Origin: Streptomyces sp. NBC_01498
GTDB taxonomy: Bacteria > Actinomycetota > Actinomycetes > Streptomycetales > Streptomycetaceae
DNA length: 64,000 nt
Reading direction: 5' to 3'
NCBI RefSeq assembly: GCF_036327775.1
Contig: NZ_CP109598.1
Location: 4,464,001-4,528,000, forward strand
Below, piece after piece: positions 1 through 64,000 of this stretch. A model generated the notes under the pieces. It saw only the letters and a program-made list of their open reading frames with translations, made no database searches and was not told where the DNA came from. How positions within the stretch are numbered: the first letter of the stretch is position 1; each line of letters opens with the position of its first letter. The translations under genes were made by a program, and so were the position numbers.

Positions 1-3000
1 ACGGAACACCGTCTGCGGAGCGGTCGCCGAGTCGGTCCCGGCCACGGACAGTTCCCACATCGGCGGGGTTTCGGCGTCCGGTCCCGGCCGGTAGCGGACG
101 GCGAGTCGGTTCGCCGCCGTGCCGGGCAGCGAGAGCACGGTCTGGGGCCGCTCCGCGTCCAGGCTGGTGAGCTGGGCGCGTGCCGCCACGGTGAAACTCG
201 TCGCCCCGGTGACCGGGGGAGTGGCGGTGGACGCGTAGTCCCCGTCGCCGTCCAGCATGAGGTCACCGGCCCCGACCATCGGGAACGGGTCGGGCGACAG
301 CGGGTCGGTGGGCGCCAGGCGGATCCGCGCGTCGCCCGCGAGGGACAGGGCCTGGCCCCCCGCCGTGTCCACGGAGCTCCCGCCGGACTCCGCGTCCAGC
401 TGCCAGTACCCCACGCGGTTCGGCACGACCGTCATCAGCTCGGCGACCTGGGCCGCGGGCAGCACCCGGTCGAAGACGCGGACCCCGGCGAGGTCACCGG
501 TGAAGTGGTTCCGGTAGCCGCTCCCGGCCGTGGCACGGCCGATCTGGAGCGGGCCGGACGCCGCCCGCACCGAGACTCGCCCGGCGACGCCCCGGGAGTC
601 CCGGTCGAGGTAGAGGCGCAGTTCGGACGCGGTGGCGTCGTACACACCCGTCAGCAGGACCCACTGGTTCTCGACCACCGAGATCCCGGTGGAGACGGCC
701 TGCCACTTCTCGGGGGAGCCGACGTCGCCGGCCGGTACGGAGAATGCCCAGGTGCCGGCGGTGTGGTCGTAGCCCAGGGTGAAGCCGGGCTCGCCGGCGC
801 CGTCCTGGCTGACGACCGCCATGTCGCGGTCGAGCGCCGTCGGGCGCACCCACGCGCTGACGCTGAAGCTCTTCGAGGTGTCCAGCACCGTGTCGTCGAC
901 GTCGGCGAAGGCGCCGGCGGAGCCGTCGAAGCGGGCCGCCGCGTCGCCCCTGCCACCGGGGCCCTGGACTCCGAAGGAGACACCTGGACCGGTGCTTGCG
1001 GGGAACGCCCCCGTCTCGTCGCGGGCCTCGGTGCTGCCCGGTGCGTCGGCGAGGTTCCACTGCCCGACGACCGGTGTGCCCTCGGTCACCAGGAACTCGT
1101 AGTGCGCCTTGGTACTGGGGTTCCCGGCCCGGTCCACGGCGACGACGTCCACCCAGTGGCGTCCCGCGCGGGTGGGCATCCAGTCGACCGTGGCGGAGCC
1201 GCCGGCGGGGGTGGCGTCGACCGTGGTGGCCGGGGTCGCCGTGCTGTCGAACGCGTACCGGTACTTCACCACGTCGGTGTCCGGCACCGAGTCGTCCGGG
1301 TTCGGCGAGAAGGTGAACGTGCCGTTCGTGCCGACGCCGTGGTGGTAGGCGGAGTCGGACGGGTAGTCGTCGGACAGCACGTCCGGCATGCCCGGCAGGG
1401 TCTTGTCGTAGACGAACTCACAGCTCACGCCGGGGCCGTCGTCGCTCCACGGCCCGTAGCCGTCCCCGTCGTAGGTCCGCGCGCTCCACCGGACGACGGT
1501 GTTCTCCGGGATCGTGGACTTCACCGTGTGGGTGAATTTGGTGTCGCCGGCCGGCGACAGCCACGAAGGGGTCAGGTACGTGTAGGACCGGGCCGCGTCG
1601 CTGACCGGGTCGGTCCACTCCACCTTGAACTCGACCTTGACCTTGTCGGTCCGGCCGTCGGCGTGGTCGGGGTCGCTCGCGACCGCCTGCAACAGCGGCG
1701 GCACCTCGGAGTACGGCCGCCCGGTGCCGGCGGCACAGACACCGCCCGGGTTCTGCGAGAGCGTGGTGATCCTGTCCGGCAGGTTGTTGTAGTTGACCGA
1801 CAGGTACGCGTTTCCGCAGACCCTCTTCCACTCCGGGAGACGGCTCTCGTCGGCGGCCCTCAGGCCCAGCGTCATGGACGACCAGCCCTCCCTCGCCGCG
1901 GTCCGCACCTCGGTGGTGAGTTCACCGGTGGCGCCGCCCTTGAAGTGCAGGTTCGCCCGGCCGCCGCAACTGGTGGGCGAGAGGCGCTTGTCGACGGTGC
2001 CGAGGTGGTCGGTCCAGTCGTCGACGGTGCCGGCCCAGTCGCTGGACGGGTCGACGCGGTAGTTCTTGCCGCCGACGCGGTACAGCCGGACCGGTTCGGC
2101 GGCCGAGGCGGCACCGTGGACGTCGGCGACGCGGGCGGAGAACGTCGTGCCGAGGATCTGCTTCCCCCGGTAGAACGACATCGGCAGGGTGAACAGCACC
2201 CGCCGGACGCCGACTTCGTCGCAGGACACCGGGTGCCGGTCGGCGGTGCACATGCCGACCCCCGCGCTCCCGGAGAACCTCCAGTCCTGCTCGCCCGGCA
2301 TGCCGGACATGACTCCGGTCCGGGCCGTACGGGACGTGGTGCGCTGGACCGGATCGATGACCACCGGGAAGACGGTGTCCTCCGACGTGAGCAGCTTCCG
2401 GTCGGGAACGAGCGTGAGGCTGTCCTGGTCCACCCGCACTCCGAACGGGGTGGTCCTGCCGCCGCCTCCGGGACCGGCGAGCGCCGGCTCGGGCGCGGCG
2501 GACGGTGCCGGGTCCGCCGCTGCGGCGGCCCCCGTCAGGGCCTTGGACACGGCGGCGGGGCCCCGCGGTCCCGCCTCTGCCTCCTTGACGGCGGACGAGT
2601 CCCACATGGCCGGCCTGCCCGCCTCGAAGACGGTGCCGCCGACGGCGGCGTCCTCGGCCCTGAGAGCGCCGGAGGCGTCTTCCGTGACGTCGAGGCCGGC
2701 GGTCTCCAGTCCGAGTTCGATCCTGGCCAGGCGCGGATCGGCCGCGGCCTCGGGGGTGTTGACGACGAGCAGGTGGCCGAAGCCGTCCGCCTCGGCCCGT
2801 ACGGTCAGGTCGACTCCGGGCAGCGCGTCCTTGTACGTGGCGCTCCCGCCGTCGAGGACGGGCGCGGCCAGCTTGCCGTACGGCCAGGTCAGCGCGAGTT
2901 CACGGCCCGCCCGGTTCATGGTGACGAAGGGCCTGTCCGCCCCGCCGCCGGAGAACGACAGCTCGACGGCGGTCGCCTTCGGGACCACGGTGCCGTCGGC

Positions 3001-3351
3001 ACGCCGGACCAGCGTCGTGTCGATGTCGACCCACCGCCCGTCCTGGTACGTGCGGACGGGATCGGTGAACTCCCGTGCGGTGAAGGTCCCGTCGGGCTCG
3101 GCGTAGACCTCGCGGCGCTCGGTGCGCAGGGCGAGGACCTCGGCCTTCTTGCCGGATCCGGCGGCCGTGGTGAGCGCCTCGTGCTCGGTCAGGGCCTGCC
3201 CGGCGAAGGCGACCGGCGACAGGTCGGCCTGCCGGACACCGCCGGAGGGATCGCCGGGCAGGGCGCCGACGCCGCCGGTCAGTACGGCTCCGGCGACCAT
3301 CGCGGCGACCGCGCCGCGCAGCACCGGCCCGCGTGGTATTCGTCTGGACAC
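1..3351 (-). CDS. Large secreted LamG-type protein, C-terminus outside the window
   Basis: The frame is open from GTG at 3351 to the left edge (1117 codons seen) and has no stop, so the 3' end lies outside. AAAGGAG lies just upstream of the start. The N-terminus has two Arg residues and a hydrophobic stretch ending near GGVGALPG, a likely Sec signal. The next 300 residues (ERREVYAEPDGTFT, VELSFSGGG, LDGGSATYKDALPGVDLTV, AMWDSS) match the start of the protein at 31113 almost motif for motif. The region after about residue 750 (VGQWNLADAPGS, FSVSAWVRP, LLTGVYDATASELRLYLD) has the LamG/concanavalin-like lectin pattern. In actinomycetes such proteins often lie beside RHS toxins, so an RHS gene may follow to the left (inference). 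It is divergent from the lyase at 3978. Confidence 0.85.
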   Translation of the reverse strand, partial: MSRRIPRGPVLRGAVAAMVAGAVLTGGVGALPGDPSGGVRQADLSPVAFAGQALTEHEALTTAAGSGKKAEVLALRTERREVYAEPDGTFTAREFTDPVRTYQDGRWVDIDTTLVRRADGTVVPKATAVELSFSGGGADRPFVTMNRAGRELALTWPYGKLAAPVLDGGSATYKDALPGVDLTVRAEADGFGHLLVVNTPEAAADPRLARIELGLETAGLDVTEDASGALRAEDAAVGGTVFEAGRPAMWDSSAVKEAEAGPRGPAAVSKALTGAAAAADPAPSAAPEPALAGPGGGGRTTPFGVRVDQDSLTLVPDRKLLTSEDTVFPVVIDPVQRTTSRTARTGVMSGMPGEQDWRFSGSAGVGMCTADRHPVSCDEVGVRRVLFTLPMSFYRGKQILGTTFSARVADVHGAASAAEPVRLYRVGGKNYRVDPSSDWAGTVDDWTDHLGTVDKRLSPTSCGGRANLHFKGGATGELTTEVRTAAREGWSSMTLGLRAADESRLPEWKRVCGNAYLSVNYNNLPDRITTLSQNPGGVCAAGTGRPYSEVPPLLQAVASDPDHADGRTDKVKVEFKVEWTDPVSDAARSYTYLTPSWLSPAGDTKFTHTVKSTIPENTVVRWSARTYDGDGYGPWSDDGPGVSCEFVYDKTLPGMPDVLSDDYPSDSAYHHGVGTNGTFTFSPNPDDSVPDTDVVKYRYAFDSTATPATTVDATPAGGSATVDWMPTRAGRHWVDVVAVDRAGNPSTKAHYEFLVTEGTPVVGQWNLADAPGSTEARDETGAFPASTGPGVSFGVQGPGGRGDAAARFDGSAGAFADVDDTVLDTSKSFSVSAWVRPTALDRDMAVVSQDGAGEPGFTLGYDHTAGTWAFSVPAGDVGSPEKWQAVSTGISVVENQWVLLTGVYDATASELRLYLDRDSRGVAGRVSVRAASGPLQIGRATAGSGYRNHFTGDLAGVRVFDRVLPAAQVAELMTVVPNRVGYWQLDAESGGSSVDTAGGQALSLAGDARIRLAPTDPLSPDPFPMVGAGDLMLDGDGDYASTATPPVTGATSFTVAARAQLTSLDAERPQTVLSLPGTAANRLAVRYRPGPDAETPPMWELSVAGTDSATAPQTVFR

Positions 3352-3910
3352 GTGTGAGCTCTCCTTTGTTCGTTCGTCGTCGGGTCATCCCGCGGAAGGC
3401 GACGTTCTCCGCCGGGATTCCGTTCGCGCCCGGCTCGTCGGGCCCGCGAACCTCTGACCATTGATTCCAGAAATCGCCGTACCGTGCGGAACGGCGAACT
3501 CCCGCGTGCCGACCGGGGGTGCGAGGCCCTGCTGAGTTCGGCGACGGGCAGCGCGGCGTGCCCGTCCGCGCAGTGCGCAAGAAGCCCCCGTTGTCCCCGT
3601 CACTCTCAGCTGTACGATCCCCACCCCACAGCTACGAGACGCGATGGCGGACTATTCCATGAGCCTCTGACCTGCGCAAGAACACATATCCGACATAGGC
3701 CGTCACGCGGTGAACACAACTCCATCACATGGGACGCACGTCACAACACTGGTTTTTTCTGGACACCAAGCGGGCGCCCGACGCGCGCGGGCCGCTGGTG
3801 CGCGGCCGGAGGGCCCGCACGCGCGGAGTCGCGAGAGTTGCCGGAGCCGCCGAGGCCACCGGAGTCACCGAGGTCGCCGGGGGTGCTCATCCCGCGCGCT
3901 CCTTGCCCGG

Positions 3911-3951
3911 GCTGCATATGCTCATGCAGAGTTCTCCCTGACTGAATAGTT
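3911..3951 (+). promoter_or_regulatory. Upstream region of the lyase gene with inverted repeat and hut-like motif
   Basis: The 626-bp gap between divergent genes (3352-3977) holds no convincing gene. Just before the lyase start there is an inverted repeat CTGCAT-ATGCTC-ATGCAG (about 3912-3929) and then TGAATAGTT at 3943-3951. The same 9-mer is the right inner arm of the palindrome at the hutU promoter (13796-13804). That suggests a shared regulator, but a 9-mer alone is weak proof. Confidence 0.4.
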
Positions 3952-3977
3952 CGCCGATGCCACGAAGGGTGGTGTCC

Positions 3978-5552
3978 GTGGTGTCCTCCGTGACCGACGA
4001 CCGTGCCCCCGCCGTACGGCCCGCCCTCGTCGTCCTCGACGGGCAGAGCCTGCCCGTCGCCGACATCGTCCGGCTCGCCGACGGCTCCGCCCGCCCCGTG
4101 CCCGGCACCGACGCCATGAAGCGCGTCGAGCGGTCCTGGCACACCGCGCGCGAACTCGCCGCGTCCGGACGGGTCTACGGACGCTCCACCGGCGTCGGCG
4201 CCAACCGCAACGAGGCCGTCCCCAGCGAGGCCGCCGCCGACCACGGGCTGCGGCTGCTGCGCAGCCACGCCGGTGCCATCGGGCGCCCGCTGCCCGCCCG
4301 CGAGGTCCGCGCCATGCTCGCCGTACGGACCAACCAGCTCCTCGCCGGCGGCGCCGGGCTGCGCCCCACCGTCGTCACCGCCCTCTGCGACGCCCTGACC
4401 GTCGGCGCGCACCCGGTCGTCAACGAGTTCGGCTCGGTCGGCACCGGCGACATCGCCGCCCTCGCCCAGGTCGGCCTCGCCCTCGCCGGCGAGCACCCCT
4501 GGCAGGGCGGCCGGCCGCCCGAGGCGCAGGCCCTCGACAACAACGACGCCCTCGCCCTCATCAGCAGCAACGCCCTGACACTCGGTCAGGCGGCCCTGGC
4601 ACTCGACGAGTTGAGGCGGCTGATCGCCGCGACCGAGGTCGTCGCCGCGCTCTCCCTGCTCGCCGTGGACGGCAGCTTCGAGGCGTACGCCGAACCCGCC
4701 CACGCCGCGCGCCCGCACCCCGGCTCGTACGCCGTCGCCGCCCGGATGCGGCACATACTCGGCGCCCCCGAACGGCCCACCCCGCCGCTCGGCCGTATCC
4801 AGGACCCGTACGGCTTCCGCTGTGTGCCCCAGGTCCACGGGCCCGCCCGCGACGCGGCCGACGCGCTGGAGCGCGCGCTCGCCGTCGAGATCAACGCCGC
4901 CGCCGAGAACCCGCTGATCTGCCCCGGCACGGACGACGACGCGGCGCCCGCCGCCTACCACCACGGCGGCTTCTACCTCGCCCAACTCGCCCTCGCGCTC
5001 GACCACTTCAGACTGGCCATCGTGCAGACCGCCCGGCTGTCCAGCTCCCGGCTCTCCGCGCTCAACGAACCCGCCTTCACCCGGCTGCGGCCCTTCCTCG
5101 CCGACGCCGAGCCCGCCAGTTCCGGCGTGATGATCCTGGAGTACGCGGCCGGGGCCGCCCTCGGCGATCTGCGCGCCTTCTCCGCCCCCGCCTCGCTCGG
5201 CCACGCCGTACTGTCCCGGGGCGTGGAGGAACAGGCCAGCTTCGCGTCGCTGGCCGCGCGTCAGACGCTCCGGGCCTGCGAGGCGTACCGTCTGGTCGTC
5301 GGCTGCGAACTCGTAGCCGCCGTAAGGGCGTTGCGCCAGCGCGGGCTCAGGCCCGAGGCCACGCTGCCCGTCGGCGGGGCGTTCGCGCTGGCCGAATCCG
5401 TACTCGACGCGGAGACCGCCGACCGGCCGCTGACCGACGACGTGACAGCCGCCGCATGGCTGCTCGACCGGCTGGGCCCGGCCGCGGACGAGTCGAACCG
5501 TACGGGCACCCCCGGGGCGCATGTCACCGGTACGACGAGAGGGATCGTGTGA
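3978..5552 (+). CDS. Aromatic amino acid/histidine ammonia-lyase family protein with GTG in place of the ASG triad
   Basis: The fold family is recognisable from YGRSTGVGAN near the N-terminus, QDPYGFRCVPQVHG, EINAAAENPLI and EEQASFASLAARQ, which match conserved blocks of histidine and phenylalanine ammonia-lyases. These enzymes deaminate through an MIO cofactor made autocatalytically from Ala-Ser-Gly. Here the site (nt 4440-4448) reads Gly-Thr-Gly in SVGTGDIAALAQ, and the usual KEGLALINGT block is DNNDALALISSN. Activity is therefore uncertain. The start is GTG 3978, 8 nt after GAAGGG; ATG 3957 is an in-frame alternative. It overlaps the RpiR gene by 4 bp, implying coupling. A shared upstream 9-mer links it tentatively to histidine use; it is not a canonical HutH. 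Confidence 0.8.
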   Translation: MVSSVTDDRAPAVRPALVVLDGQSLPVADIVRLADGSARPVPGTDAMKRVERSWHTARELAASGRVYGRSTGVGANRNEAVPSEAAADHGLRLLRSHAGAIGRPLPAREVRAMLAVRTNQLLAGGAGLRPTVVTALCDALTVGAHPVVNEFGSVGTGDIAALAQVGLALAGEHPWQGGRPPEAQALDNNDALALISSNALTLGQAALALDELRRLIAATEVVAALSLLAVDGSFEAYAEPAHAARPHPGSYAVAARMRHILGAPERPTPPLGRIQDPYGFRCVPQVHGPARDAADALERALAVEINAAAENPLICPGTDDDAAPAAYHHGGFYLAQLALALDHFRLAIVQTARLSSSRLSALNEPAFTRLRPFLADAEPASSGVMILEYAAGAALGDLRAFSAPASLGHAVLSRGVEEQASFASLAARQTLRACEAYRLVVGCELVAAVRALRQRGLRPEATLPVGGAFALAESVLDAETADRPLTDDVTAAAWLLDRLGPAADESNRTGTPGAHVTGTTRGIV

Positions 5553-6385
5553 GCGACAGTCCGGCCGCCCGCCTCCAGCAGTTGTTCGAGGGCCACCGGC
5601 TCACCCCCACCCAGCGCCGGATCGCGCACAGCATGGTGCGCCGGGCCGCCGACGCGCCGTTCCTCTCCAGCGTCGAACTCGCCGAACTCGCCGGAGTCAG
5701 CCAGCCCTCCGTGACGCGCTTCGCCGTCGCGCTCGGCTTCGACGGCTACCCGGCGCTGCGCAGACATCTGCGCGAGGTCGCGCCCGCCGGGCAGGACACG
5801 GGGGCGTCCGCGTACAACGAGTACCAACAGGCCGTCCACGCCGAACTGGAGAATCTGCGCCAACTGGCCGACCTGCTGGCCGATCCGGGCCCCGTCGAGC
5901 GGGCCGGGCGCGCACTCGCCGCCTCGACCCCGCTGCCCGTCCTCGGGCTGCGCGCCGCGTCCGCCCAGGCCAAGGGCTTCGCGTACTTCGCCGCCAAGGT
6001 CCACCCCGACATCCGGCTCCTGGACGAGGGCGGCACCATGCTCGCCGACCGGGTCGACGCCGCGCGGCGCGCGGGCGCGAGCGCGCTGCTCTGCTTCGCG
6101 CTGCCGCGCCATCCCCGGGAGGTCGTGGAGGCGCTGGACCACGCGCGGGCGGCCGGGCTGTTCGTGGTCACGGTCGCCGACTCGCTCTTCGCGCCCGTCG
6201 CCGCCCACAGCGACCTGCTGATCCCGGCGGCCGTCGGCACGGGGCTCGCCTTCGACACGGCGTGCGCCCCGATGCTCCTGGGGCGGGTGCTGCTGGAGGC
6301 GATGTGCGACGACCTGCCGGACGCGCAGGCGCGCCTGGAGGACTTCGACGTACGGGCGGCGGCCCGGGGCCTGTTCGTGGAATAG
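5549..6385 (+). CDS. MurR/RpiR family transcriptional regulator (HTH_6 + SIS)
   Basis: The 278-residue protein starts with an HTH_6 domain: LTPTQRRIAHSMVRRA, then LSSVELAELAGVSQPSVTRFAVALGFDGYPALRRHL as the recognition region (given in parts: helix core VSQPSVTRF). The C-terminal half is a SIS sugar-isomerase fold (LGLRAASAQAKGFAYF, SALLCFALPRHPREV, VVTVADS). RpiR proteins sense phosphorylated sugars or related metabolites through SIS; some control histidine utilisation. The GTG start overlaps the lyase stop (GTGA), so it is probably co-translated with that gene and may control it. Confidence 0.9.
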   Translation: MSDSPAARLQQLFEGHRLTPTQRRIAHSMVRRAADAPFLSSVELAELAGVSQPSVTRFAVALGFDGYPALRRHLREVAPAGQDTGASAYNEYQQAVHAELENLRQLADLLADPGPVERAGRALAASTPLPVLGLRAASAQAKGFAYFAAKVHPDIRLLDEGGTMLADRVDAARRAGASALLCFALPRHPREVVEALDHARAAGLFVVTVADSLFAPVAAHSDLLIPAAVGTGLAFDTACAPMLLGRVLLEAMCDDLPDAQARLEDFDVRAAARGLFVE

Positions 6386-6500
6386 ATTCCGCCGATTTCC
6401 CCGGAGTGCGCGATCCGTTGGCCCGTTCTCAGGAAAACCTCAGAAAACCGCACTAATCTGCCCGCCACAACTTCGGTGCATCGGAGCAGAGGAGGCGGCC

Positions 6501-7223
6501 GTGAAACGCGGAGGGCAGCAGTCGCTGGCACGGGTGACGGTGATCGTGAGGGGCGGCGCGGCCCCGATGTGGTGGCCCGGGGTGCTGGCCGCCGCGAGCG
6601 GGGCGCTGATTCCCGGACTCACCGGCCGCCGGGTCGGGTTGTACGCGGGGGTGGCCCTGTTCGTCCTGACGGCGGCGGTCGTGGCGCTCGCCCGGCGGCG
6701 GCGGTACGACGGGTGGGCCGAGGCCGCCACAAGGGTCGCGAGGTTCGACTACCTCCAGGACCGGGCGGTGACGCTGAGAGTGTGGCGGCGGGCCCATGTG
6801 TGGTGGCTGGTGGGCGGGTTCCTGGTGGCGGCGGGCACTTCGTTCGTCGTCCCGGTCGCCGGGGGCGCGGTCCTCGCGGGCGCCGGTGCCGGGCTGTGGC
6901 TCAAGGCCGTGCTGCTGGGCCGCGCCGAACGGGCGGGCGGGCAGCTGCTCTGGGTCCGTACCGACTGGGCCGGGCGGGGCAGCCCCGTCGGGCCCAGGGT
7001 GAAGGGGTTCCGTACGACCGGGCTCGAAGCGGGGGACGCCGCGCCCGGTGGGGCGCGGCGATCCCGTGGCAGGAAGGCGGGGCCCGTGAAGGCGCGGCCC
7101 GCGGCGAAGGTGGAACCGGCGGCGACGGTGCGGCCCGTGAAGGCGGGGGCGGCCGGGGCGGCCGGTCCGGTGGGAGCGGGGAACGCCGCGCCGGCCGAGG
7201 CGGGTTCCGCCGCCGAACGCTGA
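6501..7223 (+). CDS. Hypothetical membrane protein with basic Ala/Pro-rich tail
   Basis: The GTG start follows GAGGAGG by 6 nt. The first 60 residues hold two hydrophobic segments (WWPGVLAAASGALIPGL and VGLYAGVALFVLTAAVVAL), and residues about 100-140 hold two more (WWLVGGFLVAAGTSFVV, AGGAVLAGAGAGLWL). The last ~75 residues are a low-complexity Arg/Lys/Ala/Pro/Gly stretch, probably disordered. No enzymatic motif is seen and no function is assigned. It converges with the Roadblock operon. Just upstream (6428-6450) CTCAGGAAAAC and CTCAGAAAAC form a short direct repeat. Confidence 0.7.
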   Translation: MKRGGQQSLARVTVIVRGGAAPMWWPGVLAAASGALIPGLTGRRVGLYAGVALFVLTAAVVALARRRRYDGWAEAATRVARFDYLQDRAVTLRVWRRAHVWWLVGGFLVAAGTSFVVPVAGGAVLAGAGAGLWLKAVLLGRAERAGGQLLWVRTDWAGRGSPVGPRVKGFRTTGLEAGDAAPGGARRSRGRKAGPVKARPAAKVEPAATVRPVKAGAAGAAGPVGAGNAAPAEAGSAAER

Positions 7224-7249
7224 CCGGCCGACCCGGCCGCCCCGGCGGG

Positions 7250-7308
7250 CCCGTGGCGCTGACGAGTCCCGTGGCGCTGCGGGCCCGTGGTGCTGACGGG
7301 TCCCGTCA
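7250..7308. repeat. Short tandem repeats ending in a perfect inverted repeat between convergent genes
   Basis: Three imperfect copies of an 18-bp unit beginning CCCGTGGCGCTG (7250, 7268, 7284) end in TGACGGG-T-CCCGTCA (7294-7308). The position between two convergent stops fits a bidirectional terminator. Confidence 0.5.
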
Positions 7309-7315
7309 GGTCCCG

Positions 7316-7690
7316 TCACACCTCCAGGGTGTTCTCGATCCTCTTGAGCTGGTGTCTGGCCATCGCCAGGTTCGCCCGCTGCTTGTCCAGCGCCAGATAG
7401 AGGAACAGGCCCACGTTGCCCCGGCCCTTGAGCAGCCGGATCAGGTGGTACTGGCCGCCGAGGGTGATCAGGATGTCCTCGATCTCGTCCTTGAGGCCGA
7501 GCATCTCCATCGCGCGGACCTTGGCCCGCACCACATCGGTGTTCCCGGCGGCGGCGACCGTCAGATCCAGTTCCTCGCCGCCGCCCACGGTGCCGAGGGC
7601 CATGCCGCTGCCGTAGTCGACGAGGGCGGCCCCGATGGCGCCCTGGATGGAGGCGGTGGCTTCCTTGAGAGCCGCTTCGGTGTTGGCCAT
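7316..7690 (-). CDS. Roadblock/LC7-like protein, 124 residues
   Basis: Starting at ATG 7690 after AAGGAAG gives a 124-residue protein with the Roadblock pattern: an N-terminal helix (EAALKEATASIQG), a strand pair IGAALVDYGSGMALGTVG, and a second half LITLGGQYHLIRLLKGRGNVGLFLYLALDKQRANLAMARHQL. Roadblock/LC7 (MglB-type) proteins bind or regulate small Ras-like GTPases such as MglA or CvnD. This is the last gene of a four-gene minus-strand set and resembles the protein at 9165-9665 (both have GLALGT/GMALGT and LDxxxxNLAxAR). No GTPase gene is in this set. Confidence 0.75.
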   Translation of the reverse strand: MANTEAALKEATASIQGAIGAALVDYGSGMALGTVGGGEELDLTVAAAGNTDVVRAKVRAMEMLGLKDEIEDILITLGGQYHLIRLLKGRGNVGLFLYLALDKQRANLAMARHQLKRIENTLEV

Positions 7691-7760
7691 GGGGGTCGCA
7701 CTTCCTTTTCGTCTTTGGGAGTTCGTCCCCCGGCCGGTCCCGGCCGGGGGCGCTGAGGTC

Positions 7761-7803
7761 GAAGAAGTCGAGATCGGAGGAGTCGAGATCGGAGAAGTCG
7801 AGC
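7761..7803. repeat. Short direct repeats in the Roadblock intergenic gap
   Basis: About three copies of a 15-16 bp unit GAAGTCGAGATCGGA lie in the gap between two Roadblock genes. No function can be read from it. Confidence 0.6.
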
Positions 7804-7852
7804 CGAGCTGTTCGCGGGGGCGCTGACGGGGGTGTTCTGCCGGGGCCACGGC

Positions 7853-8299
7853 TCAGGCGTTCTCCCGTCGTTCGAGAGCGCCGTCCACGAGTACGCCGAT
7901 CCGCGCGCCGGACCGGCGGGCCTCCAGATGGAGTCGGCCGACGTTGATCCGGGGCTCGGCGAGGACGGTGAGGACGGCGGAGCCTCCGGCGGCGTACGTC
8001 GCGACGTAGCCGTGCTCGCCCCTGATCAGCAGTTCCCGGAAGCCGCCCTGGCCCGTCGCGTCGGTCAGCCGCAGCGACACACCGAGCACGGCGGCGGTCA
8101 GGGCGGCCACGCCCTCCGGCTCCACCACCGCGCCCCGCCCGGCCGGGCTCCCGGGGCCGCTTCCGGCGAGGGACCCGGGAGCCGAGAGCTCCTCGGCCAG
8201 GACGAGACCGTCGGTGGTCGCGGCCAGTGCCCCGGTCAGCTGGGGCATCCGGGCCCGTAACCGCCGCAGTTCCCCCAGGACTTCGGCCTCCGCGGTCAT
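7853..8299 (-). CDS. Roadblock/LC7-like protein, 148 residues
   Basis: The ATG at 8299 follows GAGGAGA by 6 nt; a longer frame upstream lacks such a site. The pattern is like CvnB: helix VLGELRRLRARMPQLTGA, strand AATTDGLVLAEE, then LRLTDATGQGGFRELLIRGEHGYVATY and VLTVLAE. A Ser/Gly/Pro-rich insert follows the first strand. It likely forms a regulatory dimer for a Ras-like GTPase (family knowledge). It lies 38 bp after the PATAN-like gene and is probably co-transcribed with it. Confidence 0.7.
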   Translation of the reverse strand: MTAEAEVLGELRRLRARMPQLTGALAATTDGLVLAEELSAPGSLAGSGPGSPAGRGAVVEPEGVAALTAAVLGVSLRLTDATGQGGFRELLIRGEHGYVATYAAGGSAVLTVLAEPRINVGRLHLEARRSGARIGVLVDGALERRENA

Positions 8300-8337
8300 C
8301 AGCTGTCTCCTCTCGCTGCGCAGCCGTAGAGCGCGTC

Positions 8338-9168
8338 TCACAGGCTTGCCTCCAGGGCGTCACGGAGCCGTCGGAGCAGGGCGGTGTCGGGGTCGGCGGA
8401 GACCTCCGCGATCCAGGCGGGAAGCCTCGGACGGGCCTCCTCGGGCGGATCGGGAGGGGTGTCGACCAGCCCGGCCGCCGCCAGCCGCCGTACGTCCAGA
8501 AGGGTGTGGAACGCGGGGCGGCCCAGGGCCCACGCGATGGCCGCCGGGGTGCGTACGCCGTCGGCCAGCCGCAGCAGCGCCTGCTGGCGGCGGGTGACCG
8601 ACTGGCCGGGCGCGGGGGCGCGGCGCACCACCGGGGCGTGGTCGACGGCCGGGTAGGGCCAGACCTGGTCGAGCAGTTCGCGGCGGCGCAGCGTCTCACG
8701 TTCGACGGCCGCCGCCGGGACGGGGCGTACCGGGCCGATCCAGTGCGCGGCGCCGTAACGGAACCGGGTGGGACCGCTGCCCGGTGCCAGCGCGAAGAAC
8801 GCGGCGTCGTACAGCGCGCCGAGATGGCAGATCTCCAGTTCGCCCCCGGCTATTCGGCCGCTGTCCACCAGGAAGCGCCCGACCTCGCGGCGGGCTCCCG
8901 CCTCGTCCACGGCCCGCTGCCAGCCGTCACGGTGCAGCCTGCCGCCGGTGGTCAGCAGGACGTCGATGCCGGGCGCGGCGGGGCTTTCGGCGTGCACGAC
9001 ACGGCCCTCGGAGAGATAGAGCGTGCCGTGGTCGCGCAGCAGGGCGCCGGTGGCGCGTTCGGCTACCAGCCGCAGAAGCATCGGCGAGACGGGGGAGAGG
9101 GCGGTGGGGACGGGCGGGGCGGTGGCCGTTTCGGTGGCGGTTTCGGGGGCCGCCAGGTCGGTGTTCAT
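8338..9168 (-). CDS. PATAN/DUF4388-like signalling protein
   Basis: The 276-residue protein has an N-terminal segment (ATGALLRDHGTLYLSEGRVVHAESPAAPG, i.e. a short Gly-x-Leu motif followed by a strand and hxHAxxxxxxG) that resembles the PATAN/DUF4388 domain of regulatory scaffold proteins. The C-terminal ~100 residues (TRRQQALLRLADGVRTPAAI, FHTLLDVRRLAAAGLV) look like a winged-helix tail. Its ATG overlaps the stop of the Roadblock gene at 9165 by 4 bp. Family assignment is by eye only. Its context suggests a GTPase-linked or transcriptional signalling role. Confidence 0.5.
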   Translation of the reverse strand: MNTDLAAPETATETATAPPVPTALSPVSPMLLRLVAERATGALLRDHGTLYLSEGRVVHAESPAAPGIDVLLTTGGRLHRDGWQRAVDEAGARREVGRFLVDSGRIAGGELEICHLGALYDAAFFALAPGSGPTRFRYGAAHWIGPVRPVPAAAVERETLRRRELLDQVWPYPAVDHAPVVRRAPAPGQSVTRRQQALLRLADGVRTPAAIAWALGRPAFHTLLDVRRLAAAGLVDTPPDPPEEARPRLPAWIAEVSADPDTALLRRLRDALEASL

Positions 9169-9665
9169 ACGAGTACCAGCCGTTCGGCGAGCTGTTGGAG
9201 CCGGAGCCGGGCGAGGGCGAGATTCCCGGTGTCGCGGTCGAGCCACAGATGGAGGAAGACGCTGCTGTCGAAGGTCGTCTCGACGAACCGCAGCACGTGG
9301 TAGCCGGTGCGATTGGTGACGATCAGGTCCTCGACCGGGGGGCCCTTCGCGTCCCCGTCGCCGGCGGCCGAATGTCCCGGTGGCGTCCGCTCGCCGGGTG
9401 CCGGTCCGCCGGGTGCCCGGCCGCCGGGCGGCGCGAAGGCGGGCGGCGGCTCGGTGGGCGTCGGCACGCCGGTCGGCGCGAAGGCGGGGTACTCGGCGGC
9501 GGCGCGCGCCAGTTCGGCCGTCTCGGTCGCGGTCGTCTCGTGGTCGCCGCCCGGCGACTCACCCGCCGTACCGAGCGCGAGACCGCTGGTCCAGTCGACG
9601 ATCGCCGCCCCGCGCGCGCCGGGCAGCGTCATGATTTCGTCCAGACAAGCGTCGATTCCGGGCAC
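9165..9665 (-). CDS. Roadblock/LC7-like protein with Pro-rich insert
   Basis: The start GTG 9665 is preceded by GGGAGGT; GTG 9701 is a longer but poorly supported alternative. The N-terminus (IDACLDEIMTLPGARGAAIVDWTSGLALGTAGES) and C-terminus (YHVLRFVE, SSVFLHLWLDRDTGNLALARLRLQQLAE) form one Roadblock-like fold. A ~50-residue Pro/Ala/Gly-rich insert (about residues 65-115) interrupts it. As the first gene of the four-gene set, it is translationally coupled to the PATAN-like gene. Confidence 0.7.
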   Translation of the reverse strand: MPGIDACLDEIMTLPGARGAAIVDWTSGLALGTAGESPGGDHETTATETAELARAAAEYPAFAPTGVPTPTEPPPAFAPPGGRAPGGPAPGERTPPGHSAAGDGDAKGPPVEDLIVTNRTGYHVLRFVETTFDSSVFLHLWLDRDTGNLALARLRLQQLAERLVLV

Positions 9666-9928
9666 GCGGAACTTACCTCCCAGCCGGTCGTGCGCAGTCA
9701 CCGTCGTTCGACAGTGACGGCGAGATTACGCAACGTCCGCACCGGGCAAGGGAATTCGGGCATTTTCCAACGGAACGTGCCCTGCGGCGCTAGGGTCGGC
9801 GCACGGCACGGCCCCGGGGTGAACCCCGCGCGCTCCCCTGCCCTTTTGGGCCTGATGCCGGACCCCCCACGAGCCCCGGCGGGAACCGCACCGGTCCACC
9901 GACGCGTCTTTTGCGCACGACCGACCGC

Positions 9929-10072
9929 ACGACCGACCGCACGATCCACGGCACGACAGACCTCATGACCGACCGCACGATCCACGGCACGACAGACCTC
10001 ATGACCGACCGCACGATCCACGGCACGACAGACCTCATGACCGACCGCACGATCCACGGCACGACAGACCGC
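9929..10072. repeat. Four tandem copies of a 36-bp repeat
   Basis: Near-identical 36-bp units start at 9929, 9965, 10001 and 10037; copies 2 and 3 are identical and the ends diverge. The length is 12 codons, and in the frame of the downstream gene each unit reads MTDRTIHGTTDL. The repeat leaves frames open on both strands. It lies 50-200 bp before a small secreted-protein gene and could be leader or regulatory DNA or an N-terminal extension. Confidence 0.9.
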
Positions 10073-10123
10073 ACGACCGATCCTTCGATCGACCGCTCAA
10101 CCGACCTTCACCCGGGGGAAACC

Positions 10124-10387
10124 GTGAAGCAGGGAAACCGGATCGCCACCACCCTCGCCGCCGTCGCCGTGCTCGGCGCGGTCGGCGTCACCACCGCGGG
10201 GCCCGCGTCCGCCGCCGGCCTCGTCCGGTCCTGGGGGCCGTTCAACGACTCCAAGGGTCTCGCGAAAGGCTCGGCGGCCTGTCAGTCGGCCGGGAAGGAC
10301 GGCGCCGCGGCGAAGAAGTGGAAGACGTACACCTGCGCCGTCGAGCCGGGCAAGGACGGCAAGTACGTCCGCCTGTATGTGAAGTGA
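10124..10387 (+). CDS. Small secreted protein, 87 residues
   Basis: The GTG start follows GGGGGAAACC. The N-terminus has a typical signal peptide: KQGNR, a hydrophobic core (IATTLAAVAVLGAVGV), then TTAGPASA with an AXA cleavage site before AGLVRSWG. The mature part is about 58 residues, Lys/Gly-rich, with two Cys (SAACQSAG and TYTCAVE) that could form a disulfide. The C-terminus is KYVRLYVK. Small secreted proteins of this shape are common in Streptomyces and mostly uncharacterised. The frame stays open upstream through the 36-bp repeats, so a longer product cannot be excluded. Confidence 0.7.
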   Translation: MKQGNRIATTLAAVAVLGAVGVTTAGPASAAGLVRSWGPFNDSKGLAKGSAACQSAGKDGAAAKKWKTYTCAVEPGKDGKYVRLYVK

Positions 10388-10456
10388 TCACGCGTCAGGA
10401 CAGTCGAACGGCCCGCCTCCGGCGGGCCGTTCGTGTCCGTCGTGGGGACCGGCGCC

Positions 10457-11947
10457 CTACGCCGTCGTGTCGTCGGCCGTCCGGGCGGGCGCCGTCGGGG
10501 GCGCCTCGCCGGGTGTGTCGTCGGACGCCTCGTCGGACGACTTCAGGACCAGTTTGTTGACCGCCCACAGCGCGATACCGATCAACAGCAGTACCCCGGC
10601 GCGGACATAGACGTCGGCGTCGCGGTCGGCGAGCGGGCTGGCCAGGATCAGCGCGGTGACGGCGCCCAGCACGGGCACGATCGTGGGCGCGCGGAAGTGC
10701 CGGTGTCCGACCGGGTTCCGGCGCAGGATGAGCGCGGCGACGTTGACCACGAAGAACACGCACAGCAGCAGGAACGACGTGGTGTCGCCGAGCCCCTTGA
10801 TCTCGCCGGTCGACACCAGTCCGATGGCGAGCAGCGACACGAAGACGATGCCGACGACCGGTGTACGGCGGCCGGGCAGCACCCGGCCCATGGCCTTGGG
10901 CAGGATGCGTTCGTTGGCCATGCCGTAGCAGAGCCGCGAGGCCATCATGATGTTGATCAGCGCGGAGTTGGTGACGGCGAACAGCGCGATCAGGGCGAAC
11001 AGCTTCGGCGGGAAGTCGACCCCGCCCGCCTTCACGACCTCCAGCAGCGGGCCGCTGGAGCCCTCCAGGGTCTTGTGGTCGACCAGCAGGGACGAGACCA
11101 GGGCGACCAGGATGTAGATCGTGCCGGTGACCGCGACTCCGATGAAGATGGCGCGCGGGAAGTTCCGGCCCGGATTCTTGGTCTCCTCGGCCATGTTGAC
11201 CGAGTCCTCGAAGCCGACGAAGGCGAAGAAGGCGAGCGCGGTCGCGCCGAGGACGCCGGTCATCAGGGCGAAGCCGCTGCCGCTCGCCTCGAACTCGGTG
11301 AGCCGCGACGGCTCCCCGTCGCCGCTGAGGACCGCGTACGCGCCGATGCCCAGGATGATCGCCAGACCGCTCAACTCGACCAGCGTCAGTACCACGTTGG
11401 TCTTCACGGATTCCGACACACCGCGCAGGTTCAGCGCGGCCAGCGCCACGATGAACAGGATCGCGACCAGGGTCGGGGGCACGGCCTCGGTGAACTCCGC
11501 CAGATAGTCGCCGCTGAACGCGCGTGCCGCCGCGCTCGCCGACGACAGGCCCGAGCACATCACCATGAAGGCGACGATGAAGGTCAGGAAGGGGACCTTG
11601 AACGCCTTCTGCGTGTAGAGCGCGGCACCGGCGGCCTTCGGGTACTTGCCGACGAGTTCCACGTACGAGGCGGCCGTCAGGACCGCCACGACGAAGCCGA
11701 TCGCGAACGGCAGCCACAGCGCGCCGCCGACCCTGCCCGCGACCTGGCCGGTGGTGGCGTAGATGCCGGTGCCCAGGATGTCGCCGATGACGAACAGGAT
11801 GAGCAGCTTCGGGCCGAGGGCGCGTTTGAGTTCGGGCTTGTCACCCCGGTCACCCCTGTCGCCCCGGTCACCCTGGTCACCCCGGCCGTCCGGGTCGTCC
11901 GCGGCTCCCGCTGCGTCGGCTGCCGTCGGTGTGTCTGATGTGGACAT
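10457..11947 (-). CDS. APC-superfamily amino acid permease
   Basis: The ATG at 11947 follows GGAGGTCC. After a disordered N-terminus with GDQGDRGDRGDRGD repeats, about 12 hydrophobic segments follow. The APC signature is seen in LLILFVIGDILGTGIYATTG (first helix with the Gly-rich break), KYPKAAGAALYTQKAF, and FFAFVGFEDSVNMAEETKNPGRNFP (helix 6 region, FEDSVNMAEE typical of cationic and related amino acid transporters). The C-terminal tail is Asp/Glu/Pro-rich. It imports or exchanges amino acids at the membrane. It lies beside the decarboxylase and the hut genes, so histidine or a basic amino acid is possible but not shown. Confidence 0.88.
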   Translation of the reverse strand: MSTSDTPTAADAAGAADDPDGRGDQGDRGDRGDRGDKPELKRALGPKLLILFVIGDILGTGIYATTGQVAGRVGGALWLPFAIGFVVAVLTAASYVELVGKYPKAAGAALYTQKAFKVPFLTFIVAFMVMCSGLSSASAAARAFSGDYLAEFTEAVPPTLVAILFIVALAALNLRGVSESVKTNVVLTLVELSGLAIILGIGAYAVLSGDGEPSRLTEFEASGSGFALMTGVLGATALAFFAFVGFEDSVNMAEETKNPGRNFPRAIFIGVAVTGTIYILVALVSSLLVDHKTLEGSSGPLLEVVKAGGVDFPPKLFALIALFAVTNSALINIMMASRLCYGMANERILPKAMGRVLPGRRTPVVGIVFVSLLAIGLVSTGEIKGLGDTTSFLLLCVFFVVNVAALILRRNPVGHRHFRAPTIVPVLGAVTALILASPLADRDADVYVRAGVLLLIGIALWAVNKLVLKSSDEASDDTPGEAPPTAPARTADDTTA

Positions 11948-12128
11948 GGAAGGACCTCCCCCGCTCGCTGGTGGAAGGTGTTCTGCCCGGTGAGAGTCGG
12001 CTGATTCCTGCCGGTCGGGTGGCCGGCCGCGTACGGCGGGTGACGGTTCTCGCACGGATGTGCCGACCGGCCGCGTACGCGCGCGGACGACCGGCCTCGT
12101 ACGACGCGCCGTGGCCGGCCCCGTGCGA

Positions 12129-12230
12129 GCGCGGTGGTCGGTCCCGCTGCGGACGCGGCCGACCCAGTGCGAGTGCGGTGATCAGTCCCGCTTACGCGCG
12201 CGGTGGCCGGTTCCGCTGCGGACGTGGCCG
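12129..12230. repeat. Two-copy 33-bp repeat in a gene-free gap
   Basis: Two 33-bp copies (12129-12161 and 12198-12230, about 3 mismatches) start GCGCGGTGG and end GGACG(C/T)GGCCG. They lie in the 303-bp gap (11948-12250) between the decarboxylase stop and the permease start, which holds no convincing gene. Confidence 0.65.
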
Positions 12231-12250
12231 GTCCCACGCCCGCACGGTGG

Positions 12251-13726
12251 TCAGTTCCGTACGAGCGCGTCCGGGTCCCCGCCGCCCGCCTCCGCGACGA
12301 TCTCCGCCACGGTCTGCGGCGGGCGCACGGCCGCGAACCGGACCCTGCCGTCCCCGGGAAGACCGGTACTCCCGGTACTCCCGGCGGTCCCGGTACTCCC
12401 GGCGGTCCCGGCGGTCCCGGTGCTCCCGGTGCTCCCGGTGACCGTGAAGCCGTGCACGCCCGGCCGGGCGAGGCTGTTGTACGCGTAGTGGTTGGCGAAG
12501 TAGTACGCCCCGGTGTCCAGCGCCGCGACGAGATCGCCCGCCTCCAGGGCCGGCAGCGCCCGCCCGGTGGCCAGCATGTCGCCCGTGAAGCACGCCGGGC
12601 CCGCGATGTCCTGCGTGAGGTCCGGGCCCGTCCTGGGCCGCCCCCCGGCGTCGTACGCGGCGATGCGCAGCGGCCACGACTCCGGGTCGTAGACGGTACG
12701 GGTGGCGATCTGCACACCCGCGTGGGTGACGGCGATCGGCCGCCCGCCCGCGGACTTCGTGTACTCGACCCGCGCCAGGACCGTGCCGTGCTTGGCGAGC
12801 AGCGAACGGCCGAACTCGGTCACCAGCCCGTACCGCCCGTCGAACAGGCCGGGGACGGTCTCCTTCAGCAGGCGCGCGTACTCCGCGTGGGTGGGGGTCT
12901 CGTCGTCGGAGGAGAAGTTGACCGGGAGCCCGCCGCCGATGTCGACGGTGTCGACCTGGTGCCGGCCGGCCGCCGCGTTGATCTCCTCGGCCAGTTCGTA
13001 CACCGTGCGGACCCCCTCCGCCATCAGGGCGAGCGGCACGCCCTGGGAACCGGAATGGGTGTGCAGACGCGTCAGCCAGGGCCGGTCCAGATATGCCCGC
13101 ACGACCCGGGCACGCGCCCCCTCGTCGCGCAGCGCGACGCCGAACTTCGATGTCGCCGTCGCCGTCGACAGCGCTCCTATGGAGCCGCTGCCGGTCTGCG
13201 GGTTGACCCGCAGCCCGATCGGGGAACGGCTGGGCGCGGCGGCCAGCAGGGCGTCGAGGCGGGCCAGCTCCTGCGGGTTGTCGGCGTTGACGGCGATGCC
13301 GAGGGCCAGCGCCTCGCGCAGTTCGGCGGGGGTCTTGGCGGGGGAGTCGAGGACGGTGCGGTCCGGGAGCAGCCCGGCCGCGCGGGCCAGGCCGAGCTCG
13401 CCGGGGCTCGCGACCTCGGCGCCGATGCCCGCGTCGCGCAGCAGGCGCAGGACGGGCACGAGGGGCGCGGCCTTGACGGCGAAGGCGTGCAGGACGGGGG
13501 TGCCCGGGGCGGTGACGGCGGTGAACGCCGCGTGCAGCGCGGCGGCCGAGGCGCGGACGCCCGCGACGTCCAGCAGGGCCACGACGGGCTCGGCCTCCGT
13601 GAGCAGTCCTTGTTCGACCGCCGCCCGTACGGCCAGATCGCGCCTGGCGGCGCTCTCCCCGGCCGCACCCCGTGTCTCCGTGCCGAGGCCGTTCGTTCCC
13701 GCGATCATGCCGTTGTTGTCACCCAT
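12251..13726 (-). CDS. PLP-dependent decarboxylase of diaminopimelate/ornithine decarboxylase type (fold III)
   Basis: The fold-type III pattern is clear: HAFAVKAAP with the PLP Lys near residue 80, [29 protein letters not shown] (phosphate/PLP-facing His), TVDIGGGLP, and CFTGDMLA followed by [12 protein letters not shown] near the C-terminus. Diaminopimelate decarboxylase makes lysine, but the motifs differ enough that the substrate cannot be named; another amino acid is possible. A Thr/Gly/Ser repeat ([10 protein letters not shown]-type, nt about 12360-12440) interrupts the last domain between FTVTG and GRVRF. ATG 13726 is used; ATG 13708 is possible. It is divergent from hutU and shares its operator region. 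Confidence 0.8.
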
Positions 13727-13759
13727 ATGTGTCAGCCAATCATCCGGCCGCCGGTCGCT

Positions 13760-13817
13760 CCACTGTTGACTACAACTATTCAGGCCCCGAGTATGTGAAT
13801 AGTTTGGCCAACAGTGG
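13760..13817 (+). promoter_or_regulatory. hutU promoter inside a nested palindromic operator
   Basis: Outer arms CCACTGTTG (13760-13768) and CAACAGTGG (13809-13817) enclose inner arms AACTATTCA (13774-13782) and TGAATAGTT (13796-13804). A housekeeping-type promoter fits inside: -35 TTGACT (13766-13771), 17 bp, -10 GAGTAT (13789-13794). A repressor bound here would cover the promoter and could also affect the divergent decarboxylase. The inner 9-mer recurs before the lyase gene at 3943. Confidence 0.65.
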
Positions 13818-13842
13818 AGCAGTGACGGAGGAGGCACCCGCC

Positions 13843-15516
13843 ATGTCAGGACCCCGACCCGTACGGGCACCGCGCGGTACGGAACTGAGCGCCCTGGGAT
13901 GGCAGCAGGAGGCCGCCCTCCGCATGCTCCAGAACAACCTCGACCCCGAGGTCGCCGAACACCCCGACCAGCTCGTCGTCTACGGCGGCACCGGCAAGGC
14001 GGCGCGGGACTGGCGCTCGTTCGACGCGATGACGCGCACCCTGCGCACGCTCAAGCAGGACGAGACGATGCTGGTCCAGTCCGGCCGCCCGGTGGGTGTG
14101 ATGCGCACGCACGAGTGGGCGCCGCGTGTCCTGATCGCCAACTCCAACCTGGTCGGCGACTGGGCCAACTGGGAGGAGTTCCGCCGCCTGGAACAGCTCG
14201 GCCTCACCATGTACGGCCAGATGACCGCCGGTTCCTGGATCTACATCGGCACGCAGGGCATCCTCCAGGGCACGTACGAGACGTTCGCCGCCGTCGCCGC
14301 GAAGAAGTTCGGCGGCACGCTCGCCGGGACGATCACGCTGACCGCCGGGCTCGGCGGGATGGGCGGCGCGCAGCCGCTGGCCGTGACCATGAACGACGGC
14401 GTCGTGATCTGCGTCGACTGCGACCCGCGCGCCATCGACCGCCGGATCGAGCACCGCTATCTGGACGTGCGGGCCGACTCCCCGGAGCACGCGCTCCAGC
14501 TCGCCACCGAGGCCCGCGACGCCCGCCGGCCCCTGTCGATCGGGCTGCTCGGCAACGCGGCCGACGTGCTGCCCCGCATGCTCGCCGAGGGCGCGCCGAT
14601 CGACATCGTCACCGACCAGACGTCGGCGCACGACCCGCTGGCGTATCTGCCGGTCGGGGTCGACTTCGACGACATGGCCGCGTACGCCGCCGAGAAGCCG
14701 GCCGACTTCACGCTGCGCGCGCGGGAGTCGATGGCGCGGCACGTCGAGGCGATGGTGGGCTTCATGGACGCGGGCGCCGAGGTGTTCGACTACGGCAACT
14801 CGATCCGGGGCGAGGCCCAACTGGCCGGTTACGAAAGGGCGTTCGCCTTTCCCGGCTTCGTACCCGCGTACATCAGGCCGTTGTTCTGCGAGGGCCGGGG
14901 GCCGTTCCGCTGGGCCGCGCTGTCCGGGGAGGCGTCGGACATCCACAAGACGGACAAGGCGATCCTGGAGCTGTTCCCCGAGGAAGACTCCGCCCAGAAC
15001 GCGTCCCTGCACCGCTGGATCCGGATGGCCGGCGAACGCGTCCGCTTCCAGGGACTGCCCGCGCGCATCTGCTGGCTCGGCTACGGCGAACGCGACAAGG
15101 CCGGGGAGCGCTTCAACGACATGGTCGCGAGCGGCGAACTGGCCGCGCCGGTCGTCATCGGCCGCGACCACCTGGACGCCGGCTCGGTCGCGTCCCCGTA
15201 CCGCGAGACCGAGGCGATGCTCGACGGCTCCGACGCCATCGCCGACTGGCCGCTGCTGAACGCCATGGTGAACGTCGCCTCCGGCGCCACCTGGGTCTCG
15301 ATCCACCACGGCGGCGGCGTCGGCATGGGCCGCTCCATCCACGCGGGCCAGGTGACGGTCGCGGACGGCACGGAACTGGCGGGCGAGAAGATCCGCCGCG
15401 TCCTGACCAACGACCCGGGCATGGGCGTCATCCGGCACGTCGACGCGGGCTACGACATCGCCGACACGGTCGCCACCGAGCGCGCCGTCCGCGTCCCGAT
15501 GCGGGAGGGCGAGTGA
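13843..15516 (+). CDS. hutU: Urocanate hydratase
   Basis: The 557-residue protein matches HutU throughout: an N-terminal helical part with [13 protein letters not shown], the NAD+ site [51 protein letters not shown] with the active-site Cys, and [15 protein letters not shown]. It converts urocanate to imidazolonepropionate, step 2 of histidine degradation, in the cytoplasm using NAD+ as an electrophile. ATG 13843 follows GGAGGAGG. It is the first gene of a four-gene operon with the M20 hydrolase, hutF and hutI, and its stop overlaps the next GTG by 4 bp. Confidence 0.98.
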
Positions 15517-17141
15517 CGCCGACCGACAACCCGGCCCCGGCGACCGGCGGCCCTCCGAACTCGCCCGATCCACAACCGGGTTCGGGCGAAGCGCCCACCG
15601 GCGCGGCGCGGGGGAGCGAGGCCCCGGCCGGTCCGGACGGAGCGCCCGTGCTTCCGGCCGTTCCGGCTGGTGTCGGGCGCCCTGCCGCCGCTGCCCCCGG
15701 CGCGGACCCGGCCGCCGGGGGGCCGGGGCTCTCCGGCAGAGGGACCGCCGGACCCTCCCCCGCCACGTCGGCCGCCCGGCCCGACGACGGCCCGGCCGGG
15801 CCCCGACCGGGCCGGTCGGCCGAGCCGGACGGAACTCCCGCGCGCCCGGCCGTCCGGGCGGAGACCGGGCGGGCCCCGGCCCGGCCCGGCGACGGGCCGG
15901 AGCGCCCCGCCGCCCCGGCTTCCGCCCCCGGCGCCGTCTCCTTCCACGAGATGTGGCGGGAGCTCGCCCCCGTCGGGCGGGACGCCGGCGGCGGTGGGTA
16001 CCGGCGGTACGCGTGGACCGGGGCCGATCGCGAGTGCCGGGACTGGTTCCGGGCGCAGGCCGAGGCGCGTGGGCTGGTGTACGAGACCGACCGGAACGGC
16101 AACCAGTGGGGCTGGCTCGGCGACCCGGCCGCCGGGGACGCCGTCGTCATCGGGTCCCATCTGGACTCCGTACCGGACGGCGGCGCCTTCGACGGGCCGC
16201 TCGGTGTCGTGTCGTCCTTCGCCGCGCTGGACGAACTCCGCCGCAGGGGAGCGGAGTTCACCCGGCCGGTCGCCGTCACCAACTTCGGTGACGAGGAGGG
16301 CGCCCGGTTCGGCCTCGCGTGTGTCGGCTCCCGGCTCACCGCCGGGCAGCTCACCCTCGCGCAGGCGCACGCCCTGCTCGACGGCGACGGCGTCCCGCTG
16401 CCCCACGCCATGGAGAGAGCAGGACACGACCCGGACGCCATCGGGCCCGACCCCGAACGCCTCGCCCGGATCGGCGCGTTCGTCGAACTGCACGTCGAGC
16501 AGGGCCGCGCGCTCGACCTGACCGGTGACCCCGTCGGCATCGCCTCCTCCATCTGGCCGCACGGCCGCTGGCGCTTCGACTTCCACGGCGAGGCCAACCA
16601 CGCGGGCACCACCCGGCTCGCCGACCGCCGCGACCCGATGCTCGGCTACGCCGAGACCGTCCTCGCCGCCCGCCGCGAGGCGGCACTCGCCGGTGCGCTC
16701 GCCACCTTCGGCAAGGTCGCCGTCGAACCCAACGGCGTCAACGCCATCCCCTCCCTCGTCCGTGGCTGGCTCGACTCCCGCGCCGCCGACCAGACCACCC
16801 TGGACACCGTCGTCACCGCGATCGAGGCCGCCGCCCGCGACCACGCCGGGCGCGCGGGCATCGACCTGAACGTCGTCCGGGAGTCCTTCACCCCCGTGGT
16901 GGAGTTCGCCCACGCCCTGCGCGACGAGGTGAGCGGCATCCTCGGCGGCCGGCTCCCCGTCCTCGGCACCGGCGCCGGACACGACGCGGGTATTTTGTCC
17001 GGATCGATTCCCACCGCCATGCTGTTCGTACGGAACCCCACCGGTGTCTCGCACTCCCCGGCCGAGTACGCCGCCGAGGACGACTGCGTGGCCGGGGTCC
17101 TCGCACTCGCCGACGTACTGGAAGGGCTGGCGTGCACGTGA
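15513..17141 (+). CDS. M20-family amidohydrolase (allantoate/N-carbamoyl type) with long disordered N-terminus
   Basis: The catalytic part starts near residue 145 ([13 protein letters not shown]). Metal and catalytic motifs of the M20/hydantoinase-C group are present: [44 protein letters not shown], and GAGHDAG. Related enzymes cleave allantoate or N-carbamoyl amino acids. In Streptomyces hut operons such a gene sits between hutU and hutF, where it may finish formylglutamate or formimidoyl intermediates (inference). The first ~145 residues are a Pro/Ala/Gly-rich low-complexity extension absent from the family core; a start nearer residue 140 cannot be excluded, but no good site was noted. It is coupled by a GTGA overlap to hutU and overlaps hutF by 10 bp. 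Confidence 0.85.
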
Positions 17142-18499
17142 CCACGTACTGGCTGGAGCACGCCTGGCTCGGCACCCATGTCGAGCCGGGCGTGGGCGTG
17201 ACCGTCGCCGACGGCCGGATCACCGACGTCCGTGCGGAGCAGGAGACCCCGCCGCCCGGCGCCACGGCCCTGCGCGGGCTCACCCTCCCCGGCCTGGCCA
17301 ACGCCCACTCGCACGCCTTCCACCGCGCGCTGCGCGCCAAGGTCCAGGTCGGCTCCGGCACCTTCTGGACCTGGCGCGAGATGATGTACCAGGTCGCCTC
17401 CCGGCTCACCCCGGACACCTACCACGCCCTCGCCCGCGCCGTGTACGCCGAGATGGCGCTGGCCGGCATCACCGCCGTCGGCGAGTTCCACTATCTGCAC
17501 CACGCCCCCGGCGGCACCCCCTACGACGACCCCAACGCCATGGGCGAGGCGCTGATCGCCGCCGCCCAGGACGCCGGTGTCCGCATCACCCTCCTCGACA
17601 CCGCCTATCTCTCCTCCGGCATCTCCAAGCGGCGCGGCGGCAAGCCCCCGGAGCACCACCAGGTCCGCTTCTCCGACGGCACCGCGCACACCTGGGCGGA
17701 CCGGGTCACCGCCCTCGCCGACCGCTACGCCGAGGACGACGACCACGTGCGCGTCGGCGCCGCCGTCCACTCCGTACGGGCCGTGCCCGCCGAGCAGTTG
17801 TCCACCGTCGCCGAGTGGGCCGAGGCCCGGCGCGCCCCGCTCCATGTGCATCTCTCCGAGCAGACCGCCGAGAACGACGCCTGCCTCGCCACCCACGGCC
17901 GCACCCCCGCCCGTCTCCTCGCCGACCACGGCGTCCTCGGCCCCCGCACCACCGGCGTCCACAACACCCACCTCACCGACGAGGACATCGCTCTGCTGGG
18001 CGCCACCCGCACCGGCACCTGTATGTGCCCCACCACCGAACGCGACCTCGCCGACGGCATCGGCCCCGCCAGACGGCTCCAGCGCGCGGGCTCGCCCCTG
18101 TCCCTGGGCAGCGACAGCCACGCCGTGATCGACATCCTCGAAGAGGCCCGCGCCCTGGAACTCGACGAACGGCTGCGCAGCCGCACCCGGGGCCACTGGA
18201 CCGCCGCCGCGCTCCTCGCCGCCGCCACCGCCGACGGCCACGCCGCCCTCGGCAGACCCGACGCCGGCCGTATCGAGCGCGGCGCGCTCGCCGACCTCGT
18301 GACGATCACCCTGGAGTCCGTCAGGACAGCGGGACAGGTGCCCCGGCTCGGCGCCGAGACGGCCGTATTCGCCGCGACCTCGGCGGACGTGCGCCACACG
18401 GTCGTCGGCGGCCGTCATCTCGTCCGCGACGGTGCCCACACCCTGATTCCCGACGTGCCCGGAGCCCTTGCCCGGTCGATCGCGGCCGTACGCGGCTGA
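17132..18499 (+). CDS. hutF: Formimidoylglutamate deiminase
   Basis: This amidohydrolase-superfamily protein (455 residues) has the metal motif [12 protein letters not shown], the further ligands HVHLSEQ and HNTHLTDED, and the Asp in [27 protein letters not shown] and [14 protein letters not shown] are typical of HutF. It deiminates N-formimidoyl-L-glutamate to N-formylglutamate and ammonia, the step that defines the five-step histidine pathway. GTG 17132 follows GAAGGG; GTG 17138 is an alternative. It overlaps the M20 gene and precedes hutI by 14 bp. Confidence 0.95.
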
Positions 18500-18513
18500 A
18501 GGAGAGCGCCCCC

Positions 18514-19725
18514 ATGACGACAGCCACCACGCCCGGCACCGCACCCACGACGGCCCGCAGCACCGCCCTCACCCACATCTCCGCCCTGGTCACCAACGAT
18601 CCCTCCCTCGGCGACGGGTCCCCCCTCGGTCTGATCCAGGACGCGGCCGTCGTCATGGACGGCGACCGCGTCGTCTGGGTCGGTGAGACAAGCAAAGCAC
18701 CCCCCACCGACAACGAGGTCGACGCCGGCGGCCGGGCCGTCCTCCCCGGCTTCGTCGACTCCCACTCCCACCTCGTCTTCGCGGGCGACCGCACCGAGGA
18801 GTTCAACGCCCGCATGTCGGGCCGCCCCTACTCCGCCGGCGGCATCCGCACCACCGTCGCCGCCACCCGCGCGGCCACCGACGACGCACTCGACGCGAAC
18901 GTCGCCACGTACCTCGCCGAGTCGCTGCGCCAGGGCACCACCACCCAGGAGACCAAGTCCGGGTACGGCCTGACCGTCGCCGACGAGGCACGCGCGCTGC
19001 GTGTCGCCGCCCGCCACACCGACGAGGTCACCTACCTCGGCGCCCACATCGTCGCGCCCGAACTCGCCGACGACCCCGCCGCCTACGTCGCCCTCGTCAC
19101 CGGCGACATGCTCGACGCCTGCGCCCCGTACGCCCGCTGGATCGACGTCTTCTGCGAGAAGGGCGCCTTCGACGGCGACCAGGCGCGCGCGATCCTCACG
19201 GCGGGCATCGCGAAGGGCCTCCACCCCCGCGTCCACGCCAACCAGTTGTCGTACGGCCCCGGCGTTCAACTCGCCGTCGAACTGGACGCCGCCTCGGCCG
19301 ACCACTGCACCCATCTCACGGACGCCGACGTGGACGCGCTGGCCAACTCCCGTACGGTCGCGACCCTGTTGCCCGGCGCCGAGTTCTCCACCCGCGCCGC
19401 CTGGCCCGACGCGCGGCGCCTGCTGGACGCGGGCGTCACCGTCGCGCTCTCCACCGACTGCAACCCCGGCTCGTCCTTCACCTCGTCCATGGCGTTCTGT
19501 GTCGCCCTCGCCGTACGCGACATGGGGATGACCCCCGACCAGGCGGTCTGGTCGGCCACGGCGGGCGGCGCCGCCGCCCTGCGCCGTACCGACATCGGCC
19601 GTCTGACCCCCGGCGCCCGCGCCGACCTCGTCCTGCTCGACGCCCCGAGCCATGTCCATCTCGCCTACCGGCCGGGTGTCCCGCTGACCCGCGCGGTCTG
19701 GCGCTCCGGCGTACGGGTGCACTGA
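18514..19725 (+). CDS. hutI: Imidazolonepropionase
   Basis: The ATG follows GAAGGAGAG. The protein (403 residues) has the HutI blocks [16 protein letters not shown] (metal ligands), [64 protein letters not shown] (His ligand; longer block given by its ends) and [10 protein letters not shown] with the metal-binding Asp. It opens the imidazolone ring to give N-formimidoylglutamate, between HutU and HutF. It is the last gene of the operon and is followed by a strong hairpin. Confidence 0.97.
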
Positions 19726-19749
19726 CACCCGGCGGGCGGAAAACACGGA

Positions 19750-19789
19750 ACCCCGGCCGCGGGCAAGGGACTCGCCACACGGCCGGGGT
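19750..19789. terminator. Bidirectional hairpin between hutI and the glucanase gene
   Basis: ACCCCGGCCG (19750-19759) and CGGCCGGGGT (19780-19789) form a perfect 10-bp stem with a 20-nt loop between two convergent stops, as expected of a shared terminator. Confidence 0.75.
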
Positions 19790-19803
19790 CGTAGGCCGGC
19801 GCG

Positions 19804-21099
19804 CTACAGGTTGACCGACCACTTCTGGTTGGCCGTACCCGCGCACGTCCAGAGCTGCGTGAGCGTGCCGTTGACGCCGGGTCCGCCCGCGTCCATGCAC
19901 TTGTTCGCCTGGATGTTCACGACATCGTTCGCGCCCGAGACGGCCCAGCGCTGATTACCTCCGCCGTTGCAGTCCCAGATCTGCAACTTCGCCCCGTCGG
20001 CGGTGCTGTTGTCCTTCACGTCGAGGCACTTGCCGAGCACCCGCAGCGAGTCGTTGGGGCCCCGGCTCCACTGCTGCGCGGCGGAGTTGTTGCAGTCGTA
20101 GAGCTGAACGGCCGTCCCGTTGGCGGAACTCGCCGCCGCCACGTCCAGGCACTTGCCGCCGAGACCGGTGATCGAACCGCCGCCACCGCCTCCGCCGCCG
20201 TCCGTGGTGACCCGGACGTAGTCGACGGTCAGCGTGCTCGGGAACGGCGTGCTGCCGTTGGGGTCGCCGGGCCAGTAACCGCCCACGGCCAGGTTGAGGA
20301 TGATGAAGAACGGCTTGTTGAAGACCCACTCGCGTCCGCCGAGGTCGGCGGGCGTACGGGTCTGGTAGACGTTGCCGTCCACCAGCCAGCGGATCTGGTT
20401 GGGCGACCAGTCGATGGCGAAGGTGTGGAACGCGTCGGCGAACGCCTGGCCGCCGGGGAGGGTGTAGCCGGCGCCGATGCCGCCCGCGCCCGAGTAACCG
20501 GGGCCGTGCAGGGTGCCGTGCACGGTGCCGGGCTCGAAGCCGACGTTCTCCATGATGTCGATCTCGCCGCTGTTGGGCCAGCCGACCTGGCCCATGTTGT
20601 CGCCCAGCATCCAGAACGCGGGCCAGATGCCCTGGCCGCGCGGGATCTTCATCCGGGCCTCGACCCTGCCGTACTGCGCGGTGAACTTGCCGGAGGTGTT
20701 GAGACGGGCCGAGGTGTACTCGCAACGGCCGTACCAGCACTGGTAGTTGCCCGGGTTCTCCTTGCGGGCGGTGATGACCAGATTGCCCTGTCCGTCGAGC
20801 CGCGCGTTGTTGGCGCCCGCCGTGTAGTACTGCCGCTCGTGGTTGTTGACGTTGTCGCCGGTCTCGATCTGCCATCTGCCGCCGTTGACGGCCGATCCGG
20901 CGGGACCGTCGAAGTTCTCGTCGAACGTCACGGCTCTCGTGCCGTTCGCGGCACGCGTGTCGCGCGTATCACTCGCGGCGGCGGCGGGGGGCTCCGGTGT
21001 GGGGCCCGCCGCTCCGGCGGGCACGGCCGTGGCCACGCTCGTACAGCAGAGAAGAGCCAGGGCGTACAGCGTCACACGACGCCGCAGGGGAGTTCGCAC
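19804..21099 (-). CDS. Secreted GH16 beta-glucanase with ricin-B/CBM13 module
   Basis: A signal peptide (MRTPLRRR, hydrophobic core, AVPAGAAG) is followed by a GH16 domain: FDGPAGSAVNGGRW, YGRVEARMKIPRGQGIWPAFWMLG, and the catalytic GEIDIMENVG (ExDxxE with nucleophile and acid/base). The family hydrolyses beta-1,3 or mixed-link glucans outside the cell. A Gly linker leads to a C-terminal ricin-B/CBM13 trefoil with QxW-like repeats (CLDVAAASSANGTAVQLYDC, QQWSRG, QRWAVSG, QKWSVNL) for carbohydrate binding. The GTG at 21099 is used. A dre-like hairpin lies upstream. Confidence 0.95.
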   Translation of the reverse strand: MRTPLRRRVTLYALALLCCTSVATAVPAGAAGPTPEPPAAAASDTRDTRAANGTRAVTFDENFDGPAGSAVNGGRWQIETGDNVNNHERQYYTAGANNARLDGQGNLVITARKENPGNYQCWYGRCEYTSARLNTSGKFTAQYGRVEARMKIPRGQGIWPAFWMLGDNMGQVGWPNSGEIDIMENVGFEPGTVHGTLHGPGYSGAGGIGAGYTLPGGQAFADAFHTFAIDWSPNQIRWLVDGNVYQTRTPADLGGREWVFNKPFFIILNLAVGGYWPGDPNGSTPFPSTLTVDYVRVTTDGGGGGGGGSITGLGGKCLDVAAASSANGTAVQLYDCNNSAAQQWSRGPNDSLRVLGKCLDVKDNSTADGAKLQIWDCNGGGNQRWAVSGANDVVNIQANKCMDAGGPGVNGTLTQLWTCAGTANQKWSVNL

Positions 21100-21224
21100 A
21101 GGTCATCACTTCACTTCGTGTGGGGGCATGAGCATGACATTCACAATGTCGGAACACAGCGTCGGAACTGTGTGGAGTCGTGATGGAGCCGGGTTATTTC
21201 ACTACTTGATTTAAGGGAGGGCGG

Positions 21225-21273
21225 AAGGGGCCGTCAAGGCTTTGGTATGGACCAAAGTTCTTGACGGCCCCTT
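21225..21273 (-). terminator. Long hairpin after the P450 gene, with a DasR-like inner sequence
   Basis: AAGGGGCCGTCAAG (21225-21238) pairs with CTTGACGGCCCCTT (21260-21273), and CTTTGG pairs with CCAAAG inside. It lies 40 bp after the P450 stop and fits a terminator. The inner TGGTATGGACCA differs by two bases from the symmetrical core TGGTCTAGACCA of DasR sites, and it lies about 130 bp before the glucanase start, so it may also be an operator for that gene. Confidence 0.6.
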
Positions 21274-21312
21274 GTCCGGAACCTCCTGGCGGCCTCGGCG
21301 CCGACGGCCCAA

Positions 21313-22635
21313 CTAGCGCAGCACGACCGGAAGTTGCTGCACGCTGTTGCCCACGAAGCTCGCGTGGCGAGGCAGCTCCGCCTCCGGGACCGCGACGTCC
21401 AGGTCCGGGAAGCGCGTGAACAGCCGCTCCAGGGCGATCGTCGCCTCCAGCCGGGCCAGCGACGATCCCAGACAGAAGTGCGCCCCGTGCCCGAGCGAGA
21501 GATGGCGGGTCGTGGGGCCGGTGCCGTACCGGGTGAGATCGAAGACGTCCGCGTCCTCGCCGTGCGCGGCCTTGTCCCGGCCCGCCGCCGAGTAGCCCGC
21601 CAGGACCGGCATGCCTCGCGGGATCACCGTGCCGTCCACCGTCAGGTCCCGCGTCGGGTAGCGGAACGGGAAGAAGCTCACCGGGCTGTCCCAGCGCAGC
21701 GTCTCCTCGATCACCTCCGACCAGCCGACCTTGCCCATCTGGACGAGTTCCAGCTGGTCACGGTGGCCGCAGAGGGCCCGCACCGCGTTGGTGATCAGGT
21801 TCAGCGTCGTCTCGTGACCGGCGATGATCATCAGGAGCAGGGTGCCGATGAGTTCCTGCCCGCTCAGCCGGTCGCCGTCCTCCTCACGCGCCGCGATCAG
21901 CGCGCTGGTCAGGTCGTCGCCCGGGTTCTCCGTACGGGAGGCGGCCACCGCGCCCAGCGTGGCCACGATGTCCCGGTTGGCGGCCATCGCGTCCTCGGGA
22001 GCGATGTCCGTGGCGACGATCTGGTTCGACAGATGGTGCAGCTGTCCCTGGAACTCCGCGTCCACGCCGAGCAGTTCGCAGATCACGCCCATCGGCAGCG
22101 GCAGCGCGAAGTGTTCACGGAGGTCCACGACCCGGCGCCCGGTGCCGTCGTCCCCGGCCGCAGCCTCCAGCGTGTCCAGCAGCTCGGCCGTCACCTCCTC
22201 CACCCGTCCGCGCAGCGCCTCCACCCGGCGGGTCGTGAACGCCTTGCTCACCAGCGACCGCAGCCGCCGGTGGTCGTCGCCGTCCGCCGTCGTCATGCCC
22301 TGCACGGTCGCGAACGTCTTCAGCGGCCAGCCGTCGGGAATCCGCCCCTCCTGAAGCGCGGTGAAGTGCGTGGCACCCTTCGCGACCTCGGGGTTGGCCA
22401 GGAACTCCCGCAGGGCGTCGTGCCCGACGATCGCCATCGCCTCCACCTCGCCGGGGAGTACGACGGGGGCCACCGCGCCCCGCGCGCGCAGGCGCGCGTT
22501 GGCGGCGTGCGGGCAGCCGCCGGCCGGGTCCATCCGGTGCGGGGCGGCGGTGTCCGCGGCGGTGTCCGCGGCGGGGGAGGGGTCGGTGGTCGCGACGGGA
22601 GACGTGGCGGGGGTGGTGCTCGGCTCCGGGGTCAA
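21313..22635 (-). CDS. Cytochrome P450, CYP154-like
   Basis: The 440-residue P450 has a normal I-helix (MIIAGHETT), the K-helix EXXR as EETLR, and the heme loop SLGHGAHFCLGSSLAR with the Cys ligand. It is a monooxygenase expected to need ferredoxin and reductase from elsewhere. The TTG start at 22635 follows GAGGAGA. It lies 10 bp after a CYP157-like P450 at the end of a conservon. In S. coelicolor CYP157/CYP154 pairs are found in the same place, so family naming rests on this context plus the motifs. Confidence 0.88.
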   Translation of the reverse strand: MTPEPSTTPATSPVATTDPSPAADTAADTAAPHRMDPAGGCPHAANARLRARGAVAPVVLPGEVEAMAIVGHDALREFLANPEVAKGATHFTALQEGRIPDGWPLKTFATVQGMTTADGDDHRRLRSLVSKAFTTRRVEALRGRVEEVTAELLDTLEAAAGDDGTGRRVVDLREHFALPLPMGVICELLGVDAEFQGQLHHLSNQIVATDIAPEDAMAANRDIVATLGAVAASRTENPGDDLTSALIAAREEDGDRLSGQELIGTLLLMIIAGHETTLNLITNAVRALCGHRDQLELVQMGKVGWSEVIEETLRWDSPVSFFPFRYPTRDLTVDGTVIPRGMPVLAGYSAAGRDKAAHGEDADVFDLTRYGTGPTTRHLSLGHGAHFCLGSSLARLEATIALERLFTRFPDLDVAVPEAELPRHASFVGNSVQQLPVVLR

Positions 22636-22645
22636 CAGGCTCTCC

Positions 22646-23974
22646 TCAATTCCGCGGCGCGCGCGGTCCGCGCGGCAGCTGCGGTTCGGTGAAGCGGACG
22701 GGCAGGGCCGCCAGGCCCTTGCTCCAGGGCGATTTGATCCAGGCCAACTCGTTCTCCGGGACTGCCAGTTCGAGATCCGGCAGCCGGTGCCTGATGGTGT
22801 CGACGGCGGTACGGGTGATCAGCCTGGCCGGGTCCTGGGCCGGGCAGGTGTGCGGCCCGGCCCCGAAGGCCAGATGGGAGCGGTTGCCGACGACGGGCGC
22901 ACCGTCCTCCGGCAGGATGGCGGGGTCGGCGTTCGCCGCCGCCAGACCGAGGATCATCATGTCCCCGGCCCGGATGTCCTGGCCGCCGAACCGCAGGTCA
23001 CGGGTGGCGTACCGGGCGGGGAAGTTCTGCGTGGGCGGGAACCGCCACAGCACCAGGTCCAGCGCGTCGTCCACGCTCAGATGGCCGCCGGTCAGCGAGG
23101 AGCGGAACGCCGGGTCGCAGAGCAGGATGCGCAGGGTGGTGGCTATCCAGTTCACCGTGGTCTGGTTGCCCGCGACGAACATCACCACCAGGTTGTGCAG
23201 CACTTCCTCGTCCGTCAGCCGCGCCGGGTGGTGCAGCAGCGCGGACGTGACGTCGTTGGCCGGGCGGTGCCGCTTCTCCTCGATCAGGGCGAGCAGGATC
23301 GCGCCCATCCGCCGGCTCGCGTCGACGGAGTCCTCGTCGGCCGCCGCCAGCCCGGCGATGGCCTCCACGAGCTTGCGCCCGGTCGGCCCGTCGAGCCCGA
23401 GCAGCCCGGTGATCACCATCAGCGGCAGTTTGCGCGCGTAGTCCGACACCAGGTCGGCACTCCTGCCGTCGGCGAACTCCGTGATCAGCTGCTCGGCCGT
23501 GGCCCGTACGCCGCGCCGCAGTTCGTGGCCGTTGATCCGGCCGAGCGCGTCCGAGACGGCCGCCCGCATCCTGCGGTGCTGCTGCCCGTCGGCGAAGAGC
23601 AGCGCGGGCCGCCAGCCCACCATCGGCAGGATCGGCGAATCCGCGGGCACCCGGCCCTCGCGCAACTGGCCCCAGCGGCGCGGGTCGTGCGAGAAGTCCT
23701 GCTCCTCGCGGGTCAGCCGCAGCAGCTCGCGGTGGCTGAGCACCAGCCACGCCGTGATGCCGGGCGCCACGGTGACCGGGGCCACCGGGCCGTGCTCCTC
23801 GCGCAGTTGTGCGTACAGCGACGGCATCCCGTCGCCGTCGAGGTGCTCGCCGAAGATGGGGGTCGCGGCGCCCTTGCCGACCGGACAGCTTCCGGCCGGG
23901 CGGGGGGCGTACGCGGCGTCGGCGTCGGGGGCGGACGCGGGTGTCGCGGCGGGTGTCGCTGCGGGCGTGGTCAT
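22646..23974 (-). CDS. Cytochrome P450, CYP157-like, without EXXR
   Basis: The 442-residue protein keeps the heme loop FGAGPHTCPAQDPAR and an I-helix VAGNQTT in place of AGxxT. At the K-helix, where the partner P450 has VIEETLRWDSP, it reads ALDLVLWRFPP, so the Glu and Arg of EXXR are both missing. CYP157 members of S. coelicolor are known for an altered EXXR, which supports this placement. The substrate is unknown. ATG 23974 lies 13 bp after cvnD, so it belongs to the conservon transcript. Confidence 0.88.
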   Translation of the reverse strand: MTTPAATPAATPASAPDADAAYAPRPAGSCPVGKGAATPIFGEHLDGDGMPSLYAQLREEHGPVAPVTVAPGITAWLVLSHRELLRLTREEQDFSHDPRRWGQLREGRVPADSPILPMVGWRPALLFADGQQHRRMRAAVSDALGRINGHELRRGVRATAEQLITEFADGRSADLVSDYARKLPLMVITGLLGLDGPTGRKLVEAIAGLAAADEDSVDASRRMGAILLALIEEKRHRPANDVTSALLHHPARLTDEEVLHNLVVMFVAGNQTTVNWIATTLRILLCDPAFRSSLTGGHLSVDDALDLVLWRFPPTQNFPARYATRDLRFGGQDIRAGDMMILGLAAANADPAILPEDGAPVVGNRSHLAFGAGPHTCPAQDPARLITRTAVDTIRHRLPDLELAVPENELAWIKSPWSKGLAALPVRFTEPQLPRGPRAPRN

Positions 23975-23987
23975 GTGGACTCCGGCG

Positions 23988-24623
23988 TCATGAGGACTCG
24001 GCGGTGAGGACGAGATGGCGTACGAGGGCGATGAGCGCCATGACCGAGGACCGTTCGTCCCGCGCGTCGCAGGTCACCAGCGGTGTCTCCGGCAGCAGGT
24101 CGAGCGCCGCGCGCAACTCGCCGTCACTGTGCACCGGGCTGCCCGGGAAGATGTTGACGGCCACGGCGAACGGCAGCCCCAGGTCCTCCAGATGGCCGAG
24201 CGCGTCGAAGGACGCGGTCAGGTCCCGGGTGTCCACCAGGGCGAGCGCGCCGAGCGCGCCGCGTGCCAGATCGCGCCAGGCGGGGAGGAAACGTTGCTGC
24301 CCCGGTGTACCGAAGAGATACAGGACCAGTTCGCCGTCGATCGTCATCCGGCCGAAGTCCAGGGCGACGGTGGTGGTGGCCTTGGTGCGGTCGACGGCCA
24401 CGTCCACCGAGGCGCCCGCCCGGGTCATCACGGCCTCGGTGCTGAGCGGCTTGATCTCGGAGACCGTACCGATGAACGTGGTCTTGCCGACGCCCAGCGG
24501 TCCGACGACCATGATCTTCGCCGCGCCGGCGACGGTGGAGCTGACGTACTTGCCGGACACCTCCGGCGGTACGCCGTCCGGCGCCTCGGCCGCGGCGGGC
24601 TCAGAGGCGGCTTTCGAGGCCAT
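23988..24623 (-). CDS. cvnD: Conservon Ras-like GTPase CvnD
   Basis: The 211-residue protein has a P-loop (VVGPLGVGKTTFIG), the switch II/G3 motif LFGTPGQQRF, and helix WRDLARGALGALALVDTRD. The usual NKxD of G4 is replaced by NIFPGS, as in many bacterial conservon GTPases. It works with CvnA-C in a membrane-associated signalling complex akin to eukaryotic GPCR modules, affecting development and secondary metabolism in Streptomyces. Its start overlaps cvnC by 23 bp. Confidence 0.93.
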   Translation of the reverse strand: MASKAASEPAAAEAPDGVPPEVSGKYVSSTVAGAAKIMVVGPLGVGKTTFIGTVSEIKPLSTEAVMTRAGASVDVAVDRTKATTTVALDFGRMTIDGELVLYLFGTPGQQRFLPAWRDLARGALGALALVDTRDLTASFDALGHLEDLGLPFAVAVNIFPGSPVHSDGELRAALDLLPETPLVTCDARDERSSVMALIALVRHLVLTAESS

Positions 24624-24960
24624 GGAGGACCTTTCTCAGCATGGACACATCGGCTCGTTCGGCCGGCGGTATGGGCGGGCGGGTCACGATCAGTCCCCAG
24701 TCGATGAGGTCGGCGAGCAACACCCGTACCACGGAGGGCGGCTGGCCGAGATGGGCCGACACCTCGGCCACCGACAGGAGTCCCTGACAGTGCGTCAGAA
24801 TGATGCGGTGTTCCGGCTGGAGGGTCGCCGGCGGGACCGCCTCGGCGGCCATCACCAGCGACTCCCAGGACAGCGGTCCGACTCCGGCCTCCGCCCTGCC
24901 CCCGGTGATCACGTACGGGCGTACCGCCGACGTGGTCCGGTCGTCGGGACGATCCGTCAT
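24601..24960 (-). CDS. cvnC: Conservon DUF742 protein CvnC
   Basis: The 119-residue protein starts at ATG 24960, overlapping the cvnB stop by 4 bp. It has the DUF742 pattern: RPYVITGGRAE near the start, HRIILTHCQGLLSVAEVSAHLGQP (a winged-helix-like region, quoted by its ends), VRVLLADLIDWGLI and a C-terminal LRKVLHGLESRL. DUF742 proteins are the third member of conservons; their exact biochemical role is unsettled. Confidence 0.93.
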   Translation of the reverse strand: MTDRPDDRTTSAVRPYVITGGRAEAGVGPLSWESLVMAAEAVPPATLQPEHRIILTHCQGLLSVAEVSAHLGQPPSVVRVLLADLIDWGLIVTRPPIPPAERADVSMLRKVLHGLESRL

Positions 24961-25415
24961 GACGACGGGCTCACCGGATCCCGCGGGTGGCTGCTCAGGT
25001 GGCTGCCTATCTTCACGACCAGCAGCTGCATCTGCTGCGCCACCAGGCCCACATCGGCGTCGGGGTCGGTCGCGGCGCCGAGCTGGGCGCCCACCCCGGC
25101 GGAGGTGAAGAGGATGAAGCCCTGGTCGGACTCCAGCATCAACTGCCGTACGCCGGCGTCCCCGCCGAACATCAGGCCCGCCGTTGACCGGCCCGTCATG
25201 GTCAGCGCCGCCGACGCGGCGGCGAGCGACTCGGCCTCGGCGACGCTCAGTTCGGACACCGGCCCGCGCAGATTGGCGGCGGAGGCGTGGCCGAGCCGCA
25301 GGCCGTCCTCCGAGACGACCACGGCGTGCCTGACGCCGGGGATGTCGGTCAGGGGGCGGAGCATCCACCCCAGGTCGGGCAGTCGGGAGATCGTTCCGGT
25401 CACGCTTCCGGTCAC
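24957..25415 (-). CDS. cvnB: Conservon Roadblock/LC7 protein CvnB
   Basis: The GTG start at 25415 overlaps the cvnA stop (GTGA) and follows ACGGAGG. The 152-residue protein has a standard Roadblock/LC7 fold: LGWMLRPLTDIPGVRHAVVV, SEDGLRLGHAS, LSVAEAESLAAASAALT, and VRQLMLESDQGFILFTSAG. It is expected to bind the CvnD GTPase and the CvnA kinase-like protein. Confidence 0.93.
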   Translation of the reverse strand: MTGSVTGTISRLPDLGWMLRPLTDIPGVRHAVVVSEDGLRLGHASAANLRGPVSELSVAEAESLAAASAALTMTGRSTAGLMFGGDAGVRQLMLESDQGFILFTSAGVGAQLGAATDPDADVGLVAQQMQLLVVKIGSHLSSHPRDPVSPSS

Positions 25416-26920
25416 TGCCGGCCTCCGTCGTGTTGGTCGGGCTGTTCGGTGTCCTGGAAGGCCGCGGCGCGGCCACGGCGCGAGCCGGACACCACACTGG
25501 TGATCGACGCGCGGGCCGCTTCGGGGGTCCAGGCGGGGTCGGGCCGGGCCGGCTCCGGGGAGCGCGGCGCCGACGCCTGTTCCCGCGCGGTGGTGGCGGG
25601 CGCGTCGGCGGCCCGCCGCCGGCTGCGGCGGCGCGGGAGCGCTCCGGGCCCGTCCTCGTCGGACACGGGTGCGGCCCCGGCGGCCGGCCGCTCGTGCTCA
25701 CGCGCCCCGCCCGCCGGGGCCCCGCCCGCCGGTGCCGACGCGGGCACCGGTACGGACGCGGCCGCGGGCGCGGACACCTGTCCCGTCCCGCGCTCCGCGG
25801 GGAAGTGCGACAGCGGTTCGGTCAGCAGCCGGTGCGGTACGAAGGTGACGGCCCGGGTCCCGCCGTACGCGGACGCGCCCGTCAGCTCCACGTTGAAGCC
25901 CAGCTCCCGCCCCCAGCGCCCGACGCACGCCAGCCCCAGCCTCGGTACGGCCCCGAGCCGGGTCAGGTCCAGATCGTCCTTGAGCTGCGACATGGCCTGG
26001 TGCAGCACGTCCGGCGGCATCCCGAGCCCCGCGTCGTCGATCTCCACGACGGCCCCCGCGCCCACTTCCCGGATCGTCACGATCACCTGGGTGCGGGAGG
26101 GGGAGAACACCGTGGCGTTCTCCAGGAGTTCGGCGATCGCGTGCATCAGACCCTCGACGGCGGGCGGCACCACGAACAGCGTCTGCCCGCCGTGCACCTC
26201 CACCCGCCCGAACTCCACGATGCGCGACTGCGCGCCGCGCACACAGTCGTACAGCGAGACCGGCTGCGACTCGCGCCGGGCCGGCCAGATACCGCACATC
26301 ACCAGCAGCGTCTGGGCCTTGCGGGTCATCTGCGAGGCCGCGTGATCGGCCTTCATCACGTCGGCCATCAGGCGCGGGTCGTCGATGGCGCGCTCCACGT
26401 GGTCGAGTACCTGCTGCTGCACGGTGGCCATCGCGTGCATGTTGCGGGCGACCGACTCGAAGGCCGCCTGCACCGAGTCGCGCAGGCCGCGTTCGCGCCG
26501 TACCGCCTCGTCCGAGCCGAGCGCGGCGACCACCGCCGCCAGGGCCCGCGCGAACTCCTCACCGGTGTCGGCGTCGGGCGCGACCGGGCCGGGGACTCCG
26601 TCCAACCGCCGTCCCGCGCGCACGCGTTCGGCGATGGCGGGGACACGTACGGAGGCCAGATGCGCCATCTCGGCGCCGCGCGCGGCGGAGGTCCTGCGCT
26701 CGCGGTCCCGGTCGGCGCGCTCCACGCGCAGCCGCCGGTGCAGCGCGATCACCCAGGCGAGCAGCAGCACCGCCAGAGCCGCGCAGCCTCCCGCGAGGGC
26801 CTGCCGCCACTCGTCCGCGGACGCCTGCGCGATCGCCGCGGCGGCGGCTGCGGCGAGCACGAGGACCGAGAGCCACCACGCCGCTCGTCTGCTCCGTCTG
26901 TTCGCCGGACGGTTCACCAC
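25412..26920 (-). CDS. cvnA: Conservon sensor-kinase-like membrane protein CvnA
   Basis: Starting at GTG 26920 gives about 502 residues. Two membrane segments near the N-terminus (WWLSVLVLAAAAAAAIAQ and LAGGCAALAVLLLAWVIAL) are followed by a helical dimerisation region (FESVARNMHAMATVQQQVLDHVE) and a HATPase_c domain with N-box AIAELLENATVFSP, G1 EIDDAGLGMPP and a G2-like RLGLACVGRWGRELG. The C-terminal ~120 residues are Pro/Ala/Arg-rich. No receiver-type partner is present, as is usual for nitrate-sensor-like CvnA proteins. The upstream start is not certain because the frame is open to 27160. Confidence 0.9.
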   Translation of the reverse strand: MVNRPANRRSRRAAWWLSVLVLAAAAAAAIAQASADEWRQALAGGCAALAVLLLAWVIALHRRLRVERADRDRERRTSAARGAEMAHLASVRVPAIAERVRAGRRLDGVPGPVAPDADTGEEFARALAAVVAALGSDEAVRRERGLRDSVQAAFESVARNMHAMATVQQQVLDHVERAIDDPRLMADVMKADHAASQMTRKAQTLLVMCGIWPARRESQPVSLYDCVRGAQSRIVEFGRVEVHGGQTLFVVPPAVEGLMHAIAELLENATVFSPSRTQVIVTIREVGAGAVVEIDDAGLGMPPDVLHQAMSQLKDDLDLTRLGAVPRLGLACVGRWGRELGFNVELTGASAYGGTRAVTFVPHRLLTEPLSHFPAERGTGQVSAPAAASVPVPASAPAGGAPAGGAREHERPAAGAAPVSDEDGPGALPRRRSRRRAADAPATTAREQASAPRSPEPARPDPAWTPEAARASITSVVSGSRRGRAAAFQDTEQPDQHDGGRQ

Positions 26921-27388
26921 GGCGACCCCGAAACGACAGGCGCGGATACGGCTAGCACGAAGACCGGGCCCCTTCCAGGACTCGTCGGACAGGTCGGGCT
27001 CCCGATGGGGTGATCGTGAGCAACCAGATCCTACGAGCAATGCGTTCGAATTGGGCAGGTGTTGCCCAACTCCGGTCACCAGCCGATACCGGCCGCGCAC
27101 CTTCCGCACACATTCCCGAGGCGGTCGTCCGCGCATACGGGCTGGCCGCACGGTGTGCACCCGTCCCGCCCACCGGCATCCCCGGCACCATCAGTCCCAT
27201 GTACAGGTTCTCCGGTCGTGTCGGCCGCGTTTCGTACCCGTCACGACATGGCCGACTGGCCCTGTACCGGAGGGATTTGGGCCGGTACCGTCCTTTTCGA
27301 CGTGGAACGTGAGACATGAGCGTGCGCCCGTCGGGGGACGGCCGGTGACCGGCCGCGGCGGACGGGCCCGAGCGACCGGGGGGTCGAG
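26921..27388. promoter_or_regulatory. Divergent intergenic region with inverted repeat
   Basis: This 468-bp gap separates the conservon from the GNAT gene and carries no convincing gene. TTGGGCA (27051-27057) and TGCCCAA (27063-27069) form a 7-bp inverted repeat with a 5-nt spacer that could be an operator. No clear -10/-35 pair was picked. Confidence 0.4.
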
Positions 27389-28498
27389 TTGAGCGACGTA
27401 CACGTACGGGGCACCGCCGCCGCCCGCATCCGTGTGGTGCGGCCGGAGGAGTTGGACACGGGAGAGATCGAGCGTTGGCGCGCGTTACGGGCCCGGTCCG
27501 GGGCGCCCGCCAATCCGTTCATGGAACCGGAGTTCACCCGCGCCGTCGGCCGCGTCCGGACCGGCGCCCGGGTGGCCGTCGTCCGGCGGGGCGACGCGAT
27601 CACCGGCTTCTTCCCCTACGAGAAGGGCCCGTTGGGACACGGGCGCGCGATCGGCTTCGGCGTCTCGGACAGCCAGGGACCGATACTCGACCGCGAACAC
27701 GCCCTCAAAGCAAGGGAGTTGCTACGGGCCTGCGCGCTCACCGGCTGGGAGTTCGACAACCTCGAAGCGGGCCAGACCCTGTTCGTCCCCGACGCCGCCG
27801 AGGCGTTCGCCTCCCCGGTCGTCGACCTCGGCCGGGGCTACGCGGCGTACGAGACGTCGCTGCGCGCGCGCTCGCCCAAGTTCTTCCGTACGACCACCGC
27901 CAAGGAGCGCCGGCTGACCCGGAAGACCGGCGACGTCCGGTTCGTCTTCGACGAGCGCGACTCGTCCGTCCTGCGCACGCTCATGGAGTGGAAGTCGGCG
28001 CAGTACCGCAGGACCGGCCGCCGCGACCGGTTCGCCCAGCAGTGGATCCGTTCACTGGTAAGGCAGTTGGCGGCCGAGCGCGCACCCGGATGCTCCGGTG
28101 TCCTGTCCGTGCTGTACGCGGCGGACCGCCCGGTCGCCGCCCACTTCGGGCTCCGCTCGCGCACGGTCCTGTCCTGCTGGTTCCCCGCGTACGACACCGG
28201 CTTCGCCACGTACTCGCCGGGCCTGATCCTCCATCTGCGGATGGCCGAGGCGGCGGCGGAGGCCGGGATCGGGCTGCTCGACCTGGGCCGGGGCGCCGCC
28301 GAGTACAAGGACGCGCTCAAGACCGGGGAACTGCGGGTGTACGAGGGGTCCTCGGTGCGGCGCGGGCCCCGGGCGGCCCTGTACCGGCTCGGCCACGAGC
28401 CGTCGCGCCGCGCGCACCGCTTCGTACGGAACCGGCCGGGGCTGGCCGGCCACGCGCGGCGCGCCCTCAAGCAGGTCGGCCGCTTCCGGGAGAGATGA
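27389..28498 (+). CDS. GNAT acetyltransferase of BioF2/CelD (FemAB-like) type
   Basis: The 369-residue protein starts at TTG 27389 after GGGGGG. Motifs are those of the BioF2-like/CelD group: NPFMEPEFTRAVGRV at the N-terminus, KFFRTTTAKERRLTRKTGDV in the middle, VLSVLYAADRPVAAHFGLRS, WFPAYDTGFATYSPG, and the end LLDLGRGAAEYKDALKTGE. Such proteins are found in exopolysaccharide and cellulose clusters and probably acylate sugars or peptides. It lies 170 bp before a glycosyltransferase and a deacetylase on the same strand, which supports a role in a surface glycan. Confidence 0.85.
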   Translation: MSDVHVRGTAAARIRVVRPEELDTGEIERWRALRARSGAPANPFMEPEFTRAVGRVRTGARVAVVRRGDAITGFFPYEKGPLGHGRAIGFGVSDSQGPILDREHALKARELLRACALTGWEFDNLEAGQTLFVPDAAEAFASPVVDLGRGYAAYETSLRARSPKFFRTTTAKERRLTRKTGDVRFVFDERDSSVLRTLMEWKSAQYRRTGRRDRFAQQWIRSLVRQLAAERAPGCSGVLSVLYAADRPVAAHFGLRSRTVLSCWFPAYDTGFATYSPGLILHLRMAEAAAEAGIGLLDLGRGAAEYKDALKTGELRVYEGSSVRRGPRAALYRLGHEPSRRAHRFVRNRPGLAGHARRALKQVGRFRER

Positions 28499-28668
28499 CC
28501 GGGCGGCCGGACCGGTCCGGGCCCGCGCAGAAACGCACCGGGCGTCACGCACCGGGCTTCGCCGACCGCCGACGCCCGTGACCCCGGCGCGGGGCGGACG
28601 TCCGGGCATCGAGGGCGCGGGCCCCGCGCACCACCCGTCGTACTCAGCCGCACCCGAGCGGAGGCAGC

Positions 28669-30003
28669 ATGCCGCACCTTCCCCGCACGTCCGCACCGTC
28701 ACCCTCACCGTCCCGTCCCCTGTTGCGCGACATCCGCGTCGCCGACCTGGATCTGGACCTGGACCTCGATCTCGGCCCGGACCTCGACACCGGCCCCGAC
28801 GGCGAGCGGGGCGGCGTGCTGTCCCTGACCCCCGCGCCCGGCGGCCCGCCCCCGCGCGCGGGCGCCGTCTACGCCCTCGTACGGCTCCGGGGCCGCCCCG
28901 TCGGCACCGTCCTCACCACCGTCCCGGACGGCGCCGACCCCGCCGAGGTGCTCACCGCGGCCTTCCGCGCGCGGTACGCCGGGGGCGCCGCCCCGCCCCG
29001 CCCGGCGCCCCCGCCACGCGCCGCACCGCCCCGTACGACCGTCGTCGTCGCCACCCGCGAACGCGCGGACCGGCTCGGCCGCGCCCTCGACTCGCTCCTC
29101 GCGCAGGACCACCCGGACTACCGCGTCGTGGTCGTGGACAACGCGCCCCTCACCCCGGCCACCCGCACACTGGTCGCGGGCCGCTACGCGGGCCGCGTCG
29201 GCTACCTCCACGAGCCGGTGCCCGGACTGGCCGTCGCGCACAACCGGGGGCTCGCCGCCACCGACAGCCCATTCGTCGCCTTCACGGACGACGACGTCGT
29301 GGCCGACCCGCACTGGCTCACCGCGCTCACCGCGCCGTTCGCCGACGACCCGCGCACCGGCTGTGTCACCGGCCTCATCCTGCCCGCCCGTCTCACCACC
29401 CCCGCCCAGGTCCTCCTGGAGAGCCACGGCGGCTTCGCCAAGGGCTTCGAACCCCGGCTCCACGACCCCGCCGCGCCGCCCGCCGACCAGCCCCTGTTCC
29501 CGTTCACGGCGGGCAGCTTCGGCTCCGGCGCAAACATGGCGTTCCGGGCGTCCGCGCTGCGCGCCGTCGGCGGCTTCGACCCCGCCACCGGCACCGGCAC
29601 CCCCGCCCGGGGCGGCGACGACCTCTACGCCTTCGTCCGCGTCCTGACCGCCGGGCACCGGCTGCGCTACACCCCCGACGCGCTGGTCTGGCACCACCAC
29701 CGCGAGACCTGGCAGGACCTGCGCGACCAGGCGTACGGCTACGGGGCGGGCCTCACCGCCTACCTCACCGCCGTCGTCTGCCGCCACCCCGCCCTGCTGC
29801 CCGCGCTGCTCGCGAAACTCCCGCGCGGCCTGGCGCACGCCCGCGCCCTCACCGCCCACCGCGAGGCCCCCACCGCGCCGGGTGCCCCCGGCGCGCACGG
29901 CACCCAGGCGCACCCGTGGCCGCGCGTCCTGTCCCGGCTGGAGCGCCGGGGGATGCTGTACGGCCCACTGGGCTACGCGCGCGCCCGCTGGAGGACCCGA
30001 TGA
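28669..30003 (+). CDS. Family 2 glycosyltransferase
   Basis: The ATG follows GGAGGCAGC. After ~120 residues of Pro/Asp-rich sequence with a short Asp-Leu repeat (DLDLDLDLDLG), a GT-A domain begins: TTVVVATRERADRLGRAL, DHPDYRVVVVDNAP, HEPVPGLAVAHNRGL, the DxD site FTDDDVVADPHW, SGANMAFR and GGDDLYAFVR. It transfers a sugar from a nucleotide sugar to a glycan or lipid acceptor; the substrate is not readable. Its stop overlaps the deacetylase ATG by 4 bp. Confidence 0.93.
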   Translation: MPHLPRTSAPSPSPSRPLLRDIRVADLDLDLDLDLGPDLDTGPDGERGGVLSLTPAPGGPPPRAGAVYALVRLRGRPVGTVLTTVPDGADPAEVLTAAFRARYAGGAAPPRPAPPPRAAPPRTTVVVATRERADRLGRALDSLLAQDHPDYRVVVVDNAPLTPATRTLVAGRYAGRVGYLHEPVPGLAVAHNRGLAATDSPFVAFTDDDVVADPHWLTALTAPFADDPRTGCVTGLILPARLTTPAQVLLESHGGFAKGFEPRLHDPAAPPADQPLFPFTAGSFGSGANMAFRASALRAVGGFDPATGTGTPARGGDDLYAFVRVLTAGHRLRYTPDALVWHHHRETWQDLRDQAYGYGAGLTAYLTAVVCRHPALLPALLAKLPRGLAHARALTAHREAPTAPGAPGAHGTQAHPWPRVLSRLERRGMLYGPLGYARARWRTR

Positions 30004-30806
30004 CCACGCCGTCGCGAGACCCCGTCCCGGTGCTGCTGTACCACGCGGTGATGGACGACCCGCCCGCCTGGATCGCCGAATTCACGGTCAGCCCACGACA
30101 GTTCAGGGCCCAGCTGGACGCCGTCGTGGCCGGCGGCCGTACCGCCGTCCCGATCAGCACCCTCGCCGCCGCGCTCACCGGTGGCGCCCCGCTGCCGCCC
30201 CGCCCGGTCGTGCTCACCTTCGACGACGGATTCGCCGACCTCCCGGGCCCGACCGCCGCCGCGCTGGCCGACCGCGCCCTGCCCGCCACCGCCTATCTGA
30301 CCACCGGCGCCCTCGCACCTGGCCCGGGGAGCCTGCTGCCGCCCGCCCCGATGATGACGCTCGCGCAGGTGCCGTCACTGGAACGGCACGGCATCGAGAT
30401 CGGCGCCCACACGGTCACCCACCCGCAGCTGGACACCCTCCGCCCGGCCCAACTCGACCGCGAACTGCGGGAGTCCAAAACCGTGCTGGAGGACGCCCTG
30501 GGCCACGAGGTCCCCCACCTCGCCTACCCCCACGGCTACAACAGCCGCACCGTCCGCACCGCCGCCCGCCGCACCGGCTACACCTCCGCCGTCGCCGTAC
30601 GCCACGCCCTCAGCTCCGCCGCCGACGACCCGCTCCGCATCGCCCGCCTCATCCTGCGCCGCACCCACACGGCGGCGGACGTGACCACCTGGCTGACGGG
30701 CCGGGGCGCCCGCACGGCCCCGTTCCCCGACTCCCCGACAACCACGGCCTGGCGCCTCTACCGCCGGGCCCACGCGACCCTCCGGGGGCCGCGCTTCGCG
30801 GGATAG
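30000..30806 (+). CDS. Polysaccharide deacetylase (NodB/CE4)
   Basis: The 268-residue protein has VLLYHAV, the NodB metal Asp pair LTFDDGF, EIGAHTVTHPQLDTL with the two metal His, and LAYPHGYNS. CE4 enzymes remove N- or O-acetyl groups from polysaccharides. No signal peptide is apparent, so it may act at the cytoplasmic side or be exported by another route. Start ATG 30000 overlaps the glycosyltransferase stop (ATGA). Confidence 0.93.
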   Translation: MTTPSRDPVPVLLYHAVMDDPPAWIAEFTVSPRQFRAQLDAVVAGGRTAVPISTLAAALTGGAPLPPRPVVLTFDDGFADLPGPTAAALADRALPATAYLTTGALAPGPGSLLPPAPMMTLAQVPSLERHGIEIGAHTVTHPQLDTLRPAQLDRELRESKTVLEDALGHEVPHLAYPHGYNSRTVRTAARRTGYTSAVAVRHALSSAADDPLRIARLILRRTHTAADVTTWLTGRGARTAPFPDSPTTTAWRLYRRAHATLRGPRFAG

Positions 30807-31041
30807 ACGTGACGGCCTGAAGCCGCAAGAAGTTTGCTGGGGTCGTTGCGACCGCGATGCTCCGCTGGGCTCTTTTGTTTTTTCTCACCGGACGGCTCGT
30901 TCGACCGAACGCAACTCCCCTTCCTCTCAGAACGATTCGGAGGCCAGCGCACGTCATCTCACCCCTGGTGCCTCGCGCATGACCGTACGTAATCTCGCGT
31001 TCGTGGTTGCAACTCCTTCGCGCATGTGACCGCGATCACTG

Positions 31042-31070
31042 TTGACGGGTTCTGGTCATCGCCACATAGT
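31042..31070 (+). promoter_or_regulatory. Housekeeping-type promoter for the LamG/RHS region
   Basis: TTGACG (31042-31047), 17 bp, CATAGT (31065-31070) lies 42 bp before GTG 31113 and fits a sigma-HrdB-type promoter. The rest of the 306-bp gap (30807-31112) holds a small hairpin GGTCG-TTG-CGACC (30841-30853) and a T-rich run (30870-30885), possibly the terminator of the deacetylase operon. No gene is seen. Confidence 0.6.
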
Positions 31071-31112
31071 GGAGCGTCTTGTGTGCGAACTGTGAACGGA
31101 TGAGGCGGAGTT

Positions 31113-34100
31113 GTGACCGGAAGAGTGGGTCGGCGGGTATGCCGAAGAGTGGGTGTGACGACCCTCGTGGCGTTGATGGCGGGCCTGCTTCCACAGGCCG
31201 CCGGAGCCGTGGAGTCGCCGACAGCCGCTGATCCCTCGGCGTCCGCACGGGCCGAGCGGTCGGGCGAGCCGGTCGAGGTCGTCTCGGAGCGAACGGAGTA
31301 TTCGTCCACGGTCGCCAATCCGGACGGGACGTTCACGCTCACCCGGTCGTCAGTTCCGCAACGGGTGAAGAAGGCCGACGGTGCATGGGGGAGCGTCGAC
31401 GCGACGCTCGAACGCCGGTCGGACGGCTCGGTCGGTCCCAAGGGCGCTGTCGTCGACCTGTCGTTCTCCGGTGGCGGGAGCGGCAAGGAACTGATCCGCC
31501 TCGGAGACGAACGGGGATCGATCTCACTGGGCTGGGTGGACGCGCTTCCCACGCCGGCACTCGACGGCGCGACCGCCACGTACGCGGAGGTCTTCAAGGG
31601 CGTCGATCTTCAACTGACCGCCACCGCCGAGGGCTTCCGCGAAGTGCTCGTCGTCAAGTCCGCGGACGCCGCGAAGAATCCGGAACTGGAGCAGATCGAA
31701 CTCAGCACCTCCGCGGACGGCCTGACCATCCACCCGGGCGCGGGCGGTGGTCTCCAGGCGCACGACGAGGACGGCAACGTCGTCTTCGGCGGTCCCGCCG
31801 GCCAGATGTGGGACTCGGCCGGTGAGGACGAGGCGGACGTACCCGGACTGCGGCTCTCCCGTGCCCGGGAAGCGCTGGGACCGGTGGCGGTTGAGGACGA
31901 CACCGCCCATCCGGGCAAGGGTGACGCCCGTGCGCTCCTGCCGGTGCGGGTGTCAGAGGACACCGTCGCGGTCGAGCCCGACCTCGCACTGCTCCGCGGC
32001 GAGAACACCGTCTACCCCGTGTACATCGATCCGCCGATCGGACTGGGAGACTCGGAACGTTCGGTGATCTCCTCCGACGGCGATCGCTTCTGGCAGTTCA
32101 ACGGCGAATACGGAGTCGGGCTCTGCGCCACGGCAGCCCCTTACTACTGCACGATCGGCTCGTCCTACAAGAACCGGATGCTGTTCGAGTTCGCGCCGAC
32201 GAACCTGGTGGGCAAGAGGGTGCTGGACGCCACCTTCCGGGCCCGCGAGACCTGGTCCTTCGACTGCAACCCCCACTGGGTCGACCTGGAGCGCACGGAC
32301 AACATGTCGTCGGCGACGCGCTGGCCGGGCCCCAAGGAGCTCGACCAGATGGGCGACCGCAACGTGTCCGCCGGGCGGGGCAGGCTGTGCAATCCGGATC
32401 AGCCCGCCGCGTGGATCGAGTTCAACGACAACACCTCCGAGACGGACGAGAATCTGACCTCGACGGTGCGCGCCTTCGCGGACGGGAAATTCGCACGGCT
32501 GACGCTGATGCTGCGGGCGAAGGACGAGGAGGACCCGACCGCGTGGAAGCGGTTCGACGACAACGCGGAGCTTCAGGTCGTCTACGTTCCCAAGCCGGGT
32601 GTTCCGACGAGCACGGGAGTGATTCCCGGCAACGGGACGGTGCAGTACTGCGCGACCTCTGCCGCGAGTCCGACGATCGCCACGCGCGCCGACCCGATGG
32701 TTCAGGCCAGGGCCCAGACACTGGTGCAGCCCAAGGGCTCCGAGTCGACCGGCTCCCTCCGTACGACCTTCGTGGTCGAGCGGCAGCAGACCGACAACAC
32801 CTGGGTGGGCAACTGGAGCACGGTGACCCCTGCGTCGGGGTTCCACCCGGACGACACCCTGGAGAAGGTGCGTCTGCCGGCGCGCTCGGACGGCACGCTG
32901 TACCGGCTGAAGGCGCGCACCGACTCGTTCTGGACCCTCGGTGGTGACATCGAGCGTCTCCTCGGCCTACTCGCCGTACTGCTACTTCCGGATCGACTCG
33001 AAGGCGCCGAGCGCACCGCGGATCACGGCTCAGGGGCCGTACCTGGGCTGTGTCGACTGCGTGGGTGAGGGGACTCCGGGGAAGCCGGGGACGTTCACGT
33101 TCGCGCCGGATCCGTCCGACACGGACATCAAGAACTACCAGTGGCGTCTGCTGACGATGCCCGCGGACGCGACGCGTCAGGTGTCCGGCTCGACGGTGGT
33201 GGTCAATGACGTCATGCCCATGCTGGCCGGTGAGCAGGTGCTCAGTGTGCGGGCCGGTGATCTGGACACGGCCGGGCGGGCGCGGTTCGGGCCGTGGGCG
33301 GAGTTCGCCTTCAAGGTCGCGGCTCCTGAGGGGCCGGTCGGGCGATGGCACTTCGACGACGCCGGACCGGGATCGACGTCCGTCACGGCGACGGACAGCG
33401 CGACGGCCGGTGTGCGTCATCACGCCACTCTCCGCCCGCCCACGACGCCGGGGACTGGTGCCTACTGGTCGGTCAAGGGCCGCCGGGGGACGGACGACTA
33501 CTCCCTCGGTCTGAACGACGACACGGGCGATCCGGCGCAGGAGACCGCCTACGCGTCGACAACGGGCCCGGTGGTGAACACGAAGGACTCCTTCACGCTC
33601 TCCGCGTGGGCGCTGCTGGCGGACAGACAGAAGACCGGCACGATCGCCTCGGCCCCGGGCACGTACGGTTCCGCTTTCCAGCTCTCCTACTCGGGCACCG
33701 CGAAGAAGTGGGTGTTCGCACGCGTGGCCGCCGATGTGGCGAACCCGGTGATGGTGCAGTCGTCGGCCATGGCGTCCAACCCGGCCGGAGAGGTGTGGAC
33801 TCATCTGGCGGGGGTGTTCGACACGTACGGCGACACCGACAAGACGAACGACACCATCCAGTTGTTCGTCAACGGACGGCCGCAGGGCCAGCCCGTGACA
33901 CTGTCCGCGGCCAACCCGGCCTACACGCCGTTCACGTCGACCAAGGACATGATGATCGGCCGCTCCCCGGCCGGGGAGTACTTCACCGGGCGGGTGGACG
34001 AACTCACCCTCTGGCAGAGCGCGCTCACGCCGGACCTGGTCCGCCAGGACAGTGCCGCGCTCTCCCCGGAAGGGACACCGGCCACCGAACTGGTCGGCTA

Positions 34101-34818
34101 CTGGGACACGGCGTCCGCTGCGGCCGGCGGCGTGGAGGAGTGGACGGACTACGCGTCCCTGGGCATGACCATCTCACCGACCGGGGCGGTGGCCCGTCCC
34201 GAGGAGAACGAACTCGATCTCGACGGGGTGACCGGCTATCTGTCGACCGGTGGTCCGGTGGTCGACGAGACGGGATCCTTCACGGTCACGGCCGACGTGA
34301 AGGTCGACAAGGCCCTCATGGAGACCAAACCGATCGGCTATCGCGGCCAGGTCTTCAGCCAGGCCACTTCCCAGGGCGGTGAGTCGTCGTGGGCGTTGTG
34401 GATCGAGAAGATCGACCCCGACGGGGACGGCATCGCCTCCTACTACTGGAAGTTCGGCCGTACCGGCACTGGTGCGAACGGTGCCGTGACCGGGCGGGCA
34501 CAGGTCCCGTCCGAATTCGAGGCGGAACTCGGCACCTGGGTCCAGGTGACCGGTGTCCACGACGCCAACGAAGCGGCGGACGGGGGCTTCGGCAGCACCC
34601 ACCTCTACGTGAACCAGTCCGAGCAGCCGTCGGCCGGCGAAGCCTCCTTCACCACACCGGTACAGGGCACGGGCGCGCTGACCTGGGGGCGCGGCTCGTC
34701 CGGTGGGCAGACCGGGCACTACTTGCCGGGCGTTCTGGACGAGGTCCGTGTCTGGACCGGGGCCATGACGCTGGACCAGGTCATCACCAAAGTCATGGGT
34801 GACCCGGGCGCCGAGTAG
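31113..34818 (+). pseudogene. Secreted LamG-type protein, broken by a one-base frameshift
   Basis: The first frame (GTG 31113) has a signal peptide (LVALMAGLLPQAAGAVE) and the same N-terminal domain as the protein at 1-3351, up to YRLKARTDSFWTL; it then runs out of register to a stop at 33068. The second frame, +1, resumes at 32941 with VVTSSVSSAYSPYCYFRIDSK and continues to 34818 with two LamG-like modules (VNTKDSFTLSAWALL, WTHLAGVFD; ETGSFTVTADVKVD). Removing one G in CTCGGTGG at 32938-32945 joins them into about 1235 residues. It is either a true disruption or a sequence error. It precedes the RHS gene, as LamG proteins often do, and may have been part of its surface display. Confidence 0.85.
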
Positions 34819-34823
34819 CCGTC

Positions 34824-34859
34824 GGCCCGGGGCGGCGGCACCGTCCGCCGCCCCGGGCC
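34824..34859 (+). terminator. Strong hairpin between the LamG gene and rhs
   Basis: GGCCCGGGGCGGCGG and CCGCCGCCCCGGGCC form a perfect 15-bp stem with a 6-nt loop (34824-34859), 6 bp after the LamG stop. The rhs gene may therefore have its own promoter in 34860-34973. Confidence 0.8.
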
Positions 34860-34973
34860 CGGCCGTACGACGCCTTACTCAATCTTGTGCACGACAGCGC
34901 CCCCGGACACGACGGTGGCGGACCGAAGCATGTGTCGTCCTCCTGAAGGCGGCCGGAATGGGGAGCGGATCCG

Positions 34974-37900
34974 ATGAGGGGCAAGCACGGCACGGCCGAC
35001 GGCGGCAGACCGCGCGTCAGGGCATGGATGAGCCGCATCGCCGTGGTGACGGGGATTGCCTTGATGCCGGGCCTGCTCACCCCAGTCGTGTTCGCGGACG
35101 ATCCCGCGCCACTGGGTGCGCCGAAACTGTCCGCGCCCAAGGCGGCGGAGGTGACCCCGTTCACCGCGAAGGTGAACAAGAAGCAGGCCGCCTTGATGAA
35201 GAAGGCCGCCGACACACACCGTAAGGACACGGCGCGCGCGAAGCACGACCGGGCGACAACCGTGACCTGGCCGAGTGCCGGAAGCGCGACGCTGACTCCG
35301 TCGGGCACCGCTGCCGCGAAGACAGTGGTCGGCGGGCTTCCCCTCAGCCTCGCGGCCCCGCTGACCGCCGCGAAGAAGCAGACGCCCGTGACCGGCGCGG
35401 TGAAGGTCGCCGTCCTGGACCGTGGGCAGTCGGCAAAGATGGGAATCAAGGGCGTCGCACTGACCGTCACCGGACCCGCCCGAGGTGGCAGCGCGCAACT
35501 TGCCCTGAACTACGAGAAGTTCGCGTCCGCCTACGGTGCGAACTGGGCCGGACGACTCCAGCTCCAGCAGCTGCCCGAGTGCGCGCTGACCGATCCGACA
35601 GCGGCGAAGTGCCGCACCCGCACCCCACTGGACTTCACCAACGACCGCGCCCACAGCAGTGTGACGGCGCCCGTCACCTTCGCGCCCGCCGCACCGTCCG
35701 GCCCGCGGACCATGGTCCTCGCCCTCGCGGCCGGCAGCGAGTCCGGTGCCGGTGACTACAAGGCCACTCCGCTCGCCGCGTCGTCGACCTGGGAGGCCGG
35801 CGGTTCGTCGGGCACCTTCACCTGGTCCTATCCGCTGCGCACTCCCCCTGCCGCCGCCGGCCCCGCCCCGGACCTGTCCATCTCCTACGACTCGGGCAGC
35901 GTCGACGGCCGTACGGCCTCGACGAACAATCAGGGCACGGCCATCGGTGAGGGCTTCGACATCACCTCGTCGTACATCGAACGTAAGTACGGCTCGTGTG
36001 ACGACGACGGTCAGGACGACAAGTTCGACCAGTGCTGGAAGTACGACAACGCCACCGTCGTCCTGAACGGGCAGGCCAGTGAACTGGTCAAGCAGGACGG
36101 CGACGGAGGCGCGCCGGGCGGGGCGGACGAGGCCGGTGTCTGGCGGCTCAAGAACGACCAGGCCGCGACCGTCGTCCACTCCATCGGGGCGGAAAACGGT
36201 GACGACAACGGTGAGTACTGGACCATCATCACCGGCGAGGGCACCAAGTACGTCTTCGGTCTCAACAAGCTCGTCGGGGCACCGGCCGACCAGCGCACCG
36301 ACTCGGTGTGGACGGTCCCGGTCTTCGGCGACGACTCCGGCGAACCCGGTTACACGAGCGGCAGCAGCTTCTCCGGCCGGGACAAGAAGCAGGCGTGGCG
36401 GTGGAACCTCGACTACGTCGAAGACACCCACGCCAACGCCATGTCGTACTGGTACGCCGCCGAGACCAACCACTACGACAAGCTCGGCGACGACAACACC
36501 GGCACCGCCTACACGCGCGGCGGCTGGCTGAAGGAGATCCGCTACGGCCAGCGCGCCAACGCCCTCTTCAGTGGCAGCCCCGCCGCGTCCAACAAGGTGG
36601 TCTTCTCCTACAAGGAGCGCTGCGTCGCCACCGGTACCGGCTGCGATTCGCTGACCGAGGACACCCGGGACAACTGGCCGGACGTCCCCCTCGACGCGGT
36701 GTGCAAGGAGGGCGACGAGTGCACCGGCAACGTCAGCCCCAGCTTCTTCACGCGCAAGCGGATGACGGAGGTCTCCACCTACGCGTGGAAAGCCACAGCC
36801 GCCACCCCGGATTTCTACCCGGTCGACACGTGGGCCCTCAAGCAGCAGTACCTGGATCCCGGTGACACCGGTGACTCCGCCGACCAGTCGCTGTGGCTCG
36901 ACGAGATCCGGCACACCGGACGGAACGGCACCGAGACAGCCCTGCCCCCGGTCACCTTCACCCACGAGTTCCTTGCCAATCGTGTCGACGGCAACAGCGA
37001 CGACATCCTGCCCCTGCACAGGCCGCGCCTCTACACGATCACGTCCGAGACCGGCGCGCAGTCGGTGGTCAACTATCTGCCGGCCGACTGTGCCGCCGGA
37101 CAGACGAAGCCCGCCGTCGACACCAACACCAAGCGCTGTTACCCGGTGTACTGGTCCCCGAACGGCGAGGAGACCCCCGTCCTCGACTGGTTCCAGAAGT
37201 ACCCGGTCGAGGCCGTGACCACCACGGACCCGCACGGCGGATCCGAGGCCGTCGAGCACACCTACACCTACGCGGGTGGCGGTGCCTGGCACTACAACGA
37301 CGACCCGATGACCAAGGAGAAGGAACGGACCTGGTCCATCTGGCGCGGCTTCGGCCAGGTCACCCACATCACCGGTCGCCCCGGCAGGACTCAGTCCAAG
37401 ACCGTGACGGTGTACATGCGGGGCATGAACGGTGACCGTGTCCTGGGCGCCGACGGAAAGACCCCGCACGCGACCGACCGCAAGAGCGTCACCGTCACCG
37501 GCATCAAGGCCGCGGGGATCGCCGACACCGACCAGTACGCCGGGCTCACCCGTGAGTCGGTCACCTACAACGGTGCCCAGGAGGTGAGCGGCCGGATCAG
37601 CGACCCCTGGTCGAAGAAGACCGCCACCCAGCACAAGTCCTACGCCGACACCGAGGCGTACTTCGTCCGCGTCGCCGCGACACATGACCGCACCAACATC
37701 ACGACCAGCGGCACCCCGCGCGACCGGGTCCGTTCGACAGTGACGGCCTACGACGACTACGGCATGTCCGAGACCGTCGAGGACAAGGGCGACAACGCGG
37801 TCACCGGCGACGAGACGTGCACGCGGACCTGGTACGCGCGCAACGACACGGCCGGGATCAACAACCTCGTCTCCCGGACCCGTACCGTCGCCAAGCCCTG

Positions 37901-40900
37901 CGCCACCACGGACACGGCTCTCGACCTCCCGGCCGACTCCACCCGCCCCGGTGATGTCGTCTCCGACAGCGCGACCGCCTACGACAGCACCACTTGGACG
38001 CCGTCCCAGCAGCCCACCAAGGGCGAGGCCCGCTGGACAGGCCGCGCCGCCTCGTACGGGAGCGACAACCAGCCGGCCTGGCAGAAGACGACGACGGTCA
38101 CCTATGACGCCCTCGGCCGCCCGCTCACCGTCAAGGACACCAACGACGCCACCACCTCCTCCACCACCTACACACCGGCCGCGACCGGGCCCCTGACCGC
38201 CGGCACCGTCACGAACGCCAAGTCCCACGCCACCACCACCCTGTTCGACTACGCGACCGCCGCCCCGCTGAAGGTCACCGCCCCGAACACCAGGATCACC
38301 GAGTCCACGTACGACGCGCTCGGCCGGATCAAGCAGGTCTGGCTGCCCAACAGCCTCAGGTCCGGGGGCAAGAGCCCCAACTACGTGTACGACTACGGGA
38401 TCACGGCGACCGATCCGCCCTGGGTGTCCACCGGGACCCTGCAAGGTGACGGAGCCGGCTACAACACCACGTTCGAGATCTACGACTCCCAACTGCGTCC
38501 GCGTCAGACCCAGTCACCGTCGCCACTCGGCGGCCGGGTGATCGGACTGACGATGTACGACGACCGGGGACTCGCGGTGTCCTCCCAGTCGGACATCTGG
38601 GACGACGAGACAGCGCCGACCTCCGTCATCGCCCAGACCGAAGGCGGTCAGGCTCCGGTACAGACCGACACCACCTACGACGGTGCCGAGCGCGCGACCA
38701 AGACAGTCACGGCGCACTTCGGGCAAGTCCGGTGGACCACCGACGCGACCTACACCGGTGACACCGTCACCACCACAGCCCCCGCCGGCGGCCAGGCCAC
38801 CGCCATGGTCACCGACGCCCTCGACCGGACCACACAGCGCCGCGAGTACGCGGGCACCCAACCGACCGGCAGCGACTTCACCACGACCGACTTCACGTAC
38901 GCCCCGGCCGGCCAGCAGGCCACCGTCACCGGTCCCGACCAGGCCAAGTGGACCTACACCTATGACCTGTTCGGCCGGAAGGCCACCGCGGCCGACCCCG
39001 ACTCGGGCACGTCCTCGACCAGTTACGACGCACTCGACCAGCCCGTCTCCACCACCGATGCCCGCGGCAAGACCCTGATGTCCGAGTACGACATCCTGGG
39101 GCGCCGGACCGGGTTGTGGGACGGCAGCAAGACGGACCCGGCCAAGCTCGCGGCCTGGACCTTCGACACCCTCCTCCAGGGCCAGGCCGACACGGCGGTG
39201 CGCTACGAAGGCGGCCTGACCGGCAAGGCGTACACCACCAAGGTCACCGCCTACGACCCGATGTACAACGTCACGGGCAGCCAGTTGACCCTGCCCGCCA
39301 CGGACCCGCTGGTCACCGGGGGAGTACCGGCCACCCTCAACTTCTCCACCGCCTACAACGTCGACGGCACCGTCCGCAGTTACACCCATCCGGCCGTGGG
39401 CGGGCTCCCGGTGGAAGGATTGTCCAACAAGTACAACGACCTGGGCCTCCAGACCACCGCGAGCGGCACCGGCGCCTACCTCACTGCCGCCGCCTACTCC
39501 GAGCTGGGCGACACACGCCAGCTCACCCTCGGCACCAACCAGAACCTCAACCAGACGTACGGGTACGAGCCCGGCACGCGCCGTCTGAAGACCTCGGTCG
39601 TCAGCGACACCCTGCATCCGGGCCGGACCCAGGACCTCACCTTCAACCAGGACGACGCCGGAAACATCACCTCGATCTTCGACGCCGCGACCCAGGGCAC
39701 GGGCGGCACGACGAAGACCGACAACCAGTGCTTCACCTACGACGGCCACCGCCGCCTCGTCGAGGCCTGGACGCCGCGAACTCCCGACTGCGCCACCACC
39801 GGCCGCACCACGGCCAACCTCGACAGCGCGGCTCCCTACTGGTCCAGCTACACCTACACGCAGGGTGGCCAGCGCAAGACCGAGACTAAGCACGCCTCCG
39901 CGGGCAACAGCACCACGACGTACGCCTACGGCACGTCGACCGGTCAGCCGCACCCGCTCACCGGGACCACCGGGGCGAAGACAGGCACGTACACCTACGA
40001 CAAGACCGGCGGTACCACCAGCCGCCCCGGTGTCCAGGCCCAGCAGACCCTGACGTGGAACAGCGAAGGCAAACTCGCCACGACAGCGGAACCCGTGGCG
40101 GGCACCAAGCCGGCCACCGGCACCAGCTATCTCTACGACGCAGACGGCGAACTCCTCATCAGCCGCAACACCACGGGCGACGGGGACACCGTCCTCTACC
40201 TCGGTGACGGCAGCGAGGTCCGGCTCACCACCCAGGGAACGACCAAGACCCTGGCAGGCACCCGCTACTACACGGCCGCGGGGAAGACCATCGCCGTCCG
40301 TACCGCGACTTTGGGCACGAGCGGCAGCAGACTCACCTTCCTCGCCGGCGATCACCACGGCACTTCCAGCCTCGCCATCGACGCCACCACCCTGGCGGTG
40401 ACCAAGCGCTACACGACCCCCTTCGGCGCCCCGCGCGGCAGCGCCGCCGGGACCTGGCCGGACGACAAGCTCTTCCTCGGCAAACCCGCCGACGCGGCGA
40501 CCGGCCTCACCCACATCGGCGCCCGCGAATACGACCCGGGCATCGGCCAGTTCATCAGCGTCGACCCACTCCTCTCCCTCGACCAACACCAGTCCTTCAA
40601 CGGATACTCCTACGCAAACAACCGCCCCCCGACCGGCAGCGACCCCAGCGGCCTTCGAGACCCGGGCGGCGCACAGTGCGGCATCATCTCGCCCTGCACG
40701 GGTGGTGGCCCTGAATGGCAACCCAGCCCCGGCTCCGGCGGTGGAGGGGGCGGCGGTGGTGGTGGCGGCAAGGGCGGAAGCGGCGGCACCGCAACCACAC
40801 CCAGCAACTCAAAACCAACACCCTCACCGAGCCCCGGCCCGGCTCCCTACATAACGGGCCCCGCTGAAGTGCCGTTCTTCTTCCAATTGGTCGCCGCGCT

Positions 40901-41837
40901 TGTTCTGCCGGACCCCGAGGCATGGGGGAACTGCATCGATTCTCCCGGACTCACACTCGACTGTGGTTCGGCCGCAGGTGACATTCCCACTCCGTTCACC
41001 AAAGCCTTCAAGCTGCTCAAGCTCAAGAAGGTCGACAACGCCGTCGACGCCGCCAAGAAGAAGCCACGCGGCTGCAAATGCTTCCTGGCCGGCACCGACG
41101 TACTCATGGCAGACGGAAAAACCAAAGACATCGAGGAAGTCAAGCTCGGTGACAAGGTACAGGCCACAGACCCGGAAACAGGCGAGGCAGGCGCTCGAGA
41201 AGTGACCCGCCTCATCGTCACCGAGGATGACAAGCGCTTCAACACGCTGTCCGTCGCGACCGACAGAGGCATCGAAACACTCACCGCGACCCACGAGCAC
41301 CCCTTCTGGTCCCCCTCGGAGAACCGCTGGGTCGAAGCTGGCCAACTGAAACCGGCCATGACCCTGCTCACCGACGACGGCACCACCGTCATCGTGACCG
41401 CGAACCGCGCCTACGCCAAGCACGCGCGCACATACAACCTGACCGTGGACGACCTCCATACGTACTATGTGCTGGCGGGTGAGACGCCGGTACTCGTTCA
41501 CAACAGCAACTGCACAAATTGGGCCGCCAATAGCGTGAAGACATGGGGGCACACATTCAAGACTCATGGTGCCGGAGCGAAGAACACGAAGGCTCTGACC
41601 GATCGCGCTCGTAGTACCGGGAATCAGCAGGGTCAATGGCTGGATAATGACGGCGCTGCAGAGTTCTTGAAGGGACTCCATGTCGAAGGGGCCGGTCCCA
41701 GGTCGGTGCGCATTCCGGATGGGTTGGGGCAGGTAATCATGCCGGATGGGAGTATCGTCCAAGCGCGGGCAGCTACCATCGTCCCGAGTCCAAATGGACT
41801 GTACAAGACGGGATTCCCGATTATTGGCCCGAACTAG
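34974..41837 (+). CDS. RHS-repeat polymorphic toxin with HINT pretoxin domain and toxin tail 1
   Basis: The 2287-residue protein has a Sec signal (IAVVTGIALMPGLLTPVVFA), an SpvB/TcdB-like N-terminal region (PDLSISYDSGSVDGR), many RHS/YD repeats (STYDALGRIKQ, TYDLFGRKA, SEYDILGRRT), and the RHS core end YDPGIGQFISVDPL to GYSYANN (about residues 1850-1880). A Pro/Ser segment and poly-Gly linker follow. Residues about 2030-2177 are a HINT domain (CKCFLAGTDVLMADG, ATHEHPFW, YNLTVDDLHTYYVLAG, VLVHN). Cleavage at VHN would free the last ~108 residues (GHTFKTHG, LTDRARS, GQWLDNDGAAEFL), a toxin of unassigned family, perhaps an RNase. ATG 34974 follows GGGGAG. Immunity gene 41850 follows. Confidence 0.92.
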   Translation: MRGKHGTADGGRPRVRAWMSRIAVVTGIALMPGLLTPVVFADDPAPLGAPKLSAPKAAEVTPFTAKVNKKQAALMKKAADTHRKDTARAKHDRATTVTWPSAGSATLTPSGTAAAKTVVGGLPLSLAAPLTAAKKQTPVTGAVKVAVLDRGQSAKMGIKGVALTVTGPARGGSAQLALNYEKFASAYGANWAGRLQLQQLPECALTDPTAAKCRTRTPLDFTNDRAHSSVTAPVTFAPAAPSGPRTMVLALAAGSESGAGDYKATPLAASSTWEAGGSSGTFTWSYPLRTPPAAAGPAPDLSISYDSGSVDGRTASTNNQGTAIGEGFDITSSYIERKYGSCDDDGQDDKFDQCWKYDNATVVLNGQASELVKQDGDGGAPGGADEAGVWRLKNDQAATVVHSIGAENGDDNGEYWTIITGEGTKYVFGLNKLVGAPADQRTDSVWTVPVFGDDSGEPGYTSGSSFSGRDKKQAWRWNLDYVEDTHANAMSYWYAAETNHYDKLGDDNTGTAYTRGGWLKEIRYGQRANALFSGSPAASNKVVFSYKERCVATGTGCDSLTEDTRDNWPDVPLDAVCKEGDECTGNVSPSFFTRKRMTEVSTYAWKATAATPDFYPVDTWALKQQYLDPGDTGDSADQSLWLDEIRHTGRNGTETALPPVTFTHEFLANRVDGNSDDILPLHRPRLYTITSETGAQSVVNYLPADCAAGQTKPAVDTNTKRCYPVYWSPNGEETPVLDWFQKYPVEAVTTTDPHGGSEAVEHTYTYAGGGAWHYNDDPMTKEKERTWSIWRGFGQVTHITGRPGRTQSKTVTVYMRGMNGDRVLGADGKTPHATDRKSVTVTGIKAAGIADTDQYAGLTRESVTYNGAQEVSGRISDPWSKKTATQHKSYADTEAYFVRVAATHDRTNITTSGTPRDRVRSTVTAYDDYGMSETVEDKGDNAVTGDETCTRTWYARNDTAGINNLVSRTRTVAKPCATTDTALDLPADSTRPGDVVSDSATAYDSTTWTPSQQPTKGEARWTGRAASYGSDNQPAWQKTTTVTYDALGRPLTVKDTNDATTSSTTYTPAATGPLTAGTVTNAKSHATTTLFDYATAAPLKVTAPNTRITESTYDALGRIKQVWLPNSLRSGGKSPNYVYDYGITATDPPWVSTGTLQGDGAGYNTTFEIYDSQLRPRQTQSPSPLGGRVIGLTMYDDRGLAVSSQSDIWDDETAPTSVIAQTEGGQAPVQTDTTYDGAERATKTVTAHFGQVRWTTDATYTGDTVTTTAPAGGQATAMVTDALDRTTQRREYAGTQPTGSDFTTTDFTYAPAGQQATVTGPDQAKWTYTYDLFGRKATAADPDSGTSSTSYDALDQPVSTTDARGKTLMSEYDILGRRTGLWDGSKTDPAKLAAWTFDTLLQGQADTAVRYEGGLTGKAYTTKVTAYDPMYNVTGSQLTLPATDPLVTGGVPATLNFSTAYNVDGTVRSYTHPAVGGLPVEGLSNKYNDLGLQTTASGTGAYLTAAAYSELGDTRQLTLGTNQNLNQTYGYEPGTRRLKTSVVSDTLHPGRTQDLTFNQDDAGNITSIFDAATQGTGGTTKTDNQCFTYDGHRRLVEAWTPRTPDCATTGRTTANLDSAAPYWSSYTYTQGGQRKTETKHASAGNSTTTYAYGTSTGQPHPLTGTTGAKTGTYTYDKTGGTTSRPGVQAQQTLTWNSEGKLATTAEPVAGTKPATGTSYLYDADGELLISRNTTGDGDTVLYLGDGSEVRLTTQGTTKTLAGTRYYTAAGKTIAVRTATLGTSGSRLTFLAGDHHGTSSLAIDATTLAVTKRYTTPFGAPRGSAAGTWPDDKLFLGKPADAATGLTHIGAREYDPGIGQFISVDPLLSLDQHQSFNGYSYANNRPPTGSDPSGLRDPGGAQCGIISPCTGGGPEWQPSPGSGGGGGGGGGGGKGGSGGTATTPSNSKPTPSPSPGPAPYITGPAEVPFFFQLVAALVLPDPEAWGNCIDSPGLTLDCGSAAGDIPTPFTKAFKLLKLKKVDNAVDAAKKKPRGCKCFLAGTDVLMADGKTKDIEEVKLGDKVQATDPETGEAGAREVTRLIVTEDDKRFNTLSVATDRGIETLTATHEHPFWSPSENRWVEAGQLKPAMTLLTDDGTTVIVTANRAYAKHARTYNLTVDDLHTYYVLAGETPVLVHNSNCTNWAANSVKTWGHTFKTHGAGAKNTKALTDRARSTGNQQGQWLDNDGAAEFLKGLHVEGAGPRSVRIPDGLGQVIMPDGSIVQARAATIVPSPNGLYKTGFPIIGPN
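41454..41479 (+). other. Recombination core A (attL-like) in the HINT-toxin junction of rhs
   Basis: CGTACTA (41461-41467) is followed by TGTGCTGGCGGG (41468-41479). The left neighbour CTCCATA is normal HINT coding sequence, unlike cores B-D. In frame it reads HTYYVLAG, just before PVLVHN. The same 20 bases ACGTACTATGTGCTGGCGGG occur at B, C and D. The interpretation as a tyrosine-recombinase site is inferred from the layout. Confidence 0.7.
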
Positions 41838-41849
41838 GAGGCTGGAGAG

Positions 41850-42356
41850 ATGACCTTCTCTGTGTCGTTCAATCCGGCCGTGCAGTCTGGTGCTGCGGCT
41901 CCTGCTCTAGCGAGTCTGGAGCCGGGTGACGATTACGAAACCCTCGTCATGGAGGCGTGTAGCGCCCTCTCCGATGCTGGAGGCGGCAGATTCCACATTG
42001 GCGGTTTCGGGAACGATGAGTGGCCGCTCGATGTCGGGTATGACTTGTCTGCCTTCATGGAGCAGTTCCCGTCGCTGATGGCGAGTGTGCGTGAACGTCG
42101 CGAAGTCGAGGTGGATCTTTACTCGCAGGGTATCGAGAGGACTTTGACCTTCCGTCCAAGCGAGGACCTGGTGATGATTCACTGCGAGTCGCGGACCAAT
42201 TGGGTTCCAAACCCAGAGTTCGAGAGCATTGCGCAAAGTGAGCTAGTCGCGATGCTCTCGAAATTGGCCGAAGACTTCGCACGGGGGTTGAAGGCGATTA
42301 AGTTCGACCTGTCGGAGGCCGCACCATTCGATCGTTGGCTGGAGGGTGAGGTGTAG
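41850..42356 (+). CDS. Putative immunity protein 1
   Basis: This 168-residue protein starts 12 bp after the toxin stop, at an ATG preceded by AGGAGG. It has no signal peptide or membrane segment and is acidic (many Glu/Asp), as is common for cytoplasmic immunity proteins. No family was recognised (VDLYSQGIERTLTFRPSEDLVMIHCESR is quoted only in part: LTFRPSEDLVMIH). Its role is inferred from its place after the toxin tail. Base use is visibly less G+C-rich than the flanking chromosome. Confidence 0.75.
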   Translation: MTFSVSFNPAVQSGAAAPALASLEPGDDYETLVMEACSALSDAGGGRFHIGGFGNDEWPLDVGYDLSAFMEQFPSLMASVRERREVEVDLYSQGIERTLTFRPSEDLVMIHCESRTNWVPNPEFESIAQSELVAMLSKLAEDFARGLKAIKFDLSEAAPFDRWLEGEV

Positions 42357-42406
42357 CCTCACGGCCCGATCCTGCAATCCACGTGTTGGATAGCAGTAGC
42401 AAAATT

Positions 42407-42439
42407 GAAGCCCCGCCAGGTGTGTCCTGGCGGGGCTTC
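42407..42439 (+). terminator. Terminator of toxin-immunity cassette 1
   Basis: GAAGCCCCGCCAGG and CCTGGCGGGGCTTC form a perfect 14-bp stem with loop TGTGT, 50 bp after the immunity stop. Confidence 0.85.
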
Positions 42440-42448
42440 TGCGGTGAG

Positions 42449-42469
42449 TGACGGCAGTAGTTGACGGCA
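42449..42469. repeat. Integrase arm-type repeats, left end of element 1
   Basis: TGACGGCA occurs at 42449-42456 and 42462-42469, just outside the integrase 3' end. The same octamer is found after cassettes 2, 3 and 4 (48753, 52578 and 52590, 54454) and at the far ends (47717, 51308, 53498). That placement fits arm-binding sites of a tyrosine integrase. Confidence 0.6.
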
Positions 42470-42472
42470 ACG

Positions 42473-43780
42473 TCAGTGGACGGTGGCTCCGCACAGCGGC
42501 GGGTCATCGCCGTTGTCGCGGGTCGACTCGTCGTTGCCAGGGATGTCAAGGGCGGTGCCGAGGGTGTCTATGGCCTGGCGCTGGAGGCGGAGTCGCACAT
42601 GGGCGTAGACGGTGGCGGTGACGCCGATGTGGGCGTGGCCGAGGAGTTCCTTGATCACGACGAGTTCGACGCCCTGTTCCAGGAGCAGGGTGGCGGTGGA
42701 GTGTCTGAGGTCGTGGAAGCGGATGCGGCGGAGGCCGGCCTTACGGAGGAGTGTGGTGAAGGTCCGGGTGAGGTTGGTCGGGTCGATCGCTCTTCCCTGC
42801 GGCGTGGTGAACACGTACCCGTTGTGCTGCCACTCGGCGCCCGCCGTGTCACGGTCGCTCTGCTGCTCTTCGTGGCGGTGCTTCAGCGACTGGATGCAGC
42901 GGTCAGGGAGGGCGATGCGGCGCTCGGAGGCCCGAGTCTTGGTTGGCAAAGCGGTGAGGCCGTCTGTGTTGGTGCGCTGCAATGTTCGGCGGATGGCAGC
43001 GGTGCCCCGGTCAAGGTTGAGGTCTTCCCAGCGGAGACCGAGGAGTTCACCCTTGCGGAGCCCGGTGTGGAGAGCGAGTTCGAACAGGGCGTGCAGCCGG
43101 TGTTCGTTCGCGGCGGCGAGGAAATGGCGGGCTTCTTCAGCGGTGAGTGGTTCGAAGCGTCGGGGCCGAGGCGTGCCGGTGCGGACGTTGCGGGCGACGT
43201 TGCGCGGGATCTCCTCCTCGCGCACGGCGTGTTCCAGGGCGGACTTGAGGACGGAGTGGATGTAGGTCAGCGTCAGCGGCGAGAGCCGTTTGGAGCAGCA
43301 TGTTCCGGTGGCGCAGCAACGGGGTTGATCGCGGCCGGCGTCGATGCTGCGGGCACAGCACTGGCAGGTGGTGCGGAGTTGGTTGAGCCAGGTGCGGACG
43401 TCCCTGGCGGTGAGCTTGGCGAGCTTCTTCTTGCCCAGGCCGGGGATGAGGTAGTTGTTCACGCAGGCGGTGTAGCGGGTGTGGGTGTTCTCGCGGAGGT
43501 GGTGGACGGCAACGGCCTTCAGCCAGTACGTCAGGTACGCGGCTAGGCTGCCCTGCGCGGAGGGTACGGGGACCCCGCGGTTGCTGTTGGCGATCTTCTC
43601 GGTGAGCTTGGCCAGGGCTTCCTTGCGGGTGGTGCCGTAGACGCGGACGCGCTTGCGGGTGTTGCCGCGGGCGAGGACATATCCGGCGGCCTCCCAGCGG
43701 CTGTCCTTGCGCTGGTAGACGGTTCCGTCACCGTTGGCGCGGATACGGCGGGAGGCGGGGGTGTCGCGGGGTGTGGTCAT
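42473..43780 (-). CDS. Tyrosine-type integrase of element 1, intact
   Basis: The 435-residue protein has an N-terminal arm-binding part (GTVYQRKDSRWEAAGYV), a core-binding SAM-like domain (LRENTHTRYTACVNNYLIPGLG) with an unusual Cys-rich insert (CQCCARS, RCCATGTCCSKR) that could bind zinc, and the catalytic domain with HTGLRKGELLGLRW (first Arg), FHDLRHSTATLLL (HxxR), and LGHAHIGVTATVYAH (His and nucleophile Tyr). It would cut and join DNA at the CGTACTA core. It is the best preserved of four copies. The ATG overlaps the xis stop by one base. Confidence 0.93.
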   Translation of the reverse strand: MTTPRDTPASRRIRANGDGTVYQRKDSRWEAAGYVLARGNTRKRVRVYGTTRKEALAKLTEKIANSNRGVPVPSAQGSLAAYLTYWLKAVAVHHLRENTHTRYTACVNNYLIPGLGKKKLAKLTARDVRTWLNQLRTTCQCCARSIDAGRDQPRCCATGTCCSKRLSPLTLTYIHSVLKSALEHAVREEEIPRNVARNVRTGTPRPRRFEPLTAEEARHFLAAANEHRLHALFELALHTGLRKGELLGLRWEDLNLDRGTAAIRRTLQRTNTDGLTALPTKTRASERRIALPDRCIQSLKHRHEEQQSDRDTAGAEWQHNGYVFTTPQGRAIDPTNLTRTFTTLLRKAGLRRIRFHDLRHSTATLLLEQGVELVVIKELLGHAHIGVTATVYAHVRLRLQRQAIDTLGTALDIPGNDESTRDNGDDPPLCGATVH

Positions 43781-44007
43781 CAGGCGGCGGCTTCCTGTTC
43801 GAGGCGGGTGCGGATGAAGTCGGTGAGGGCGTGGGTGGGGATGCGGCGGGCGCGGCCGAGGGTGATCGAGGTGAGCTGGCCGGAGCGGAGCAGGTCGTAG
43901 ACGGCGGAACGGCCGAGCTGGAGGCGGGCCATCACCTGGGGCACCGTGAGCAGATCCAGCGCCGGTGCCACCTCCGTGCGGAGGACGGTGGGCGGGGGCG
44001 GGATCAT
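43780..44007 (-). CDS. Excisionase-like HTH protein of element 1
   Basis: The 75-residue protein has a MerR/excisionase-type helix-turn-helix: LLTVPQVMARLQLGRSAVYDLLRSGQL followed by a wing TLGRARRIPTHAL (helix core VPQVMARLQLGRSAVYDL). In pSAM2-type elements Xis directs the integrase to excise. Both start and stop overlap neighbours by 1 bp (rep-xis-int order, as in pSAM2), so the three are translationally coupled. Confidence 0.85.
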   Translation of the reverse strand: MIPPPPTVLRTEVAPALDLLTVPQVMARLQLGRSAVYDLLRSGQLTSITLGRARRIPTHALTDFIRTRLEQEAAA

Positions 44008-45338
44008 CAGCAGCCCCCTTCCGCGATGAACTGCCGTTCCAGTTCCTTGCGGTGCCACACGCCGGCCGCGAGGAGCGCGGCGCCGGGGCTGTAGCCCGAG
44101 CCCAGGTAGTCCCACCGACCGACGACGAGCGTGGTCGTCGGGTCCGGCTCGGGCAGGCCGGTGTGGGTGCGGGCCTGTTCGGTGCGCCAGGCGCGGCGGG
44201 CGTCGCGCAGCGCGCCGAGGGTGGTGGAGTAGCTGCGGGACTTGGTGGAGAAGTGGCCCCGGAAGCCGAGCATGTGCGCCCACTTCCAGAGCTTGAGATC
44301 GGCGAACTCCGGCAGCTTTCCCAGCTCCCAGCAGGTGCGGATCATCTGCCGCACGTGCCGGGCGACGGCGAGCCGGGGCAACGGCCGGGCCTGCCCGGTG
44401 CCGCCGCAGGCGGTGCACGGGAGCGGGGTCCCGTGGGGGAGGACGGTGGCGCCGCGTCCCTGGCAGGGGCGGCAGAACAGGGCGCGGTCGAGGGTGCCGG
44501 AGGCGTCGGCGGACTTGGTGGCGTATTTCGCCACGTAGGCGGCCACGGCCTGGTCGGTGAGTTCGGCGTCGGTGCCGAAGGAGGCGATCTCGCGCACGTC
44601 GAACTGTTCGCCCCAGCCGAGTTCGCGTTCCCCGACCGCATCCGAGGCGACCGTGACGCGGACCCGCGCGGCGGCGGCGCGGGCGGCCTTGGTGAGTACG
44701 GCGACGGTGGCGTACGGCGGCGGGGGCTGGCTGCTGCCGTCCGGGCCGTCGAGTCGGATGACGGCGTGGAAGTGGACCAGACCGCGCTGCTGGTACTCGG
44801 CGACCTTGGCGAAGGACACCCGCAGGACCGCGCGGGCCGCCTTCTGGGTCATGCCGAGCCCGGCGGCGATCTCGCGGCGCAGGTAGGTGGTGAAGCGGGC
44901 CCACAGCGTGGAGGCGTAGGCGTTGAACAAGACCGCGCCTTCGTAGTCGTACGTCGCGGGGTTCAGCGGCGTCCCGATCAGGGCGTCGTTAAGTTCGTGG
45001 AGCTTGCGGCAGCGGCAGGGCCGGATGTCGCCGCCGGGGGTGGTGAGGCGGTTGTGGACGGGGCCGAAGGATGGCGGGGTGAGAGTGACGAAGACGCGGG
45101 GGTGGGTGCGGACGGCGTCGGGCACGGTCTTGCCGCCGGAGAGGCCGGCGCGGATGAGGTGGTAGGTGTCGGCGGCGTAGAGGCGGGAGCAGGCCGGGCA
45201 ACGGGAGGCGCGGCGGTTGCCGCACGTGGTGAGCAGGCTGCCTGTGGGCTCGTCGGAGGAGGCGTAGGAACGCAGGGCCTCGCCGGTCGTGGTGTCGGCG
45301 GTGGTGGTGTGGCACAGGCGAGCGCCTTCCGGCCGCAC
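44007..45338 (-). pseudogene. RepSA-like replication initiator, N-terminus missing
   Basis: The protein resembles the rolling-circle replication initiators of actinomycete integrative elements (RepSA type): CGNRRASRCPACSRLYAADTYHLIRAGL, RVFVTLTPPSFGPVH, GLVHFHAVIRLDG (HUH-like His pair; two-residue spacing), YVAKYATKSADASGTLDRA and FRGHFSTKSRSYSTTLGALR (quoted by parts). Homologues carry another ~50 residues before this start. Here the match stops at about 45315, exactly where a truncated GntR gene on the other strand begins, so the 5' end seems lost in a deletion. GTG 45338 could still give a product. Confidence 0.75.
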
Positions 45339-45919
45339 GCGAACTGCAACGACGCTTCGGCATCGCCAGCTCCACGGTCCAAAACGCCCTGCGGCTCCTC
45401 AAGCGCGAGGGGCTGATCTACTCCGTCCTCGGCAGGGGCAGCTACGTCCGCACGCAGGAGACACCGGCCGAAGGGGAGCCGGAGACCCCAGCGGCAAACG
45501 ACGGGGCTGATCCCGGCGAGTCCGATCCCGCGTACACAGGCCTCGGGGATCGTCAGCGCGGATCGCAGACCGCCACCAGCCCCGCTGACGATCCCCGCCC
45601 CCCATATGTGCGGACTGCGAACACGCTCCGCAAGCAGATCCAGGACGGCCAGCTCGCACCCGGTGCCAAGCTGCCGCCTGCCCGCGAAATGCAGGAACAG
45701 TTCGGCATCGCCAACTCCACCGCGCAGAACGCCTTGCGGGTCCTCAAGGAGGAAGGGCTGATCTACTCCGTGCAAGGCCGAGGCGTCTTCGTCCGCGAAC
45801 TCAGCCCGCGCGATCAGCTCCTCAACCGTTACAACGAGATGCTCGACGAGAGCATCGCCCAGCGCCAGGCGGACGAGGAAGCAGTACGGCTCAGCGGCAA
45901 GTCCGATGAAGAGGCGTAA
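45315..45919 (+). pseudogene. GntR-type double winged-helix regulator (KorSA-like), N-terminus missing
   Basis: In one frame the sequence reads GERLPAARELQRRFGIASST and RLLKREGLIYSVLGRGSYVR, then a disordered linker, then a second wing-helix APGAKLPPAREMQEQFGIAN and RVLKEEGLIYSVQGRGVFVR. The first HTH has lost its first ~20 residues at the junction with rep. GTG 45608 could start a shorter 103-residue protein with the second domain only, but no good RBS is seen. In pSAM2 a GntR protein (KorSA) represses the transfer gene, and a similar role is inferred. Confidence 0.7.
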
Positions 45920-45992
45920 AGGACCGGCTCCGCGTCCGGCTCGCGGTCGGGCTGGATACTCCAGGTCTCGTAGCGCAGGACCGAGCGAGGGG

Positions 45993-46235
45993 TCACCGTC
46001 CCCACCTCCGGTTGGCCACGGCCACCTTCGCGCTCAACTCCTCCGTCGGAGTCGGCGAACGTACGTCTTCGGGTGGCACGTCCCACTCCCGCCCACCGCG
46101 CGGCGGCCGAAGCTGCACGTACGTCCCCACATGCCCCATCACCACGCCCACCTTGCCGCTCCGCCGGTCGACCACCAGGGCGCCGGCATCGGGCGAGACG
46201 GTGTGCCCGTCGGCATCAGGGGTGGGGACCGTCAT
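45993..46235 (-). CDS. Small conserved Streptomyces protein, 80 residues
   Basis: MTVPTPDADG is followed by AGALVVDRRSGKVGVVMGHVG, YVQLRPPRGGREWDVPPEDVR and LSAKVAVANRRWGR. This type of short protein (a beta-rich ALVVD...GxVMGH...LRPxGGGxEW core) is frequent near XRE or mobile loci in Streptomyces and has no known function. An in-frame upstream ATG would add about 20 residues. It is divergent from the XRE gene. Confidence 0.65.
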   Translation of the reverse strand: MTVPTPDADGHTVSPDAGALVVDRRSGKVGVVMGHVGTYVQLRPPRGGREWDVPPEDVRSPTPTEELSAKVAVANRRWGR

Positions 46236-46490
46236 CGGGACCACCCCGGCGAGGCGGTCCGCGACCGGGCGTCCAGTCGCAGGGCGGGAACACATGGGGT
46301 GGCGCTCATTCGCACGGTGACGCTCCTCGGCGGCGTTGATGCGTGCCCCTGGGCCTGTTGGTGCCGCAGGGTCGGCACCGATCCTTACGCCGGTCACCGG
46401 GACGAAGGAACCTCCACCAAACCCCACTTCAGGACGTCCCACGCCGTGTAGAACGTCCCTGGTGCCGTCCTGAGACGAAGGGGGAGACTC

Positions 46491-47237
46491 GTGCCGAACG
46501 AGAGACTACGAGCCGTCATGGCGGCGGGAGGCTGGACGTACGCCGTACTCGCTCAGCAGGTCGAGGTCGACCCGAAGTCGGTCGAGCGCTGGGTGAACCT
46601 CGGGCGTATCCCACGTCGTGCCACCGCCCTCCAGGCGGCCAAGGCCCTGGGAGAAGACGTGCACGCACTCTGGCCGGCGCTCCGCCAGGCCCGCCCCGCC
46701 CGCGCCATCAGCCCCGAGCTGGTCGCGCTCTACGAACAGCGGGCCGATATCCCCGTCTCGACGTTCACCGACCTGATGACCCAGGCCCGGGAACAGATCG
46801 ACATCCTCGTCTACGCGGCCGTCTTCCTCCACGAGGCGTACCCCCGGTTGAACGAACTCCTCACCGAACGCGCCGCCGAAGGCTGCACCGTCCGCATCGC
46901 GATCGGGGACCCCGACAGCGACAACGTCCAAGCCCGCGGCCAAGAGGAGCGGTTCGGCCACGGCATCGAATCCCGCTGCTGCCTCGCCCTCATGCACTAC
47001 AGGCCCCTCGCCGGCACCCCCGGCATCGAAGTCCGCACCCATGGCACCACGCTCTACAACTCCCTCTACCGCGCCGACGACCAGCAACTCGTCAACGCAC
47101 ACGTCTGGGGCGTCAACGCCTACGCCGCCCCCGTATGGCATCTTCGCCGTCACGAGACAGGCGGCATGTTCGACACCTACGCCGAGAGCTTCGACGCCGT
47201 GTGGACGACGGCAACACCCGTACGAGAGGACGGCTGA
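46491..47237 (+). CDS. XRE-family regulator with phospholipase D-like C-terminal domain
   Basis: The GTG start follows GGGGGAGA. Residues 1-60 form a lambda-repressor-like HTH (LRAVMAAGGWTYAVLAQQVE, VDPKSVERWVNLGRIPRRAT). The C-terminal ~150 residues (ISPELVALYEQRADIPVSTF, IDILVYAAVFLHEAYP, VRIAIGDPDSDNVQARG, HGTTLYNSLYRADDQQLVN) resemble the DUF5919/PLD-like domain seen on actinomycete XRE proteins. It is followed 2 bp later by the NUDIX gene. It probably regulates element functions (inference). Confidence 0.85.
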   Translation: MPNERLRAVMAAGGWTYAVLAQQVEVDPKSVERWVNLGRIPRRATALQAAKALGEDVHALWPALRQARPARAISPELVALYEQRADIPVSTFTDLMTQAREQIDILVYAAVFLHEAYPRLNELLTERAAEGCTVRIAIGDPDSDNVQARGQEERFGHGIESRCCLALMHYRPLAGTPGIEVRTHGTTLYNSLYRADDQQLVNAHVWGVNAYAAPVWHLRRHETGGMFDTYAESFDAVWTTATPVREDG

Positions 47238-47239
47238 CC

Positions 47240-47710
47240 GTGGCCCGCACCGAGTACTACGACGACCCGAACGCCCCCAGGCCGAACAGCATGGTCGTCG
47301 CCGCGTCCGCCGTCGTCACCGACGACCACGGGCGCATCCTCCTCCAGCGCCGCCGCGACAACGACCTATGGGCTCTGCCCGGAGGCGGCATGCACCTCAC
47401 CGACTCCCTGCCCGGCACAGCCGTCCGCGAGGTCAAGGAAGAGACCGGCCTCGACGTGGAGATCACCGGCCTGGTCGGCACTTACACCGACCCGAAGCAC
47501 ATCATCGCCTACACCGACGGTGAGGTCCGCCGTCAGTTCAACGTCTGCTTCACCACCCGCATCACCGGCGGCCAACTGGAGATCTCCGACGAGTCCACCG
47601 AACTCCGGTTTGTGCCATCAGAAGAGATCGAGCGGTTGCCGATGCACCACACCCAACAACTCAGGCTCCAACACTTCCTGGAACAGCGCGAAAGGCCGTA
47701 CCTGGGCTGA
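47240..47710 (+). CDS. NUDIX hydrolase-like protein (Pif-like)
   Basis: The 156-residue protein has the NUDIX box GGGMHLTDSLPGTAVREVKEETGL (pattern Gx5Ex7REVxEExGx; here the first Glu position is Asp/Ser-rich, the REVKEE core is intact). In pSAM2 the Pif protein, which blocks redundant transfer into cells already carrying the element, contains a NUDIX motif, and the place in this element suggests the same role. GTG 47240 lies just after the XRE stop. Confidence 0.85.
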   Translation: MARTEYYDDPNAPRPNSMVVAASAVVTDDHGRILLQRRRDNDLWALPGGGMHLTDSLPGTAVREVKEETGLDVEITGLVGTYTDPKHIIAYTDGEVRRQFNVCFTTRITGGQLEISDESTELRFVPSEEIERLPMHHTQQLRLQHFLEQRERPYLG

Positions 47711-47716
47711 ACCGTC

Positions 47717-47826
47717 TGACGGCAGTAGCGACGGCAACAACCCCGCACAACCACGGACACCCACGCACTTCACCAGACCAGCAAACTGCACTTGACCTGC
47801 GAAAAAGCAGGTCAAAGGCTTCGCGT
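47717..47826. repeat. Right end of element 1: arm repeats and inverted repeat
   Basis: TGACGGCA (47717-47724) lies in the palindrome CCGTCTGACGG, and CGACGGCA follows at 47729. TTGACCTGC (47792-47800) and GCAGGTCAA (47807-47815) form a perfect 9-bp inverted repeat. Similar but worn copies lie at the same distance before cores C and D, so this is a conserved element end, probably attachment-site arms. It also acts as the gap after the NUDIX gene. Confidence 0.6.
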
Positions 47827-47851
47827 AGCACACGTACTATGTGCTGGCGGG
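47827..47851 (+). other. Recombination core B (attR-like of element 1)
   Basis: AGCACA (47827-47832), CGTACTA (47833-47839) and TGTGCTGGCGGG (47840-47851): the half-sites AGCACA/TGTGCT are inverted around a 7-bp spacer. The left half is element sequence, the right half starts toxin tail 2. A TAG (47826-47828) stops the toxin frame just upstream. Confidence 0.7.
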
Positions 47852-48245
47852 GGCTAGGCCGGTACTCGTCCACAATTGCAACGGAAAGCTCGCTGACCTT
47901 CCGGTCCATGAGAGGCCGACACGTTTTTATGCAAAGGCGAGTGAGATGCTGGACCGCATCCAGGGGAACCCTGCGACTCGCGAGCAGATGTATGGCAGCG
48001 CCGATGCAGGGCACGGCGGTGTGACATCGCTGAGTAAGGACGACCTGATCCGATTCGGCGGGCCGAATGGACGTGAACCAATTACCGGGTTCAGGGACTT
48101 CGCTCCTGGGGATGACATAAATCTTCCCGGATCCCGGCTGCATATCGCTGACGGGAATAACAGAACCGAGAAGATAAGGAACCGCGTTCTGGATGGGCGG
48201 ATGCACCCGGATACACTCATTGAAATGATGATCGGAGGGAATTAG
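47829..48245 (+). CDS. Silent toxin tail 2 (HINT end plus toxin)
   Basis: The frame begins HTYYVLAG, PVLVHNC at core B, i.e. the last HINT strand and cleavage point, but has no signal, RHS part or obvious RBS; GTG 47841 is the first possible start. The ~120-residue tail is unassigned. The segment HIADGNNRTEKIRNRVLDG has a faint ParB-like look (DGxxR) and is preceded by FAPGDDINLPGSRL. It would become an RHS-fused toxin if element 1 were excised, because cores A and B are in the same frame. The stop overlaps the immunity GTG. Confidence 0.7.
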   Translation, partial: HTYYVLAGARPVLVHNCNGKLADLPVHERPTRFYAKASEMLDRIQGNPATREQMYGSADAGHGGVTSLSKDDLIRFGGPNGREPITGFRDFAPGDDINLPGSRLHIADGNNRTEKIRNRVLDGRMHPDTLIEMMIGGN

Positions 48246-48652
48246 TGGAGGTGTGGGCTGTCCGACTGGAGTCCTCCGTACACTTCACGGCGTACGTGCT
48301 GCGTGGGGATGGTGAGCTTCCCGAGAGGACCTGGGTGTGCCTGCGGTCCCCTGAATCACTGCCGCCGGTGTCCTGGCTCGGCTGTTGGAGCACTCAGGGC
48401 AGGGTCGATGCTGGCCAGGTGGGTCGATTGCTGGATGCCATCCAGCAATCGATTGGGGAGCCCGTGGCTGTTGGCCCTTATGGGCCAATAGTCAGAGCTT
48501 CGATCTACTTCGATTCTTGGGATTCTTGGGGGGGTGGGTCTCCGCGTCCGATTGCTGGGTTCCGGCCGTGGGAATCCAATCCGAGAGGGATCGAAGAAAT
48601 AGGCGTCAAATCTCTTGACTTCTCGCGTGGAGGTGTGCAGGTCGAGGTTTGA
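48245..48652 (+). CDS. Putative immunity protein 2
   Basis: The 135-residue protein starts with GTG at the last base of the toxin 2 stop, with GGAGGG upstream. It is rich in Trp and Gly (DSWDSWGGGSPRPIAGF) and has no signal peptide. No family was recognised. Function is inferred from the position right after the toxin tail and before a terminator, the same layout as cassette 1. Confidence 0.7.
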   Translation: MEVWAVRLESSVHFTAYVLRGDGELPERTWVCLRSPESLPPVSWLGCWSTQGRVDAGQVGRLLDAIQQSIGEPVAVGPYGPIVRASIYFDSWDSWGGGSPRPIAGFRPWESNPRGIEEIGVKSLDFSRGGVQVEV

Positions 48653-48697
48653 GATGCCTTGTTCGGGCGATTCCCCGTAGAACATCTGAGGAATTAC

Positions 48698-48736
48698 GCT
48701 GCTGCCCCCACCGGGGAATCCGGTGGGGGCAGCAGC
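48698..48736 (+). terminator. Terminator of cassette 2
   Basis: GCTGCTGCCCCCACCGG and CCGGTGGGGGCAGCAGC form a perfect 17-bp stem with loop GGAAT, 45 bp after the immunity 2 stop. Confidence 0.85.
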
Positions 48737-48763
48737 GGTTTGGGAGGGGGCTTGACGGCAACG

Positions 48764-50033
48764 TCAGCGGACGACGGCTGGGGCAGGTGGGTCTTCAGGT
48801 CCATCGTCGGTCGACCCGAGGGCCTTGCCGAGGGTGTCGATGGCTTGGCGTTGGAGGCGGAGTCGGACGTGGGCGTAGACGCCGGCGGTGACGCCGATGT
48901 GGGCGTGGCCGAGGAGTTCCTTGATCACGACGAGTTCGACGCCCTGTTCCAGGAGCAGGGTCGCGGTCGAGCGGCGGAGGTCGTGGAAGCGGATGCTGCG
49001 GAGGCCGGCCCGGTTGAGGAAGCTGCGGAAGCGGCGGGTGAGGTTGGCAGGATCGAGAGGCCGCCCGGTCGGCGTGATGAAGACGAGGCCGCTGTCTCTC
49101 AACGCTGACCCTGCGATCTCTCGCTCCGTGTCCTGCTGCCTGCTTGTGCTCTTTGAGGGAGTGGAGGTATTCGGTGGGGAGGGCGATTCGGCGTTCGGAT
49201 GCCCGGGTTTTGGTGGGCAGATGCGTGAGGCCGCCGGTGCGGGTGCGCTGGAGTGAGCGCCGGATGCTGGCCGTTCCGGTGGTGAGGTCGAGGTCTTCCC
49301 AGTGGAGGCCGAGGAGTTCGCCCTTGCGGAGTCCGGTGCGCAGGGCGAGTTCGTACAGCGCGTGGAGCCGGTCGGCGCGGGCGGCGTCGAGGAACTGGCG
49401 GGCCTCGGCCGCTGTAAGCGGACGGAAGCGCCTAGGCTGGTGCGTGGTGGTCTTGACGTTGCGAGCGACGTTGCGCGGCAGCTCGTCTTCGCGGACCGCG
49501 TGTTCCAGCGCTGATTTAAGCACCGAGTGCACGTAGGTCACGGTCAAAGCGGACAGCCGCTTCTGGCAGCACTCGCCGATGGCGCAGCACCTCTTCCGTT
49601 CGGTGTCCAGTCCCTGAGCGCAGCACTGGCAGGTGGTGCGGAGCCGGTCAAGGAAGGTGCGGACGTCCTTGGCGGTGAGGCGGGCGATCTTCTTGACGCC
49701 GAGGCCGGGGACGAGGTGGAGTCGGACGCAGGCGGCGTAGCGGGTGTGGGTGTTCTCGCGGAGCCGGTGGATGGCGACGCTGCCCAGCCAGTAGGTGAGG
49801 TAGTCGGTGACGGTGCTGTCGGCCGTGGCGACGGGGAGGCCGAGGTTGCTGTCGGCGATCTTCTCGGCGAGTTTGTCGGCGGCTTCTCTCCGCGTGCTGC
49901 CGTAGACACGGACGCGTTTGCGGGTGCCGTTGGCGGCGAGGACGTAGCCGGCGGCTTCCCAGCGGCCGTCCTTTCGCTGGTAGATGGTGCCTTCACCGTT
50001 GGCGCGGGCCGTCTTGCGCTTGGGGGCGGTCAT
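48764..50033 (-). pseudogene. Tyrosine integrase of element 2, one frameshift
   Basis: The reading frame from ATG 50033 matches integrase 1 closely (GTIYQRKDGRWEAAGYV, LRENTHTRYAACV, the Cys-rich insert CQCCAQG and RCCAIGECCQKR, LRTGLRKGELLG) up to SLKEHKQ. One extra G in CAGGCAGCAGG (complement of about 49134-49144) shifts the frame. The true continuation, QQDTEREIAGSALRDSGLVF, then FHDLRRSTATLLL and LGHAHIGVTAGVYAH, lies in the next frame to 48764. Translated as is, the protein loses the HxxR and Tyr region, so it should be inactive. Confidence 0.85.
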
Positions 50034-50215
50034 CGCGCGGCCTCTTCCAGGTGGTGCTGCACGTAGTCGTCCAGGGCGTGGGCGGGGATGCGGCGGGCGC
50101 GGCCGATAGTCAGCGAGGCCAGACGGCGGGTGCGCATCAGGTCGTAGAGGGCGGAGCGGCCGATCTTGAGACGGGCCATCGCCTCGGGCACGGTGAGGAG
50201 TTCGTCGTCACGCAC
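50030..50215 (-). CDS. Excisionase-like HTH protein of element 2
   Basis: The 61-residue protein (GTG 50215) is a shorter relative of the element 1 excisionase: LLTVPEAMARLKIGRSALYDL, then TIGRARRIPAHALDDYV. It overlaps the integrase ATG by 4 bp and overlaps the rep remnant at its start, repeating the rep-xis-int order. It looks intact although both neighbours are broken. Confidence 0.8.
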   Translation of the reverse strand: MRDDELLTVPEAMARLKIGRSALYDLMRTRRLASLTIGRARRIPAHALDDYVQHHLEEAAR

Positions 50216-50610
50216 CGGCTGTCACCGCCTGTTCGCGTGCCGGGCCGCCATTGATGAGTGCGGCAAGGCGTTCAAGGTCGGGAGTGAGGCCGGTGCCCTC
50301 GTAGGCCCAGTGGGCGATGACGAGAGTGGTCGGGGAGGGCGGAGGGGTATGGCGGCGTTGCCAGGCGGCTCGGGCAGCGCGGAGGGCGCCGAGGGTGGTG
50401 GGGTAGGTGCGGGTCTTGGTGGAGAAGTGGCCGCGGAAGCCGAGCCTGTGGGCCCACTTGCGCAGGTTCAGGTACTTGAGGTCGTCGCGGGCGCCGAGGG
50501 CCCAGGCGGTGCGGATCATGCGGGCGGCGTGCTCGGGTACGGATTCGAACCCGAGGTCGGTGATCCTCTTCAGCTGGTGGTCGAGGGTGCCGGTCGCGGC
50601 TTCGGTGCAC
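50208..50610 (-). pseudogene. RepSA-like replication protein remnant of element 2
   Basis: Only the C-terminal ~130 residues remain: ATGTLDHQLKRITDLGFESV, then MIRTAWALGARDDLKYLNL and KWAHRLGFRGHFSTKTRTYPTTLGALR (quoted in parts), ending near xis 2. These match the same region of the element 1 Rep (GTLDRA, KWAHMLGFRGHFSTKSRSY). The N-terminal ~300 residues are gone, with a junction near 50610. Confidence 0.8.
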
Positions 50611-50639
50611 GTCTACATGCGACGCCACCCGGAGGGCCA

Positions 50640-50873
50640 CCAGCGAGCCCCCGCACCGTCTACCGGCACGTCACCCACGCCATCCGCCACGCCCCTGAAG
50701 GTGGCATCACCTACGAGGCGTTCTGCGCCACTGCCGACTGCGGAGCCGAATCCGGACCCCACGCCGAGCAGGAAGCCGCACAGGACTGGGCGCTCCGCCA
50801 CACCGGACGCATCGGCCACGACCTCTTCAGACGCGTCGTCACCGACCACGCCAAGGCCACCCGAGCCGAATAG
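50640..50873 (+). pseudogene. DUF7848-like small protein, 5' end unclear
   Basis: The frame reads VYRHVTHAIRHAPEGGITYE, CATADCGAESG and AQDWALRHTGRIGHDLFRRV, ending at 50873. This fits the short DUF7848-type proteins common in Streptomyces (Cys pair, W..RH..... H..Y/F-R). No start codon is seen before VYR, which lies close to the rep deletion junction, so the first residues are probably lost. Confidence 0.5.
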
Positions 50874-51416
50874 AGCCCCGTCGGCAACCGGAACAGGACC
50901 CACACGCCGCAGACCATCGCACCAGGCCAGAAGCCCAGCCGAACGCTCAGCCACCGGCCACGGCGTACCGCCGAAGCGGGGTGCGTCCAAACTTTCTCTA
51001 CGTCTTCAAGGCGACCCGCTGACGCGGGTCGCGCACGGCACGGCCGCCCACCCGGCCCGCTCTCGGCTCCGCCACCGCGGGCCGGCCAGCGACCAGGCCG
51101 CACAGAAACAGCACAGCGTTGCGCCGGAAGCGAGGAGAAGCCGGACGCGCCCGCCCGGCGAGCGCCAGGCAGACGGCGAGGCGACGGCGGGGAGTTGGCC
51201 GAGGGCAGGCTCGGAGGTGGGGGCGGTCGGCTCCGTGGGCTTTACCCACCTCCCCGGGCAGGACACCGGCCAAAGCCCACTCCGCCACCCTCGCGCGCGT
51301 GGCCGTCTGACGGCAACGCCGACGACAACACAGGCGCACAACACGGCACTTCCCCGCACACCCACGGACAGGCCGGAATTCGCCGACCAGCGAAAACGCA
51401 GATGACAGCACTTCGG
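50874..51416. other. Right end of element 2, non-coding
   Basis: This 543-bp stretch has no convincing gene. Its last ~260 bp resemble the stretch before core D: a block ending GGTCGGCTCCGTGGGCTTTA (51228-51247 here, 53298 there), then GTCTGACGGCA (51305-51315) and a worn inverted repeat before the core. It is the conserved end of the element family. Confidence 0.6.
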
Positions 51417-51443
51417 CCAGCACACGTACTATGTGCTGGCGGG
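51417..51443 (+). other. Recombination core C, best inverted half-sites
   Basis: CCAGCACA (51417-51424), CGTACTA (51425-51431), TGTGCTGG (51432-51439): perfect 8-bp inverted arms round a 7-bp spacer, the expected form of a tyrosine-recombinase core. The toxin frame is stopped by TGA at 51403-51405 just upstream. Confidence 0.75.
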
Positions 51444-51849
51444 GGCCACGCCCGTACTGGTTCACAATTGCGGAACAGGTCCCCGAGATGGCGCAGGTCT
51501 GGGTCCGGATGAACTCATGTCGAAGGCAGAAGAGCTTCGAGATGAGTACGCCGGAGAAATGGCCCAGCTCTCCAATAGGAAGAGGCCAGCCACTGTCACG
51601 GCTGGATACAATTCGGAGACCGGACAGTACGCCGCAGGTGCATCGTCCAAGGGCGTCTGCGCAGAGACTTGCGTCGTCAATCAGCTCGGAGGCGACCCGT
51701 CGAAGATTGTATTCACTACTGCCGTAAGGCCTCGGACCGGGGCGCCGATCAATATTTGCGTCTCATGCGAAGGCCAGTTCGGACGTAGTGGGTTTAAGGG
51801 GGCGGGTACAGTGTTCGACTCAGACGTATTGAGACTCTTCGATGAGTAA
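51421..51849 (+). CDS. Silent toxin tail 3, deaminase-like
   Basis: The frame begins HTYYVLAGATPVLVHNC at core C and lacks any upstream HINT or RHS part; GTG 51433 is the first possible start. The tail has the zinc motifs of the cytidine-deaminase superfamily: GVCAETCVVNQL (CAE) and INICVSCEGQFG (CxxC), with a GYNSETGQYAAGASSKG strand before and an AVRPRTGAPI strand between. This is the layout of YwqJ-type toxin deaminases, which edit nucleic acids or nucleotides (family knowledge). Activity and target are not shown here. Confidence 0.75.
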   Translation, partial: HTYYVLAGATPVLVHNCGTGPRDGAGLGPDELMSKAEELRDEYAGEMAQLSNRKRPATVTAGYNSETGQYAAGASSKGVCAETCVVNQLGGDPSKIVFTTAVRPRTGAPINICVSCEGQFGRSGFKGAGTVFDSDVLRLFDE

Positions 51850-51873
51850 CACTTAAGGGTGGTTGAGGCCGAT

Positions 51874-52434
51874 ATGGACCTTGAACTGAGACGGCATTCC
51901 TGGGGATCACTCCAAGGGGTCTCTGGTGATGCTCGTATACTCGGGGATGCCCTCTGGGAGCTGTCCCGCGCTGGCAGCCGGGAGGCTGCGGTGGGCGCTG
52001 CGCGCCGGGTAGAGCAGGTCTCATTTGGGCAAGGACTTCTATGTGAAGCCTCAACCGCCTTGGCGTCTAGTCTCGTTCATTGTCTATGGCGCTGCTCGGA
52101 CTATTCTGAAGATCTAATTCTAGGGCTTCTCTCGGATATTTCAGCCGCCGTGGTGAGCGAGGAGGATCCGGGCGTATACGGCCCGGCGTCCGAAGCGGAG
52201 TGCATGAAGGAGATCAGCCTAGGGTATCCGGCCTACGTTGAGATTCTTGAAACGAGCGCAACGCTTGATTCTCGTACGGCTTGCATCGACCTAATTCTCA
52301 TGTGTGGGCTATTTAGTAGCGAGCTTAGGTCTCGGTCCGTATATTTCCTGGAGAGAGCTAAAGGGCTAGCCGGGCTAGAGGGAAATCTAGGCCTAATTTC
52401 TGCCTCGATTGAAGAATTGCGAGACGCTGGCTAA
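51874..52434 (+). CDS. Putative immunity protein 3
   Basis: ATG 51874 follows GAGG by 5 nt; GTG 51859 is an alternative. The 186-residue protein is helical in look (ASTALASSLVHCLWRCSDYS, LILGLLSDISAAVV) and has no signal peptide. It resembles HEAT-like immunity proteins only in a general way, and no family is assigned. The DNA is clearly atypical: bases 52021-52080 are 30 G+C out of 60, far below the surrounding chromosome, which supports horizontal origin. Confidence 0.7.
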   Translation: MDLELRRHSWGSLQGVSGDARILGDALWELSRAGSREAAVGAARRVEQVSFGQGLLCEASTALASSLVHCLWRCSDYSEDLILGLLSDISAAVVSEEDPGVYGPASEAECMKEISLGYPAYVEILETSATLDSRTACIDLILMCGLFSSELRSRSVYFLERAKGLAGLEGNLGLISASIEELRDAG

Positions 52435-52535
52435 TTTTCTCGGAATTCTCGAGACATCTCCGTTGGTAGGGGTGGTCTCGACGTTCAGGGATGAGCAGAC
52501 TGATCTCCGTCGGATTTGATGTCGCCGAGGATCTG

Positions 52536-52572
52536 CCGAAGGCCCGCCGGAATGCTTCCGGCAGGCCTTCGG
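52536..52572 (+). terminator. Terminator of cassette 3
   Basis: CCGAAGGCCCGCCGGAA and TTCCGGCAGGCCTTCGG pair with one mismatch (17-bp stem, 3-nt loop), about 100 bp after immunity 3. Two TGACGGCA arms (52578, 52590) follow. Confidence 0.8.
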
Positions 52573-52600
52573 GGCTTTGACGGCAACGGTGACGGCAACG

Positions 52601-53205
52601 TCAGTGGACGACGGCTGCGATGGGTGGGTCTTCAGGGTCGTCGTCGGCCTGGCCGAGCGCTTCGTTAAGGGTGTCGATGGCATCGCGCTGGAGGCGGATT
52701 CGGACGTGCGCGTAGACGGTCGCAGTGACGCCGATGTGGGCGTGGCTCAACAGTTCCTTGATAACGACGAGTTCCACTCCTTGCTCCAGGAGGAGAAGGC
52801 CGCCGAGTGACGGAGGTCGTGGAAGCGGATCGTCCGGAGCCCGGCCTTGTGGAGGAGGCGGCGGAAGCGGCGGGTGAGGTTGGTGGGGTCGAGCGGCCTG
52901 CCCTTCGGGGTGGTTAAGACGAGCCCGTTGTCCGTCCATCCCGTTCCGGCTGCCCCGCGTTCTTCGTGCTGTCGTTGCCAGCGGGTCTTGAGGGAGTGGA
53001 GGCATTCAGTGGGAAGGGCGATGCGGCGTTCGGATGCGCGGGTCTTGGTGGGCAGGTGCGTAAGGCCGCCGGTGGGGGTCCGCTGGAGCGAGCGCCGGAT
53101 GCCGGCCGTTCCGGCGTCGAGGTCAAGGCCCTCCCAAGCGGAGGCCGAGGAGTTCACCCTTGCGGAGCCCGGTGCGCAGGGCGAGTTCGTACAGCGCGTG
53201 GAGCC
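52601..53205 (-). pseudogene. Tyrosine integrase remnant of element 3
   Basis: Only the catalytic half is left: LHALYELALRTGLRKGELLG at the upstream end, GIRRSLQRTPTGGLTHLPTK, FHDLRHSAA, then LLEQGVELVVIKELLSHAHI and VYAHVRIRLQRDAI. At least two frameshifts are present, near 53140 (extra base after GLR) and near 52800 (in the HxxR region). The arm-binding and core-binding domains are missing; sequence similarity ends near 53205. It cannot give an active integrase. Confidence 0.8.
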
Positions 53206-53592
53206 GAGCCCGGACGCACCTGCACCACGAGGGCCAGGCCGACGGCGAGACAGCGGCAGGGAGTTGGCCGGTGCGCGGCTCGCGGGTGGGGCCGGTCGGC
53301 TCCGTGGGCTTTAACCCACCTGTTCAGGCCGGGGCCCGCGTCGGGCAAGGCCAGGGGGCCACTCGTTCAGAATTCCGGTCAGGCCCAAAGCCCGCCCGAG
53401 TTGCCGGACAGCCTACGGCCCCCTGACCATGCCCGACCCCAACCCGAACAGGACACCGGCCAAAGCCCACTCCCCCGCCCTCACGCACGTAGCCGTCTGA
53501 CGGCAACAGGGTGCGCACAACACCGCACTTCCACGCACGCCCACGGACTGGCCGAATTCAGCTGACCTGCGAAACCGCAGATGAAAGCACCT
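53206..53592. other. Right end of element 3, non-coding
   Basis: There is no gene in this ~390-bp stretch. It contains GGTCGGCTCCGTGGGCTTTA (53298-53317), GTCTGACGGCA (53495-53505) and CTGACCTGC followed by GCAGATGAAAGC, a worn form of the inverted repeat at 47792-47815. It directly joins the integrase remnant, so xis and rep have been lost. Confidence 0.6.
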
Positions 53593-53622
53593 CAGCACAC
53601 ACACGTACTATGTGCTGGCGGG
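53593..53622 (+). other. Recombination core D
   Basis: CAGCACA (53593-53599) is separated from CGTACTA (53604-53610) by an extra CACA; TGTGCTGGCGGG follows (53611-53622). It looks like core C with a short CA expansion in the left half-site, which may have inactivated it. Confidence 0.65.
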
Positions 53623-54046
53623 GACGACGCCGGTCCTGGTTCACAACTGCAACCTGGGTGACTATGCCGACAGTCTGCGTGCTGGCTTCAATAAAACTGA
53701 TGGCCCCTTCTTTGCGGCGAAATATACATCACCGTCAGGGCGAACCTATTTTGGTCACTCGGGTCATGACCTGACGCCAGCTCCCGGTGGAGAAGTGGAT
53801 TCTCTCGTGCGGCAGTTCACGCCTGAGGGGGGTCGCTACCATGCGGGATGTGCTGAAACGATGTGCCTCATCCAGGCGGAGGCGGCCGAGGGTGCGGCCG
53901 GGATCCGAGGGGGATCGTTCGAAGTGGTAAAGGTGCGGGGATTGAATTCGCCGCCCGGTGGCGCGCACGGCACGCCTGCCAGTCCATGTGCGTTGGTCTG
54001 TCAGCCCAGGCTGCAGCATCAGGGAATCAGTTTCGAAGGTGGTTGA
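53600..54046 (+). CDS. Silent toxin tail 4, deaminase-like
   Basis: The frame begins HTYYVLAGTTPVLVHNC at core D; GTG 53612 is the first possible start. The tail contains RYHAGCAETMCLIQAEAAEG (CAE motif) and SPCALVCQPRLQHQGI (second Cys pair), the pattern of the deaminase superfamily, although the second pair is spaced C-x3-C and not the usual C-x2-C. It would be a nucleic-acid or nucleotide deaminase toxin if active. It ends by TGA just before the immunity gene. Confidence 0.65.
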   Translation, partial: HTYYVLAGTTPVLVHNCNLGDYADSLRAGFNKTDGPFFAAKYTSPSGRTYFGHSGHDLTPAPGGEVDSLVRQFTPEGGRYHAGCAETMCLIQAEAAEGAAGIRGGSFEVVKVRGLNSPPGGAHGTPASPCALVCQPRLQHQGISFEGG

Positions 54047-54047
54047 T

Positions 54048-54389
54048 GTGGCCAGAGAGCACCTCCAGGTTAATCGATTCGGGTTTGCCGAATACGAAGA
54101 CATGATTGAGCTCGCCCATGGAGTAGATGCTCCAAGGGTGGTAGGAGTGTTGAGTTCGATCGTGGAGCTGGTTCTCGCAGGGGAAGACGACATGCTCGAT
54201 TCGCTATCGGATGGTGCGCAAGCAGATTTCGTAGTCCCCCTAGGAATGTGCGCGAGGATGCTTTCGAGTGGTGATTATTCGGCGCTGGAGCTGGTCTCTG
54301 CCGCCTGCACCGTGAGATATGCCGCCGAATCGCACATGTCTGAGTTCTCGGACAGCCTCGCGCAGATGTTGTCTCGGCTGCCACACTGA
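54048..54389 (+). CDS. Putative immunity protein 4
   Basis: GTG 54048 follows GAAGGTGG by 5 nt and lies 1 bp after the toxin 4 stop; GTG 54039 is an overlapping alternative. The 113-residue acidic helical protein (YEDMIELAHGVDAPRVVGVL, FVVPLGMCARMLSSGDYSAL) has no signal peptide and no recognised family. The role is inferred from position. Confidence 0.65.
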   Translation: MAREHLQVNRFGFAEYEDMIELAHGVDAPRVVGVLSSIVELVLAGEDDMLDSLSDGAQADFVVPLGMCARMLSSGDYSALELVSAACTVRYAAESHMSEFSDSLAQMLSRLPH

Positions 54390-54404
54390 GTGACGCTAGC
54401 GATC

Positions 54405-54449
54405 GCAAATATCAGCCCCGTCGAGCTGCGCTCGGCGGGGCTGATTTGC
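54405..54449 (+). terminator. Terminator of cassette 4
   Basis: GCAAATATCAGCCCCG and CGGGGCTGATTTGC pair, with CGAG/CTCG continuing the stem (one 2-nt bulge, one mismatch), 15 bp after immunity 4. TGACGGCA (54454) follows. Confidence 0.75.
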
Positions 54450-54518
54450 CGTTTGACGGCAGTAGTTGACGGCGACGGCGGCGGACACCAGCTGTCCGCC
54501 GCCGTCGCCGTACGTATG

Positions 54519-55075
54519 TCAGGGGTGGTCGAGGGCGCGGCCGAGGAGGTCGATGGCATCGCGCTGGAGGCGGAGTCGGACGTGGGCGTAGACGGTGGCG
54601 GTGACGCCGATGTGGGCGTGGCCGAGGAGTTCCTTGATCACGACGAGGTCGACGCCCTGTTCCAAGAGCAGGGTGGCAGTCGAGTGGCGGAGGTCGTGGA
54701 ATCGGTGGCGAAGGCCGGCCTTGCGGAGGAGCGTGGTGAAGGTCCGCGTGAGGTTGGTCGGGTCGATCGCTCTTCCCTGCGGCGTGGTGAACACGTACCC
54801 GTTGTGCTGCCACTCGATGCCTGCCGTGTGCCGTTCACGCCGCTGCTCCTCGTGGTGGTGCTTGAGCGACTGGAGATAGCGGGCGGGAAGGGCGATGCGG
54901 CGCTCGGAGGCCCGGGTCTTGGTGGGCAACGTGGTGAGTCCGCCCGTGTTGGTGCGCTGCAAGGTGCGGCGGATGGCAGCGGTGCCCCGGTCGAGGTTGA
55001 GGTCTTCCCAGCGGAGACCGAGGAGTTCGCCCTTGCGCAGCCCGGTGTGGTGAGCGAGTTCGAACAGGGCGAGCC
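54519..55075 (-). pseudogene. Tyrosine integrase remnant of element 4
   Basis: The catalytic half of an integrase very close to integrase 1 is preserved in one frame: LALFELAHHTGLRKGELLGL, AAIRRTLQRTNTGGLTTLPTK (parts), HRFHDLRHSTATLLLEQGVD and LGHAHIGVTATVYAH, ending ALDHP. The ~200 N-terminal residues are missing, and similarity stops near 55075. One residue is lost before HDLRH (LRHRFHD against LRRIRFHD). No core or arm follows, so the outer end of this element is gone. Confidence 0.85.
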
Positions 55076-55302
55076 TCCTGCTGACTTGGAGTGGTGCATG
55101 GCCTTCGGGGTTGGAAGGTGGGGCCGGCTGAAGTAGGTGTAGCCGCGCCGAGGGGAGACTCCAAGCCTCCCCGGCGGTGCGGGCACCCGCTGCGCTCTCT
55201 TCGCGACAGAGAGGCACAACAGCCGCCCAAAAGCGCAGAGACCTTCCTATACTTCGCTGAAGGGGACAGCGGCGTGACGGCCGCGACCGACGGGGTGGGG
55301 GG
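55076..55302. other. Outer scar of the array
   Basis: In this 227-bp stretch no core, arm repeat or gene was found. It marks the return from mobile DNA to chromosome before the membrane-protein gene, whose promoter should lie here (TATACTTC at about 55250 is a possible -10 without a clear -35). Confidence 0.5.
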
Positions 55303-57240
55303 ATGCGCACCGTGCGATCACGTGTGCCCGTGACGGATGTGGAGCCGCGGCCGGCCGAGGTCAGGGCCGATACGGAGACCGCCGACAGCCCGCCAGCACC
55401 GTCCCGGCGCACCCTGCCGCCCCCATTACGCCCGCAACTCCTTCTCTCCTGGCTGCCGTTGGCGGCGGCGGCCGTTCTCTGGGTCTACGCCCTGCCGCGT
55501 ATCGGCTTCCGGTCCATGGGCGACTACGGGCTCCTCGACCGGTTCCCCGTCGCGTACTACGCCGCCCTCGCGCTGCTCACCTGCGGGTTTCTGGTCGCGC
55601 TGCGCCGTGCCGGGACCGCGCCCTGGTGGCCCGCCGCGTACTGCGTGGCGCTGCTTGTCGCGTTGAAGGCCCCGCCCGCCGTGCTGTACGGGGCCGTGCG
55701 GTACCCGTGGGCGTCGAAGCACGACGCCGTCGTCAACCAGATGCTGCTCGGCGGTGAACTGCGGCCGTACACCACGCAGTCGGGCAACATGTCCGCCTAC
55801 GACCAGTGGCCCGGGTTCTTCACCCTTGTCGGCGGACTGGTGCGCGCCTTCGGTGTGGAGAGCGCGGCCGTGTTCCTCAACTGGGCGCCGATCGCACTCG
55901 GTCTGCTGATGATGCCGGTGCTGGTACTGCTCTACCGCACCTTCACCGAGGACTGGCGGCTGGTGTGGACCGCCGTCTGGATCTTTCAGCTCGCCAACTG
56001 GGTCGGGCAGGACTATCTGGCGCCGCAGGGCTTCGCGTTCCTGCTGCATCTGTCCGTACTCGCCGTCGTCATGCGGCACTTCGTGCGGCCCGGATCGGCC
56101 GGACGGTTGCGCGACCGGTCGTACCTCGACCCGGCGTCCGCCGCCGTGCCGCCGCCGACCGGGACCCGGCAGCGGGCCGTCGGTGTCGCCGTTCTCGCGC
56201 CGCTGATCCTGGCCATCAACGCGTCGCACCAGCTCACACCCGTGATGCTCTGCGTTTCGCTGTTCGCCCTGACCCTCACCCGCCGCTACCGCAACTACGG
56301 TCTGCTGGCGGTCGCCGGGCTGATCATGCTGGTGTGGGACCTGACGATGGGACGCCCGCTCTTCCTGGAGACCCTGGGCACCCTGCGCGACTCGCTCGGT
56401 CAGCTGACCCAGAACTCCCGGGCCGGATACGCCGGTGAACTCACCGGCCCCGGCCCCGAACTGGCCGGTCTCGCCAATGTGTTGATGGTCCTCGTCGTCG
56501 CCGCGCTCGCGGGCACCGCGCTGCTTCTGCGACGCAGACTGATCCATGCCGCGCTGCCGCTGCTGCTCGTCTCCCTCGCCCCGGTCCCGCTGTTCGTCGT
56601 CAACGACTACGGCGGCGAAATGCTGTTCCGCGTCTACCTGTTCGGGCTTCCCGGCGCCGCGTTCTTCGCCGCCGCGACCCTCGTGCCCGCCGCCGGAGGC
56701 GCCTGGCGGCCGGCCCGCAGACGGGCGCGGGCGTTCACGCTGCACGCCGTGCTGCCGGTGGCGCTGCTCGTCCTGCTGGCCGGCTTCCTGCCGTCGTACT
56801 ACGGCAAGGAGAAGATGTACTACACCCCGCCCGCCGAGACGGCGCTGGTCACCCGTGCGATCGACCGGGCGCCGGACGGCGCGCTGCTCCTCGCCACCAC
56901 CGGCTCGTTCCCGGGGGCGCTGCACCGCTACGACCGGGTCGAGCACTGGTTCTTCGCCGAGCAGGAACTCCCCGAGAACGAGAGGATGCTGGCGGATCCC
57001 GCGAGGTATCTGGCGGACGGCATCCCGCCCGGCACCGCCGCGTACGTGGTCCTCACCCGTACGCAGGACATCTACGCGGCGGGTGAGGGTCTCCTGCCCC
57101 CGGGCGGCTTCGACGTCCTGCGCCAACGCCTCACCGCCTCACCGCTGTTCGGGGTCGTGGAGCGACACCCGTACGGCATCGTCCTGGAGTACCGGCCGGA
57201 CACCCGGACCACCGACGCACCCGGAGGCGCACGCCCATGA
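55303..57240 (+). CDS. Large polytopic membrane protein, glycosyltransferase-like
   Basis: The 645-residue protein has about 12 hydrophobic segments (LLLSWLPLAAAAVLWVYAL, FPVAYYAALALLTCGFLVAL, VLVVAALAGTALLLRR and others) and a C-terminal soluble part of ~130 residues (YYTPPAETALVTRAIDRAPD, HWFFAEQELPENERML, AAYVVLTRTQDIYAAGEG). The build suits a GT-C-type or O-antigen-processing membrane protein, but no catalytic motif is certain. The stop overlaps the next ATG by 4 bp, and a GH26-like protein follows, so a role in a surface polysaccharide is likely. Confidence 0.75.
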   Translation: MRTVRSRVPVTDVEPRPAEVRADTETADSPPAPSRRTLPPPLRPQLLLSWLPLAAAAVLWVYALPRIGFRSMGDYGLLDRFPVAYYAALALLTCGFLVALRRAGTAPWWPAAYCVALLVALKAPPAVLYGAVRYPWASKHDAVVNQMLLGGELRPYTTQSGNMSAYDQWPGFFTLVGGLVRAFGVESAAVFLNWAPIALGLLMMPVLVLLYRTFTEDWRLVWTAVWIFQLANWVGQDYLAPQGFAFLLHLSVLAVVMRHFVRPGSAGRLRDRSYLDPASAAVPPPTGTRQRAVGVAVLAPLILAINASHQLTPVMLCVSLFALTLTRRYRNYGLLAVAGLIMLVWDLTMGRPLFLETLGTLRDSLGQLTQNSRAGYAGELTGPGPELAGLANVLMVLVVAALAGTALLLRRRLIHAALPLLLVSLAPVPLFVVNDYGGEMLFRVYLFGLPGAAFFAAATLVPAAGGAWRPARRRARAFTLHAVLPVALLVLLAGFLPSYYGKEKMYYTPPAETALVTRAIDRAPDGALLLATTGSFPGALHRYDRVEHWFFAEQELPENERMLADPARYLADGIPPGTAAYVVLTRTQDIYAAGEGLLPPGGFDVLRQRLTASPLFGVVERHPYGIVLEYRPDTRTTDAPGGARP

Positions 57241-57635
57241 CGGTCGATCAGTTACGGCTCCGAGTACCGCTGGCCCTGGCCGGCTGGGGCGCGCTCGCCG
57301 CGACCGCGCTGCCCGGTGGTTCCCCACTGCGCTGGGCCCCGGTGGTGCTGTTCGTCTGTTTCGGACCCGGCCTCGCGCTCCTCCATCCGCAGGGCGGCAA
57401 ACTGCGCCCCGCCGCCCGTATCGAGGCCGTCGCCCTCGCCGCGCCGCTCAGCCTCTCGCTCGCGGTCACCGTCAGCACCGCGCTGTTTCTGCTCAACGGG
57501 TTCTCCGCGACGGCCTTCCTGGCGGTCCTCGCCGCCGTCACGACCGTCGCCGCCGCCCTGCCGGGACTGCCGCTGCCCGCCGCGACGCGCGGGGCGGCCC
57601 GCGCGAGGACCCCCGACACCGGGCGGGGCCGTTGA
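57237..57635 (+). CDS. Small membrane protein, 132 residues
   Basis: ATG 57237 overlaps the previous stop (ATGA). Four hydrophobic stretches are visible (VPLALAGWGALAATAL, WAPVVLFVCFGPGLALL, AVALAAPLSLSLAVTVSTALF, FLAVLAAVTTVAAAL). No family is recognised. It is coupled on both sides in a three-gene operon. Confidence 0.7.
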   Translation: MTVDQLRLRVPLALAGWGALAATALPGGSPLRWAPVVLFVCFGPGLALLHPQGGKLRPAARIEAVALAAPLSLSLAVTVSTALFLLNGFSATAFLAVLAAVTTVAAALPGLPLPAATRGAARARTPDTGRGR

Positions 57636-58729
57636 CGGCGTCCGACGGCCGGGGCGGGAAGTGGGCGTACACCCCCGTCGTGCTGGCCGCCGTCGCGCTG
57701 CTCCTCGCCGGGATCGGCATCTGGGCCACCGAGGCGGACGGGCCGGGGGACGACTGCGCGGCGACCGCGCGGCTGGAGCCGCCGTGCGGGGCGTGGTGGG
57801 GCGCGTACGTCCCGTACGACGAGGACGGCCCGGCGGAGGGCTCGCTGACCAGGGCCGTGTACGCGTTCGAGAAGAAGATCGGCCGCAGGCTCGACCTCGT
57901 CTACAACTACCACGACATGTCGAACACGGAACTCGACGGCCAACTGCTCACCCCCGACGAGCGGGAGCTGGGTGAGGACCGGATGCTGATGCTGGCCTGG
58001 GAGTCCACGGTCTGGCGCGAGAAGCACCACGAGAACTGGACCGAGGACCAGCTGGGCTGGGCCGGCCTCGCCTCCGGCCGCTACGACGAGAAGATCGTCG
58101 ACCCGCAGGCGCGCCGTATCAAGGAGTACGGCGAGAGGCACGGCAAGCGGATCTTCCTCTCCTTCGACCAGGAGGTCGACGCCCGGATCGAGGAGGGCGC
58201 GGGCACCCCGGCGCAGTACGTCGCCGCCTACCGCCATCTCCACGACCGCTTCCGGGAGTTGGGAGTGGACAACGTGGTGTGGGTGTGGACGGTCTCCGGC
58301 TTTCTCGGCAGCGCGGACGAGATGAAGGCGCTGTATCCGGGCGACGCGTACGTCGACTGGATCGGCATGGACCAGTACAACTACTTCCTCTGCCACGGCA
58401 CCACCGACTGGAAGGACTTCGAGAGCAGCCAGCGCCCCACCTACGACTGGCTGCGGGCCCACGTCTCGGACGAGAAGCCGCTGATGCTCGCCGAGTTCGG
58501 CACGGTCCCGGATCCGGCGGACCCGGAACGGCAGCGCGACTGGTACGCCCGTATCCCCTACACGGTGCGCACGATGCCGGAGGTGAGGGCGCTGGTGCAG
58601 TGGAACCGGCCGGTGCCGGGGAAGTACTGCGACCTGACGGTCAACGAGGGCCCGGGGCTGGCCGGTTACCGCGAGGCGGGCCGGGACGGCTACTTCCGCC
58701 AGCCGCCGCCGGGACAGCCGCCGGGGTGA
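57632..58729 (+). CDS. Membrane-anchored GH26-like glycoside hydrolase
   Basis: The TTG start at 57632 overlaps the previous stop (TTGA). One N-terminal membrane segment (YTPVVLAAVALLLAGIGIWA) anchors a GH26-like domain: PPCGAWWGAYVPYDEDG, IFLSFDQEVDARI (candidate acid/base Glu), VVWVWTVSGF, YPGDAYVDWIGMDQYNYF and LMLAEFGTVPDP (candidate nucleophile Glu). GH26 enzymes are mostly beta-mannanases; here the operon suggests processing of the cell's own polysaccharide outside the membrane. It converges with the serine hydrolase gene. Confidence 0.85.
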   Translation: MTASDGRGGKWAYTPVVLAAVALLLAGIGIWATEADGPGDDCAATARLEPPCGAWWGAYVPYDEDGPAEGSLTRAVYAFEKKIGRRLDLVYNYHDMSNTELDGQLLTPDERELGEDRMLMLAWESTVWREKHHENWTEDQLGWAGLASGRYDEKIVDPQARRIKEYGERHGKRIFLSFDQEVDARIEEGAGTPAQYVAAYRHLHDRFRELGVDNVVWVWTVSGFLGSADEMKALYPGDAYVDWIGMDQYNYFLCHGTTDWKDFESSQRPTYDWLRAHVSDEKPLMLAEFGTVPDPADPERQRDWYARIPYTVRTMPEVRALVQWNRPVPGKYCDLTVNEGPGLAGYREAGRDGYFRQPPPGQPPG

Positions 58730-58732
58730 GCC

Positions 58733-59788
58733 TCACGCGCCGAACAGCACCCCGTGCGCCGTCGGCACGAACGCGTCCGCGCGCCGGAACCGCCGGGTCG
58801 CCACCGCCGCCACCGCCGTTCCCGTCCCCGGGCAGAACCCGAGGAACGCCTGCTGCCCGCTCGTCGCCCCGCAGTGGACGTACGCCGGACCCTCGGCGGT
58901 CTGGTGCTGGAACCAGGTCAGGGTGTGCGTGTGCGCCTTGCCGAGGCCGCGCCGCAGGACGGGGCGGCGCACCGCGCGCAGCGCGTCCGCGAGCGCCGGG
59001 GTGCGCTCCGGCCGCAGATGCGCCTCCAGGAAGGTCAGCAGATCGTGCGGGGTGGCCCGGACCCCGCCCGCCGTCACGAAGCCGCCCATGAGCAGCGGGG
59101 GGACCTCTCTCTCGCCGTCCGCCGCGTGCCCGACGGCGTCGGTGGCGGGGCCGGCGGGGCTCGTCGACGTGGCGGACAGGCCGAGCGGCGCCAGGACTTG
59201 TTCCTCCAGGAGCGCGTCCCAGCCCGTGCGGGTGGCGGCGGAGAGGGCGTGCCCGAGCACGGAGACACCGAAGTTGGAGTAGCGCCAGCGGGTGCCCGGC
59301 CGGTGGTGCGGGCGCGCGCGCAGGAACGCGTCGACCACGCGGTGCGCGGGATATCCGGCGAACGGGTTGGTCGACCAGCGCGACAGCGCCTGCGGGTAGA
59401 AGTCCCAGGGCAGCGGGGGCAGTCCGGACGTGTGGGTGATCAGATGGCGCAGGGTGATCGGCGCGACGGACGGTGGCGGTTCGGGCCCGAGGCAGGCGGC
59501 GGCGGAGTCGTCGTACGCGAGCCGGCCGGTCCCCGCGAGGTGGGCCAGCAGCAGACCGGCGTACGGCTTGGACGCGGAGCCGATCTCGTAGCGCAGCCCC
59601 TCCGCGCCGGGCGAGGCGCGCAGGGTGCGGTGCCCCTGCACGGACATGGCGAACACGACGTCCGGGGCGTCGACCGCGCGCACGGCCGCGTCGAGGCGGT
59701 CGTGCGGCGTACCGGCGAGGGCCGCGCGCGCGACCTGGGCGACGCCCCGGGTGCCGCCCGCCGCCGGTTCCTGTTCCGGTCCGGTCAT
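58733..59788 (-). CDS. Serine hydrolase of beta-lactamase/class C family
   Basis: The 351-residue protein has the SxxK motif in EIGSASKPYAGLLLAHL, the YxN motif RYSNFGVSVLG, and a C-terminal HCGATSGQQAF in the place of KTG. ITLRHLITHTSGLP is typical of this family, which includes esterases, DD-peptidases and peptide-processing enzymes. No signal peptide is seen, so a cytoplasmic role such as peptide processing is plausible. It is the last gene of a coupled operon (ATGA overlap with the gene before). Confidence 0.9.
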   Translation of the reverse strand: MTGPEQEPAAGGTRGVAQVARAALAGTPHDRLDAAVRAVDAPDVVFAMSVQGHRTLRASPGAEGLRYEIGSASKPYAGLLLAHLAGTGRLAYDDSAAACLGPEPPPSVAPITLRHLITHTSGLPPLPWDFYPQALSRWSTNPFAGYPAHRVVDAFLRARPHHRPGTRWRYSNFGVSVLGHALSAATRTGWDALLEEQVLAPLGLSATSTSPAGPATDAVGHAADGEREVPPLLMGGFVTAGGVRATPHDLLTFLEAHLRPERTPALADALRAVRRPVLRRGLGKAHTHTLTWFQHQTAEGPAYVHCGATSGQQAFLGFCPGTGTAVAAVATRRFRRADAFVPTAHGVLFGA

Positions 59789-60789
59789 GACGCCACGGGC
59801 TCCGCCAGGAGCGACAAGGAGCGTGAGGTGGCCAGGACGGAGGCGAGGGCGGCGGCCAGCGTCGGGTGGTAGACGAGGTCGAACACCTCGTCCCCGGTGC
59901 CCTCCGGCATCGCGCCCGCCGTCGGCACCGCGCCGTCGGGCTGCTGCGCGGCGGCGAGCCCGCGCCAGGCCCGCACGTCGAGGGTCGGTTCGGGCAGACA
60001 GGCGTCCACGACGAGCAGTTCGGCGAGCAGGTCCCAGCGCCCCAGGTCCAGCCAGTCGTCCAGCCAGACCGGCAGCCACAGGGCGAGATACCCGGCGATG
60101 TCCGCCGGCAGTCCGGCCGGACGCTGGCCCCAGTCGGTGAGATGGAAGACCGTGTGGGTGATGTCGTAGCCGATGTGCCCCTCCACCGTCCACGGTTCGG
60201 GGGTGCGGGCGAGCCAGGTGCGCGCGGTGGCCTCGGGGACCGGGGTGCTGGGCGCGAGCCCGAAGCGCCGCTCGTACGCGGAGATGCCCAGCCGCCGCAT
60301 GGGCAGCACCTCCAGGGCGGCCCAGCTGCCGAGCCGGTGGTTGAGACGGACGGCCCGCTCGGTCTCCGGTTCCTGGTAGCCCAGTTCCTTGAAGGGCAGA
60401 TAGACCTCGAAGGGGATGGGGGACAGCGGTTCCAGCCGCTGGCCGCGAGCCAGTGAACGCCCCCCGTCGAGGGCCTCGCGCCACAGGTGGTCCATCAGCC
60501 CGCGTGCGAGAGACGCCTGGCGCGAGCCCGCCACACCCTCCCGGAAGAGGATCTCGCAGATCATGGCGGCTTCGCCGATCGGCTTGAAGCGTTCCAGGAA
60601 GCCGATCTCCGGATCGACGTCGGGTTCGAGCCGGAAGCCCGCGCGGTGGGTGTGCAGCCACTCCATGGCCTGCGCGCCGACCTGGTGGATCAGCCGCGTG
60701 TGCGCGGGGTCCGTGGCGTCGGTGCCGGTCGTTCCGCCGGTGCCCGCGCCGTCCGCGCTGCCCGTTCCGTCGGTGTGGTCGGTGGTCAT
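59785..60789 (-). CDS. DUF6895-type protein A, 334 residues
   Basis: It aligns by eye with its neighbour at 60786-61775: LEPDVDPEIGFLERFKPIGE / LPDDVLAPYANVNRTLKPLGE, FEVYLPFKELGYQEPETE / LEIYAPFASAGLRHPGFE, and the conserved GHIGYDITHTVFHLTDWG / GYGLTHVVFHLTDWGN. The T-H-x-V-F-H-L-T-D-W-G block, with two His and an Asp, may be a functional site. The protein is cytoplasmic, mostly helical, and of unknown function. A disordered Thr/Gly/Asp N-terminus is present. Both ends overlap neighbours by 4 bp. The DUF number is from memory. Confidence 0.7.
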   Translation of the reverse strand: MTTDHTDGTGSADGAGTGGTTGTDATDPAHTRLIHQVGAQAMEWLHTHRAGFRLEPDVDPEIGFLERFKPIGEAAMICEILFREGVAGSRQASLARGLMDHLWREALDGGRSLARGQRLEPLSPIPFEVYLPFKELGYQEPETERAVRLNHRLGSWAALEVLPMRRLGISAYERRFGLAPSTPVPEATARTWLARTPEPWTVEGHIGYDITHTVFHLTDWGQRPAGLPADIAGYLALWLPVWLDDWLDLGRWDLLAELLVVDACLPEPTLDVRAWRGLAAAQQPDGAVPTAGAMPEGTGDEVFDLVYHPTLAAALASVLATSRSLSLLAEPVAS

Positions 60790-61775
60790 GCGGCGCCTCC
60801 GGGTACGGCGGCCAGACGGACATCGGACAGCGTGGCGCCGAACGCGCCCACCAGCGTGGAGTGGTAGCAGTTCGCGAAGTCCCTCGGGGGCTCGTCCGGA
60901 CGCCCGGAACCGATCTCCGGGAAACCGCCCGCCGCGTCCTGGACCGCGGCGATCCGCGCCCAGGCGGCCTCAACGGTGTCCGCCAGCCCGCTATATGACG
61001 GCGCGTCAGGAACGCACGCGGCGACGGCGAGCAGTTCGCAGCTCAGGTCCCACTGCTCCGCCTCCAGACAGGTGTCCACCCACGCGGGCAGCCACGCCGC
61101 CAGATAACGGCCCAGTTCGGCGGGCATCCGCTGCGGGGCGTTGCCCCAGTCGGTGAGATGGAAGACGACGTGCGTCAGCCCGTAGCCGGCCGTCCGCTCG
61201 AAGGTCCACGGCTCCGGCAGACCGCCCAGCCAGGTCCGGGCGTACGCCTCCGACCACTGCCCGTACGGCGGAAGACCCACCCGCCGCTCGGAGTTGAGCA
61301 CCCCGAGGCGACGGTTCGGCTCCTGCTCGATCCGCGCCCAGCCGCGCGTACCGCTCACCGTCGCCGCCACCTCCTCGAAGCCCGGGTGCCGCAGACCCGC
61401 CGACGCGAAGGGCGCGTAGATCTCCAGCGGGTACGTCGTGAAGGGCTCGCCCCGCTGGAGATCCAGGAAGAGTTGCCCCCGCCCGGTCTGCTCCCACGCG
61501 AAGTCCAGCAGCGCCGAGGCGCGCCGGAGCCGCTCCGATCCGGGGGCGCTGCGCTCCCGGATCGAGAAGGAGAGCTGGGCCAGTTCGCCGAGCGGCTTGA
61601 GGGTCCGGTTGACGTTCGCGTACGGGGCCAGCACGTCGTCCGGCAGCCGGAAGGAGACCCGGTGGACGTCCACCCACTCCAGGGTGGTCCGTGAGACCCG
61701 GGACGCCCAGGACTCGCCCGGCGTCCGCGCCGGGACCGACCACTCGCGCGGCTCGGCGGTCCGGGGCGTGCTCAT
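60786..61775 (-). CDS. DUF6895-type protein B, 329 residues
   Basis: A paralogue of the previous protein with the block GYGLTHVVFHLTDWGNAPQ, GELAQLSFSIRER and WLPAWVDTCLEAEQWDL. ATG 61775 overlaps the 230-residue gene stop. The tandem pair suggests a heterodimer or consecutive steps on one substrate (inference). Confidence 0.7.
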   Translation of the reverse strand: MSTPRTAEPREWSVPARTPGESWASRVSRTTLEWVDVHRVSFRLPDDVLAPYANVNRTLKPLGELAQLSFSIRERSAPGSERLRRASALLDFAWEQTGRGQLFLDLQRGEPFTTYPLEIYAPFASAGLRHPGFEEVAATVSGTRGWARIEQEPNRRLGVLNSERRVGLPPYGQWSEAYARTWLGGLPEPWTFERTAGYGLTHVVFHLTDWGNAPQRMPAELGRYLAAWLPAWVDTCLEAEQWDLSCELLAVAACVPDAPSYSGLADTVEAAWARIAAVQDAAGGFPEIGSGRPDEPPRDFANCYHSTLVGAFGATLSDVRLAAVPGGAA

Positions 61776-62464
61776 GCCCCGACCTCGGCGCGGATGTGGC
61801 GTGCCGCGTGCAGATGCAGGCCGACCCGCGCGTCCGCCCCGGCCATCTGCCCGACGAACGCGAGCCCCGCCTCCAGCCCCAGCGTCTCGGGCACCCCCTC
61901 GACGACGGTCAGCCAGCGCCCCGCGCCGGCCGCCTGGAGCCAGTCCCGCCGGCGTACGGCGCGTACGAAGCCCCGCGCCACGTCCACCGGCCGGCGGGCG
62001 ACGGCCCGTGCCACCGCCGAGTCGGCGCCGGGTACGGCCAGCGCCCCGAGCAGGGACAACTGGTGGGTCAGCCGGGGCCACTCCAGGCTGTCCAGCCATG
62101 TCGCGTCGGGCCCGGCGCCCGCTTTGGCGGCGGGCCCGTCGAGCCGGTGCAGGGTCTGGGTCATCGCCCAGTGGCTCCAGACCGTCGTCTCGGACGACGA
62201 GGCGCCGGGGGTGAAGGCGTGGACGGCGCGCTGGAAGACCGCGAGGTCGTCCGGGAGCGGCCGGCGGCGCGCGAGCACGCTGGGCAGCAGGAGGTCGGCG
62301 CCCAGCACGCGCACCGCCGCCAGGCCGAGCCGGTCGTCCGCGAGGGTGGCGACGGTGCCCCCCACCACAGAGGAATGGCCTCCGTCCCGAAGGACGGAGA
62401 CCACCTCTGAAGCAAGGTCGTGCACCACACCCGCCAGGCGGGGAGGGGTACCTGACTGCTTCAT
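61772..62464 (-). CDS. Unknown protein of the peptide operon, 230 residues
   Basis: ATG 62464 follows GGGAGAG. The protein is Ala/Leu-rich and helical (LASEVVSVLRDGGHSSVVGG, LLPSVLARRRPLPDDLAVFQ, LTHQLSLLGALAVPGADSAV) with the C-terminal HLHAARHIRAEVGA. No motif is recognised. It starts 12 bp after the 59-residue peptide gene, so the two are probably co-translated and may act together. Confidence 0.65.
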   Translation of the reverse strand: MKQSGTPPRLAGVVHDLASEVVSVLRDGGHSSVVGGTVATLADDRLGLAAVRVLGADLLLPSVLARRRPLPDDLAVFQRAVHAFTPGASSSETTVWSHWAMTQTLHRLDGPAAKAGAGPDATWLDSLEWPRLTHQLSLLGALAVPGADSAVARAVARRPVDVARGFVRAVRRRDWLQAAGAGRWLTVVEGVPETLGLEAGLAFVGQMAGADARVGLHLHAARHIRAEVGA

Positions 62465-62476
62465 TCGACTCTCCCG

Positions 62477-62656
62477 TCAGCCCTTCTTCGGGCGCGGGGT
62501 CGGCGGGGAGAGCAGAAGCCCTCCGGCGCCGCCGATGAGCGCGAGAGCCAGGCTCTCGCGGCTGTCGCGGTAGGTCCCTTCGGCCTCGCTCGGGCTCAGG
62601 ACCGCTTCGATGTCGATGTCCTGTGTGACGTCACGGGCGGTGGTCTCGGTGGACAT
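62477..62656 (-). CDS. Short peptide, candidate RiPP-type precursor (59 residues)
   Basis: ATG 62656 follows GAGAGGA by 6 nt. An acidic N-terminal part (TARDVTQDIDIEAVLSPSEA) resembles a leader; the C-terminal part has a Gly/Ala/Leu stretch (ALALIGGAGGLLLS) and ends PPTPRPKKG. The place at the head of a tightly coupled operon of unknown enzymes and a serine hydrolase suggests a modified peptide, but no known RiPP enzyme is present. The hydrophobic stretch could also be a membrane segment. Confidence 0.6.
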   Translation of the reverse strand: MSTETTARDVTQDIDIEAVLSPSEAEGTYRDSRESLALALIGGAGGLLLSPPTPRPKKG

Positions 62657-62732
62657 GCCTTGTCCTCTCAGGAGGAAGCTGGTTTCTCGTACATAAATAA
62701 GTTCAACGCACATATCGGACATGCGCAAACGC

Positions 62733-64000
62733 TCAGCTCCGCGTGCGGGACTTCCCGATGGTGATACGGGCGAGTACGGCGGTGGCGGCAAGGCCCAGCA
62801 GCCCCAGCGAGACCGGCACGGCGACGTCCGCGAAGGCGCGCTGCGCCGCCCAACCCGCCACCGCGAGCACCCAGACCACCGACGCCACGACCCGCCCGTC
62901 CAGGCGTGCGGCGCGGAGTACGACGGCGGCCGACCCCAGGCAGAGCACTTGCAGCAGGACCGGGAGCAGGAGGGGGAGCAGGACCGGCAGGAGGCCCGGC
63001 GGGTCAAGTGACCCGGAAATCGGCAGGGTGGTCGGGAGGCGGTCCAACACCTTTTCCGGCCAAGGCAGTTGGGCGAGCGCGTCGACGAGGGGCCGATGCC
63101 CGGGGCCGGCGAGCGCCGGGGGCCGTACACCGAGCAGCGCCGGGGCGCCGTGCAGCGCGCCGAACAACGCCAGTGTCCCGGCGGCGAGCAGCAGCGGACG
63201 CGACCGTACGAGCGCCACGGCCGCGCACTGGACCACGACCAGCAGCACTCCGCCCCCGAGGGACCACGGCGGCAGCGCCGCGAGCAGCCGGGCCCCCGGC
63301 ACCGGCCCGGCGCCGAGCTCCGCCGCGTCCCGCAGGGGGACCCAGAACAGCCCGGCGGCCAGGAGGAGCAGCGGCCACAGCGCGAGGGCCGCGCCGGGCC
63401 CCTTTCCGCGCGGCCCGCTGGCCGGCGCGGGCTCCGGCGGCTCGACGTGCCCCTCCGACCCGAAACGCTCCTCCGCCGGGGCGGCGGCCTTCGGCGGTAT
63501 GTGCACGGGCAGCCCGAAGGCCGGGGTCGCCGTGTCGTACCCGCTCGGCGCGTACGTCGTCCCCCGCGCCCACGCCGCCCGGTACGCGGCCTCCTCCGTC
63601 GCGTCCAGCGGCCCGCCGCCCCGCCGCCGGCCCCGCTCGGCGGCCTCGCGCGCCCACGTCGTCCCGTACTCCTCCGCGCGGCCCCGGCCCTGTTCGCGCC
63701 CCCGGCCCTGTGCGGGGCTCCCGTCCCGTCGGCCGTTTCCGTGCTCCCCGCGACCGCGCAGCGCCGACCGCAGCCCCGGCGCCGCGAACAGCGCCACCAG
63801 CGTCATGGACAGCAGCATCGCCAGCCCCGCCCCGGAGATCCCGGCGGGACCGAGCAGCAGCACCGCGCTGCCGAGGACGGACACGCACATCGCGCCCTGG
63901 AGCGCGGCGAGCATGCCCGTACGGCCCTGGACACGCAGCACGCCGATGTACAACTCCACCACCACACGCGGCAGCGCGGCGGCGGCCAGCAGGCGCAGCA
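62733..64000 (-). CDS. Polysaccharide flippase-like membrane protein, N-terminus outside the window
   Basis: The frame is open to the right edge, so the start is outside. The visible ~420 residues begin RLLAAAALPRVVVELYIGVL with RVQGRTGMLAALQGAMCVSV, typical of the middle of a Wzx/MATE-like oligosaccharide flippase. An Arg/Gly-rich cytoplasmic loop of ~110 residues follows, then several more membrane segments (LALWPLLLLAAGLFWVPL, VLLPLLLPVLLQVLCLGSA, VSLGLLGLAATAVLARI). It would move lipid-linked sugars across the membrane. Confidence 0.65.
   Translation of the reverse strand, partial: LRLLAAAALPRVVVELYIGVLRVQGRTGMLAALQGAMCVSVLGSAVLLLGPAGISGAGLAMLLSMTLVALFAAPGLRSALRGRGEHGNGRRDGSPAQGRGREQGRGRAEEYGTTWAREAAERGRRRGGGPLDATEEAAYRAAWARGTTYAPSGYDTATPAFGLPVHIPPKAAAPAEERFGSEGHVEPPEPAPASGPRGKGPGAALALWPLLLLAAGLFWVPLRDAAELGAGPVPGARLLAALPPWSLGGGVLLVVVQCAAVALVRSRPLLLAAGTLALFGALHGAPALLGVRPPALAGPGHRPLVDALAQLPWPEKVLDRLPTTLPISGSLDPPGLLPVLLPLLLPVLLQVLCLGSAAVVLRAARLDGRVVASVVWVLAVAGWAAQRAFADVAVPVSLGLLGLAATAVLARITIGKSRTRS

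What the first reader, a model, noticed from the sequence alone, without database searches (positions are those of the whole stretch)
41457..55075. RHS toxin-tail array built by integrative elements that target the HINT-toxin boundary
The end of the HINT domain (HTYYVLAG...PVLVHN) occurs four times: once in the full rhs gene and three times downstream, each followed by a different toxin tail, a candidate immunity gene and a terminator. Between the tails are pSAM2/AICE-like elements or remnants (int, xis, rep, NUDIX, XRE, GntR). The layout says that an element carries 'HINT end + toxin + immunity' at one end and integrates into the same codon stretch of rhs, giving the secreted protein a new toxin and displacing the old one. 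Known toxin diversification of RHS/CDI proteins relies on homologous recombination with orphan tails; a dedicated site-specific element that swaps tails would be a distinct mechanism. I am not aware of a description of it.
Basis: partly seen in the sequence, partly recalled or inferred. Interest (0 to 1): 0.96.

Follow-up and report, generated by a model that had tools for sequence, protein, structure and literature searches.

The report
Mobile elements that swap toxin tails
In Streptomyces, a family of conjugative-type mobile elements appears to insert at one fixed spot inside large secreted toxin genes and to bring a new toxin ending plus its antidote gene, so that each insertion re-arms the host and pushes the old ending downstream.

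Summary
The 20-nt core occurs four times, each in frame with a different tail, followed by a candidate immunity ORF and an integrase gene or remnant. Among related integrases held (65% identity or more), 70 of 80 distinct ones have the exact 11-nt core ACGTACTATGT 0.7-2.3 kb past their 3' end on the opposite strand, none in the three other side/strand arrangements; none of 62 less similar ones has it there. Decisive case: two Streptomyces goshikiensis strains have rhs fused directly to one tail; a third has the same gene, 26,271 bp (three tandem elements), then that tail, with an immunity protein identical to one of the two. The junction lies within 15 nt. The elements are AICE-type (Int, Xis, RepSA; FtsK in plasmid relatives). 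Displaced tails have an in-frame stop just upstream. Ten literature searches found no description. Homologous-type exchange also seems to occur at these loci, and 6 of 80 integrases have no core nearby. Excision, transfer, secretion and toxicity are inferred.

The parts
34974..41837 (+). rhs gene: RHS repeats, RHS core, PT-HINT domain, tail 1 (the in-frame fusion)
   Evidence: PF07591 PT-HINT 8e-22, TIGR03696, TIGR01443
41460..41479 (+). core 1 (attL), inside the HINT coding sequence, in frame
41460..41837 (+). tail 1: element-borne end of HINT plus tail domain (no Pfam or PHROG match)
   Evidence: 97.5% over 2115 bp with L084, where the same tail-immunity-int module is displaced
41850..42356 (+). 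candidate immunity gene 1 (by position only)
   Evidence: no family match
42407..42439 (-). strong hairpin (14 pairs) with a T run on the minus strand
42449..42469 (+). int-side arm repeats TGACGGCA x2
   Evidence: motif near 76 of 77 int 3' ends
42473..43780 (-). intact tyrosine integrase of element 1
   Evidence: PF00589 2e-30; R242, H356, R359, H382, Y392 invariant in A2 (catalytic roles recalled)
43780..44004 (-). Xis-like HTH protein
   Evidence: phrog_66 8e-6; HTH_17 and excise (under cutoff) in the longer ORF
44007..45338 (-). RepSA replication initiator (pSAM2 type)
   Evidence: PF20199 9e-141; NCBIfam RepSA 519 bits, under its cutoff of 700
46491..47237 (+). XRE-like regulator
   Evidence: PF13560 1e-5 (26.1 bits, cutoff 27)
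47240..47710 (+). NUDIX protein
   Evidence: PF00293 1e-17 within ORF 46343-47710
47717..47828 (+). other end of element 1: arm repeat TGACGGCA, hairpin, in-frame TAG before the core
47832..47851 (+). core 2 (attR of element 1, left end of unit 2)
47832..48245 (+). tail 2, displaced
48245..48652 (+). candidate immunity gene 2 (by position only)
   Evidence: no Pfam match
48753..50027 (-). arm repeat (48753) and integrase of unit 2, split over two frames
51308..51315 (+). arm repeat TGACGGCA before core 3
51424..51849 (+). core 3 and tail 3, displaced
51859..52434 (+). candidate immunity gene 3 (by position only)
   Evidence: no Pfam match
52578..53215 (-). arm repeats (52578, 52590) and integrase remnant of unit 3
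53498..53505 (+). arm repeat TGACGGCA before core 4
53603..54046 (+). core 4 and tail 4, displaced; 92.7% over 913 bp with an orphan tail in G349 (L104)
54045..54389 (+). candidate immunity gene 4 (by position only)
54454..55082 (-). arm repeat and integrase remnant of unit 4; so the last tail was probably delivered by an element too

Best explanation
This is an accretion array of AICE-type integrative elements whose attachment site is the DNA ACGTACTATGT (within CACACGTACTATGTG), which encodes HTYYV near the end of the HINT domain of rhs genes. Each element has at one end the core in frame with a toxin tail, then a candidate immunity gene, then int, xis, rep and further genes, and at its other end arm repeats and an in-frame stop before the core. 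Inferred mechanism: the integrase recombines the circular element (attP) with the core in rhs (attB); the rhs frame now runs into the element's tail, with its immunity gene next to it, and the old tail with its immunity gene is left at the far side (attR) behind a stop codon, so its toxin is no longer made as part of the secreted protein. Repeated insertion builds an array in which the newest tail is fused; loss of int grounds the array; excision would bring the old tail back. Shown by sequence: oriented linkage of core, tail and int; occupied and empty sites in one species with a 15-nt junction bracket; two sets of arm repeats; stops upstream of displaced cores; very diverse tails. Inferred: recombination by this integrase, excision, transfer, secretion, toxicity, and expression of displaced immunity genes.
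For: (1) S. goshikiensis: CGMCC 4.1796 and NBC_00909 have rhs fused to a 129-aa tail; NBC_01191 has the same rhs (99.15% over 21.5 kb to NBC_00909, ending 46 nt past the core start), then 26,271 bp of three tandem elements (9608, 6370, 10,293 bp, each with int), then that tail and immunity protein WP_271245322.1, the accession found in CGMCC 4.1796. attL/attB: 2 mismatches in 500 nt upstream, first downstream at +12; attR/attB: 1 in 500 nt downstream, first upstream at -4. (2) 70 of 80 distinct integrases of 65% identity or more have the exact 11-nt core past their 3' end on the opposite strand, 0 of 80 in each other arrangement within 2.6 kb; 0 of 62 less similar rows. (3) The 73 core-linked rows lie in one clade of 84 (SH-aLRT 99, quick method), a Streptosporangiaceae row nested inside. 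(4) The core frame is the longest of three at 103 of 111 cores. (5) TGACGGCA before 47 of 49 displaced cores against 3 of 104 fused ones, and at 76 of 77 int 3' ends against 3 of 77 int bodies. (6) An in-frame stop 0 or 5 codons before the His at 48 of 49 displaced cores (displaced was defined by an upstream frame of 60 codons or less). (7) TAT is 6.3% of Tyr codons in the upstream rhs frames but 87 of 89 at int-linked cores. (8) G130/G332 occupied and empty pair. (9) 91 clusters among 147 tails, 15 with fused and displaced members; 6 of 20 tail representatives match effector-type Pfam families, two of the six under the curated cutoff.
Against: No experiment; no circular form seen. 10 of 80 integrases lack the exact core nearby: 3 have it with one mismatch (L086, L100, L138), 1 has 0.6 kb of flank (L266), 6 have none (L098, L143, L255, L258, L260, L261). 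In the named set taken alone 8 of 32 lack it, 3 of them with short flanks. In same-tail pairs nt +20 to +44 is more divergent (75-87%) than the tail (94%), near the level of unrelated pairs, so a second process also acts there. Fused ends without an integrase nearby also mostly have TAT (36 of 39), but most of those loci were picked by the core pattern. NBC_00283 has a different tail with no second core and no integrase match, and L152, L206 and S. xanthophaeus have second tails preceded by HINT sequence, as in homologous displacement. The int-side arm repeats lie roughly 0.7-1.2 kb from the core, far for a tyrosine-integrase attP (recalled). Fourteen of 20 tail representatives and all four window tails match no Pfam family. 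No transfer gene was recognised in window element 1.
Confidence: 0.92

Rival explanations
1. Tails are exchanged by homologous recombination between orphan tails and rhs (the known route), and the integrases are bystanders that decayed next to them.
For: Second tails with HINT-like upstream sequence exist (L152, L206, L231); tail replacement without element trace in NBC_00283; extra variability at +20 to +44.
Against: Oriented linkage of core and one integrase clade (70 of 80, 0 in the other arrangements; 0 of 62 outside); displaced cores are preceded by element arms, not by HINT sequence (arm repeat at 47 of 49 against 3 of 104); 15-nt junction bracket in S. goshikiensis.
Confidence: 0.04
2. 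The site-specific integration is real, but its point is selfish: the element uses a conserved gene as a safe site and carries a 3' end to avoid breaking it, with toxin plus immunity as an addiction or exclusion device; re-arming the host is a by-product.
For: Many integrative elements replace the 3' end of their target gene (recalled); a NUDIX protein of pSAM2 acts in exclusion (passages of PMC3218068); the arrays decay as expected for selfish accretion.
Against: The replacement ends are not copies of the old end: 91 clusters among 147 tails, and 15 clusters have fused and displaced members; each window tail has its own adjacent ORF.
Confidence: 0.35
3. The array is one old arrangement inherited vertically as a block.
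For: Some modules are long and similar between species (97.5% over 2.1 kb).
Against: At the window's chromosomal locus 20 of 20 relatives compared have no rhs block; the same module is fused in the window and displaced in L084; no pair of 153 ends shares both upstream and tail at 85% or more, one pair does at 75%.
Confidence: 0.01

Closest known systems
AICEs, pSAM2 type (actinomycete integrative and conjugative elements; PMC3218068 and PMC9513070, passages seen)
   Same: tyrosine integrase, Xis, RepSA, FtsK-annotated protein in plasmid relatives, GntR/XRE-type regulators, NUDIX, tandem accretion at one site
   Different: the attachment site is inside a toxin gene rather than mostly a tRNA 3' end, and the attachment end itself encodes an in-frame toxin tail followed by a candidate immunity gene; these lie between the core and the int-side arm repeats
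Orphan rhs-CT/rhsI and cdiA-CT/cdiI arrays (PMC3150448, PMC4927057, passages seen)
   Same: full toxin gene followed by displaced tails each with an immunity gene; displaced tails generally lack translation starts
   Different: exchange there is attributed to recombination between conserved sequences, with the mechanism called unknown or only suggested to involve site-specific recombination; here site, junction and integrase can be named
V. cholerae T6SS effector-immunity arrays (PMC5361080, passages seen) and mobile Aux3 (PMC7721734, abstract and outline seen)
   Same: new effector-immunity pairs displace old ones; Aux3 moves by site-specific recombination
   Different: PMC5361080 states that there is so far no evidence that an integrase drives insertion of effector-immunity pairs; Aux3 is a whole cluster, not a tail inserted in a toxin gene
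M. abscessus prophage polymorphic toxin-immunity cassettes (PMC8092301, PMC9934374, passages seen)
   Same: toxin-immunity cassettes next to an attachment junction, exchanged between elements
   Different: the passages describe complete toxin genes carried by the prophage; integration does not build the toxin
Elements that replace the 3' end of their target gene; integrons; shufflons (recalled)
   Same: integration at a coding sequence with a replacement end; newest cassette expressed; recombinase-driven change of a protein C-terminus
   Different: replacement ends normally keep the same function; integron cassettes and shufflon segments are not conjugative-type elements inserting a toxin tail with its antidote

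Membership tests
AICE (pSAM2-like) | site-specific tyrosine integrase | tested here: met
   PF00589, PF14659; homologues
AICE (pSAM2-like) | excisionase-like gene beside int | tested here: met
   (weak but positive), under cutoff
AICE (pSAM2-like) | replication initiator (RepSA or similar) | tested here: met
   PF20199 9e-141; annotations
AICE (pSAM2-like) | TraB/FtsK-type transfer protein | tested here: inconclusive
   annotated as FtsK in L228, L229, L231, not in the incomplete gene table of L230; none recognised in window element 1
AICE (pSAM2-like) | flanking att repeats with an empty site in relatives | tested here: met
   S. goshikiensis; G130/G332
AICE (pSAM2-like) | excision, circular form, conjugal transfer | not testable with these tools
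   needs PCR and mating
RHS/HINT polymorphic toxin system | RHS core followed by a processing domain and a variable C-terminal tail | tested here: met
   91 tail clusters of 147 tails
RHS/HINT polymorphic toxin system | tails are toxins | tested here: inconclusive
   6 of 20 tail representatives match effector-type families, two under the curated cutoff; the four window tails match nothing in Pfam
RHS/HINT polymorphic toxin system | immunity protein neutralises the tail | not testable with these tools
   position only
Orphan-tail array made by homologous recombination | displaced tails retain host-gene sequence upstream of the boundary | tested here: not met
   window copies 2-4 have element arms and a stop upstream; met instead by other loci such as L152

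The most novel reading that the evidence does not exclude
A dedicated class of conjugative-type mobile elements has turned rhs toxin genes into an integron-like platform: insertion at a fixed codon stretch of HINT is in itself the act of making a new toxin fusion, the element carries the antidote, old tails are silenced by an element-encoded stop while their immunity genes stay, and excision can restore the previous weapon. The toxin-immunity cargo sits inside the attachment site, between the core and the int-side arm sites. The class spans Streptomycetaceae and has crossed to Streptosporangiaceae.
Probability: 0.65. Interest if true: 0.93.

Novelty: new variant of a known kind. Interest (0 to 1): 0.9.

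Why it matters
How toxin tails arrive in polymorphic toxin genes has been open: the papers whose passages I saw name homologous recombination with orphan tails, leave the mechanism unknown, or only suggest that nearby integrases or recombinases may take part. Here the site, the enzyme and the empty and occupied alleles can be named, so the question can be tested directly with a short attB, an attP and one integrase. It also gives a simple rule (an exact 11-nt core beside one integrase clade) to find new and old toxin-immunity modules in Streptomyces, and shows a mobile element whose insertion changes a domain of a host protein rather than only adding genes.

Tried and rejected
Same chromosomal locus in relatives as an empty-site test for the window: not informative for tails, because 20 of 20 relatives compared (20 of the 47 other genomes with the downstream flank) lack the whole rhs block.

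Exact crossover: same-tail pairs first suggested a crossover near +36 (my reading, in the notebook); the larger set and S. goshikiensis place it at -3..+11, and the variability at +20 to +44 stays unexplained. The script stopped with an error at an empty class after printing the three others; one search repeated it with looser cuts.

IMG/VR and the phage collection: no close integrase (best 28% and 32%). Identity of the window tails: none of the four matches Pfam or PHROGs, tails 2-4 match nothing in NCBIfam, tail 3 has no meaningful PDB sequence match. Ten tail representatives against NCBIfam: one weak match to ParB and a kinase, far under cutoff, nine none. Two structure predictions (tails 3 and 1) were not finished when last asked and are not used. 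Alignment A1 held one row in the wrong frame and was replaced by A2. Relatives of G130 by DNA gave no closer match to its rhs than G332.


Full report
Observation. The window lies at 4,464,001-4,528,000 of a single-contig 7.27 Mb genome. The first lies in the rhs gene 34974-41837, which has RHS core and PT-HINT domains, and is in frame with it. The other three start in-frame open stretches of 137, 141 and 147 codons but have a stop 0 or 5 codons before the His codon. Upstream of the core, copy 1 differs from the others, while copies 3 and 4 also share their element arm (84% over 138 nt, family D9). Each tail is followed by an ORF and then by an integrase on the opposite strand: intact behind tail 1, split over two frames behind tail 2, remnants behind tails 3 and 4. 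The repeat TGACGGCA occurs 11 times in the window (mean 3.1 in shuffles), 9 of them in the array: before each of cores 2, 3 and 4, and beside the 3' end of each of the four integrases. Since an integrase remnant also follows tail 4, all four tails look element-delivered.

Is the integrase tied to the core? In 392 genomes of the genus, 198 match a degenerate 23-nt core, and the control columns (pattern read backwards) show none (the list of places is capped). The integrase gave matches at E <= 1e-60 in 154 of 392 (places capped). I fetched 80 regions: most picked by an integrase of 69% or more, 20 by an integrase of 43-51%, a few by pairs of cores. The 20 have no core within three mismatches (0 of 20). 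In a set of WIN, L074-L153, four plasmid loci and the 80 named contigs (not L174-L213), 73 of 83 integrase rows with 65% identity or more have the exact 11-nt core within 2.6 kb past the 3' end on the opposite strand, against 0 of 62 less similar rows. Without three identical copies it is 70 of 80, with 0 of 80 in each of the other three side/strand arrangements, median distance 988 nt, range 689-2336. Of the ten misses, three have the core with one mismatch, one has 0.6 kb of flank, and six have none. In the named set alone, with up to two mismatches, it is 24 of 32 at 65% or more (3 of the 8 misses have under 1.8 kb of flank), 1 of 2 at 50-64%, and 1 of 46 below 50%, that one beside an integrase fragment. 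The one row of 52-65% is Actinocrinis (L269), whose contig (L250) has the core on the same strand as int instead. The tree of 107 rows of 40% or more puts the 73 core-linked rows in one clade of 84 (SH-aLRT 99; quick method, midpoint root, with long-branch warnings, L269 among them), with a Microtetraspora row (Streptosporangiaceae) nested among Streptomycetaceae.

Anatomy of the element. The core frame is the longest of three at 103 of 111 cores (median 126 codons, against 43 and 24). With a peptide pattern I then took 153 HINT ends in 101 loci: 104 'fused' (upstream frame open for more than 60 codons) and 49 'displaced'. At least three of the 104 (L089, L100, L102) have no HINT-like sequence upstream. 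Forty of the 101 loci were picked by the core pattern and most others by the integrase, so the 153 are not a random sample. An integrase piece of 60% or more lies within 2.5 kb at 65 of 104 and 24 of 49. Of the 49 displaced ends, 26 have the stop directly before the His codon, 22 five codons before it, and 1 sixteen. TGACGGCA lies in the 280 nt from -300 to -20 at 47 of 49 displaced cores but at 3 of 104 fused ones, and near 76 of 77 integrase 3' ends against 3 of 77 integrase bodies. A hairpin is often found just before displaced cores (mean longest stem 5.3, against 4.0 in fused ones and 3.9 in shuffles). CACA-CGTACTA-TGTG is an inverted repeat around 7 nt, the usual form of a tyrosine-recombinase core (form recalled). 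At int-linked ends the third positions of ACG TAC TAT are nearly invariant while those of the next codons vary. TAT is 6.3% of Tyr codons in the upstream rhs frames, and 87 of 89 at int-linked ends; fused ends without an integrase have 36 of 39, but most were picked by the pattern. Between them the plasmid loci carry FtsK, DUF2637, replication initiator, HTH/Xis, integrase, GntR-type, XRE-type and NUDIX genes (that gene table is incomplete). Window element 1 has int, Xis-like, RepSA, XRE-like and NUDIX genes; I recognised no FtsK gene among the ORFs scanned.

Empty and occupied sites. Five related plasmids share one rhs gene. In S. goshikiensis CGMCC 4.1796 and NBC_00909 it is fused to a 129-aa tail, and no integrase follows in the annotation or in the integrase search. 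In NBC_01191 the same gene (99.15% to NBC_00909 over 21.5 kb, ending 46 nt past the core start) is followed by three units of 9608, 6370 and 10,293 bp, each starting with core and tail and each with an integrase, and then by the 129-aa tail, whose match to CGMCC 4.1796 starts at the core and runs at 99.87% over 3.8 kb, with immunity accession WP_271245322.1 in both (NBC_00909 has another accession at that place). attL differs from the empty site at 2 of 500 upstream positions (-1 and -120) and first downstream at +12; attR differs at 1 of 500 downstream and first upstream at -4. The other two plasmids, of ADI95-16 and NBC_00283, carry the same rhs with two further tails. ADI95-16 has a displaced tail with a stop upstream and no integrase match; NBC_00283 has neither a second HINT end nor an integrase match. 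A more distant pair agrees: in G130 (L106) the rhs matches G332 (L182) at 77% over 3.3 kb up to about 44 nt past the core start, and the tail 10,665 bp further on matches the tail fused in G332 at 74% over 596 bp.

Independent assortment. Among the 153 ends no pair shares both upstream and tail at 85% or more; 106 pairs share upstream only and 14 share the tail only (which stopped with an error at the empty class). With a looser cut (75%) there are 17 same-tail pairs and one pair sharing both, L184/L200. Twenty of the 106 are between fused ends; the rest involve displaced ends, that is, element arms. The 147 tails of 50 aa or more fall in 91 clusters, 15 of which have fused and displaced members. 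Of 20 tail representatives scanned, six match Pfam families: Scabin-like and related ADP-ribosyltransferases, CdiA-CT RNase A, EndoU (under cutoff), AHH nuclease, Ntox27 and a nucleotidyltransferase (under cutoff); fourteen match none. The window's own tails match none.

Locus context. At the window's locus, 20 of 20 relatives compared (of 47 with the downstream flank) run from the gene ending at 30806 to the conserved sequence downstream of 55203 with no rhs match over 250 bp and no HINT end in between, so the rhs block of about 24 kb is itself accessory. The same genome has a second site of this kind at 2.78 Mb with two cores and a partial integrase.

What does not fit simply. Nt +20 to +44 of same-tail pairs is less alike (75-87%) than the tail (94%), close to unrelated pairs (69-80%); a second exchange process, or selection there, is needed. 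Some loci show second tails preceded by HINT sequence (L152, L206, L231), as in homologous displacement. The int-side arms lie about 1 kb from the core with the toxin-immunity pair in between.

Comparison with the literature. I ran ten searches of the held library and saw passages of nine papers and the abstract and outline of one. None of what I saw describes elements that insert at the HINT-toxin boundary. Statements near to it: orphan modules displaced downstream with integrases nearby, taken to suggest site-specific recombination (PMC4927057); Rhs-associated integrases that might help, left for further work (PMC5727410); no evidence so far that an integrase drives effector-immunity insertion (PMC5361080); recombinases near polyimmunity loci (PMC3482391). 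PMC9513070 counts 14 conjugative elements in protein-coding genes of one Streptomyces population; its supplementary table was not open to me, so such elements may be listed there without being recognised. The library holds open-licence papers only.

Verdict. By membership this is an AICE-type element family with an unusual site and cargo, hence a new variant of a known kind; as a mechanism of toxin diversification I know of no precedent.

Noticed in passing
window 30807-55203: The whole rhs block, including a LamG-domain ORF at 32941-34818 upstream of rhs, is absent at the same locus in 20 of 20 relatives compared, so rhs itself is accessory.
   Followed up: partly
L153 (own genome, 2,774,000-2,793,900): A second rhs locus in the same genome with two cores and a partial integrase; its displaced tail matches a tail fused to another rhs in G377 (L203) at 93% over 977 bp.
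   Followed up: partly
L250:3367-6761 (contig of the same length, 10,089 bp, as one of Actinocrinis puniceicyclus; another family): An integrase of 57% identity with the same core, a stop upstream of it, a tail and an ORF, but with core and integrase on the same strand: a differently arranged relative.
   Followed up: partly
L267 (Microtetraspora sp. NBRC 13810): A core-linked integrase of this family in Streptosporangiaceae, nested inside the Streptomycetaceae rows, with a displaced core as well.
   Followed up: partly
L093 and L097 (genome G079): Two rhs loci of one genome with identical 400 nt upstream of the core but different tails and different integrases.
   Followed up: no
   Followed up: no
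L079 region and its twin near 9.146 Mb in G300: Integrases with the same score lie about 122 kb from either end of the contig, possibly in terminal inverted repeats.
   Followed up: no
nt +20 to +44 after the core start, many loci: This stretch varies between copies of the same tail more than the tail does, often in the codon after GG.
   Followed up: partly
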